From the NCBI GenBank assembly GCA_949130485.1, contig OX422190.1:3400281-3464280 (forward strand): a stretch of DNA of 64,000 nt, given 5' to 3'. A program made the position numbers and the translations under genes. Below, piece after piece: positions 1 to 64,000 of this stretch. The notes under the pieces are model-generated. The model ran no database searches, was not told where the DNA came from, and saw only the letters and a list, made by a program, of their open reading frames with translations. Position 1 is the first letter of the stretch. Each line of letters begins with the position of its first letter. Source of the stretch: Agelas oroides (lineage: Eukaryota > Porifera > Demospongiae > Agelasida > Agelasidae).

Positions 1-58
1 TCGTACAAAGTTAGATCACACACACCCCACAACTCAAACTCATTCACTCACACACTCA

Positions 59-60
<2 letters not shown>

Positions 61-105
<45 letters not shown>
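61..105. repeat. CA microsatellite
   Basis: A run of about 22 CA units ends eight bases before the acceptor of the terminal LIM exon and so forms part of its pyrimidine-alternating tract. Copy B has a shorter run at about 49399-49437, so the length is variable. Confidence 0.95.
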
Positions 106-107
<2 letters not shown>

Positions 108-112
108 CCCAG

Positions 113-250
113 GACTGTGGTAAACAGCTTGCCAGCAGACAAGAGGGGGCAAGTAGGGAGAAGTGCTACCCACTTGAAGACCACCTCCTCTGCAAGGGCT
201 GCAACACTGCCAGGGCACAGGGCCTCCCCACAAGGACCACATCATTATAA
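113..250 (+). CDS. Terminal exon of a zyxin/LPP-like LIM gene (copy A, rest is upstream of window)
   Basis: The exon follows a CA microsatellite and a short pyrimidine stretch ending in ccag. It reads 45 codons in phase 0 and stops with TAA at 248-250. It encodes the second half of LIM3: DCGK, then EKCYPLEDHLLCKGCN, giving the closing zinc ligands (CYPL, LLCKGC) typical of the third LIM domain of zyxin, LPP, TRIP6 and Ajuba proteins. Those are focal-adhesion and nuclear-shuttling scaffolds. It is identical base for base to 49445-49582. The preceding exons must lie left of base 1. No standard AATAAA signal was seen just downstream. Family confidence is high from the complete second copy; the orthologue is not determined. 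Confidence 0.85.
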   Translation, partial: DCGKQLASRQEGASREKCYPLEDHLLCKGCNTARAQGLPTRTTSL

Positions 251-1720
251 AACACTACCTCAAACACTGCTCGTGTTCTGCATGAGCCATGACCTAGCTT
301 CACTCAACCCTCATCATGACATTTTTAACACTATCTTCAGGTGGAAATTTAGTCTGGTGTTGATCAGCAGCTCATGACAAATTGTTAGTTATATCCATGC
401 TCTTTTTTTTATAACACTGAGATAATATAGTAATACTATTGTATGATAGTATTTTTATCTGAGTCAGTTGTTGCTAAATTTATCATTGTTTTACTGTTTG
501 TAAGCTGCTGGTACAGTTCCTTTGTCAGTAGAGTTATCTTTCATGACAACCTTGTGCTCCTTCAGAATGTTGAGAACTACTGCAAGCACAGTGCCTGTGT
601 GTGGAAGTGGGAGGGGAGAGTTGTAAAGCCATACCGACATTAACATCTACTTAACTATATACTAACATTTAGTTTACTACTCAACAAAGATTGTGCTGGC
701 ATTGCTGGCAAGGGAACCAAGTATATAGAACCAGCTATTATGTAGCAGAGATGCCATTCCTTAACATGTTCCCAGGCTCTCAGTCCCACACACGAGTGGA
801 AACGAGGCTAGCTAGGCATGGCAACTTTAGTCTCATACCGAGGCCATTCATTAAACGGCCTGGGTACAAGACTAGTGCAACAATCAGCTATATGTGTACA
901 TATATAGCATGAGTGAGTTTTCAAACAAATAGTACTGGCAATGCTCTGCAGTGGGAGGCAAGCATGCATGTTTGAACTATTTGCATCCCCCCTATGATTG
1001 ACAGAGCAATTTACCAAATTTTTTTTACGTTCCTACAATACGTTTATGGAGATACTAATACAGGAATACCCTAGGCTGTCAGCAACCCTTGGGTCAAACA
1101 CTGAAAAATCATCCATGTGGTGGTACACCTTTAAATGGAATTGCCCAAGTAGCTGCCTCAGAACATTGTATCACAGGTGCTCTTGTGACCTTTGGTACCT
1201 AAGGTCATAATACCTGCAGGTGGAAAGAAGATGTGGAGAGAGGGGGGGGGGGGGGGGGGAGGGGGGAGCGTGAAGGGCAGGATGGAAAGAGGGAGGTGCA
1301 GAATTGGGAACATGAAAGTACCCACTGTGACCCACAGTGCCAATGATCTAACACAAACACACACCTACGGTAGGAGGTATCAGGATGGTAGGCACTTGAC
1401 TTAGTAATGCCCCTGTGTCACTTTAGGACACTTGTCCAGGGTTGGTGGCAGCAACTGGAGAGTGGTCAGTAGGTTGTGAAGGAGACGATCATCTGTGTAA
1501 AGTGTGGAAAAATTTATCAAAGTCTTCTCCAGCTATCAGGAAACAGTCACATAGTGTCTTTGTGTATTTTATAGGTGTACAGGTTGTGTCTGGAAACCCC
1601 TACTTCATCGTACCTCCATTAGACATGTCAAGGTCTACAACTTTACCAACAGCACACACGTTTGCACACACACCAAAGATGACTTTCATGTACTGAGGTT
1701 CAGGTTGTTTGTGCAAATAT

Positions 1721-1991
1721 GCTAGTCTCGTCCCTAGACCTCATCCAGTGCATATATCACTTCCAGTAGAATGCTTCCTTTCCCGCATGAGATACTGAGA
1801 GCAATCCGCACTGGGGTTGGTTTTGGGTCTGACACTACAAATGTGTGAAATCATTCAGTACATGATTTCCCTGGTTTCTCATACTGCTAGTTTTGGTTCC
1901 AGACTCCAAACTACCCCCAGCATGGAATGCTTTCAGTATCATTATACTGGAAGTGATGCACACACTGGATGAGGTCTGGGACGAGACTACC
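1721..1991. mobile_element. Two adjacent MITE-like elements with TAGTCTCGTCCC ends
   Basis: The block opens with TAGTCTCGTCCCTAGACC and closes with the inverse GGTCTGGGACGAGACTA. Internal inverted copies of the same ends at about 1830 and 1890 suggest two short elements side by side separated by about 50 bp. Both copies of the segmental duplication have it (51041-51301), so it predates the duplication. Confidence 0.65.
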
Positions 1992-2195
1992 ATGATCTAA
2001 GATTCACAACCTAGTAATAGTAAATGTAAGTGAAACTGTTTCACTATTTGCTTGGTGCTCTTACATTCAGAACACACACATTACTAGCAGGTAATCTTGT
2101 GCACGCGTCAAACTTTTACAGACAACCAACCTAAACCAGATTAGTCTGGCTTTAGGAGATAAGCTGCAGAGTGAGCAAGTGAAGGAAGGGCCTGG

Positions 2196-2320
2196 CAACC
2201 GTAGCACAGACCCCTAGGCTCTAGACCCCATTAGCCTGGCAATCCTAGCATGGACCTCTAGGCTCTAGACCCAGTTGGCCTGGCAACCCTAGTACGGACC
2301 TCTAGGCTCTAGGCCCCTAC
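2196..2320. repeat. Tandem repeat, about 45 bp, three units
   Basis: Three units share the core CCTAGGCTCTAGACCC and the lead CCTGGCAA. Copy B at about 51500-51585 has two units, so unit number differs between the copies. Confidence 0.8.
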
Positions 2321-2954
2321 TGTAGATGAGAAAACTGCAACGTCAGTCAAGCAGGTTCTTAGGTGTCAATTATCGTCATGAATATGTGTTTTGGTTTCTT
2401 CCAAGTGGAACATTCTGCTGTACTTCACACCAAATTCATCAAGCTGTTGAGTTAACCAATGAAGGTCAGGTGAAGGTCAGCAGGCCTGCTACGTGCGCAG
2501 ATTTTTTCAGCTTTGTAGCTTTTGATTTGTCTTCCAGTATTGAAGAAACCTAATGCATTTTAAGTTGAAATAGCTGCATTAACTGGAAAGAACAGCACTG
2601 GAAACCCAGATCAGTGTTAGGGATAGGTAGGGTTGGGCTGGTGAACAGGATTTCTGGTCCCTTTTTTTCCAGTTGGTCTGAATAGCCTTTACCTCACATG
2701 AAAACATAAGTAACTCAAGTTCTGAAACAATCTTTGCAGAATTGAAATGCTGTGACTTCATGCTTGCACAGAATTACACTTAAGTTGGAGATCCTGTCCC
2801 TCTAGTTTCAGTTCCAAGCTCCACCCCCTGCATCAAACTCACCACTTGTGTCCGTGATTGGTTCCTCAGTTAGTCGCTTGCAGGGACTAGAAGGCTCTAG
2901 GGTAGTGTGGGAACGATACTAGCTCTGGGTCCACCAGTTCGACTCGCTGTCTCT

Positions 2955-3025
2955 TGCTTTTTCCCGAGCTTTTACCCGAGCTTTTTCCCGAGCTTTTTCC
3001 CGAGCTTTTTCCCGAGCTTTTTCCC
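2955..3025. repeat. 14-bp minisatellite
   Basis: The unit GAGCTTTTTCCCGA is repeated about five times. Copy B at about 52258 has only a single degenerate TTTCCC stretch, so the array expanded in A or collapsed in B. Confidence 0.85.
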
Positions 3026-3070
3026 ATTTCCTCAGGTTCGCGAGTCACAATCCTAACGAATGGGAATGAG

Positions 3071-3424
3071 CATAGATAATATTAGCCTCGTTCCCAGGCC
3101 GTTCCCGGCTCCAGTTTTGATCGCTTGCAGTATAAAAACGGAGGGGAAGGCCTGGGAGAAAGAGTCACGTGCGTGACGTCAGGTAGACGTGAGGGTAGAC
3201 GTGAGGGGGGGCGGTGCCCGACGAAGAATCTCGAGGTCCTTCTTGTAATATCTTGTCCAAGAACTTGAGACTGTAACATTCGAAAGACAGCGTCACCGCC
3301 CCCCCTCACGTCTACCTGACGTCACGCACGTGACTCTTTCTCCCAGGCCTTCCCCTCCGTTTTTATACTGCAAGCGATCAAAACTGGAGCCGGGAACGGC
3401 CTGGGAACGAGGCTATTATCTATG
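3071..3424. mobile_element. Foldback hAT-like MITE, present only in copy A
   Basis: The element is a near-complete palindrome of about 354 bp. It starts CATAGATAATATTAGCCTCG and ends with the inverse, CGAGGCTATTATCTATG. The arms are about 140 bp and include GACGTCAGGTAGACGTGAGG and its complement. A 7-8 bp direct repeat, GGAATGAG, flanks it. Copy B at about 52310 has a single GGAATGAG and no insert. A foldback element with an 8-bp target duplication is characteristic of the hAT superfamily; that assignment is inference. The element ends about 125 bp upstream of the first ATG of the GTPase gene. Confidence 0.9.
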
Positions 3425-3473
3425 GAATGAGACTGTACCCCAGTCGTTATTGCGCTGCCACACCCAAACATGA

Positions 3474-3483
3474 CCAAATAAGG
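3474..3483 (+). promoter_or_regulatory. CArG-box match upstream of Death-domain GTPase gene, copy A
   Basis: CCAAATAAGG fits the CC(A/T)6GG consensus bound by SRF-type MADS proteins. It lies about 67 bp upstream of the proposed ATG at 3550 and is kept at 52346-52355 in copy B. A single ten-base match is weak evidence on its own. Confidence 0.4.
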
Positions 3484-3549
3484 AAATGTGATCGATCGTT
3501 GGAATTCGCCTTCCTGATAACCATTGTCTGGAGTATTCCAGTTAGCGCG

Positions 3550-3589
3550 ATGCTGAGTACATTGAGAGGAAAGAAGAAGACAGTTGAAG
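3550..3589 (+). CDS. Exon 1, gene A: start codon and basic leader
   Basis: ATG is followed by twelve codons (MLSTLRGKKKTVE) and one extra base before the donor GGTAACT. It ends in phase 1, exactly as exon 2 requires. The counterpart at 52421-52460 differs by one synonymous base. Conservation, phase fit and the lack of any other in-phase ATG before exon 2 support this start. No transcript evidence is available, so an additional upstream non-coding exon is possible. Confidence 0.65.
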
Positions 3590-6500
3590 GTAACTAATGA
3601 TGTGTGGGGGCGTGTCTGCTCACAATTATGCATTCTGGTGACCCGCCCTTTTGGAGCCAGCCTCCCTTTTGGAAGTCTGGTAATGAGACTATTGCTGTCC
3701 TGCCGGGTAGACCCTCGCAAAGCCAGACTCTCAGTGAGAGTCTGGCTTCATGAGACTAGACCCAGCCGCAGCTTAGGCCATTCCAAGTTGTACTTCTGTT
3801 TCTGGTTCTATGATTTCCCTGCTACTGTGTGTGCAGACTGTACATCAGCAACACAAGTAGCAATCAAAACATTTGCCAGTACAGACACACACATCACTGC
3901 ATAAGATACACCAAAATATTATTACAGTTCTTGAAAATGACACTACTTTTGCCCTTCTGCAAATGGGGTGTACCAAAGCAAGTAGAGTCAAGGCTGGAAA
4001 TACAAGAAAAACTCTTACCTCCAAAAAAGTCAACCATGAAGCTTTGGATTTCAGTGTGCACAGCTTCTGCACATGTGCATTATTCTGGGTTGCTCATAAA
4101 TTAGAATTGTCCAGAGGACCAGAAACAGATGTAAAACTTGGAGCGGCCTTACTTTCAGAGACAGAAAGCCTGCTGTCAAAAATATTGTGTTAGTTGAGAT
4201 GTTCCCTCCTACCAGGCTTCTTAATCGACTGCCAGAAACTTTCATTAGTGTCGTGAGCCATATGTTGCACCACAGCCTCAATCTTCATTCTTTACTGTCC
4301 CCACTGGAACATCTCAAGATCATGATGCTAACTAGCTTAGTAAACACAGGTCTTTCGATGGCAGATGTAACACTTTGCTAGCTCACATCACATCCACAAG
4401 GTAGCTCCACAGATCGATAATGCATTATGTAAACTGGGGAATTTCCCTACATCATCACATGCTGCTTACTGGGACAGCAATGGTATACTCCAGTCACCTT
4501 CCTTATGTGAAGGTGGAGCTGGCTCTCAGGACAGTTTGTAGACAGAGAGCTGTATAACTTCTCTAGTTGCAACAGTTGCCTCGTTCCCAGGCTTCTCCCC
4601 AACTCCTTACAAAAGCTGGGGAATAGCCTGCAAACGAGGCTAACTGAACTCCCAAACAATGACATAAGTGCAGTGGGCCTTTAGGACAAATGCGTTCACC
4701 ATAGTTGATTGCCCAAGAGCACAATCATACCGTAGATTGGAAAAAAGTTTGCTGTTAAAATAATTTCACGGTTGAGACCGACTTTGAAAATTCAACACGT
4801 GAATAAAAACATTTACACAGCGATGATCAATGTCCACGCACGTCCACACCTCCCGAGGTAAACATCAGATTGACAACTACTCCTGACAGCCACAGTGTTA
4901 CAGCCAGTGATACCTGACTCTCCTGACACCTGATAGTAGACTAAATGCTAGGAATGCTCCAGGCGCTCGTCCATATTGTAACCGTTGACTGCTAAAATAT
5001 TTCGCGGATTGAACGAACCCTGAAAATTTAGCACCACGAAAATTTTTTACGCAAATTATTTGTAACGTGAAAATTTCCTGATCTACGGCATTGAACTTAG
5101 CCAGTCAGAACAGGGAAAGCCAGATTGGCAAGTTTAACTGAATCAACAGTTTTTATTGTGTGGGCACAATCAACCTGAAATTGACAGTATTATGAGACTT
5201 TGAAGTTGCTTGAAATAGGAAATTGTGTTCTCTGAGATCTTGCATGATTGCAGAGTCCCTCCCTCATTGTTCACTGAGTGTGCTGATTGTGTGAAACTCC
5301 AGTTGTGGTTAACACAGTACATGTGCAGTATGAATTTATTGTGTTGAGTGATATTTACAATACATTGTATTGTGATGGTGACACAACATGTTATGTACTG
5401 ACTATTCCTGTCTCCACTTCAGGTCCTCCACTCACTGTGGACAACATCCTCAAATATATACGAGAGGTGAAGAACTTGAGGAAGGTGGGAGGGTTCTTGC
5501 TTAGTTACAGTAGTACCAAACTGGATGCCATCCAAAGGGAGTACAGTTCTGATTCAGATAGGCTACAAGCTGTAGTGCAGCAGTGGCTGGAGGGTGGAGG
5601 TCTCACACCATCATGGAGGTGGCTAGTCTGGTCACTAGACACAGCTGGTGATATCGTTGTGGCAGATCCCATTCGAGGATTTGCAGAACCACCACCAGGT
5701 GAGTCATCCTGAAGTTGGTGGGTAATGGTAAAGTTTACACACAGTTACCATAGATTGGTACAGTGGACCCTCGCTTATCCAATGGCAATGGTACCAGACC
5801 ATGGCCACATAGGCGTAGAAGATTTTTAGATTGGGGAGCACACATCGTAGCCAAGTGCATAAAACACAGTGGCTAGGTGGTCTGGAGGAATGCCCCCCAG
5901 AAAAATTTGTAAAAATGAGATGCTTCGCAATTGTTTCTTACCTGTAGTTTTTGAGGCACGGAATTCCTAATTGGCTACCTTTCCACTGATCGCAGATTTT
6001 GCAAAAAAATTAGCACACAAAACAGCTAGGGAGTCTGCGGCATACCCCTTGAGGTTGCTTCCTTTTTGGCGAGCAGGATTCCGATTCAGTACATGAGCAC
6101 ACAAAGATAAATCTAGTGCTAGTGATCTAGCTGCATGTATCTCTCGAAGCAAACTGTCATTTGCGTACTGAAGAAGGGGCCATTGAGTGAATTAGTCTCT
6201 TGCTTAGGCACCGTTTAGAGACACGAGAATGTAAAACAGCCCATAGTTGGTGCCGACAAGTGTGACTGCATGGCTGTATCAAATTAAGCTTAATTTCTTG
6301 ACTAATGGAAGGTTGGGTTCACTATCTAATAGACACGTGATACGGTAGTCTACATGCTAAGTGGGCGTGGCGCACATTGTTGAGGGGGCACATGCCCCCA
6401 GTTGTCCCTTGGTTCTGAAACCTATGTACAGCATCGATAAGTGAAATGGCCAAGATATGTGAATGGCTGGATAAAATATATCATGCAAATAGTGTCTATA

Positions 6501-9500
6501 ATGTATCATCATTAGCTAAGCTCAGTTTCTTTTCATGTCATGCTATCCACTGTCAGTGCAAACAATGGTATGTTGGCCTCTTGACCTGATTGTGCACATG
6601 TATGTATGGTGTACGTGCATTAATTAAAACCCATGGAAATGCCGTCTGGATAATCTGATTAGCCAGATATTTGAGGTTCGGATAAGTGAGGTTCCACTGT
6701 ATATAATTTTGCCTGTCAAACACTCAACTACAGATCTTTCCAAGTTGCTCGTCTAGGGACTATGGAGCAAAACAAAGCATTGACATACTCAATTAGTGGT
6801 GTGCAAAGTGCCTTGGCTGAGACTAATTACTTACTACCTGTGCACTAAATTGACAAATTCAGTACGTCAACACGTACTGCTGGTAGTCACTGGACAAGCA
6901 GCTTGCAAAGCTCTGTACTAAGAATTTTCCTGGAGGAACTACTGAGTAATTGCTACATTTGTGGGTTAGTACACGGCAATATTCATAGCCCAGTATTGTG
7001 TGTGGTAATGAGATTTGACTACAATGACATTTCCCACTACAAGCACATTGTATTTTCAGTTTACACACTGCATAGTGAGTATACCATACAGCAGGAATAT
7101 TTCACCAAGGAAAATTTTCACCAAGCCGGGTGTGGTAAAATTTTGCCAGATTTCTTTTTGCCAGTCAATTGTTGTTGAAACCCCACCTACCTATAAGAAC
7201 TAACGTATCTCTACCTGGGATGATTTTGTTGACTCTGATGTTTTTTACTGAGAGGCCTTATCTACTTGCTGGTCTTTATCTAGCGTCTACACCAACTACT
7301 TGTAGCCATGCAGAGATAAAGGTTAACGATAAAAGTTTATATGTTCAGAGCACAACAGGCACATGTAAATACAGGATGTTTGCCACTTGAAATGACTAGT
7401 AAAGTTGGTGAAAATTTCCCACTCTACAGTGATTAAAGGCATTGTGTCCCCACCTGGTGATGTCATGGTTCAAAATCCAATCAGCTATACAACACAAGTT
7501 AGATTGAGTCATCTTGATCTTTCACTCATGTTTAGTGGAGGCTCAGCACTACCTTATGTGTCATGTCCCCCCACCAGACACCTGTCTCCCTCCACACTAC
7601 TTTCATATGACATGTGGGTTAATCACATAAATAATGAATGCCACCAAAATATGGCATGTGTGTCTACCATTACACACGTGTCTGCTTAGTTGATAGTGAC
7701 CGTCTGTGTAGAACTGCCTGTGACACTTGGTGTGTCTGTAACCCAAAGTCAGAATGCCTTGTTTCAGTTTAGGGGGTCACATGCAACCTACTCCTTAATA
7801 AACGTAGTACATATCTTAATTAACCCTCACTGAGCCAACTTTACCACAACCAGTATTATATCCACTCTAATTAAGGCACTCTCCAATGAAGGTATACCCT
7901 GGGCCTAAAATTGTTTATCCCCTTTAAAGTGCTTCTGGCCATTATGACTATTTTTTGAGGGGAGCGTTCTGTTTCCTACATTGTTGATTACAGGTACAAC
8001 AATTTGGTCCACTGCATACCTTGACCTATTGTGTCTAATGTTCAATAAAAGTGTCAAAAGCTCGAGTGCAAGTAGTAGTGTCAGTGGTGCTCTAATTAGC
8101 AGTGTTGTTGTCAGAACAAGACGTGTTTAAGAGTCTGAATTACTTTGTTCTCTCAAAAGCACCCTCCACAGCTCATAACTATTTTAACAGTGCTTAATTA
8201 GTAACCTCGTTCCCAGGTGACGGAAAGCTGGGCGGAGCCTGGGAACGAGGCTACTTAATTAAAGTGTTATACAGTAATATGATTGCATCATTTGGTGTGC
8301 CTAAACCACTAATGTCATGATGGGTCAGTCAGAATCACTTAGTTTAGAGACTAAGAGAATTCTAGATTTGATATTAGGATGCTGGGAGTTTTATGGATGA
8401 CTTACATACATGTAAATCTCTTCTAGTATACTTCCCATCTTTGATTGAAACACCATGCTGTAAAATCAAGTTGATAAGCTAGCTTATGAAATGCAGTGAC
8501 AAGGAACTGTAACCTTACATAGTCTTACAAATTAAAGAGTGCCCAACCCTGACGTTTTGCTAAGTTTTCTGTGTCGGGTCAAATTTTACATACTCACCCT
8601 TGTGCTAGCCTTATGTGGTCATGCAGACCAGCTGGGTTTTGAGAAGTGCTACACATATTTCAGGGAGGAAACTTCATAGTATACTTTCCCTTTCCAAATG
8701 AGGTGTCAAAGTTTCCATACTAAGCTTCTAGAGATGCAATTCAGCCATACGATTTGCATGTCGCTACTGTTCATAGTGTTGCATATGACGAGGACATGAG
8801 TCAAGGGCTGGTGGCTCTGTTCTGCTGTTGTTCACTGAAAGTTGTCAGTTCACTAGGTGATGAATTCAAGCAAGGACATTTCACTCATCTCATCCTCTTG
8901 CAGCAGCAAGTGAGAGGCCCTGGCTATTCAAGGTGTTGTCTTCACTTGCTACCTACCAAACTAGGAAAAACCAAAGTATCATGAGAACAAATGCTTTACT
9001 GCTACGTAACAAGAGTGGGCCAGGCCGGTCCCCTTTGAGTGTCTTGCAGTGAGTGTTTGCTACTAACAAAGGTGGGTGCTCTTTCACGGATGAATTAGTA
9101 AACACTTGAAAGAACACTCACCCCCCTCTTTGGTGAATATGGGCACTGTTTCATGACACTACAGTACTCTGCATCATGTGAATTACACACGACTGTAGCA
9201 CCAGGAGCTTATGAGTGCCGCGAAGAGTGCCCATATTCACCAAAGAGGGGTCCTGGTAGCACACAGTTGGCCTGCTTATATGCATGTTAACCATGCCTAT
9301 ACTCAAGTCTGTTAGACGAAGCCACTGTACATAACCATGAAAATGATGAGTATTGTGTGAGGCCGCCATGTCTAGAAGATCATATACCGGAAGTATTGGC
9401 GGTCTTTAAATTTGGCAGTGGCGCCTCGCAGCACATTACGTCTTGCATGCGCGTTTATCAGGGAGTGTTGCTGTCCTCTCGTTTGAGGTACTTGAACTAA

Positions 9501-12500
9501 GCCATGAGTTCGCAGATTTACAAGAAATATAACTGGCAGCGTGCTAGCGCTGAGCTAGCTACATGTATATGTACAGCTCGCGTAGACGGGCGCCGGGTGG
9601 AGCCAAGAGCACTACTGCATGCATTACGTCATTACGCGTTGCGGGGGAAAATAATATTGGCGGATTTTAATTTGGCGGTTTCAACCCAGACCGCCAAACC
9701 GCCAAATTTAATTCCCTGTCAAATTTTCCAGCTATACGGTAGTCTCCAGCTACTGGAGAAGTGCTTCCGTTGTCATGTGAGAAAATGTGTTGTGTAGCTC
9801 TTTCTTTTCATCTTGTTGGCCGATCACCATCATGGTTGTTCTGACTCTTGAGATGTTGTAGCCAAGCTTCTGCCATCTAGTTAGACTGGGGAGGTGGCGA
9901 ACACAGTGAAGGGATAACTGACAAGTGTTGGCACATGCAGTACACCCATGTTCCTAGTTGCTATGCAAGAACAGTGGTATGTACACCTAGCATAATAATG
10001 TAGGTACCCTCAACAGATTAATCTCTAGCCTTGTTCCCAGGCCTCCTCCATTTGTTAAATACTGTTCTGCTTCCATGTATTATTGTGAACATGAACAAAA
10101 GAGGGGAGCCATGGAAATGAGGCTATGAATGTCCTTAATAACCATACCTAAGGTCAACATACATACACACCACTAATTATCCATTTTGAGAACACTCCTT
10201 GCTGTTACTTCACTCTGTCTTCAGTCATAAATCAACTTACATGAATCAATTCTGTCCCAAGTGATTGTAAGAAAACTGGCATGTACACCTATCACAATAA
10301 CATATCATTACCACCATAGTACAAAGCTATACTGGAAAATATATCGAGTTTGTTGCTGTCTGTATTGTCTGTAGTGCGCATGCCAACGGTGATATTCTTT
10401 TCCGGTATAGCTTGGTACTATGGTGATAATGATTTTATCATACCAACCTTCGATTTCATTGCATGTTCAAACTCAGCACTTGTAGTACCTGATATGGAGC
10501 CTTATGTGACCTGTAGTACTGATACGGGTTTTCACGTGACTTGCAGTACCTGATACGGACTCTCACATGAGTAAAAAATACTGCTTTTTATAAACTATGT
10601 GCAACTGCAAGGCTTCCCCATTGACTCCCACACGTTCGCGTGAGTTAGACGTATGATATTGTACCTTAATTAATTTGCCAGATGCTCTCTACATGCATGT
10701 ACGTCAACACATACACAATACCTTTGAGAACACTCCTTGCTGTTACTCATTCAGACTCACGTCATAAATGAATTTGCGTAACAATTCTGTCTCACATGAT
10801 CTTTGTGTGACTATCCTGACTAGTACTCTTACAGTACACACTTTATGCAGCAGGACTACTGTCTCATTAGTGATTCATTAGAGGTGGGCATTAATTGAAT
10901 TATGTTTACTCAGAGATGCCTCTTCAGGACTACTGTCTCATTAGTTATCAGTGTGTTCTTTTATCATACATGTTAGTCTCGCGTGCGAGGGTCTGACTCC
11001 GAGACTACATACATGTATCATGTGTTGGGGCTAAGTTCTTAGATACATGTACCTGGGTTTCTCCCAATAGCTGTGACAAAGTGGTCATTGAAAATTGTAT
11101 TAATTGTGGCCAAGACCACATCAGAATGGGCAGCTAGAGTAAGAGTGTGTAACTCCATAAAATTTGAAACCGGGCAGAATTTTACCGCCAGTACTAAAAT
11201 TGGTAACACATACTGCACTTGCTGTGTAGACATAAGCCGTTGTTGCTAATGATACATGCTCTTACTCTTCCTATGTGCTCTTGCTGTGGCCTGACACATT
11301 GCACTGCATGGTGCACCATTGTAACTTGTCAGTGTACCGTGTGTTTAGTCTCATGCCCAGACCGCGTTCTTGATTTTGCCAAGCTGGAACTGGGAATGAG
11401 ACTACCATGCATCATGTCTTGGGGCCAAGTTCTTACTTAGATACATGTACCTGGGTTGCTGCCAATAGCTGTGATATAGTGGTCATTGAGAATTGTATTA
11501 ATAGTGGTCTGACACATTGCAGTATGACACACTAACCATGTAACAGGTTTTGAGTTTGTGTTTCCAACAGTTGTAAAATGTAACATTGTGTCTCTCCCTC
11601 AGATACAACCCTCAATGAACAAACTATTGGACCAATAATGGAGGCAGTAGGAGACTGGCGGCAGCTTGCAACTACTGCTTATCTTGATATCCCACGTGCC
11701 ATACGAGAGAGGATCACTGAACGTCACACAACTAATGAGGAGCAGACCCGTGCTGCTGGTGAGTGGTGGATCCACACATACCCATCTCCATCCTGGGACC
11801 GTCTTGCCAGGGCACTCTACCGTAGTGGACAGGATACAGCATTGGAGAAGATGGCACAGTACTTGCCAAAAGGTGTGTACATGGAGAGGATATTATACAC
11901 AGTAGTCCTTATTGTCTCTGTCAGCTCAGCAACCTCCTGTTTTCTGTTAGACTAGTGTAAGTACTCATGCCAGTCAGCATTGTTGTCACTGGGGTTAGTG
12001 GGTCATGAATTACTACTGAGTTCTTAAAGGATCCTGTTTGTATAAGACCTTTGTAGTGTCAAGTGGCTGTAACAGTGAAACATGTCCAGTTGCTTTAGGC
12101 TATAACCACTATATAGGATGCAGTTGCAATTTCAACTTGAGTCTTCACTCCAATACACAGAAGTGGGAGAGTGGCAAAAAATGGAGAAGGCCCGGGAATA
12201 CTCATCACATGAATGATGTCAGATGGGCACAAGGTGGACGTAGGGATGATGATGGCCGACTACACTTGATTGTGTGAACATCTGAGGTCCTGCCTAGTGG
12301 CAGAGTGCTTGATGAGGAAGTTTAGTGTGTCACTGAATGTGGACCATACCTCCCCTACGTTCACCTCATGTCCACCTGATGTCATTCATGTGGTCAGTGT
12401 TCCCAGACCTTTCTATTTTTCGCCACTCTTCCACTTCCATATACTACTGTGAACACAAACAGAAGAATAAAAACAAGGCAGGTCGGGGAAATGAGGTTTA

Positions 12501-15500
12501 GGAAGAATAGTTGAGAAGATTGGAAGCTAGTAGTTAGTGGTGCACACAAGATACTAATTATAGTGTTACATACAATGACATATGATATAATCATACAGAC
12601 TCCCATGGCAGCCCGTAGTGAAATATTCTTGTAATTGCAAGGAAGTGGTATCAATGGACATCCAATCTTGAGCCTCAGTAAACAATGTGTGAACTCAATT
12701 TACAAAAACAGCCCTTGTTTGTTTTGAATGAAACTCACACAGTGGATACTGCCAGGTGAGTTCTAAATAGACGGCTACATTGTATGATATTTTATGAGGT
12801 ACAAAATTTACTGTGGGCATTCCCAAGGAATTACCGTAAACTCTGGTTATTAAGCGCACCTTGATAATTGGCACATATTATTAGGCGTATTCGTCCTTCC
12901 CGGTACATGGCATCATTTATTAAGCACTTATTGTGCATTAAATAGAGTATGCGATGGCGGTAATAGAAACACTGAGTAAAACTTAGTCTCGTCCCCAGAC
13001 ACCAAATTTTTCGCGCGCGCGCCCTGCGGCCTTGTCGAAAAATAGGGTCTGGACACTTTCACTACGAAAACTGGGGCAAGTTTACATACGGCGGTCAGTA
13101 AATTGGGTAATTGTAGGCGTTAATTACATTATCAGCTACCTGCAGCGTTTGCTTTGGCGCCCAAAAATTTGCAAGCTGGCTATTTGTGATGACGCATAAC
13201 GCAATTTACTTTACCTGAACAATCTGATTGGTGCGACAACATGCCAATACGTTTGTATGATTACGCCCCAGTTTTACCTGTGAACGTGTCCAGACCCTAT
13301 TTTTTGACAAGGCCGCAGGGCGCGCCCGCGAAAAATTTGGTGTCTGGGGACGAGAATAAGTAAAACTATGAAAAGCCATATAGCATCATGAGCACACAGC
13401 ATGCTCAATGGTCATTCTGAAGTGAACCAAAGAAGAGCTAAACAGGTTTTCTTCCGCTACTGGCTAACACAAGCTAGGAAACCACACCCTTCGCAGATTA
13501 CGAGACTAAAAGTGTGGAGCCCCTTGAATACATAATGGACTGCTAAGTACGCTCTTTTTGAGGAGTCTTTCTGATTTTACGTTGATATTCGCCAGGTGAG
13601 CGTGTGTAACTATCTTCTGCACAGCGCCAGTGTGCAGCGTATCATGCTAATACCTGTTGGGCATGGGTTTAATTGCATCCCTTATTTAGCGCATATCCTT
13701 ACGCTCATAAGCACATGCACTTATCAACCAGAGTCTACAGTATTCAACAGCTTCGCAAATGAGAGCTGTTTTTGTAGTTTGAGTTCACCCTTCACTGTGG
13801 TCCACTATGGTAGCTTGTATGATTACCTAGCACTACTTGCTACCTTGCATGTACCACTAAATACTAGCTTCCAACCTCCTCTAGGAGAACAGTGCCTTGT
13901 ACACACTGTGCATACGTCATGGGAGAAGTCTGGGTGTGAGGCTAGAGAACTTGTATCCTTTTACTGAATGGCAGGTATTGTGGTTAGTCTCATTCCCAGG
14001 CCTTCCCCACCTCCAGTTTTTGATCACTTTCAGTATGCAAGAAAAGGTGGGAGAAGGCCCATCACATGGTAAGAATAACCCAGGCCTTCTTCCTCCGTTA
14101 CTGTATATTGCGAGTGATCAAAAACTGGAAGCACTAGGAGCAAAGCTACTTGAGGTTGTGTTGGAAGAAAATGCTGTGGTACTGTTATTACACAACAATG
14201 TTAGCACATGTATTGCAAAAGTGGCACATTTTATGATACATAGCAGGTCACAATTTGTTCCATAATCTGACATGTGTGTGGTGTTGACCAACACGTGTCC
14301 TGTGCAGTGGTTGACTTCGCATAACATGCATTTTTTATTTATGGAGATGTGGTGCATTGATTGTACAACGCACTAATCATATACAACAAGGTACAAGGCC
14401 GATTTTGTGAAGTAAGTATAGTTACTGTACAAGGCCGAGGGTACAAGACCGAGGGTAATGCCTTAGATACAGGCCTTGAGAGACTAGACTTTTGTTAGGG
14501 CTGTACGTATCTGAGGTATTCCCCATGAGTGGCAGGTACGATAACTACTTTGTGGTGTGTTCTGAATGAATCTATTCTGAGCAACAAACCAGTGGCTATT
14601 TTAAGGGAGGTGGTGTTGGGGGCTGGAGCAGCACAGGCCTCCTGTCGCCCATTTGGAATTATGTACCTGTATACATCATTCTAATTGATGCACACTCCAT
14701 GCAACCTTGTACATACTGTTATATGGCTACTAGTGAAGCATCCCAAGTGACTTAACATTGTATACAGTGGAAGGTCGGACAGTTTTGTTGTCTTCTTGCA
14801 AGTAAAGCTAATTAGCACTAATGTACCTGTGACGTTTAGTTGCATGGTTTTCACCGTCTACATCTGATGACATCACAGCTACTGTACCTAGACTATGCTA
14901 GCTGTCAGAAGTACTGTATTTCAGATACAGTGCCTCTGACATAAAGAGATACAACCACCTCTAGTCAACTACAATGTGGTACATTAACTATGATCCACCT
15001 CAAGAGTGCATGATGACATCATTTTATTGCAGAGGGAGGAGTAATAACAATTTTTAAAATGATGTCATCATGCACTCTTGTCCAACTATGTAACATGCCA
15101 CAAGTGCATTTTCAGTTTTCAAGTTACGTTTTTCAGGGAAGTTACATGTTTGTCACTATGATGACTATTTTATGCTTTATTACTGTGTGGCAGGTACGAT
15201 AACTAATTTGTGATGTGTTCTGAATGAATCTATTCTGAGCAACAAACCAGTGGCTATTTTAAGAGAGGTGGTGTTGGGTGCTGGAGTAGCACAGACCTCC
15301 TGTCGCCATTAGGATTATGATGTGTTTACATCTACCTGTATACATCATTCTAATTGATGCACACTCCATGCGACATTCTACATACTGTTGTATGGCTACT
15401 AGTGAAGCATCCCAAGTGACTTAGCATTGTATACAGTGGAAGGTCGGACAGTTTTTGTTGTCTTCTTGCAAGTAAAGCTAATTAGCACTAATGTACCTGT

Positions 15501-18500
15501 GACATTTTGTTGCATGGTTTTCACTTGCTACATGTACATCTGATGACATCACAGCTACTGTACCTAGACTATGCTAGATGTCAGAGGCACTGTATTCGGA
15601 TACAGTGTCTGGGATACAACCACCTCTAGCTAACAACAAATGTGGTACATTAACTATGATCCACCTCAAGGGCGCATGATGACATTTTATTGCAGAGGGA
15701 GGAGTAATAACAATTTTTAAAATGATGTCATCATGCAGTCTTGTCCAACCAAATGCATTTTCAGTTTTCAAGTTACGTTTTTCAGGGAAGTTACATGTTT
15801 GTCACCATGATGACCATTTTATGCTTGTCACTAGAACAAAGTAGCTACATGTGGAAGGTATACTAACAATGGCACTGTTTTGTTGGAACCATGTAATAAT
15901 TGTGTACACATATATCACTGTTTAATCTGGTTGTAAGTGTTTCTGTCGGAATTACTTTTTTGACTTATGAATATTTTTAGTGCACTTGTTTTCACAAGCC
16001 TGTACATGCAAGGTATCTTCAGTCCCGTGAAATATTATGTTTTCTTTGTTGGGCCACTTTACAATGGTCTTCATCGCTTGTGCATTGCCTTAGTGTTTTT
16101 GAGTGTCAATTGTGATGTATATACATTTTGTATACAAGCATTTTGTATACAAACTGAGTTTTGACTGAATATTTCCCACTGTGTCGAAACAGCTTTGTAA
16201 ATCTATGGACCATGTACAACAAATTGTACTCTGACACAACAACCAACATCCATTCAAGTGTTCTTGTATCCACATGCTCACTTGATTTGGGTATCACCAT
16301 TTTGCGCATGTACGTGCATGGTTATAAGTGAGTGTTTTCATAGGCCGATAGACTGGTACCACTGCTGCTATGAGCATGTTATGGCAGACTGTACAATGTT
16401 TTGTCTCAACATTTGTGTGCTAGCTTCAACTTACACAACCAAATGTTTCTACCCAGTGTGACTGTGTCATATCTGCATGCTCCTGATGTGTTGTTTCTTG
16501 TGGACTCTCTTGTAGAAACAATGAAGTGTAAACATTGTTGCACTACATGTAAACAGCAGTGTTGTTTATATGGTGTACAGTGTACATGTTATATAGACAT
16601 GTAGAGTTACATGTACATACTGACATAGTACATGACACGTGGCTGTAAACTACAGTTTAGTGAGAGTGTACGTTAGTGGCAAATGGTACCACCATGCATG
16701 TGTATGTGACTGGTTCTTGTAAATAGTTGGGAATGCAGCTGCACAGAAATGACTTCACTGTTGCACCATGGTACATTTCTTCCTCTTGTCTCCCCACTCA
16801 GCTGACCCCACCCTCACCACTGAGAATCTCATGGAGGTGGTGAGTGGGGTGGAGAATCGTTGGGAGGACCTAGGTAACAAACTGTTTGTGCGTGACCCTG
16901 AGAAACAGAAAATCCGAGCCCTCTACCAGAGTGACCATCAGAGGATGGAGGCCCTCGTAAACCACTATGTGAGACACAAACCCACTCGCTCTTGGAAGAG
17001 GGTTGCCAGTGCACTGGAGGTGATGCAGCTACCCCAGCTGGCAGAGGTGGTCACCACCAAATATGTCAGAGGTATGTGGCAGGGATTACCACTAGCAAGT
17101 GGTGGGTACCTTCAGATGTGTATCTTCCTGAGGAGGTTGGATATGTCTTATGTGCATGTGACTATGCACTGGCTCTGCATGTAAGTAAATTCCTACTTCA
17201 ACAGCCTCATATACAATCTTTCTCAGGGAAGCCCTTCTTCTTGGACTTTGGACTAAAAGAAAATGGTAGTAGTATCTCAAATACGCTTCCAGTTGAGCAT
17301 GTTTCCAGTTTCAGTAGCGGCTTTTTCAAACAGCCCAACAGCCTAAGTGACCTGGGAGTTAAATAAGGTTGATGGGATATTTGGAATCTGCTCTACGAGA
17401 GATTTTGATTTCTTTTGAGATACTCACAAACACTACTGAGAAAACTTGAGTGCTTTTCAGTACAGAAATTCTGTGTATAAATTTGACTATGCACATGTGC
17501 CACATGATTGTGTCCAACCTTCTCTTAGTCTCGTCCCCAGACCAAATTTTTAGTGGGTGCCCTATGGCATTGTTGAAATTTTCTGTGTATCTTCTGATCG
17601 TGTAGGTCTTTCAATTGGCACACAAGATCAGTGATTACCATAATGTTGGGATATTAAGCACTGGTGGCTGTTAGCAGCCAAAATGGGTGCTTATATAATG
17701 ATTGTGGGATGCTTATATTTATACGGCGCTAATAAATGCATGAAACCATATGATATACAGTTTCTCTCCATAATAATTTACCCATGATCATAGCATTCCA
17801 AGAACCAGAGTTACTGTCGGGAATCAACTGAGGGTGTGTCTAATTGCCGGGCTGGAATATGAAACAATACTGGAATGGAATGTACACAGTTACAGCTAAC
17901 TCATGTAACTGGCGCTGACTAGGCTGAACTACTGTCTGCTATATAGCTAGGGCTCTTACCTCATTGCAGAGGCTTTATGAGCAAGTTGTTGCTGACATCT
18001 GGTATGTACACTGTTAGTGATATTGTGGTTGGTTGGGTCTGGCTTGCTGGACTACTAAACATGGCTCTCTAACAACTAGGTCTCTTGTTGGAACTTTTGC
18101 TAATTTAACCACAGTATATGTGCAATATAGTCATATATTCCGTAATCTCCCAAACATGTGCCCATGGGCAATGAATTTAAGTCACTTCTCAAAGAGGGGA
18201 GTGGGCATAGCTCTTTTTGAGGGTTGTGATATATCTCTTGAAAATACGCCCACCTCATACACAGTTAGTTTAGCCCTAGTTATGTAAGCATGCAATGATT
18301 CTGCAATGCCACTTTTGTCATGCACTTGCTTATGCGATAACAGCAAATGGTGTCTGCCTTCATTTGTTAGTCCCTCCTCTTGCACAATGCTGCTTCTTTG
18401 GTGCTTCTTGCTTAACATAACAGCATGTACTGCAGTATAAATAGGTGGGCATACTTTCGAGAGAGAAAAGCACCCGTTGCAGCAAAATAGTGGGGTGGGC

Positions 18501-21500
18501 TAATTTTCAAGGGTGGGCCTATTTTCGGGAGATTACGGTATTGCACAGTAACAGTGCAACTTGCGATGTTTCGGACCAATCTGGACCTTCCTCAGGCTGG
18601 GCTAGGACTATCTGTACAACACAGGATAAAAACTAAAATTTTAACTAGCTGTTTAAATGGTGTATGGCTGTATAGCGTCATGCATACTAGTATGGTGTCT
18701 GTGTCGCCATGCTAGACACTCCTTTGTGGCATCCTATGCATGTTGTGTTTGTGGTATGTTAGCAGCCTACCACATAGAAGACTTAACGTTCCAATATCGC
18801 GGTATGAGTCATTATGATCAAGTCTGTCCACAATGTTTATACATTTCCTGCATTATATCGCACATCAAAATTTTGTTGTTGAAGTGATTTTGTGCTTCCT
18901 ACCGACCATGAAGTTGTAACAAATAAATGTTAATTACAGTCGCCAGTGAATATGCATTGGCCACTGTAAATAACATTAACATCCCAAGATACAAGACAAC
19001 AGATGTATTGAACAATGACATAAGTAAATAATTGCCCGGCCAGAAGAAACATTGGATATCCAATCTGAACGTATATTAGTTAGTGCCATGCTCCACTTAC
19101 CTCATGAACTACAGTCGAACCTCCGAACAAAGGACACTTGGGAATGGGTCATTTGTCCTTTATTCGGAGGTTGTCCCTATCTCGGAGGTTCAATTGTATA
19201 ATCCTCAAAATAATATATGGGTAAAATGCATGATTGTGAGCATATATTGAATGTTGAAAAACAATGATTATGATTAGCCAAGTTGTAGCTGAAAATCTTG
19301 AAGTTTTACAAATCTTAAAAAACTTGTTGACAGCAACGTATTTAATATTGAAGTTTATCTGTCTACATGCGTTCATGCGTATGCGTTCATGCGTATGCGT
19401 GCATGTTTATGTATAATCGCTTGTGGTTAAATTCCTGATTGTCCTCAAAATGTGGTGGTGTGCTACAATTTTATAGGTGTGGTGTCCTGGGTGTCCGTTA
19501 TTTAGAGGCGAGTTTGTATTGAAAAGTCACGTTGGGAGTTCAAATCTTGTCCGCTGTCCGGAATCAAGAAGCGTCTGCCTCTCGGAGGTTATTTATGTAT
19601 TAGTACTATAGTAATTTCAATCCGTAACACAGCGTTTGTCCGCTGTAGAGAGGTTGTCCGCTTCTCAGAGGGTCTGCTATAGGAGGTTCGACTGTAATAC
19701 CTTGTTCACCAACAAACCTATACTGTGTACATGTATGCTCACAGCGCGCTACTTTGTAACGAAAGACCGGTTCACTATTGCACTAAGATCTGTCTTGGGA
19801 AAGTGTTGAGTAAGCTCATGTCTGACTCCACCATTGAACCTGAGAGTGAAGCAGCATTACTAAAGTGAACTGTACCACTTAACTCTCAGGTCACAGGGAG
19901 CATCTTGAAGTGTTGTTTAGACATGAGTTATGCCAAAAGATTGTTTGTTGTGCTCAACCACTGTATTTCACAAATTAGTCTGAAAAGCCACCTAGGTTTT
20001 AGTTTGGGTTAATTGCCACATACTGCATAATTTGCACAGTTAATATTGCATGAAACTTACCAAGAAAGGGAGGGGGGGGGGGGTTGTACGAATAAGGGTG
20101 GGCTTTAAATAGCATGCTTATTAACGACTGTGTGGGACCTTATATCTAGCAATAGTTGGCTTGTCATGGTAACAGCACACTACTGTAAATGGCCAACTTG
20201 CATTCCAAGATCACATGATTACTGCCCTGCCCCTCTGGAGGTCAGCTTCCTTCTCATTCCCATACTAAAGGTATGGGATTTAACTGACTACCATGTTCGA
20301 CAAAATAGCTTGCTGCTTGTGCACATGGTGTCCTTCAGCTGTGGTTTTGAGATTATTTATCGTAGATACTATAAGCTCCACTACAACCCAGCAAAACCCT
20401 ACCGCCATACTTACAGAACAATGGCCAGACTGTTAGCCAACTTACAACTTCTCCTTCGACTGCAAGTAAAGATGATGTTCCCAGGGTTTCATTGCAAGGT
20501 AGAACACTCACAGTTCCTATGTTGAAAGTCCTGTTGGAGAACTGACCACCACAGCCCCATCCTCAAATTTTAATGTCTCACACACATGCAGTACACATGC
20601 CCACACAACTACGCGAGTAATAATGCACAGAACAGGTGGTCCACAGAAGCTGAAACATCTGATCATAGCTCAGGTCTGTGGTCTTTGTCAATCCTGTTCA
20701 TGGGTGGTTTGCTGTACACTGTCCACTCTGTGATAACACTTATCAGGCAACCAACGCACCTGCATAGACACAATGACAGCTATAAAACAGTACGCTGTGG
20801 GGAATCATATTTCTTGCAAATGACTCCACGCAGAAACTCTAGTGCAATTGCCATTGAAGCTGTTTAGAAGCTTTGAAATACTTCAAGGACTTGTGTCAAG
20901 ATTATAGGGGGATGGAAGTCTACCAGTGTCCCAGTTTATTTTATAAGATCAACAATACCACATGTTGGATGGAAGTATTGTCCAGTACTACCACACTGTG
21001 AGCATTCATCCCTTCAAATGGCAGTAGCTGCGGTAGTACTGCCTGTTGAATAAATCATAAAGTTTGCTGATTATTACCCCATGCTTGTGGAGGCGGGGTT
21101 AAGCAATCGGTGTGTCTGTGTGTGTGTGTGTCAGTCATGTAGTGCGTCAGTTGCCCAAATTTTGGCCAGTTTGCTATGAAAAGTGCGATTTAATGACTTG
21201 GAAACAAGAAATAAGCATTGGTATCAGTATTTTATTAGCATTTAGATACTTGGTAGATGCGAAATTGGCTCAGCTCTCCAATTTGGCTGGATTTTGGCTG
21301 GAGATATACAACACAGGACAGAAAGGTCAAAAAGGTTGTGCCCAGAGATGACATGGCATTCTAATGGTCCTGTGTTTAATAGACGGTCAAAGTAATTCCT
21401 TGTTCTGTAGCAGGAAGCCTTCACTGAAGGTAAGAGAAATGGAAGAAGCACAGAAAAGAATGTGGATAAAAGAGAAGTCAAGCGTTACAGAGAATGGCCA

Positions 21501-24500
21501 CAACTCAATCCAGGAAACATCAGTTGGAGTCTCTTGAAGAGAAGTAGGGGAGACAACAAAGAGAAGCCCTGCCACAGGCAGTTAAATGCCAGACAGAGAC
21601 ATTGGAAGTAAAGAAGGAGAGATGAAAGAAAAAAATGTTGCCCAGACAGCCATGAATCAGAGGAGGCTGGAAGCTAGTAATTAGTGATGCTCGGGATAGT
21701 AATTAGTGCTACGCGAATGACGTAATCATACTGACTGCTATAGAGGCCCATAGTGAAAGGTCAACTCGATTTACACAAACAGCTTTCGTTTGTTTGGGAG
21801 GAAAATCACTCATTGGATACTGCTAGGCGAGCTCTAGATCGACCTCTATGGCATTTTATGATAAGCAGAATTTTCCGTGGGGATTCCCAAGGACACACTC
21901 AAATGCTTCGCGCGTAAGGAAGAGCTATAGCGGTCAATCTAGAGCGCACCTGGCGGTATCCACTGAGTGAGTTTCGTCCCAAACAAACGAAAGCTGCTTG
22001 TGTAAATCGAGTTGACCTTTCACTATGGGCCTCTATGGCAGTCAGTATGATTACGTCATTCACGTAGCAATTAGTAAATAATGATATCAGAGTATTGGTA
22101 CCATCATCAGATACAGTGTAGTCTTGAAGTGCAAATGTAGTCTGTTTTTACATGCTGGCCTGCTACTGCCAGCAGGTGCTGCGATCTCAACATGCACACA
22201 TCATGTCAACCAATTAAGTACACATAAAGACTGATATGAACAAATTAAGTTAAAATGTTTGTTCAGTAACCAACTCTACCAGTCCAGCCCAGCCATCCAG
22301 TCCACGATCCAATCCAGTGATTAAAAATAACCAGAGAGTCTGACATTGACATCAGGAACTCATTACTAGTGCTGTGTGTACAGCATCGGATACAGTCATG
22401 GAGATATCAACATCTTCAAGTAAATATGTTTCCAACATTCATGACTGTGACTATAGCATTGTCTATATAGTATATACTATAGGTGCAACTGTGAAGCACC
22501 TCTCCAACACACCTCTCTGGATTGTTGTCAGTTTCAACTCAATGTGCTTTTCCAGTTGATTCAGAAGTTGCTTTCCATTTCAGAGGAAAACTGCTCTTAA
22601 GGTAGCAAGTGAGAACTACATCCATCCTTCATCAGCTGAGGTTGACACTCAAGAGCATACTGCATTTACACAGACAGTAGAAATGTGTCTGTTATCAACA
22701 ATACCGAAAAGTAATTATTCATTTTGAATAATTTATCAATTGATGATTGATGATACATTTCAGAATTCAATATTCAATTGCTATAATCATCTGATGATAC
22801 TACTAGCTTATTTAGATGACTTCTGTTGAAACGATTTTAGTTGTTCCCAGTGTAGTGGCTGTGTGATGTCATCCCCACTAGCTATTGCTTCCATAATATC
22901 AAACACTTCTTCTTTTCACACTTCTATTGATGGGACCATCTCAGAGTAGATACTAGATTAAAATAGTGTCCAAACTGGATGATGGGTTTTAAGGCTTTAT
23001 CATCAACTGCTACTGGGTTGTACCTCTTGTGATGTCTGAAAAATCATAGTAACACCTGTTGATTGTGAACCTCCAACAAAATGTCACTTTCCTTCCCAAA
23101 TCTACTTGGAGGACTTCATGGACCAGGTGAAGGATAAGAGGTTGTATCCAGGTGATTACTAACAGAATCATAAAAGGTGTGTGCAAGTGTGTGCATGCCA
23201 GAACGCGTCCTGCACAGTGGGTGACTTTGCCTAACATCTAGGCCTATTTTGGGTGGGGGGATATGTGATTGTTCATGAATGCATGCATGTGGTTTTGAAG
23301 TGATGCAGCCATGCACAAATCACGTCCATTTCAGGTTCAGTTTTTTAGGTTTGTTACCCCACTCATTGTTTACGATGGTGGCTATATACAAGCTGCACCT
23401 GTATATCATGATCAGTGGGCGTGATTCTCATTTGTTTTGTATGCATGATTTACTGGTGGAGACAAAACTTTGAGTCGCTATTCCCTTGAATGTGACACAT
23501 TTCTGGACATTCCTTGGACTACAAAACAGGGGATATCATTGTATCATACAAAATTGTCCTCATCCATGCAACAAATGAATGCCAAGTAGTATTATCAGAG
23601 AGTCGGTAGACTCTCTATGTAGGGATGGCGCCGACGCGCAATATATGCAATACTTAAGCAAAAGCCGTATAACTTCACCACAAACACACTAAAAGCTTAT
23701 TTAAGCGCCCAGGCTTCCTCTTTGAGTGCCTTTGTGATCAGCAAGACTCATATACGTAGCCAAAAGCTACGCGGAAGACAGCTAAACGCAAAAGTGTGCG
23801 GTAGCGAAAGTGCCATTTTTCGTCTTCTTTCTTTGTTCAGACCACTTGTCAAACAACGATAACTCAAAAACGGCTCAACTACTCAACCTTGATTTTAGCA
23901 CGAAACTGATGCTCATCACAGCGTGCAGCTTCCCAACCACTCAGCGTCTTCATAGCTTCAAATTTACCCTTGTCAAAAAAGCTGTTCACAGCACAGCCCG
24001 ACTGCTGTCCGTTGCGTAGGACGCCATTTTCTAATCTTGTACGCATGCGCACATGCAGTCTCGCTCCCAGACCAAAGACCACGGTCATTTCTCTGGGAAC
24101 GAGACTAGTGCTCACGCGAAATCGCGCGCGTGTTGACTAGTCTCGCAAGCCACACCCTGCGAAGGGTATGGCTTGCGAGACTACGTGTTGACCTGCACGG
24201 CTGGCACGGTCTATTCCCGTGGTTGTGGGAAAGGCTTATTGACACCACGTAGGTAAGGAGCTGTATTCAGTTGCTTACTTATAGCTTCACTATAAAATAC
24301 AGCTTTAGGTAACGCCTGGATGGTCAGTTTTTATGCTCTGTCAGTACGGTTTTCTGTGCTTGTCAGTTGTCATGTGGTCGTAAATCAGGAAATCGGCTTC
24401 ACAAAGGGCTCAAAATCTGGTACAGGGAGTTATTAACCCTCCAACAGATTCCAGCTGGCATGTTACATGCTTGGAACCACTGCTAAGCTTATGCTGTTTC

Positions 24501-27500
24501 AAGTTCTAGGGTTGTAGTTACACTTGAACGAAATCTTCTTAGTATTAGGTCTAACTGTAACTGAGATTAACATCAAAAAAGTACAGAAACAAGAAATAAA
24601 AAACATTAAAAATGTAAAAAGATGTAGGGATGGCATGCCAAAAAGTATACAAACAAGGTAGGGATGATAGCATAAAAGCAAAGGTCAACATAAAGGCAAT
24701 GCCCCATCCCTACATCTTTTTCATACTGCAGTTAGACAGCATGCTTGAAACCTAAACCTGCACCATCTGTGGAGTTAATAATGCTGTAAATGAGCACCAA
24801 CTACTTGAGTTTTTAAATACTACAGCACTTACTATATGACCAGTCCTGCAGCTCACTTCAGCTCAGTGTCTAGGTTGTATAAGCGGTCCGTATACAATAT
24901 TAAATGCCAACAAGGGTTCCACTGTTACTACAAATAGCATGTCAGCATCATAAGCTACCTGGTTGCTACATGCATAGCTTCCGACAAGGTACACATACAC
25001 CACATACCCCATGCTGCTAGACTACACTGCAATCTGGACCCCAGACCCTTCTTGCCCTTTCGAAGGGTTTGGAGTCCAGAACCCAGGCCATGTGGGAGGA
25101 GGAAAGTGGCCTGAGAACAAGGTTACAGCTATGCCCTTCAAGAACTGCCAGTAAGGTTGTTGTACGTTTTATAGAGACCTCCAATACACTGTCATAACTG
25201 CAGTGTGAAAAAGATGTAGGGATGGGGCATTGCCTTTATGTTGACCTTTGCTTTTGTGCTATCATCCCTACCTTGTTTGTATACTTTTTGGCATGCCATC
25301 CCTACATCTTTTTACATTTTTAATGTTTTTTATTTCTTTCCACAAAGGAATGACAACATGCAGTGATCGATAAGTGGATGCCAAGTTTTATCAGCCAAGA
25401 CATGCAGCATTTTGTATCTGCCAATATATCAATTCTAGTCCTCTAATTTAGAATCCAAGTTTGAATGATTCCCGTAAACAATTTGTGGATGGTAGAATCA
25501 ATTCTATCTATTTTGGGATGATCTACTTTAATCCAGCTTTTTTAACTGTACTTATATGAAGCACATTTTAAACCTGAATATTTATAATTTGTTGAGTTGG
25601 CAACACAAAAACAATCAAAGAGCTAAATCTCTGTAATTTGCTCAGAGCTCATAGTTTCACATGATTGCTCCTTCCAGCAGTGCAGCTGCCTGACACTTTC
25701 GACTGCTAAGTCAACTAAACCAATTCTGTGCTCTATTGCATGTCAATTACCCATATAGTTGCATAAGTTTAAAAGTTTATGGTTACTGCAAGGTGTTGAG
25801 TGTGGCCTAACTATTGCCACATGTTTATTGGGGCATGCCTGAGTGAGCTCCGCATGGGTATTGAGCTGGTGTGTCTGTTTGTGTCTGCATACAACAGGAT
25901 TCTGCCATTCCTCAACTTATGTGGGACAAACCAGATGCATTATGTGCATGAAACGTTTATGTAGCACATACACGTGTACAACACCATGAACTGCATGAGT
26001 GGAGGAGCAATCGCAACATAAGCATATTAAATAATTTGAGTGGGCATGTGTGAAGTTTTATCCATCCAGAAATTAAATTTCTGGCATTAGATTAGATCAT
26101 GCCTTGTAATGGTTTCAAACGTGCGAGATTTTGTCAAAACACAAATACAAAAGTAACTTATTGGTCTTCAGTTCTCAAATCTCAAATTCTTGTCAAAATG
26201 TGAGATTAACAGCTGTAGCAACAAGAAGCTGTTCTAAGACAAGAAAATGTAGGCAAGACATCTTCTAGGAGAAATAGCTAGCCCATAAATTTCCTACTTT
26301 GGCTTTTGCTGTAACAACTAAGAGGCTTCATTCCTGGCATTGCGCCAAATTGGATCAACCCAGAATATAAGCTTGCTCTAAGTTAGATCCACCCATTAAT
26401 TGCATTTCATGGGCTATGGATTGTCTGTTCTATTAGAATAAGTACCGGAATTTGTAAAAACCATTCTCACATTTTACGGAGATACCTGATGTAAGCTATT
26501 TGCTTTCACTATACTCTTGCGGCTAGTTTCCGTAGTGTACGTAGCTTTGTGTTGTCAATGGTTAAACTGCACTCATTTGGATTACTGTCATATTGATCAC
26601 TAGTTTTTCTCTGTATTTCTTAACTTCTTTCTCTCCACTCCCTCTTCACTCATTCTTTCTCCTCATTCACTCCTGGCCTCCCTTTTTATCTTGCAGTGAT
26701 CATGAGTGATGAAGAAGTTCAGGCAATTGTAGACCAAGCTCTAAAGTCAGGATCTATTGAACAGAGGAATATGCTTGCGGTAGTTGTCGGCATCGCAGGG
26801 TCTGGGAAAACATCGCTGATCTGTAGACTCTTCCGAGAAAAACTTCCAGATAGGTACACTAGCACAGGTATAGCAGAACAGTCCCTTCGTGGACTCATGC
26901 ACCACATTTCAACAAAGAAGTCTTGGGAGCGCCTCTCATCAGAGGAGATACTTCAGATCTTCGCTTCATTCCTTCAGGCTGGATTGTCTGAAGCTGACAT
27001 AGCCTCCCTGGCTAGGGAGCTCACAGAAGATGAGGAACCGAAACCTACCCAGCTCCCCTTGGAAAAAGAACTCTCTCTTCCCCAGCCTGGTACTCCTGAA
27101 TCAGAGCCTACTGGAACTCCTCCTTCACCTTCTCCTTCGCAGAAGAGCTATGCTAGGGAAACTATGATCAGTTTTGTCCGAAAAGTACAGGGTTCCAAGA
27201 AAGCTGTCCTCATTGAGCTCCTGCATATGATTGACACAGGAGGGCAGCCTGAATTTATGGAAATCATGCCTTCTTTGATCCACAACTCCAACTTCACACT
27301 GCTTGTCCTGAATCTTGACCAATCTCTTGATGATCCCCCTCACTTTGTTTTTTCTGAGAAGGATGAACCATTCAAGCGACCTCTTCCTTCTACACTTACC
27401 AACAGGCAGGTTATACATCAGCTTACTCGCACTTTGCGTGCAAAGCGATCTACACACAAAGGAAGTCAGCATTCCAAAGTCTCAGTTATTGGCACCCACC

Positions 27501-29107
27501 GGGACTGTGTGGAGAAGAAGGGTAAGCTTCCAGAAACCCTAAAATCTATGAATGCGGAGGTGGAGAGTATGTTTATGGAAGATGAATTGGTGAATGAGAT
27601 TTTTCCAGTTAATTTGAAGGAGCCAGATGACGATGATGAAAAGGTCTTAGAAGAGCTTCGTCAGTGCATCAGTAATACTGACATAGGGGTCAAAACCAAA
27701 ACTCCTTTCTCTTTTTTTATGTTTGAGCATGAAGCCATTAAGTACCAAAACTACCTACAGCAGAAGAAGGTCAGGGAAGTCATGATCTTGAGCTTTGAGG
27801 AATGTGTGCAGATTGGGGAAAGGTTGGAAATGAGCCGCGAGGTTGTTAAGGCAGCATTGATCTTCTTCCATCGCCACAACATATTCCTCTACTTCCAACA
27901 TATCCTTCCTAATGTAGTATTTCTGGCTCCGCAAGTGCCCCTCGACTTCGTCAATGCAATTGTAGCACTTGGTTACAAGGTGAGGTCTGGCGCCATTTCT
28001 ACACTTGCACCCAAGTACAAGCGCTTCTGCAAGCAAGGCATCATCACAAAAGAGATGCTGTGTGATGAGAGTTTGCAGCTATCTGATCACTTTGTTCCCG
28101 GTATATACGAGGCTGAGGATGCCATTAAGCTCTTCCTTCACATTCATGCAATAGCCCAACTGAGTAATGAAGAACCACTGGACAAGGACCAGCAGCCTCC
28201 CACTCCCTCCAGCACACCAGGGCAGAAGTTGTCAAGAGAGAGAGAATACCTAATGATGACTTTGCTTGATGACAAGCCTGAGAATGAAATTCAGAAACAT
28301 CTTCCTTCATCCTCCAAGGTTGCCCCACTAGTCATACACTTTAGCAGTTGCTGTGTTCCCAATGGCTGCTTTGGCAACACAATATCCTGTCTTATCTCCA
28401 CATATGAGTGGAAGGTCAGTCAAATGAAGAGGGTTCCAAAATGTCTTGCACACAATATCGTTACACTCAGTGGTCCCAAGCTTCCTGTTACAATAACTAT
28501 GGTGAACTGTACACGACACCTTGAGATCCACATCAATACTGACAAGGTTAAGGAAGAACATCTTGGTGATTTCTGCTCAAGCATACGCAAGACAATTTTT
28601 GAGGCAATTAAGGAGAAAGTTTTCAAATTAATGAGATTTGAAGATCTTCAGGTCAAGCCAGCATTTCTTTGCCCCTGTGACTGCAACCCATCCCATATAG
28701 TAACAATCTGCAGTGACTCTGAAATTGTTTGCAAGGACTCTTACATGGTTTGCAGTGACACAGATTCATCACAAGGTTGTTTGCAAGAGCAACACCTATT
28801 CTGGTTTCAAGATCAACTCAAGAACGTGGACCAGAAGCTGAAGCTGAAAGATTTGTTGGAAGAGCTAGTTCACATCTCGCACAAATGGTATTACCTTGGG
28901 ATACAACTAGGACTGGAAGGGAAGCTGGACAATATCAAATCTGACCACTCTGAGAAATCACAGCACTGCTTGAGTGAGATGCTAAGCACATGGCTGAAGA
29001 TTGATCCAAGAGCAACATGGAATACCTTGTGTGCTGCCCTCCACAGCGAGACTGTTGGTGAAAAGAAACTAGCTAGTGACTTGGAGGCCAAGTATACGCA
29101 AACATAG
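3550..29107 (+). CDS. Death-domain / Roc-like GTPase receptor-type gene, complete model of five exons
   Basis: Joining 3550-3589, 5423-5698, 11603-11872, 16802-17071 and 26697-29107 gives 3,267 bases, an open frame of 1,088 residues plus stop. All four introns are phase 1 with GT-AG ends. Order: short basic leader (1-13), Death-fold 1 (about 16-98), 2 (107-194) and 3 (197-284), Roc-like GTPase with P-loop GIAGSGKTS at 317-325, DTGGQPEF from 465 and THRD at 552-555, COR-like helical region (about 625-720), and a C-terminal Death domain (about 1000-1080). No signal peptide or membrane segment is evident, so it is probably cytosolic. Roc-COR GTPases act as nucleotide switches and Death domains as homotypic adaptors; a cell-death or innate-immune signalling role is inferred. 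A partial paralogue or allele begins at 52421. Extra exons in the long introns cannot be excluded. Confidence 0.8.
3590..5422 (+). other. Intron 1, gene A
   Basis: The intron begins GTAACT and ends CCACTTCAG. It contains a small hairpin near 3720-3760 built on AGCCAGACTCTC and its inverse, and a MITE-like inverted repeat at about 4574-4645. The stretch 4690-5120 differs by only about 2-3% from copy B. No coding exon was recognised. Confidence 0.6.
5423..5698 (+). CDS. Exon 2, gene A: Death domain 1
   Basis: The exon is 276 bases, phase 1 at both ends. It encodes one Death-fold unit: LTVDNILKYI helix, a conserved LDAIQ segment, RLQAVVQQWLEGG helix, then PSWRWLVWSL. The acceptor is CCACTTCAG and the donor GGTGAGT. 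Against copy B (54353-54634) there are about 14 replaced residues, two extra codons in B and 7 synonymous changes, mostly in the first half. Death domains mediate homotypic assembly; the partner is unknown. Confidence 0.85.
5761..6699. mobile_element. Pogo/Tigger-like non-autonomous DNA transposon, copy A
   Basis: The ends are CAGTGGACCCTCGCTTATCC and the inverse GGATAAGTGAGGTTCCACTG, each flanked by TA. That arrangement is typical of pogo/Tigger (Tc1-mariner) elements. No transposase frame is visible. Copy B has the same element at 54697-56179, enlarged by a second insertion, so it predates the duplication. Its interior contains a diverged CATAGGCGTAG-type repeat (about 5805-6425). Confidence 0.8.
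8201..8253. mobile_element. 53-bp mini-MITE with 8-bp target duplication, copy A only
   Basis: The insert opens GTAACCTCGTTCCCAGG and closes with CCTGGGAACGAGGCTA. CTTAATTA is duplicated on both sides (8193-8200 and 8254-8261). Copy B near 57687 has one CTTAATTA and no insert. It is only a pair of inverted ends with a short loop. Confidence 0.9.
8428..8790. other. Segment inverted between copies A and B (A orientation)
   Basis: Going right, this segment reads from the CCATCTTTGATTGAAACACC area to a GACGAGGACATGAG motif. Copy B at about 57870-58245 carries it reverse-complemented, preceded by an inverted extra copy of the GAGGACATGAGTCAAGGGC region. Collinearity resumes on both sides. Confidence 0.85.
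9120..9250. repeat. Inverted repeat, about 25-bp arms
   Basis: CCCCTCTTTGGTGAATATGG near 9123 pairs with its inverse near 9230, about 80 bp apart. Copy B at about 58585-58715 is nearly unchanged. Confidence 0.8.
9385..9720. repeat. TTGGCGG-bearing repeat with inverted ends
   Basis: TATTGGCGG...TTTAAATTTGGC at the left and several GCCAAA/TTTGGCGG motifs at the right suggest a MITE. A related end, CCAAATTTTCCGGCTATACG, recurs near 44910. Both copies of the duplication have it (58855-59190). Confidence 0.5.
10974..11008. mobile_element. 35-bp micro-insertion with 8-bp target duplication, copy A only
   Basis: The insert runs from TAGTCTCGCGTGCGAGG to CTCCGAGACTAC and is flanked by ATACATGT on both sides (10966-10973, 11009-11016). 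The matching site in copy B near 61010 lacks it. The ends resemble the TAGTCTCGTCCC family, so it looks like an extremely reduced hAT-type MITE. Confidence 0.8.
11603..11872 (+). CDS. Exon 3, gene A: Death domain 2
   Basis: The exon is 270 bases, phase 1 at both ends, acceptor CTCCCTCAG and donor GGTGTGT. It encodes GPIMEAVGDWRQLA, IRERITERH, AAGEWWIHTY and PSWDRLARAL, the expected helix pattern with the tryptophan-anchored fifth helix of Death domains. Copy B (61595-61864) differs at 22 bases. Of the altered codons 15 change the residue and only two are synonymous. The exon is exactly as long as exon 4, consistent with ancient exon duplication. Confidence 0.88.
12130..12490. mobile_element. 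Decayed foldback MITE, both copies
   Basis: Left ACATGAATGATGTCAGATGG and right CACCTGATGTCATTCATGTG are inverted arms of a palindromic element. The better-preserved relative is at 41762-42206. Copy B has it at about 62110-62490. Confidence 0.65.
12832..13742. mobile_element. MITE with TACCGTAAACTCTGGTTATT ends, copy A
   Basis: The left end TACCGTAAACTCTGGTTATT and right end ATCAACCAGAGTCTACAGTA are inverted repeats. Copy B at about 62750-63293 has the same element without the nested insertion. A third diverged fragment may lie at 17640-17815. Confidence 0.7.
12983..13358. mobile_element. Foldback hAT-like MITE nested in another MITE, copy A only
   Basis: It starts TTAGTCTCGTCCCCAGACAC and closes GTGTCTGGGGACGAGAATA, with inverted arms of about 75 bp that include GCGCGCCCTGCGGCCTTGTC-type sequence. 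AGTAAAAC is duplicated at 12975-12982 and 13359-13366. Copy B near 62890 has an empty site. Confidence 0.9.
14529..15824. repeat. Tandem duplication, two units of about 650 bp
   Basis: Unit 1 is about 14529-15180 and unit 2 about 15187-15824. Both begin GTGGCAGGTACGATAACTA and end near TTTTATGCTT. Each unit contains a hairpin whose arms read GCATGATGACATCATTTTAT and the inverse, around 15007-15077 and 15672-15738. The window ends before the equivalent part of copy B. Confidence 0.88.
16802..17071 (+). CDS. Exon 4, gene A: Death domain 3
   Basis: The exon is 270 bases, phase 1 at both ends, acceptor CCCACTCAG and donor GGTATGT. It reads LTTENLMEVV, ENRWEDLGNKL, KIRALYQSD, RMEALVNHYV and RSWKRVASALEV, a Death-fold signature (W-x2-LG and RSW-x5-AL). 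Its length equals exon 3, and both exons are symmetric in phase, so they could be gained or lost without breaking the frame. Copy B would carry it beyond 64000. Confidence 0.85.
18140..18538. mobile_element. MITE with CCGTAATCTCCC ends and TATT target duplication
   Basis: CCGTAATCTCCC at the left matches the inverse GGGAGATTACGG at the right, and TATT is present on both sides (18136-18139, 18539-18542). Length is 399 bp and no coding frame is seen. The superfamily is not assigned. Confidence 0.75.
19112..19694. mobile_element. Pogo-like non-autonomous element with CAGTCGAACCTCC ends
   Basis: CAGTCGAACCTCCGAACAAA at the left and GGAGGTTCGACTG at the right are inverted repeats, flanked by TA. 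It is the reverse-oriented relative of 54819-55405. There is no transposase. Confidence 0.85.
20130..20870 (+). other. Degenerate coding-like sequence of unknown origin
   Basis: Two short open stretches (131 and 93 codons) occur in sequence that looks partly coding, but neither has a recognisable start context, splice signals or family motif. It may be the remains of a transposon protein or of a host exon. I assign no function. Confidence 0.25.
21706..22075. mobile_element. Foldback MITE, about 370 bp
   Basis: Inverted arms of about 140 bp: ATGACGTAATCATACTGACT and GGTCAACTCGATTTACACAA on the left are mirrored on the right. A related half-element lies in both copies of the duplication near 12522-12830 and 62505-62748. 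Confidence 0.8.
23596..25340. mobile_element. Non-autonomous element with internal inverted repeats, copy 1
   Basis: The left part opens CAGAGAGTCGGTAGACTCTC. An inverted pair (about 24590-24715 and 25206-25340) carries GATGTAGGGATGGCATGCCA and its complement. A second copy of the whole arrangement is at 33836-35450. Copy 1 has an extra palindromic insertion at about 24137-24182 (AGTCTCGCAAGCCACACC and its inverse). No coding frame is supported. Confidence 0.8.
26697..29107 (+). CDS. Exon 5, gene A: Roc-like GTPase, COR-like region and C-terminal Death domain
   Basis: One 2,411-base exon encodes residues 286-1088 and the stop. It shows the P-loop GIAGSGKTS, a proline- and glutamate-rich insert of about 40 residues, the switch motif DTGGQPEF, a hydrophobic strand FTLLVLNLD, and THRD in place of the usual NKxD. 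A helical region with VFLAPQVPLDFVNAIV follows, resembling COR segments next to Roc domains. The C-terminus has KWYYLGIQLGL, LSEMLSTWL and ATWNTLCAAL, a Death domain. The acceptor AG abuts TGATCATG, and the phase-1 base from exon 4 completes the codon. An ATG at 26703 could serve an alternative short transcript. Confidence 0.92.
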
Positions 29108-29289
29108 CTAAATCCAAAACAATTTTTGCAAATATTTTATATAAGATTGTATACATAATATAGTCTGTAGCAGTTATACTCCTCTGAAAATGTGATTAGT
29201 AATCAGTAAAAGCTGTATCATGCACTTGTGTATTGACTTCATGCAGTATGCACTGATTTTTACCCACTATATATACAGACGTACACACC

Positions 29290-29440
29290 GTATTTCTTGC
29301 TTTTGTGCGGTTACTGTTGGAGGGCGGCTACTATTCGAGGGCGGCGTTTATTTCTTTCGGAAAGCCCGCAGACATCAATTTTTTTCTCATGAGCAAGTCT
29401 GTACATAACGAGATTCGTGTAGCTAGGGGGAAACAGACTG
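29290..29440. repeat. Repeat family with TACTATTCGAGGGCGGC motif
   Basis: This fragment shares GCGGCTACTATTCGAGGGCG and TTTCTCATGAGCAAGTCTG with 31857-32030. The inverse motif (AATAGTAGCCGC) occurs at 40196-40300 and 48826-48900. It is a dispersed short element, probably a MITE. Confidence 0.65.
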
Positions 29441-29571
29441 ACATAATTTTCAGAGCAGCCTCCGGCAGCACTGAAAAAAGCTTGAATTATTTCTATCCAT
29501 CAGCCTTGACTGGTCAACACTCTTGTGTTTGGTGCACAATTAGTAAACCTGCTGTGCAATGCTGTGGTGTG
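29418..29571. repeat. Inverted repeat, partner at 31537-31663
   Basis: TTGACTGGTCAACACTCTTG and CCTGCTGTGCAATGCTGTGG at the left recur as complements at the right, about 2 kb away. The pair could be ends of a larger foldback element spanning 29.3-32.0 kb. Confidence 0.75.
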
Positions 29572-29894
29572 CATTTGTGCACTACGTTGCTGTACACTGC
29601 AATCTAACTATGCACCAAGGGTCAAACATTGTTGAAATTGTCGATGCTGTGTGTTGAAATCAGGCTTAAAAATGAAGCTATTTTATGTCTGTTCAATGTG
29701 TTCATGTTCCTATGCTAGAGGCAAAAATTTATTCTCAGACTGATATATTTTCGGAACTCAGACTTCAAAGGTCTAAGCACGGTAGCAACTGTGCCAGATC
29801 ATCAGAGCAACAGGACATGCTGGGGCTGGGATAGTTTTCGACACCCGAAGCTATTGTAGTACGTGGGATAGAAAATCACGTCCGAAAATACACT

Positions 29895-30116
29895 TCATAC
29901 TGTCCCATTGCATCAATAATGTCTCGTAGTGTCTCATGCTGTCTCATAGTGTCTCATGATGTCTCCTATTGCCTCATAGTTTCGTGCTGCCTCATAAAGT
30001 CCCATTGCATCCATAATGTCTCATAGTGTCTCGTGCTGTCTCATAATGTCTCATCATGTCTCCTATTTTCTCATAGTGTTTCAAGCTGTCTAATAATGTC
30101 TCATGATGTCTCATCT
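29895..30116. repeat. Degenerate TGTCTCATAG array
   Basis: About 20 imperfect units of roughly 10-11 bp based on TGTCTCATA(G/A)TG. It starts about 800 bp after the GTPase stop codon. Confidence 0.85.
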
Positions 30117-31865
30117 GTAAAACAACGCGTAACTTCTTTGCCACCTCCTCTGAAAAGGAAAGACTAAAATACTTGCCCTTCCACTGGCCTTGCCTATGAA
30201 CCCATACCATGCTGCAGCAGTAACTGTTGCCAAATTTGGCTACCGATGTGATATAATACATGGTTATCAGACTTGTCCGCTAGTAGAATCCTTTTCTGAG
30301 GACAGGTGCTTGAACGGATGTAGTATTTCTTTTGCTAAATCCCGGGTAGAAGACTGTTTGGAGTTGAATTTCAAGTTGATAGTATCAAACATTAGCCCAC
30401 CTATCCTACAGTTCATATGTCTGCTGGACCTCTGCGTGCGCAACAAGAGCGCAACGTTTCTTAAGTGTCCGAGCATCAACTAGTTCCTCTATCTGTAAAT
30501 TTGACCAAGTCCTTTATATTTGTGTAATCCATGCATATGACAAATTTCTAGCAGCAGAATTAGCAGAAATTATGAAATTGTGCATGCTTTAGAGCTTCAA
30601 ATTGAACCCTCACTATGCATGCACATATTAAAATTATGCATACCTTCTGCTATACTTAAAATCCTTACCTAGTTCGATTGCACCGTTAATACTGTGTTCT
30701 TATGTTACATATCAAGCAAAACTCTCATTTCTATACAGTCGCACTTGCATACGAAACCAGTCTCATACTGCAAGCTCAGGGTGTGAGGAGAGCCTGGGTA
30801 TGATACACTTCCCCCATTGCAAAATATAAACAAACAAGCTGTGCATATGAATATAATTATGTGGTAAACTTCTTTACAGGCTAAATGGGAAAATAACCAC
30901 ATACTTATATTCATGTCACAGCTTTTTGGTTTGTATTTTGCAAGGTCAATGCAAACAGCAGTGAATACAGACATCCTTCTCAGAGACTACATATGAGTTC
31001 TTCCCTAGCACCCCTTTCAGAGCACCAGAGGACTCAGGACACACTGCGCACAGATGAACCTTCCCCTCACATCCCTCTCTTTGAGCACTGGAAAAGACAG
31101 CATAATCAAAGAGAGGCTGCAAGTGTTAGGCATCCCATCCGTAATCTTCTGCTATCATCTCCAAGCTGGATAAAGCTTGCATTTGACTGATATTCACTTT
31201 TTCGATAAATACATGATTGTATTTTTCAGTAACAACTTTGCCTTACCTGCCCAGAGCTTGTAGCTAGTGTGTGGCTACACTGACAGATAAACTATCCCCT
31301 CAAACTATCTTCCTGGCACTTATGAGGCAGTGTTCAACTTGCTCCTTTGGATTCTTTGTATGTTCTATCATTGAACATGGCAGCTACATAGCATGCACAG
31401 CTTTGATGTGAACAAGTAGATCAACCTCAGAGCCCTGATCCCACATGCAAAATGTCTGCATGTGCACATGCTGCCATGTAGAGTTTTGTCCACTCTATCA
31501 TGTTCATAAACAATACTGAGTATACTCGGACAAACACACACCACAGCATTGCACAGCAGGTTTGCTAATTGTGCACCAAACACAAGAGTGTTGACCAGTC
31601 AAGGATCATGGAAAAGAGGCTGTTCTGAAATGTCAGTCTGTTTCCCCCTAGCTACACAGCTGCCATAAACATAGATCTATGCCATAAATGCATCCCTTTT
31701 CTGATATTCAATACTGAGTAGTTTTAATACTATACTGATACCATGCTTACTTGTGCTCTTCTCCCTCGATGTGCTGCATGCTTGTAGGCAGAAATTCGGT
31801 GAAGTTAAATCTCGTAGGGAGAGGGTTAAAATCTAAATTTGGGGTAAACCCGTAATTTTTTTCTC

Positions 31866-32228
31866 ATGAGCAAGTCTGATATAACGAGATTCCGTGGTTA
31901 CCGTCGTCAGAAATTATTCGCGCACGTGTGCGCGTACCGCGTATACAAGCCGAAGCTACGAAGGCGGCGTTTATTTCGTTCCGATTGTGCGGCTACTATT
32001 CGAGGGCGGCATCTATTCACGCAACAGAATAGACATAGCCTGACATGCCTGAGGACTCATGGACTTAGATCCAAAAGGAAGAACGGTGGCAAACATAATT
32101 TGAAGAACAGCATGGACACAAGCGTAATGGACCAGTTATCTACTGTCAGGAGATCTACACTTGGGCTTGACCAACCAGATCTAGCTAACCTGGGGACATA
32201 TCTCACTGAAGTTTTGATTGAGAGATAA
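31866..32228 (+). other. Open stretch of 120 codons partly made of repeat, unrecognised
   Basis: The first half is the dispersed CGAGGGCGGC repeat read as protein. The second half (about 32040-32228) is outside the repeat, hydrophilic, and ends with DLANLGTYLTEVLIER before a TAA. No family match is apparent. It could be a chance frame or a terminal exon. Confidence 0.2.
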
Positions 32229-32324
32229 AAAGATCTGTAAGGTGAGTTAATAGAATTATGTTGCTACTTACTAGCTGTTTTCTGTTTCACTACTAGCTCA
32301 ATATTTAACTGGTATGCCAACTAT

Positions 32325-32466
32325 CATAGGCGTAGGAACTGAAAGACTTTTGATTGGGGGGGCACAGTTTGAAACTACACATAGAGTAGTGAGCAATTTA
32401 TATAACAATTTATGAAAACTTGGGGGGACACATGCCCCCGGTGCCCCCCCGGTTCCTACGCCTATG
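32325..32466. mobile_element. 142-bp MITE with CATAGGCGTAGGAAC ends
   Basis: A perfect 15-bp inverted terminal repeat: CATAGGCGTAGGAAC at the left and GTTCCTACGCCTATG at the right. The interior has GGGGGCAC and GTGCCCCC. A diverged relative lies inside 5761-6699. No coding frame. Confidence 0.85.
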
Positions 32467-33579
32467 ACTATGTACAGTGAGCCTGCATGCAATAGCCCTG
32501 CATCGATAGCCTATCTTAACTTCACAACCATGCACGATTGTGTAGGGCACACTTAATTTTTTAAGACTCATTCGAAAGTTTATTTTGCGCATAATGGGCA
32601 CATACATGTGGGGGCCTGGGCTTGCCACTTGTTGATCTGTAGCTCATGGTCTACATTGAAGTCGAATGCACCGCCGGTTTTTGCTGGGGAAACAAGTGAC
32701 AACAGTTGAGGTTGACGACTCTCCGGCTGATGAGCCACTGGCACTGAGATCTCCGTTAGTCAGGAAGTCATCATGCACATTGCAAGGTACCAAGGGGTGG
32801 GGCTTGATTAATACATGGTCAGGTCAGGAATGACATCGAGTGAATGAAGGCATGCTCGCTCTTTGGCTGGCATTGGGGGACAATACAGCTTATACAGCGG
32901 TGCTAACAGCAGCTGTAAGTGCGTGCAATAAACGTATTAATTTTAGTTATGATTCTAAGTTACCGTTCATTCATACAAAATTGTACAGCCATCTTAGGCA
33001 TCATATGCCAACACACAAGTACCGTGACAGAGAGTGCAAGTAGATGCACTAGCACCAAGAATTTGACAGGCATTGTTGCATGGTATGTTCAATTTGCAAC
33101 ATGCCTACTAAACAGTCCGGAACTTGAGTCAAAGTCCTTATACATACAGTCTTTTTGCTTAGCTACATCATTGTACATGAACTTGGACCGCCATCTTGGA
33201 GTACAGCTTTATATGTGGTATCATTTAAAAGACGAAGTGGCCCCACCGATAAGCTGTTTCATCTGATTTTCAACACATACTAACAGTATTGTACATAAGC
33301 GTCTCTTTGCATTCCCTGATATTGCCACAGAAGCTACCATCTTCTTGTCCTCCAACAAAGCAGTTCTTTCCATTTTCCTTGGTATGTATTTCGTATGCTT
33401 AAAAAAGGTACATGCAAAACCTCTAACTGAATGACCTCTAAGCGCACCCCAGCAAGAAAATCTTATGCAAGATCTTATATAAGATAAGATCTTACTAAGA
33501 TTATCGGACATAAGAAGTTTCATTTTCTTACTGAATCTTACAAGATCTTGTCCCATTTCTTAACAGAGCCTGCTTTGTT

Positions 33580-33835
33580 CTTATATGATCAGGTAGGATC
33601 TTATATGATCATATAAGATCATGTCAAATGTCTTATATGATCATATAAGATCATGTCAAATGTCTTATATGATCATACAAGATCATGTCAAATATCTTAT
33701 ATGATCATACAAGATCATGTCAAATGTCTTATATGATCATATAAGATCATGTCAAATGTCTTATATGATCATACTTATATGATCATACAAGATCATGTCA
33801 AATATCTTATATGATCATACAAGATCATGTCAAAT
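33580..33835. repeat. 32-bp satellite with internal palindrome
   Basis: About eight units of a 32-bp sequence containing TTATATGATCATATAAGATC and TGTCAAAT. The array is broken by the 33836-35450 element and resumes at 35451-35482 with one further unit. Confidence 0.9.
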
Positions 33836-35450
33836 CAGAGAATCGGTAGACTCTCTATGTAGGGATGGCGCCGACGCGCAATATATGCAATACTTAAGCA
33901 AAAGCCGTATAACTTCACCACAAACACGCTAAAAGCTTATTTAAGCGCCCAGGCTTCCTCTTTGAGTGCCATTGTGATCAGCAAGACTCATATAAGTGGC
34001 CAAAAGCCACGCGGAAAACAGCTAAACGCAAAAGTGTGCGGTAGCGAAAGTGCCATTTTTGTTATTCTTTGTTTCTTTCGTCAACCAAAATATCTTGAGA
34101 ATGGCTTAACTACTCACCGTGGTTGTAGCACAAAAATGATCCATACCTCAGCGCGAAGTGCTCCTGATCCCTAGCTTCTCCGTAGCTCCAGTTCAACTTT
34201 CACAAGCTGCTCACAGCACTGCCCAGCTGCTATCCGTTGCGTAGGACGCCATTTTCTAATGTTGTACGCATGCGCAAACGTAGTTTCGTTCCCAGACCAA
34301 AGACCACGGTCATTGGTCTAGGAACGAGATTAGTGCACACGCGTTCGCCAGTAAGCACGGGGTCGGAAAGGTTCATGGACACCAAGTAGGTAAGGCGCTG
34401 CATTCAGTTGCTTACTTATAGCTACACTAAAAGATACTCATAACTTTAGTAAAGCTGGGATGGTCACAGATTTGCTGGTCAGTTGTCGTGATCAGCTCAG
34501 TAGGAAATCTGCTTCACAAAGCGGGCTAAAAATCTGGTGGAGAGTGGTTGGCTCTACATCGGATTCCAACTGGCATATTACATGCTTGAAACCACTACTA
34601 ATCTGTCAATGCTGTTTCAAGTTCTAAGGTTGTGGTTACACTTGAAAGAAATATTCTTCATGATGCTTAGGTCTAACTGTAACTGAGTGAAAAAGGAAAG
34701 AAACAAGAATATAAAAACATTAAAAATGTAAAAAGATGTAGGGATGGCATGCCAAAAAGTATGCAAACAAGGTAGGGATGATGCATGCAAGCAAAGGTCA
34801 ACATATTGGCAAAGCCCCATCCCTACATCTTTTTCACACTGCAGTTAGACAGCATGCATGTTTTAGAGCTGAATCTGCACCCATCCATGCAGTTATTAAT
34901 GCTGTGCATGAGTACTTGAGTTTTGCACACTAATCAGTCTGCAGCCCACTCAAGCTCAGTGTCTAGGTTGTATCAGAGGCATGTAACAAGGGTGCCACTG
35001 TCACTACAAGTAGTATCTTGGCAGTAAAGCTACTTGGTAGCTATCTTATAGCTACCTATGAGGCAAACATACCTATACAGCTGCAAATAATGTTAGCCTC
35101 GTTCCTAGGCCAGGTGGGAGGAGGAAGGTGGCCTTGGGATGAGGCTAAAACCACGCTTTTACAACACTTACATAATGCTGGATCATACTAGCCTCATTCC
35201 CAGGCCATGTGGGAGGAGCTAGGAAGTTGCCTGAGAACGAGGCTACAGCCATGAACTGCCAGTAAAGGTTGGGGTTGTACTTATGCTACGTTTTAGGAAG
35301 GCCCCCTGACTGCAGTGTGAAAAAGATGTAGGGATGGGGCTTTGCCAATATGTTGACCTTTGCTTGCATGCATCATCCCTACCTTGTTTGCATACTTTTT
35401 GGCATGCCATCCCTACATCTTTTTACATTTTTAATGTTTTTATATTCTTG
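33836..35450. mobile_element. Non-autonomous element with internal inverted repeats, copy 2
   Basis: It is the second copy of 23596-25340, opening CAGAGAATCGGTAGACTCTC and ending near TTTTTATATTCTTG. It sits inside the 32-bp satellite, which shows that it moved as a unit. The inverted pair is at about 34706-34838 and 35317-35450. It also contains MITE-like pairs at 35095-35145 and 35189-35244. Confidence 0.85.
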
Positions 35451-36616
35451 TATCTTATATGATCATACAAGATCATGCTAGATGTCTTGCATCAGATGAG
35501 CTCTGCAATAAGACACAAACAGCATTAATGTTTATATAAGATAGCTAAGCATGTAGGTAGGCATACAAATAATACACAAATCATTCCATGTTCTCTTTGT
35601 TCTCTTTATTTGCTTGTTGCCTGGCTGTAAATCTTCTGCTGTCACATGTTTCCATCCCTAAGTCTTTCAAACTACAGTTGTATTCTTTATTATTCTCCAA
35701 GCAGAGAACCCGACACCATTCTGTGAAGAGCAATAGTGGTTTATGAGTTAGGTTAGCTACTTATAACACATTTACAAACAATAACTTGGTCTTGATCATA
35801 GTTAAACTAACACTTTGTCTACTCTGCACACAGGATGGAGTATAATATGCAATTGTAACCTACATATGAAGATTCTGACGTAACATTCACTAGAAGTGCA
35901 GGTATAATACTTACTTTCTTTGCATGGCTTGCTTAAGGGGTTGATCCCGTTGCTCAGCAGCTTTGAAGGCACCTTTCGTGCTCTCTTTAAAACTTCTCTC
36001 GTATCCTTGCTCATTCTTCCAGAAGACCTCTTGAAAACTTCTTGAAAACACTTCTTGAAAACACCTTGAACTGGAAAACAAGCTGCATGAACTGACTGAT
36101 TGAGCTTCCAAGTTGAGGTGTTATTTAATGCCATGTGTTAATTAGCATGTGTTATCAACGGGAATGCACTTGAAAGCCATTGAGTACATGTGTTATCAAC
36201 AGGAATGCACTTGAAAGTTAATCAATACAGGTGTTGATACAAGTGTACCAGGAATGTTCATAATTTGAATTGAACAGTTGTCTTTTCAACAAGGAAATAT
36301 ACATGTGGATCGAAGGTAGATACGATGGAAGTTAAGGAACCAAGAGGAGGTATAAACAATACCTCAGAAATCCAGAGAAACCTATTCCCAAGGCCACTTC
36401 ATGGAGACTGAAAAGGAAGCTTCCAGAAGACCTTTCTCATACTAACCATACTAAAAAAGTTCGCTAGATGCTTTATAAAGAGCTGCCTGGAGTGTATACT
36501 GTGCACTCGAGTGTTTTAGACAAATAACCTTTGTTGCTTTGAAAGAGAATGTTAGAAGAGATCAGTGCAGCAAGTTTCATGTACAGTATTCTTATGCCAT
36601 CATGAATAATCTTTTG

Positions 36617-36780
36617 TCAGTTTAAGATAACCTCATAACCCAAGATCAGACCAAGATCTTGAGATGATCTTACCAAGATCTTAATCTGATTTCAGTGTGT
36701 GTCTTACCTCATAACCCAAGATCAGACCAAGATCAGACCAAGATCTTGAGATGATCTTACCAAGATCTTAGTGTAATAGT
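36617..36780. repeat. Direct repeat of AAGATCTTG-rich sequence
   Basis: The phrase CATAACCCAAGATCAGACCA recurs after about 100 bp, each time followed by GATGATCTTACCAAGATCTT. It belongs to the right subterminal region of the GATC-rich element. Confidence 0.8.
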
Positions 36781-37442
36781 CTTACAAGACCAACATACGT
36801 TCTTATCAGATTCTTGACAAGATCTTATCAAAGACAGAGTCTTTCTTGCATGTGAATCTTACATGACTCAAGATCTTACTTTCTTATGTAAGATCTTGTG
36901 ATGTCTTACAAGATCTGAGATAATCTTAGTAAGATTTTTTTTGCTGGGACAAGATTCTAAACAAAGCCCACCTGGTCTTTTCTTTTATAATACACCTAAC
37001 CCTAGTACCACTAGGGAGGTGAGGGGATAGTTAAAGAATTTCTTCATGTTAACTTTCATTCTTGGAGAGAGCTTGGGGACAACACCAGCATCCTGTGAAA
37101 GCAAGTGTTATTTTCACACCACCTTCTAGTAGCTACAGAAAAAATGGACCCTAGCTACTTCGAAGTATTTGGACTCCTGGTCCAAATACTTCAAACTAGT
37201 CCCAAAGTATTTGGACCCCAGTCCTCTAAGCAGTAATTCCAGAAATCTGTTTGTATATTGGGACCTGCTGGCAGTTTGAAATGCTATTTTGAAGCATGAA
37301 TTTTGGCATGAAACTACAATGATACTACAATTAACTTGGCACTACAATGTAATCATCCACACACACACACTAAAAAAAATAAATAAAAAAATTTATAAAC
37401 AACTGTTACAAAACCAAGAAGCACTAGAGTCAAGTACAGTTG

Positions 37443-37746
37443 AACATGCATTCACACGAGACATGGTACCACTGCTTACAGGTAGTACACTCTCAGCCTC
37501 CTGGTGTTTGTCTTCACAATCTCTCGCTGTTGACCATCTTTTTCCTTGTCTCGATCCTCGGTATTACCTTGGGATCTTTTTCCTTGTCTCGATCCTCGGT
37601 ATTACCTTGGGATATCCCAAGGTAATACCGAGGATCGAGACAAGGAAAAAGATGGTCAACAGCGAGAGATTGTGAAGACAAACACCAGGAGGCTGAGAGT
37701 GTACTACCTGTAAGCAGTGGTACCATGTCTCGTGTGAATGCATGTT
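37443..37746. repeat. Near-perfect palindrome with 133-bp arms
   Basis: The arms mirror each other around TTGGGATATCCCAA at 37607-37620. I saw no mismatch in the arms apart from a 38-bp tandem duplication present only in the left arm. The structure could form a long hairpin or cruciform. It may be an arrested foldback element, a recent inverted duplication or an assembly artefact. Confidence 0.9.
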
Positions 37747-38923
37747 GTATATACAACTAAGACTGGAAGGGAAGCTGGATCAATCAACTGTCTAGTAGAT
37801 TTGCCCCCGTAGTAATCGGACCCCTGGTCCAAATTTTACAGTAGAATTTGGACGCCCTTGGGACCCCCCCCAAAGCATGCTTGCAAAGCTCTAGATACCT
37901 CCCCTTCAACATTTCTAGCTGTAGTTAGTATGAGTCTATCATAGAAACTAAGTATTATTCTGTTGTGTTTTTGCTTGTCAGAGTCGACTCCTCTCCATGC
38001 CATCCTCCTAACTTATTGATATGTTGGATAGTTTTATGTATGTGTGGAATGGGATTGGAAACATTGTGGTTGTGATATACATCAGGGTTTCACGAAATAA
38101 AGCGGGAATGGCTGTGATCCATGACAAATCACACATAGTGGAGCACAGAATGAAAACTTGCAACATCAAAACATCGACTACTAACAACAGTTTTGCAATA
38201 ATCCAAGTGTTCAAGTGCTTACCAGTACCATAGTTAGCCTTTATGACTGAACTTGTTTTGCTAGCCATTTCCTTTCCCAAAATGGATGGGGCTAGCCTTG
38301 TTCCCGGCTGCAAGGTAAAAGCGCCAAATGTCTTTAACCTAACAGCACAATGCCTGTACTCACTGCTGCACTTACCAAACTTTAGCGACTCCCTGTAGCA
38401 AAAGCTAAGTAGTCCCACAAACAACAGTAGCTACTTCTTAAGGCATATTATTTCAAGGGAAAAAATGCTATTCATTTAGCACTATCCCGGACCGGAGGTC
38501 ATAGTCTAATTATGTGGCAAAGGAACTATTGTTCTATACCCACAATACTTTCCTGAAAATCATAGCATATAATCTACAGTGGTGGGGCCTGGGAATGTAC
38601 ATTGTCAATTCTTCAACTGGATTCATACAGCTTTGCCATTTTGGAAACAAGGGTCAGGGAGGGGACGGAACATTTCTGAAACAGTATAGATTGTCTGGGG
38701 TACACTACCTATCTTAGACTAGTTGCTAGAATAAATTACAGGACATGTGCTACAGTGGTGGGTCCTGGGAACAAGGCCACTACAAAGGTAGTTCAGCATT
38801 TTTATTACACTGTGTGTGTCCCACCCCGCCTAACTCAGCACTACTTTACCATTACTAAAGGTTATGCAATGGTGATCATTACCCCACGTGAACATGTACA
38901 TAGTGAGGGTACTGATTTTGTCG

Positions 38924-38943
38924 GTCGGTCGGTCGGTCGGTCA
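38924..38943. repeat. GGTC microsatellite
   Basis: Five units of GGTC in a row. Confidence 0.9.
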
Positions 38944-39422
38944 AAAAAACTACTGTGGAACTCCCTGTACAAATCACCCCCTGATTTACAGACACCTCAA
39001 TGTTCTGTACGTAAAGCATACAAGTTTCCCAGTCCAACCAGTACCTCAACTGTATGAAATTCACTCCATGATATGGACTCTTCTCTACTACTTTCATAAG
39101 GTTGTCTGCTACCGCCGTTGGATTCAAAGACCCTCATTAGTCACCAGATCCTTTTGCTTGTGAGAAGACAGGTCTGGACATAAAACTACCAAGTGGGTGG
39201 TCCTATTTTGTAGGTGTACCATCACCAGTTTACAATCACACATGATGAGTCAAATGCTGTTCTACTAGTCTTGGTCCCAGACCCAGACCAACCCTAGTGT
39301 GGGTCACGATCAGTATCACACGATATTGGAAGCAATATACTGTATAGCTGGTTTCTTTCACGGGAGAAACTTTCACGAACATTGTGTTTTGTCACAGTGG
39401 ATGAAAGGGTCCGAGACTACTT

Positions 39423-39482
39423 TAGCCTCATTCCCAGGCTCTCTCCTGCTGTGTTTAAGGAGAGAGCCTGGGAATGAGGCTA
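39423..39482. mobile_element. 60-bp mini-MITE
   Basis: TAGCCTCATTCCCAGGCTCT and the inverse AGAGCCTGGGAATGAGGCTA are separated by a few bases. Relatives of similar size are at 48099-48144 and 47448-47508. Confidence 0.8.
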
Positions 39483-39608
39483 GTGACTACTTCCTCACAA
39501 GAGGCTCACACAAACACTCTCTCACGGAAGACCTGGTCTTATAGTTTCCCTCCCTGACCATTGTCTCAAGAACTAAACATTACATTAGTCAAGTCTACTG
39601 TTCCATTC

Positions 39609-39700
39609 TCACTTCAGTGTGTTGCTGCCTGTCAAATGCCTATTGCTCCTTAACCTGTGAGTCGTAGTGCAGTACTAGTTGGTGAGTGGGAGGGGTAGTG
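39609..39700 (+). pseudogene. Decayed duplicate of LIM exon 48603-48654
   Basis: TGTCAAATGCCTATTGCTCC and the flanking donor and intron bases match the fourth LIM exon of the downstream gene. About 15 bases at the exon start are missing, and the glutamine codon before the final proline is a stop. It lies 9 kb upstream of its parent in the same orientation, and a similar dispersed repeat follows both, suggesting an old local duplication. Confidence 0.75.
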
Positions 39701-40568
39701 AGGGGGTGGGGGAGGAAGAAGTGTAGGCCTGCCCTGAATGTGCTCGAAGAGATTCTTATTTTTCTCTGCCGCAATTGTTCAAAATTTTACCCATTTTGCT
39801 CATTACTGCTCACACTTTAGTGCAGAGACCATGACATGTGCCTTTTCATTGTGTGGTTGTCCTGGCTGGCAACATGAGAATGCGCCTTTTCCTCATGACG
39901 GTGGAGTGGTTCCTTTCGTTTTCTTGCGAGTTCCGAGTACCTTAGGGCATTCAATCAGCTAAGAATGGATGCTTCACTGAAACTAGTATCACAACTTCCC
40001 TAACATCTCAGAAAGGCCATGTGTGCAGTTATGAGTGATTATGCAAATCTCTAGGCAACGCCTGTTTTGCCTGATTTCTTGCCTATTTTTCTGGCATTAT
40101 GCTTGAGCTTACTTATTCCACGCACTACTAATTGCATCCAACGGTCGTCGCTGTATTGCCCGAGCCTTATCCAGCCGTCGTTGATGTCTGTGGGCTTTCC
40201 AAAGAAATAAACGCAGCCCTTTGAATAGTAGCCGCCCTCTAATAGTAGCCACACAAAAGCAACCAGCGAAAAAAAAATAGTAGCCGCAGCGTCTGATCAA
40301 AGAACTATGGTATGTAAAAGCTACAAAGCTGTAACAGGACGCCGACCTTAATTAGTTGCTTAACTCCACTGTACATTTGTGTATGTGTGGGGAAGATTGT
40401 CAGAATGCTTTAACTAGTTGGTATGTGTACAAAATCTGAGCAAGATTCTAATGTGCTGCCTGGGTAACTTGCATAGCGATACTGTCTCCTTTGAGGGGGT
40501 TTTGTGACTCTCGTGAGAAATTAGTATCTGGATTCTAAGGGAAACCCAAGCTGAATCTCTGGACTGGA

Positions 40569-40776
40569 GACTTGAGCTTCAATAAAGAAGACTTGAGCTT
40601 CAATAAAGAAGACTTGAGCTTCAATAAAGAAGACTTGAGCTTCAATAAAGAAGACTTGAGCTTCAATAAAGAAGACTTGAGCTTCAATAAAGAAGACTTG
40701 AGCTTCAATAAAGAAGACTTGAGCTTCAATAAAGAAGACTTGAGCTTCAATAAAGAAGACTTGAGCTTCAATAAAG
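40569..40776. repeat. 21-bp minisatellite, about ten units
   Basis: The unit GACTTGAGCTTCAATAAAGA plus A is repeated almost without change. As 21 is a multiple of three, open frames run through it on both strands; these are by-products and not genes. Confidence 0.97.
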
Positions 40777-41465
40777 TGCAATTAAGGTGCACTTAGCATC
40801 TACCTAGTTAGGAATTCTATACCTTCTCTAATGGCTTGTGTTGAAATAACCTCTATTCAAACTGTTTCGTTTTCCCTCTTTGAGTTTATAGATAGAGGGA
40901 ATTTGAAATCTCCCTACCAGGCACTAGGCTAGCTGTAGTGACACAACAATTGTTTTGTAGCCTCATTCCCAGGCCTTTGCCACTGTCCAGTTTTGATTGC
41001 TTATAATATGCAGAAACGGAGGGGGACGGCCTGGGAGATTTAGCTGATTTTCTCTGAGTTAGATGTAATCGGCATTCAGCATGCAACCACAGTGTTTACA
41101 CAACCTGCACTCAGTGGCTTCACCATCCAAACTTCTATATTTTAGCTGTTCAGATGCACAAGTGTCCGCATTTTGTAGTCTTGTGCCCAGACCTCACCCT
41201 CTGTGATGCATTTTGCTGTTTGTACACCATTTTCATTCCACTTTGGTTTCAACAACAAAAAAATATACGAAAAAAAAAACGAAGGAAAAAAGGCTTGGTG
41301 GCCTGGTCATTTTTAAGTGACTTGTAGGAGCAGAAACAGGAAAAGAACTTTGCATAGCCTAAGGGTTTCTACTGGATGGTGGGAAGACCTGGGAACAGTC
41401 TGTATAATGTTTGACACCGATTGACTCTTGTTCTCTCCCCCTCTACCTTCCTCTCTCCTTTCCAG

Positions 41466-49582
<8,117 letters not shown>

Positions 49583-52420
49583 AATACTACCTCAAACACT
49601 GCTCGTGTTCTGCATGAGCCATGACCTAGCTTCACTCAACCCTCATCATGACATTTTTAACACTATCTTCAGGTGGAAATTTAGTCTGGTGTTGATCAGC
49701 AGCTCATGACAAATTGTTAGTTATATCCATGCTCTTTTTTTTATAACACTGAGATAATATAGTAATACTATTGTATGATAGTATTTTTATCTGAGTCAGT
49801 TGTTGCTAAATTTATCATTGTTTTACTGTTTGTAAGCTGCTGGTACAGTTCCTTTGTCAGTAGAGTTATCTTTCATGACAACCTTGTGCTCCTTCAGAAT
49901 GTTGAGAACTACTGCAAGCACAGTGCCTGTGTGTGGAAGTGGGAGGGGAGAGTTGTAAAGCCATACCGACATTAACATCTACTTAACTATATACTAACAT
50001 TTAGTTTACTACTCAACAAAGATTGTGCTGGCATTGCTGGCAAGGGAACCAAGTATATAGAACCAGCTATTATGTAGCAGAGATGCCATTCCTTAACATG
50101 TTCCCAGGCTCTCAGTCCCACACACGAGTGGAAACGAGGCTAGCTAGGCATGGCAACTTTAGTCTCATACCGAGGCCATTCATTAAACGGCCTGGGTACA
50201 AGACTAGTGCAACAATCAGCTATATGTGTACATATATAGCATGAGTGAGTTTTCAAACAAATAGTACTAGCAATGCTCTGCAGTGGGAGGAATGCATGTT
50301 TGAACTATTTGCATCCCCCTATGATTGACAGAGCAATTTACCAAATTTTTTTTACGTTCCTACAATACGTTTATGGAGATACTAATACAGGAATACCCTA
50401 GGCTGTCAGCAACCCTTGGGTCAAACACTGAAAAATCATCCATGTGGTGGTACACCTTTAAATGGAATTGCCCAAGTAGCTGCCTCAGAACATTGTATCA
50501 CAGGTGCTCTTGTGACCTTTGGTACCTAAGGTCATAATACCTGCAGGTGGAAAGAAGATGTGGAGAGAGGGGGGGGGGAGGGGGGAGCGTGAAGGGCAGG
50601 ATGAAAAGAGGGAGGTGCAGAATTGGGAACATGAAAGTACCCACTGTGACCCACAGTGCCAATGATCTAACACAAACACACACCTACGGTAGGAGGTATC
50701 AGGATGGTAGGCACTTGACTTAGTAATGTCCCTGTGTCACTTTAGGACACTTGTCTAGGGGTGGTGGCAGCAACTGGAGAGTGGTCAGTAGGTTGTGAAG
50801 GAGACGATCATCTGTGTAAAGTGTGGAAAAGTTTATCAATGTCTTCTCCAGCTATCAGGAAACACTCACATAGTGTCTTTGTGTATTTTACAGGTGTACA
50901 GGTTATGTCTGGAAACCCCTACTTCATCGTACCTCTATTAGACATGTCAAGATCTACAACTTTACCAACAGCACACACGTTTGCACACACAGCAAAGATG
51001 ACTTTCATGTACTGAGGTTCAGGTTGTTTGTGCAAATATGCTAGTCTCGTCCCTAGACCTCATCCAGTGCATGTATCACTTCCAGTAGAATGCATGGAAA
51101 ACTTCCTTCCCCACATGAGATACTGAAAGCAATCCGCACTGGGGTTGGTTTTGGGTCCGAGACTACAATTATGTGAAATCATTCAGTGCATGATTTTTCT
51201 GGTTTCACATACTGCTAGTCTTGGTCCCAGACCCAAAATTACCCCCAGCATGGAATGCATCATAATGATGCACACACTGGATGAGGTCTGGGACGAGACT
51301 ACCATGATCTAAGACTCACAACCTAGTAATAGTAAATGTAAGTGAAACTGTTTCACTAGTTGCTTGGTGCTCTTACATTCACAATGTACACATTACTAGC
51401 AGGTAATCTTGTGCATGCGTCAAACTTTTACAGACAACCAACCTAAACCAGATTAGTCTGGCTTTAGGAGATAAGCTGCAGAGTGAGCAAGTGAAGGGCA
51501 TGGCAACCGTAGCACAGACCCCTAGGCTCTAGACCCATTAGCCTGGCAACCCTAGTACGGACCTCTAGGCTCTAGACCCCTACTATAGATGAGAAAACAT
51601 TGCAACGTCAGTAAAGCAGGTTCTTAGGTGTCATACTTTCTAATTACCGTTATGAATATGTTTTGGTTTCTTTTCAAGTGGAACATTTTGTTGTACTTCA
51701 GACCGAATTCATCAAGCTGTGGAGTTAACCAATGAAGGTCAGGTGAAGGTCAGCAGGCCCACAATGTGCACAGCAAATTTCAGCTTTGTAGCTTTCGATT
51801 TGTCTTCCAGTATTGAAGAAACCTAATGCATTTTAAGTTGAAATAGTTGCGTTAACTGGAAAGAACAGCACTGGAAATCCAGATCAGTGTTAGGGGATAG
51901 GTAGGGTTGGGCTGGTGAACAGGATTTCTGGTGCCTTTTTTTTACCAGTTTGTCTGAATAGCCGTTACCTTACATGAAAACATAAGTAACTGAGCGATCC
52001 TGCTCAAGTTCTGAAACAAAGTTTGCAGAATTGAAATGCTGTGACTTCAGTTCATGCTTGCACAGAATTACACTTGGAGACCCTGTCCCTCTGGTTCAGT
52101 TCCAAGTTCCACTCCCTCTGCAAAACGCATGTGGAACTGTTGGAAAACTCACCACTTGTGTCCTTGATCGGTTCCTCAGCTTGTCGCTTGCAGGGACTAG
52201 AAGGCTCTAGGGTAGTGTGGGAACGATACTAGCTCTGGGTCTACCAGTTCGACTCGCTGTTTCCCTTTTCCCATTTCCTCAGGTTCGCGAGTCAGAATCC
52301 TAACGAATGGGAATGAGACTGTACCCCTGCCCCACCCAAACATGACCAAATAAGGAAATGTGAGGGATCGTTGGAATTCACCAGCTCTATACCATTGTCT
52401 GGAGTATTCACGTTAGCGCG
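49583..52420. other. Spacer between LIM gene and Death-domain GTPase gene, copy B
   Basis: It matches 251-3549 but lacks the foldback MITE and most of the 14-bp minisatellite, and has two rather than three units of the 45-bp repeat. The paired MITE-like block is at 51041-51301. No coding exon was recognised. Confidence 0.6.
52346..52355 (+). promoter_or_regulatory. CArG-box match upstream of GTPase gene B
   Basis: CCAAATAAGG is kept at the same place as in copy A, about 66 bp upstream of the ATG at 52421. Conservation across copies this similar adds little independent support. Confidence 0.4.
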
Positions 52421-52460
52421 ATGCTGAGTACATTGAGAGGAAAGAAGAAGACAGTGGAAG
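52421..52460 (+). CDS. Exon 1, gene B
   Basis: Same leader peptide as 3550-3589, with GTG instead of GTT for valine 12. The donor is GGTAACT. Confidence 0.65.
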
Positions 52461-55400
52461 GTAACTAATTAATGATGTGGTGGGGGCGTGTCTGCTCACA
52501 ATAAACATTCTGGTAACCCGTCCTCTTGGAGCCAGCCTCCCCTTTTTCAAGCAAGTCTGGTAATGAAACCATTGCTGTCCTGCCGGCTAGACCCTCACAA
52601 CGCCAGAATCTCAGTCACATGAAGAGTGTGTGAGAGTCTGGCTTCGTGAGACTAGACCCAGTGTAGCTTAGTCTCACATAGCCAGACTCTCCCTGCGAGT
52701 CTGGCTACGTGAGTCAAAGTGTAGCTTGGGCCATTCCTAGTTGTACTTCTGTTTCTGGTTCTATGATTTCCCTGCTACTATGTGTGCAGACTGTACATCA
52801 GCAACACAAGTAGCAATCAAAACGTAAGTATCACAGCATAAGATACACCAAAACAGTTCTTGAAAATGACACTACTTTCGCCCTTCTACAAATGGGGCGT
52901 ATCAAAGCAAGTAGAGTCAAGGCTGGAAATACAAGAAAAACTCTTACCTGCATGAAGGTCAACCATGAAGCTTTGGATTTCAGTGTGCACAGCTTCTGCA
53001 CATGCACATTATTCTGGGTTGCAGGCAGAGGATCAGAAGCAGAAGTACAACTGGAGAGGCCTTACTTTCAGAGACGGAAATCCTAATGTCAAAAATATTG
53101 TGTTAGTTGGAGGTGTTCCCTCCTACCAGGCTTCTTAATCGACAGTAGCTGAAGATCAACCAGAAACTCGTAATTTCATTCTTTAGTGTCATGAGCCGTA
53201 TGTTGCACCACACCCTCAATATCCATCCTTTACTGTCCTGACTGTGAGATCTCAGGATCATGATGCTAACTAGCTTAGTAAACACAGGTCATTTGATGGC
53301 AGATGCAACACGTTCTAGCTCACATCACAACCACAAGGTAGCTCTACAGATCAATAGTGCATTATGTAAACTGGGGAATTCCCTACATCATCATACACCG
53401 CTTACTGGGACAGCAATGGTATACTCCAGTCACCTTCCTTGTGTGAAGGTGGAGCTGGCTCTCAGGACAGTTTGTAGACAGAGAGCTGTAAAACTTCTCT
53501 TGGTGCAACAGTTGCCTCATTCCCAGGCTCCTCCCCAACTCCTTACAAAGCTGGGGAGGAGCCTGCAAACGAGGCTAACTGAACTCCCAAACAATGATAT
53601 AAGTGCAGTGGGCCTTTAGGACAAATGTGTTCACCATAGTTGATTGCCCAAGAGCACAATCATACCGTAGATTGGAAAAAAGTTTGCTGTTAAAATAATT
53701 TCACGGTTGAGACCGACTTTGAAAATTCAACACACGAATAAAAACATTTACACAGCGATGATCAATGTCCACGCACGTCCACACCTCCCGAGGTAAATAT
53801 CAGATTGACAACTACTCCTGACAGCCACAGTGTTACAGCCAGTGATACCTGACTCTCCCGATACCTGATAGTAGACTAAATGCTAGGAATGCTCCAGGCG
53901 CTCGTCCATATTGTAACCGTCGACCGCTAAAATATTTCGCGTATTGAACGAACCCTGAAAATTTAGCACCACGAAAATTTTTTACGCTAATTATTTGTAA
54001 CGTGAAAATTTCCTGATCTACGGCATTGAACTTAGCTAGTCAGAACAGGGAAAGCCAGATTGGCAAGTTTAACTGAATCAACAGTTTTATTGTGTGGGCA
54101 CAATCAACCTGAAATTGACAGTATTATGAGACTTTGAAGTTGCTTGAAATAGGAAATTGTGTTCTCTGAGATCTTGCATGATTGCAGAGTCCCTCCCTCA
54201 TTGTTCACTGAGTGTGCTGATTGTGTGAAACTCCAGTTGTGGTTAACACAGTACATGTGTAGTATAAATTGTGTTGAGTGATATTTACAATACATTGTAT
54301 TGTCGTGGTGACACAAAATGTTATGTACTGACTATTCCTGCCTCCACTTCAGGTCCTCCACTCACTGTGGACAATGTCCTCAAATATATACGCGGGGTGA
54401 AGAATTTGAGGGAGGTGGGAAAGTGGTTGCTTAGTATTGGGAGTGATACCAAACAGGTGGATGCAATACAGAGGAAGTACAGTTCTGATAAAGATAGAGT
54501 ACAAGCTGTAGTGCAGCAGTGGCTGGAGGGTGGAGGTCGCACACTATCATGGAGGTGGCTAGTCTGGTCACTAGACACAGCTGGTGATATCGTTGTGGCA
54601 GATCCCATTCGAGGATTTACAGAACCACCACCAGGTGAGCCACCCTGAAGTTGGTGGGTAATTGTAAAGTTTGCACACAGTTACCATAAATTGGTACAGT
54701 GGACCCTCATTTGTCCGCCCGCAGTGGTACAAGACCATGGCCAGATAGGAGTAGGAAGATTTTTAGATTGAAGGGGGGCACACATTAGGACCATAGCCAG
54801 GTGGATAAGAACGCAGTACAGTCAAACCTCCCATAACGGACCCTCCGAGAAGAGGACAACCTCTCTACAGCGGACAAATGCTGTGTTACGGATTGAAATT
54901 ACTATAGTACTAATACATAAATAACCTCCGAGAGGCAGACGCTTCTTGATTCCGGACATCGGACAAGATACGAACTCCCAACGTGACTTTTCAATACAAA
55001 CTTGCTTCTAAATAACGGACACCCAGGAAACCACACCTATAAAATTGTAGCATACCCGCACATTTTGAGGACAATCAGGAATTTAACCACATGCGATTAT
55101 AGATAAACACGCATGCATACGCATGAACGCACATAGACAGCTAAACTTCAATATTAAACTTCAGTAAATAATTCGTCGTTGTTAAGAAGTTTTTTAAGAT
55201 TTGTAAAACTTCAAGATTTTCAGCTACAACTTGGCTAATCATAATCACTGTTTTTCAACATTCAATATATGCTCACAATCATGTATTTTACCCATATATT
55301 ACATTATTTGAGGATTATACAATTGAACCTCCGAGATAGGGACAACCTCCGAATAAAGGACAAACGACCCATTCCCAAAGTGTCCTTTGTTTGGAGGTTC

Positions 55401-58400
55401 GACTGTAGCGAGGGGGGGTTGGGGGAATGCCTTCCGAAAACTTGTAAAAATTAGCACACACAGCAACTAAGGGGTCTGCAGCATGCCCCTAGAGATTGCT
55501 TCCTTTGTGGCAAGCAGGATTCTGATTCAGTACATGAGCACACAGAGATCAATCTTGTGCCAGATTCTAGCTGTGTGTATCTCTTGCAGAAAACCTTTAT
55601 CATCGAACTGAAGAAGGGGCTATTGAGTAAATTAATCTCTTGCTTAGACCCGCTTTAGAGGCACGAGACTGTAAAACAGCTGATAGTTGATGCCGATGAG
55701 TGTGACTGCGTAGCCGTATCCTTAATTTCGGAAGCCCAAGTTCGCTATCCAACAGACACAGTGTGAACCTTCAGTCTACATACTAAGTGGGTGTGGCACA
55801 CAGCTGAAATGCTGGGGTGGGACACATGCTGCATATGTGAATCATCATACAAATAGCGTCTATAATGTATCATTAGCTAAGCACAATGCTGTAGTTTCTT
55901 GAGTCATGTAATCCATCATCAGTGCAAACAATTATTGTATCTTGGCCTCTTGGGCTTCAGACGGTCAAAGTCCCAGCATCTTTGCGTAGCCGCTCCTCCC
56001 TTCAAACCATCTAGTATAGCTAGTTTGCTTTGTATTGCAAGGACATGTTTTCTGTCCTGGAACTAGCCACTGTGTACTCGTAGATTGTGCACATGTATGG
56101 TGCACATTAATTAAATCCCTGCCATCTGGATAATCTGAACAGCCAGATATTTGAGGTTCGGATAAGTGAGGTTCCACTGTTTATAATTTTGACTGTCAAA
56201 CACTCAACTACAGATCTTTCCAAGTTACTCGTCCAGTGACTATGGAGCAAAGTAAAGCATTGACATACTCAATTAGTGGTTTGCAAAGTGCCTTGGCTGA
56301 GACTGATTACTTACTACCTGTGTGCTACATTGACAAACTGAGTATGTCAACACCTATTGTTGGTAGTCACTGGACAAGCAGCTTGCAAAGCTCTGTACTA
56401 AGAATTTTCCTGGAGGAACTACTGAGTAATTGCAACATTTGTGGGTTAGACTAATTAGTACATGGCAATATTCATAGCCCGGTATTGTGTGTGATAATGA
56501 GATTTGACTACAATGACATTTCCCACTACAAGCACATTGTATTTTCAGTTTACACACTGCATAGTGAGTATATCATACAGCAGGAATACTTCACCAAGGT
56601 AAATTTTCACCAAGCCGGGTGTGGTAAAATTTTGCCAGATTTCTTTTTGCCAGTCAATTGTTGTTGAAACCCCACCTACCTATAAGAACTAACGTATCTC
56701 TACCTGGGGTGATTTTGTTGACTCTTTGATATTTTTTACTGAGAGGCCTTATCTACTTGCTGGTCTTTATCTAGCGTCTACACCAACTACTTGTAGCCAT
56801 GCAGAGATAAAAGTTAACGATAAAAGTTTAAATGTTCAGAGCACAACAGGCACATGTAAATACCAGATGTTTGCCACTTGAAATGACTAGAAAAGTTGGT
56901 GAAAACTTACCCTGGTGAAAAGTTCCCACTCTACAGTGATTAAAGGCATTGTGTCCCCACCTGGTGATGTCATGGTTCAAAATCCAATCAGCTATACAAC
57001 ACAAGTTAGATTATATCATCTTGATCTTTCATTCATGTTGAGTTAAGGCTCAGCACTACCTTATGTATCATGTCCCTCCACCAGACACCTGTCTCCCTCA
57101 CACTACTTTCGTGACATGTGGGTTAATAACAAAAATAATGAATACCACAAAATTAACCCACTATATGGTATGTGTGTCTACCATTACACATGTGTCTGCT
57201 TAGTTGATAGTGGCCGTCTGTGTAGAACTGCTTGTGACACTTGGTGTGCCTGTAACCCAAAGTCAAAATACCTTGCTTTTCAGTTTAGGGGGTCACATGC
57301 AACCTACTCCTTAATAAATTTAGTACATATCTTAACCCTCACTGAGCCAACTTTACCACGATCAGTACCGTATCCATTCTAATTAAGGTACACCCAGGGC
57401 TTAAAATTGTTTTTCCCTTTAAAGTGGGTACCCTTTGGCCATTGTAATCATTGTTAAGGGGAGCGTTCTGCTTTCTGCATTGTTGAGTACAGGTACAACG
57501 ATTTGGTCCACTGCGCACCTCGGCTTATTGTGCCTAATGTTCAAGTGTCAAAGGCTCGAGTGCAAGTAGTAGTGTCAGTGGTGCTCTAATTAGCAGTGTT
57601 GTTGTCAGAACAAGACATGTTTAAGAATCTGAAGTACTTTGTTCTCTCAAAAGCACCTTCCATAGCTCATAACTGTTTTTCACGGCACTTAATTAAAGTG
57701 TATACCGTAATATGATTACATCATTTGGTGTGCCTCAACTACTAATGTCATGATGGGTGGTCACAATCACTTAATTAGTTTAGATAATGTAAGAGAGAGC
57801 TTTATGTAGTTTTGATATTAGGACACTTGGGGTTTTATGGATGAGTTACATGATGCTTACATGTAAATCTCTTCGCAAGACTATGAACAGCAGTGGAACA
57901 GAGCCACCAGCCCTTGACTCATGTCCTCGTCGTACGCAAGACTATGAACAGCAGTGACATACAAATCATACGGCTGAATTGCATCTCTAGAAGCTCATTT
58001 GGTGACACCCAATTTGGAAAAGGAAAGTATAATATGAAGTTTCGTACCTGAAATATGTGTAACGCTTCTCAAACCCAGCTGGTCTGACCACATAAGGCTA
58101 GCATAAGGGTAAGTATGTAAACTTTGCTTTGCAATTGGGCACTCTTTAATTTGTACGGTTACAGTAAGTGTACAGTTCCTAGTCACTGCATTTCATAAGC
58201 TAGCTTATCAACTTGATTTTACAGCATGGTGTTTGAATCTACGACAAGGACATGAGTCAAGGGCTGGTGGCTCTGTTCTGCTGTTGTTCACTGAATGTAG
58301 TTGTTGTCAGTTCACTGGGTGATGAATTCAAGCAAGGGCGTTTCGCTCATCACATCCTCTTGCTGCAGCAAGTGAGAGGCCCTGGCTATTCAAGGTGTTG

Positions 58401-61400
58401 TCTTCACTTGCTACCTAGCAAGCTAGGAAAAACCAAAGTATCATGAGAACAAATGCTTTACTGCTATGTAAACAAAAGTGGGCCAGGCCGGTCCCCTTTG
58501 AGTGTCTTGCAGTGAGTGTTTGCTACTAACAAAGGTGGGTGCTCTTTCACGGATGAATTGGTAAACACTTGAAAGAACACTCACCCCCCTCTTTGGTGAA
58601 TATGGGCACTGTTTCATGACACTACAGTACTCTGCATCATGTGAATTACACACGACTGTAGCACCAGGAGCTTATGAGTGCCGCGAAGAGTGCCCATATT
58701 CACCAAAGAGGGGTCCTGGTAGCACACAGTTGGCCTGCTTATATGCATGTTAACCATGCCTATACTCAAGTCTGTTAGACGAAGCCACTGTACATAACCA
58801 TGAAAACGATGAGTGTTGTGTGAGGCCGCCATGTCTAGAAGATCATATACCGGAAGTATTGGCGGTCTTTAAATTTGGCAGTGGCGCCTCGCAGCACATT
58901 ACGTCTTGCATGCGCGTTTATCAGGGAGTGTTGCTGTCCTCTCGTTTGAGGTACTTGAACTAAGCCATGAGTTCGCAGATTTACAAGAAATATAACTGGC
59001 AGTGTGCTAGCGCTGAGCTAGCTACATGTATATGTACAGCTCGCGTAGACGGGCACCGGGTGGAGCCAAGAGCACTACTGCATGCATTACGTCATTACGT
59101 GTTGCGGGGGAAAATAATATTGGCGGATTTTAATTTGGCGGTTTCAACCCAGACCACCAAACCGCCAAATTTAATTCCCTGTCAAATTTTCCGGCTATGC
59201 GGTAGTCTCCAGCTACTGGAGAAGTGCCTCCATTGTCACGTGGGAAAATGTGTTGTGTAGCTCTTTCTTTTCATCTTGTTGGCCGATCACCATCATGGTT
59301 GTTCTGACTCTTGAGATGTTGTAGCCAAGCTTCTGCCATCTAGTTAGACTGGGGAGGTGGTGAACACAGTGAAGGGATAACTGACAAGTGTTGGCACATG
59401 CAGTACACCCATGTTCCTAGTTGCTGTGTAAGAAAAGTGGTATGTACACCTAGCATAATAATGTAGGTACCCTCAACAGATTAATCTCTAGCCTTGTTCC
59501 CAGGCCTCCTCCATTTCTTAAATACTGTTCTGCTTCCATGTATTATTGTGAACATGAACAAAAGAGGGGAGCCATGGAAATGAGGCTATGAATGTCCTTA
59601 ATAACCGTACCTAAGGTCAACATACATACACACCACTAATTGGGGCGAGCCTGAGCGAGCCCCACACTAGCGTGACTGCATTGCGGAAGTGTGTGTGTAT
59701 GTATGTATCTATGGACCGACCACTTACCGGAAATTTTAAATCTGCGCATTCAAATATTTCACAAGGATCGATATCGCGCGAAGCATGTGAAGGCCAGTGG
59801 AGGGCTACTGCAGCGTCGGGGACCCGGAGCGAAAACGACTGAAGTTGAAGCACACGTGGCACTGGTTTATGCTTCTACCGACGACGGCAGGCCGCTCACA
59901 GGCAGTACAAATTTAATACGGACGGTGGTTGACGGGTCGCTTCAGGTACTTGCTGCGGGCATGTATAAACGACACTCATAAACGCCAGAAATTTAGCTCA
60001 TGATTTCGGTGTAAAGCGTAGTCCATGCATGTGTAAGCCACGTTAGCTGCCCTGGTTGGAGAAATGGCTGGAATATGTGCTCTGGTGAGGACTTATAGCT
60101 ACTTGTACTATAAATTTGGCTTAAACAGCCGACAGTGACAAATCCTGCTGTGTGCCATGACAAAGTAGTAAATCAGCAGTTTGCTGCTTGCTCAGGCTCG
60201 CCCCATGATGATGAATCATCTCACTAGTTATCCATTTTGAGAACACTCCTTGCTGTTACTTCACTCTGTCTTTAGTCATAAATCAACTTACATGAATCAA
60301 TTCTGTCTCAAGTGATTGTAAGAAAACTGGTATGTACACCTATCACAATAATATATCATTACCACCATAGTACAAAGCTATACTGGAAAATATATCGAGT
60401 TTGTTGCTGTCTGTATTGTCTGTAGTGCGCATACCAACGGTGATATTCTTTTCCGGTATAGCTTGGTACTATGGTGATAATCATTTTATCATACCAACCT
60501 TCGATTTCATTGTATGTTCAAACTCAGCACTTGTAGTACCTGATATGGAGTCTTATGTGACCTGTAGTACTGATACGGGTTTTCACGTGACTTGCAATAC
60601 CTGATATGGATTCTCACGTGAGTAAAAAATACGGCTTTTTATAAACTATGTGCAACTGCAAGGCTTCCCCATTGACTCCCACACGTTTGCGTGAGTTAGA
60701 CGTATGATAATGTACCTTAATTAATTTGCCAGATGCTCTCTACATGCATGTACGTCAACACATACACAATACCTTTGAGAACACTCCTTGCTGTTACTCA
60801 TTCAGGCTCACGTCATAAATGAATTTGCGTAACAATTCTGTCTCACATGATCTTTGTGTGACTACCCTGACTAGTACTCTTACAGTACACACTGTATACA
60901 GCAGGACTACTGTCTCATTAGTGATTCATTAGAGGTGGGCATTAATTGAATTATGTTTACTCAGAGATGCCTCTTCATTCACTCATTATCAGTGTATTCT
61001 TTTATCACACCTGTATCATGTCTTGGGGCTAAGTTCTTAGATACATGTACCTGGGTTTCTCCCAATAGCTGTGACAAAGTGGTCATTGAGAATTGTATTA
61101 ATTGTGGCCAAGACCACATCAGAATGGGCAGCTAGAGTAAGAGTGTGTAACTCCATAAAATTTGAAACCGGGCAGAATTTTACCGCCAGTACTAAAATTA
61201 GTAACACATACTGCACTTGCTGTGTAGACATAAGCCGTTGTTGCTAATGATACATGCTCTTACTCTTCCTATGTGCTCTTGCTGTGGCCTGACACACTGC
61301 ACTGCATGGTGGACAATTCTCAACTGTCAGTGTATTCTTGTTTAGTCTCATGCCCAGACCCTGTTCTTGATTTTGCCAAGCTGGAACTGGGAATGAGACT

Positions 61401-64000
61401 ACCATGCATCATGTCTTGGGGCCAAGTTCTTACTTAGATACATGTACCTGGGTTGCTCCCAATAGCTGTGATATAGTGGTCATTGAGAATTGTATTAATT
61501 GTGGCCAAGACCACATCACAGTATGACACACTAACCATGTAACAGGTTTTGAGTTTGTGTTTCCAATAGTTGTAACATTGTGTCTCTCCCTCAGATACAA
61601 CCCTTACTGAAGAAAATATTGGACCAATAATGGAGGCAGTAGGAGACTGGCGGCGGCTTGCAATTAGTGCTTATTTTGGTATCCCAGACGCCATACAAGA
61701 GAGGATCACTGAACGTCACACAACTACTGAGGAGCAGACCCGTGCTGCTGGTGAGTGGTGGATCCACACATACCATTCTCCATCCTGGGACCGTCTTGCC
61801 AAGGCACTCTACTATAGTGGACAGGATAGAGCGTTGGAGAAGATGGCACAGTACTTGCCAAAAGGTGTGTACATGGAGAGGATATTATACCCAGTAGTCC
61901 TTATTGTCTCTGTCAGCTCAACAACCTCCTGTTTTCTGTTAGACTAGTGCAAGTACACATGCCAGTCAGCACTGTTGTCACTGGGATTAGTGGGTCATGA
62001 ATTACTACTGAGTTGATCCTGTTTGTATAAGACCATTGTAGTGTCAAGTGGCTGTAACAGTGAAACATGTCCACTTGCTTTAGGCTATAACCACTATAGG
62101 ATGCAGTTGTAATTTCAACTTGAGTCTTCACTCCAATACACAGAAGTGGGAGAGTGGCAAAAAATGGAGAAGGCCTGGGAACACCCATCACATGAATGAT
62201 GTCAGATGGGCCCGAGGTGGACGTAGGGATGATGATGGCCGACTACACTTGATTGTGTGAACATATGAGCTCCTGCCTAGTGGCGGAGTGCTTGATGAGG
62301 AAGTTTAGTGTGTTACTGAATGTGGACCCTACCTCCCCTACCTCCCCTACGTTCACCTCACGCCCATTTGATGTTATTCATGTGGTCAGTGTTCCCAGAC
62401 CTTTCTATTTTTCGCCACTCTTCCGCTTCCATATATTATTGTGAACACAAACAGAAGAATAAAAACAAGGCAGGTCTGGGAATAAGGCTTAGGAAGAATA
62501 GTTGTGGAGGTTGGAAGCTAGTAGTTAGTGGTACACACAAGATACTAATTATAGTGCTACATATAATGACACAGTGCCATGATCCCATAACAGCCCATAG
62601 TGGAAGGTGAACTCAGTTTACAAAAGCAGCCCTTGTTTGTTTTGAATTAAACTCACTCAGTGGATACTGCCAGGTGAGTTCTAAATAGATGGCTACATTG
62701 TATGACATTTTATGAGGTACAAAAGTTACTATGGACATTCCCAAGGAATTACCATAAATTCTGGTTATTAAGCGCACCTTGATAATTGGCACATATTATT
62801 AGGCGTATTCGTCCTTCCCGGTACATGGCATCATTTATTAAGCGCTTGTGCATTAAATAGAGTACACAATGGCGGTAATAGAAACACCGACTAAAAACTA
62901 TGAAAAGCCATAGCATCATGAGCACACAGCACACTCGATGGTCATTCTGAAGTGAACCAAAGAAGAGCTAAACAGGTTTTCTTCCGCTACTGGCTAACAC
63001 AAGCTAGGAAACCACACCCTTCGCAGACTACGAGACTAAAAGTGTGGAGCCCCTTGAATACATAATGGCACTGCTAACTACGATATTTTTGAGGAGTCTT
63101 TCTGATTTTACGTTGATATTCGCCAGGTGAGCGTGTGGAACTATCTTCTGCACAGCGCCAGTGTGCAGCGTATCATGCTAATACCTGTTGGGCATGGCTT
63201 TAATTGCATCCCTTGTTTAGTGCATATCCTCTATTAGGCGCATGTTTCCTTACCACTTACGCTCATAAGTGCATGCGCTTATTAACCAGAGTTCAAAAAT
63301 GAGGGCTGTTTTGTAGCTTGAGTTCACCCTTCACTATGGTCCACTATGGTAGCTTGTATGTTTTCCTAGCACTACTTGCTACCTTGCATGTACCACTAAA
63401 TACTAGCTTCCAACCTTCTCTAGGAGAACAGTGCCTTGTACACACTGTGCATACGTCATGGGAGAAGTCTGGGTGTGAGGCTAGAGAACTTGTATCCTTT
63501 TACTGAATGGCAGGTATTGTGGTTAGTCTCATTCCCAGGCCTTCCCCACCTCCAGTTTTTGATCACTTTCAGTATGCAAGAAAAGGTGGGAGAAGGCCCA
63601 TCACATGGTAAGAATAACCCAGGCCTTCTTCCTCCATTACTGTATATTGTGAGCGATCAAAAACTGGAAGCACTAGGAGCAAAGCTACTTGAGGTTGTGT
63701 TGGAAGAAAATGCTGTGGTACTGTTATTACGCAACAATGTTAGCACATGTATTGCAAAAGTGGCACATTTTATGATACATAGCAGGTCACAATTTGTTCC
63801 ATAATCTGACATGTGTGTGGTATTGACCAACACGTGTCCTGTGCAGTGGGTGACTTCGCATAACATGCGCTTTTTATTTATGGAGATGTGGTGCATTGAT
63901 TGTACAACGTACGCACTAATCATATACAACAAGGTACAAGGCCGATCTTGTGAAGTATAGTTACTGTACAAGGCCGAGGGTACAAGACTGAGGGTAATGT
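52421..64000 (+). CDS. Death-domain GTPase gene B, 5' part (continues beyond window)
   Basis: Three exons, 52421-52460, 54353-54634 and 61595-61864, join in phase 1 and parallel exons 1-3 of gene A. They encode the leader and the first two Death-fold domains. The third Death domain and the GTPase exon would lie past 64000. No disabling change is seen in these exons. The replaced residues are concentrated in the Death domains, so if both copies are real loci they may bind different partners. Confidence 0.75.
52461..54352 (+). other. Intron 1, gene B
   Basis: It is collinear with 3590-5422. It has an extra palindromic insert at about 52670-52719 and a MITE-like inverted pair at about 53514-53577. 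No exon was recognised. Confidence 0.6.
52670..52719. mobile_element. 50-bp palindromic insertion, copy B only
   Basis: AGTCTCACATAGCCAGACTC and its near-inverse form a hairpin. TGTAGCTT is repeated on both sides (ending 52669 and 52727). Copy A near 3770 has a single, mutated target and no insert. Confidence 0.7.
54353..54634 (+). CDS. Exon 2, gene B: Death domain 1
   Basis: 282 bases, two codons longer than its copy-A partner, phase kept. It reads VLKYIRGVKNLREVGKWLL, QVDAIQRKYSSDKDRVQAVV and then the same WLEGGG and SWRWLVWSL core. The differences lie mainly in the first half, while the last 45 codons have three changes. Confidence 0.85.
54697..56179. mobile_element. Pogo/Tigger-like element with nested insertion, copy B
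   Basis: It has the same ends as 5761-6699 (CAGTGGACCCTCATTTGTCC and GGATAAGTGAGGTTCCACTG). It is larger because 54819-55405 inserted into it after the copies separated. Confidence 0.75.
54819..55405. mobile_element. Pogo-like element with CAGTCAAACCTCC ends, copy B only
   Basis: It is the reverse-oriented relative of 19112-19694. The ends are CAGTCAAACCTCC and GGAGGTTCGACTG, flanked by TA. It is missing from copy A, so it is a recent insertion by comparison. Confidence 0.85.
57870..58245. other. Segment inverted relative to copy A
   Basis: The reverse complement of about 8428-8790. An inverted duplicate of GAGGACATGAGTCAAGGGCT flank sequence and two direct copies of CGCAAGACTATGAACAGCAG lie at its left edge, marking the rearrangement junction. 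Confidence 0.85.
59642..60221. mobile_element. 580-bp insertion with GGGGCGAGCCTGAG inverted motifs, copy B only
   Basis: It starts GGGGCGAGCCTGAG and near its right end has the inverse CTCAGGCTCGCCCC, followed by about 17 further bases. The flanks CACTAATT and CACTAGTT look like an 8-bp target duplication with one change. Copy A at about 10170 has one CACTAATT. A 96-codon open stretch at 59691-59981 matches nothing I recognise. Confidence 0.75.
61595..61864 (+). CDS. Exon 3, gene B: Death domain 2
   Basis: 270 bases, phase 1 at both ends. The core GPIMEAVGDWRRLA, ERITERHTT, AAGEWWIHTY and PSWDRLAKAL is intact. Fifteen residues differ from the copy-A exon, including arginine to aspartate and arginine to tyrosine. 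Confidence 0.88.
61865..64000 (+). other. Intron 3, gene B (partial)
   Basis: It matches 11873-14461. It has the decayed foldback MITE (about 62110-62490) and the CTCTGGTTATTAAGCGC element (about 62750-63293) with an empty site where copy A has 12983-13358. The last 550 bases are almost identical to copy A. Confidence 0.65.

Follow-up and report, generated by a model that had tools for sequence, protein, structure and literature searches.

Evidence for site-specific diversifying selection on Death-domain exons in tandem gene units of Agelas oroides

In the sponge Agelas oroides, a minority of the codons of Death-domain exons evolves far above the neutral rate while the core of the domain is conserved, and the tandem units that carry these exons share bases in a mosaic pattern. 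Site-specific diversifying selection on the Death domains is very strongly indicated. The explanation that we regard as likely, taken as a whole, combines selection on the partner-binding faces of the domain with exchange between units that homogenises the flanks. In the best-sampled set, the DDb exons of a cluster on contig C8 (1.6-2.3 Mb, termed c16-22), about a fifth of the codons of one Death domain have a rate some thirteen times the neutral one. Death domains are conserved connectors of cell-death and immune signalling; if the explanation is true, the connector, and not only the sensor, can be an arena of conflict or of self/non-self recognition.

Tandem units and gene model

The window is the whole stretch of 64,000 nucleotides that was analysed (C8:3400281-3464280), and the genome searched comprises 259 Mb in 141 contigs. 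Self-comparison of the window delimits copy A at 1-14470 and copy B at 49325-64000, with main blocks that are 89-97% identical. Comparison with the neighbourhood sequence reveals a further unit, Z, upstream of the window; spaced 45-50 kb apart, Z, A and B form a tandem array of three. The order in each of them is LIM1, LIM2, DDa, DDb, DDc and a ROC-type GTPase exon, where DDa and DDb correspond to exons 2 and 3 of the original prediction. The features within the window are as follows.

104..250, + strand: unit A LIM2 with stop codon, putative final coding exon of an upstream LIM gene (5' boundary approximate; ends ...GLPTRTTSL-stop; 144 nt identical to B)
5423..5698, + strand: unit A DDa exon, phase 1-1 (AG acceptor 5421-5422, GT donor 5699; Death-like by alignment only)
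11603..11872, + strand: unit A DDb exon, phase 1-1, Death domain (Pfam Death 24.0 bits, cut-off 22.6; splice sites)
16802..17071, + strand: unit A DDc exon, phase 1-1, third Death domain (Pfam Death 26.5 bits; splice sites; copies in Z and B)
26697..29107, + strand: unit A ROC-type GTPase module and C-terminal Death domain in a single exon (phase-1 acceptor; Ras 24.6 bits, C-terminal Death 25.0 bits)
48253..48381, + strand: unit B LIM1 exon of the LIM gene (boundaries approximate; Pfam LIM 33.1 bits; copies at three units)
49436..49582, + strand: unit B LIM2 with stop codon, putative final coding exon of the LIM gene (5' boundary approximate)
54353..54634, + strand: unit B DDa exon, two codons longer than A (alignment to A, splice borders)
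61595..61864, + strand: unit B DDb exon, Death domain (Pfam Death 23.0 bits)

All Death-domain exons analysed are open and have phase 1-1 borders with AG and GT, which were sought in phase within 57 bases of the match ends. The gathering cut-off of PF00531 (22.6 bits) is passed by DDb of A (24.0 bits), DDb of B (23.0 bits) and DDc of A (26.5 bits). No Pfam Death match was obtained in DDa of A, B or Z, and a related DDa scores 19.2 bits, under the cut-off. The phase-1 acceptor of the GTPase exon of A makes it joinable in frame to the Death-domain exons, and we infer from strand, order and phase that DDa, DDb, DDc and the GTPase exon form one mRNA. The LIM exon had been placed in the same duplication and described as identical. 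Its identity is confirmed (0 of 144 bases differ between A and B for LIM2), but its stop codon and position suggest that LIM2 is the end of a separate upstream gene rather than an exon of the Death-domain gene.

The GTPase module of unit A passes the Pfam cut-off for Ras (24.6 bits; cut-off 21.6), falls under that for Roc (25.0 bits; cut-off 27), and contains the sequence DTGGQPEF. A COR-A match in the module of unit Z has an E-value of 9e-7, yet its 29.3 bits are under the cut-off of 35.3; Pfam gives no COR match in the module of unit A. TRADD-N has no Pfam match in the GTPase modules scanned, and NACHT and LRRs are absent by Pfam from the translated exons that were scanned. An extra Death domain is present after or at the end of the GTPase module in A, Z and two further copies, D and E; none was found within the stretch of B examined. 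The Z and B modules have a DNA similarity of 90%, and each has ~25% protein identity to that of A. The closest paralogue of the unit A module is 80% identical and located on contig C10 (among the best 56 of 901 candidates scored; at least 95 matches).

The likeness of the main A and B blocks (89-97%) is also what would be expected if alleles had been stacked as tandem copies in the assembly. Such an artefact is very improbable, since the copies in tandem number three and not two, the GTPase module of unit A is unlike those of Z and B, and the pattern described below recurs in other clusters.

Divergence of exons and introns

Between DDb of A and B, 21 of 269 bases differ, with 15 codons replaced and 2 purely silent; the original prediction had both codon counts right and gave 22 bases. 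In DDa there are 26 differing bases among 277 aligned, two inserted codons, 14 replaced codons (16 in the five-copy alignment) and 7 purely silent ones, and here the earlier codon counts are recovered in full. The NG86 dN/dS is 0.70-0.76 for DDa, a range that stems from the codon alignment and site count, 1.58-1.59 for DDb, and 1.01 for the two together, which is not significantly above 1. Over the three exons the Z/A/B pairs give omega of 0.61-1.75, none significantly above 1 by codon bootstrap, and the whole-exon A/B value is below 1 for DDa and DDc. The A/B pair alone is therefore insufficient to establish selection. A dN/dS at or below 1, which the prediction had named as evidence against its own reading, is observed in DDa, and the joint value is 1.01. 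The whole-exon ratio is low in DDa and about 1 jointly because a few very fast sites are diluted by a conserved core.

The introns of A and B differ by 5.9% on average over 15,742 aligned bases, and individual windows range from 0 to well above 10%, with poorly aligned stretches inflating the upper tail. Locally, the divergence is ~0.3% at 1-1400, a stretch that contains LIM2, and 6.6% at 6640-8200. It amounts to 2.6-3.0% on the upstream side of exon 2, 12-14% within the 100-150 bases that follow this exon, and 3.9-5.1% in the surroundings of exon 3. The range of about 0-4% that had been quoted for nearby introns was thus selective. Among 172 intron windows of 270 bases each, 12.8% equal or exceed the exon divergence of DDa, 22.7% that of DDb, and 7.6% that of DDc. 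The contrast between exons and introns is real on average, but it is not extreme for this pair.

The A/B pattern is more than chance would give when unit Z and the wider family are included. In disjoint pairs of family members, the exon exceeds its flanking intron in 17 of 19 pairs when the pairing is by lowest intron divergence. This pairing is biased, and it was hence repeated with lowest exon divergence (17 of 20) and with random pairing (done three times, with 15 of 19 each time); a looser flank limit gives 15 of 20. These counts exclude a truncated DDc (c1950) and partnerless exons (c7475; DDc of c2245). The D/E pair is opposite in direction for DDb and DDx. The pooled nonsynonymous divergence of the disjoint pairs is 0.099-0.118, with introns at 0.040-0.074. 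The NG86 synonymous divergence is 0.093-0.114, and dN exceeds dS in only 8 of 19 pairs (Wilcoxon p 1.0); fourfold sites in unchanged codons, at 0.059-0.077, are close to the introns. In one pair with near-identical introns, 4 of 292 intron bases differ and the exon differs by 11%.

Replicates were provided by 16 further family-member stretches of the Agelas oroides genome together with L006-L008 and L019-L020. They include the c16-22 cluster, with 13 DDb and 8 DDa exons, and a C2 set of 7 DDb exons. Of the 78 c16-22 DDb pairs, 18 can be aligned in both flanks; their means are 0.131 for dN, 0.067 for dS and 0.044 for introns, and dN is above the intron value in all 18. The same two-flank rule retained 6 of 21 pairs for C2 DDb, 1 of 1 for D/E DDb, 1 of 28 for c16-22 DDa, 1 of 3 for Z/A/B DDa, 3 of 3 each for Z/A/B DDb and DDc, and 1 of 1 twice for a pair at 7.7 Mb on C8; it excluded D/E for DDa, DDc and DDx, each represented by one pair. 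Altogether dN exceeds the intron value in 34 of 35 two-flank pairs, which are not independent of one another. The DDa exons of the 7.7-Mb pair have dN 0.272 and dS 0.274, with flanks that differ by 9.2% and 0.7%.

In the alignment of Z, A and B, the 1,354 singleton sites form 552 runs where 895 are expected, and the longest run is 29 versus 7.6 expected, with 0 of 2,000 shuffles as extreme. This indicates that exchange between the tandem units is likely, by conversion or by unequal exchange, and such exchange probably homogenises their introns. Regional rate differences could add to the clustering of singletons.

The original prediction had also offered conversion from more distant paralogues, by which the differing stretches of A or B would have been imported. 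The strong clustering of the singleton patterns and the concentration of the exon 2 differences in its 5' part are consistent with an import. Nevertheless, this source is unlikely on several counts. Z, A and B are the top three among the best-scored genome copies, and the next copies are 71% (DDa) and 60% (DDb) identical. The replaced codons that match neither Z nor D/E number 6 of 16, 4 of 15 and 3 of 24, i.e., 13 of 55 match no outgroup copy, and the others are scattered. An import should moreover bring silent changes, and the pooled fourfold sites in unchanged codons are at about the intron level.

Site models and fast codons

The site models M0, M1a, M2a, M7, M8 and M8a were run in our own code, whose M0 log-likelihood of -1374.04 compares with -1374.16 from IQ-TREE; columns more than half gap were dropped from the cluster sets. 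For c16-22 DDb (13 exons, 87 codons), M0 gives an omega of 2.37 and M8 places 18% of sites at omega 12.9, with 2dL of 168.3 for M7-M8 and 156.8 for M8a-M8. The M7-M8 2dL is 20.9 for C2 DDb and 72.1 for c16-22 DDa. In the five copies Z, A, B, D and E with DDa, DDb and DDc concatenated, it is 27.9 (M8a-M8, 27.6), and the individual exons yield p values of 0.037 (DDa), 0.0044 (DDb) and 0.0155 (DDc). Z, A and B alone also support a class above omega 1 (M8a-M8 2dL 29.7). Simulated nulls for M1a-M2a reach at most 5.25 in 20 replicates and 5.03 in 29, versus 27.6 and 156.8 observed, so that 0 of 20 and 0 of 29 replicates attain the observed value. The reading of diversifying selection thus gains from the codon test across paralogues that had been proposed for it.

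Gene exchange can inflate site models. Three DDb and two DDa segments were given their own trees to limit the effect of recombination, and significance holds in each of the five, with p values from 1.1e-6 to 4.9e-13 in the DDb segments and of 2.7e-12 and 1.4e-5 in those of DDa. Star-tree runs were given no weight, since a wrong topology may inflate their results.

The column entropy was computed in sets without A and B, which comprise 13 c16-22 exons, 7 C2 exons and 53 database proteins for DDb, and 8 exons and 46 proteins for DDa. Columns that differ between A and B are higher in entropy in all sets, with p values of 0.00025, 0.00005 and 0.00005 for DDb and 0.031 and 0.00005 for DDa. The database sets are not wholly independent of unit Z, because they include proteins of the window contig, some matched to unit Z and locus E. 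The nonsynonymous/synonymous ratio of Z, A and B in the top-quartile entropy columns is 4.2, 2.7 and 2.9 for DDb and 1.7 and 1.6 for DDa, versus 0.83-0.99 and 0.39-0.60, respectively, at other columns; the three Z/A/B pairs in these sums are not independent. In the database proteins, the translated intron just past DDb has an entropy of up to 1.7, versus up to 3.4 in the variable columns of the exon.

Other parts of the units behave differently from the Death domains. The GTPase module of Z and B is under purifying selection (omega 0.22 [0.16-0.30]), and LIM1 and LIM2 together have 0-1 replacement in 91 codons. The dS of the Z/B GTPase exon is high, at 0.25 versus 0.055-0.075 for introns. An exon-wide effect was rejected as its cause, since silent divergence climbs toward the 3' end: 4 of 49 fourfold sites differ in the first 100 codons, against 10 of 22 in the final part. 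A mosaic explains this rise more simply. CpG hypermutation was likewise rejected, the non-CpG difference rate being 0.099-0.123 in the Death-domain exons versus 0.052-0.075 in the flanks.

Relaxed constraint or pseudogenes would account for an exon-wide dN/dS of about 1, and 3 of 48 DDb-like genome matches do contain one stop, none of the three having been used. It is hardly credible as the explanation, given that all exons used are open with in-phase AG and GT near the match ends, that several core DDb columns are invariant in the 53 database copies, and that omega is well above 1 at the fast sites and 0.22 in the GTPase module.

With a posterior above 0.9, fourteen codons of c16-22 DDb are fast: 19, 20, 23, 24, 29, 32, 33, 36, 46, 64, 67, 68, 71 and 72. 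Thirteen of them are spaced as one helix face per segment in three segments (p 0.025, 0.0036 and 0.014), the segments having been picked after the fast sites were seen. This periodicity is present in one of the three sets tested and absent from the other two. A Death-domain profile of nine family sequences has its best solved-structure matches in FADD entries (E-values of 0.0016 and up), followed by the weaker matches THO complex subunit 1, COP9 subunit 4, RIPK1 and PIDD. Searches of solved structures with the DDb family alone, or with one single sequence, returned chance-level matches only, and the unit A GTPase exon returned none. We take the fast sites, except 46, to align to FADD R113, R114, R117, Q118, D123, I126, D127, E130, H160, G163, A164, S167 and C168. 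These positions presumably belong to helices 2, 3 and 5, and several are presumably Fas-binding residues.

The per-base difference in c16-22 DDb is 0.31-0.56 at the 14 fast codons versus ~0.045 elsewhere. Most of the variation at the fast codons involves A, G and T, and serine is encoded by AGT in 24 of 24 cases at fast codons and by TCN in 51 of 51 elsewhere. Some A/B codons also differ at two or three bases. These features would fit a targeted mutation process that diversifies particular codons, and the A/G/T-biased spectrum of this one cluster may point to a dedicated diversifying process. An adenine-only diversifier was rejected, given that G and T also take part in this variation. In all six sets, A-T plus G-T differences make up a share that is about two to three times larger at fast codons, but amino-acid selection could produce this excess. 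The other sets are less depleted in C, and the C2 DDb and c16-22 DDa sets lack the serine contrast. With the pooled fourfold sites of unchanged codons at about the intron level, targeted mutation is quite improbable as the explanation of the whole pattern; the codon spectrum as such could result from amino-acid selection or from a mutational signature.

Selection might also operate with no pathogen involved, if more than 100 Death domains per genome must pair correctly and avoid cross-talk. At least 150 Death exons of the genome are above the Pfam cut-off (150 of 870 candidates scored), the fast sites align with FADD helices that we take to be partner-binding, and purifying selection acts on the Z/B GTPase module, all of which agree with a need for such insulation. 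Divergence for insulation should slow after duplication, yet pairs with near-identical introns already differ (4 of 292 intron bases and 11% of the exon in the pair mentioned above). We therefore view insulation as a possible though doubtful cause.

Proposed explanation and comparison with known systems

In the explanation favoured here, selection on partner faces together with exchange, each unit comprises three phase 1-1 Death-domain exons followed by a ROC-type GTPase module, predicted to form one mRNA. Exchange between units would keep the LIM end and large parts of the introns homogeneous. As in FADD, the helix faces that contact partner Death domains would harbour the fast codons, and selection would change these codons to alter the choice of partner or to escape antagonists in an innate-immune or recognition repertoire. 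The exons would then look faster than the introns because selection adds amino-acid changes and exchange keeps the flanks similar. Binding of partners or antagonists is a fairly probable cause of the selection. An immune role, suggested by the type of family, is an evenly balanced proposition. More tentatively, the Death domains could be the variable specificity part of a recognition repertoire, in which a barcode on helices 2, 3 and 5 sets the partner, antagonist or foreign copy and exchange keeps the rest uniform. The list of fast sites offers concrete residues for a binding study, with the tandem units and clusters as natural replicates. FADD is a conserved adaptor, in contrast to the hypervariability of the aligned positions in the present family. 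No report of hypervariable or positively selected Death domains was found in a literature search that covered mostly titles and abstract openings and also took in sponge allorecognition and the Death domains and ROCO proteins of sponges.

The following comparisons refer to the sections of the cited papers that were consulted. In Amphimedon, TRADD-N expansions of the NCOA6 clade carry one to three N-terminal Death-like domains (Kaur et al. 2021, PMC8195603). Common to that family and the present one are a large lineage-specific expansion, one to three leading Death-like domains, a variable downstream part and an argument for diversification based on entropy (PMC8195603). The Amphimedon argument, however, concerns TRADD-N rather than Death domains, and the sections covered contain no codon test (PMC8195603); unlike the Amphimedon proteins, the stretches scanned here have no TRADD-N by Pfam. 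Conotoxin genes resemble the present family in having introns conserved within a superfamily and coding sites reported as positively selected, but they encode secreted venom peptides, whereas intracellular signalling domains are concerned here (PMC3862624).

Comparable regimes are known for the LRR exons of algal ROCO genes (PMC11378527) and for fungal NLR repeats (PMC4986451). Brown-algal LRR-ROCO genes likewise have a ROC-type GTPase after repeated same-phase exons, and positive selection on the binding face was obtained with PAML site models (PMC11378527, citing Zambounis 2012). Their variable module is an LRR in 72-bp phase-2 exons, in contrast to an entire Death domain in phase 1-1 exons (PMC11378527). 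In Podospora HNWD and other fungal NLR repeats, concerted evolution is combined with diversifying selection on interaction-surface positions, as in the units described here; the fungal NLR-like proteins employ WD40, ANK or TPR repeats, whereas separate Death-domain exons in tandem genes take that place in Agelas oroides (PMC4986451).

Death-domain exons and their fast codons

At least 150 Death-domain exons exceed the Pfam cut-off in the whole genome, a count that is a lower bound, as 150 of the 870 first-look candidates were scored. Codon spectra were compared for the DDb exons, one of the three Death-domain exons per unit, of the family cluster at 1.6-2.3 Mb of contig C8 (loci L006-L008, L029-L033 and L044). 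The fast codons, i.e., those with high omega in site models, mostly use A, G and T in these exons. Serine is encoded there by AGT in 24 of 24 cases, and by TCN at the remaining codons of the set (51 of 51). A-T and G-T differences, taken together, are 2-3 times commoner at fast codons in 6 of 6 sets.

Repeats in the window

A dispersed repeat family is present in direct and inverted copies, which are 82-99% alike and probably represent a mobile element:
window 23594-24794, dispersed repeat copy
window 25189-25338, dispersed repeat copy
window 33834-34912, dispersed repeat copy
window 35306-35456, dispersed repeat copy

Both strands of window 37430-37760 yield one and the same peptide stretch, and this segment therefore contains an inverted repeat. 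Tandem arrays are situated at 40568-40776 (21-base units, translated as a seven-residue peptide repeat) and 44997-45343 (~63-base units), in both of which several frames are open, and at 46247-47167 (period ~81 bases, copies 98-99% alike).

GTPase modules and the 3′ Death domain

Unit Z carries a further Death domain, DDx:
C8:3385599-3385907, Death domain 3′ of the GTPase module

Its identity to the DDx of family loci D and E (L020 and L019) is 80-84%, although the GTPase modules upstream share just 25-30%. The GTPase module of unit A (window 26697-29107) shows ~25% identity to the modules of its neighbours Z and B, in contrast to 73-84% among the Death exons of the three units. Its closest relative (80%), among the 56 of 901 first-look candidates scored, is located on contig C10. 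The divergent GTPase sequence beside similar Death exons makes unit A appear as if its 3′ module had been exchanged for another.
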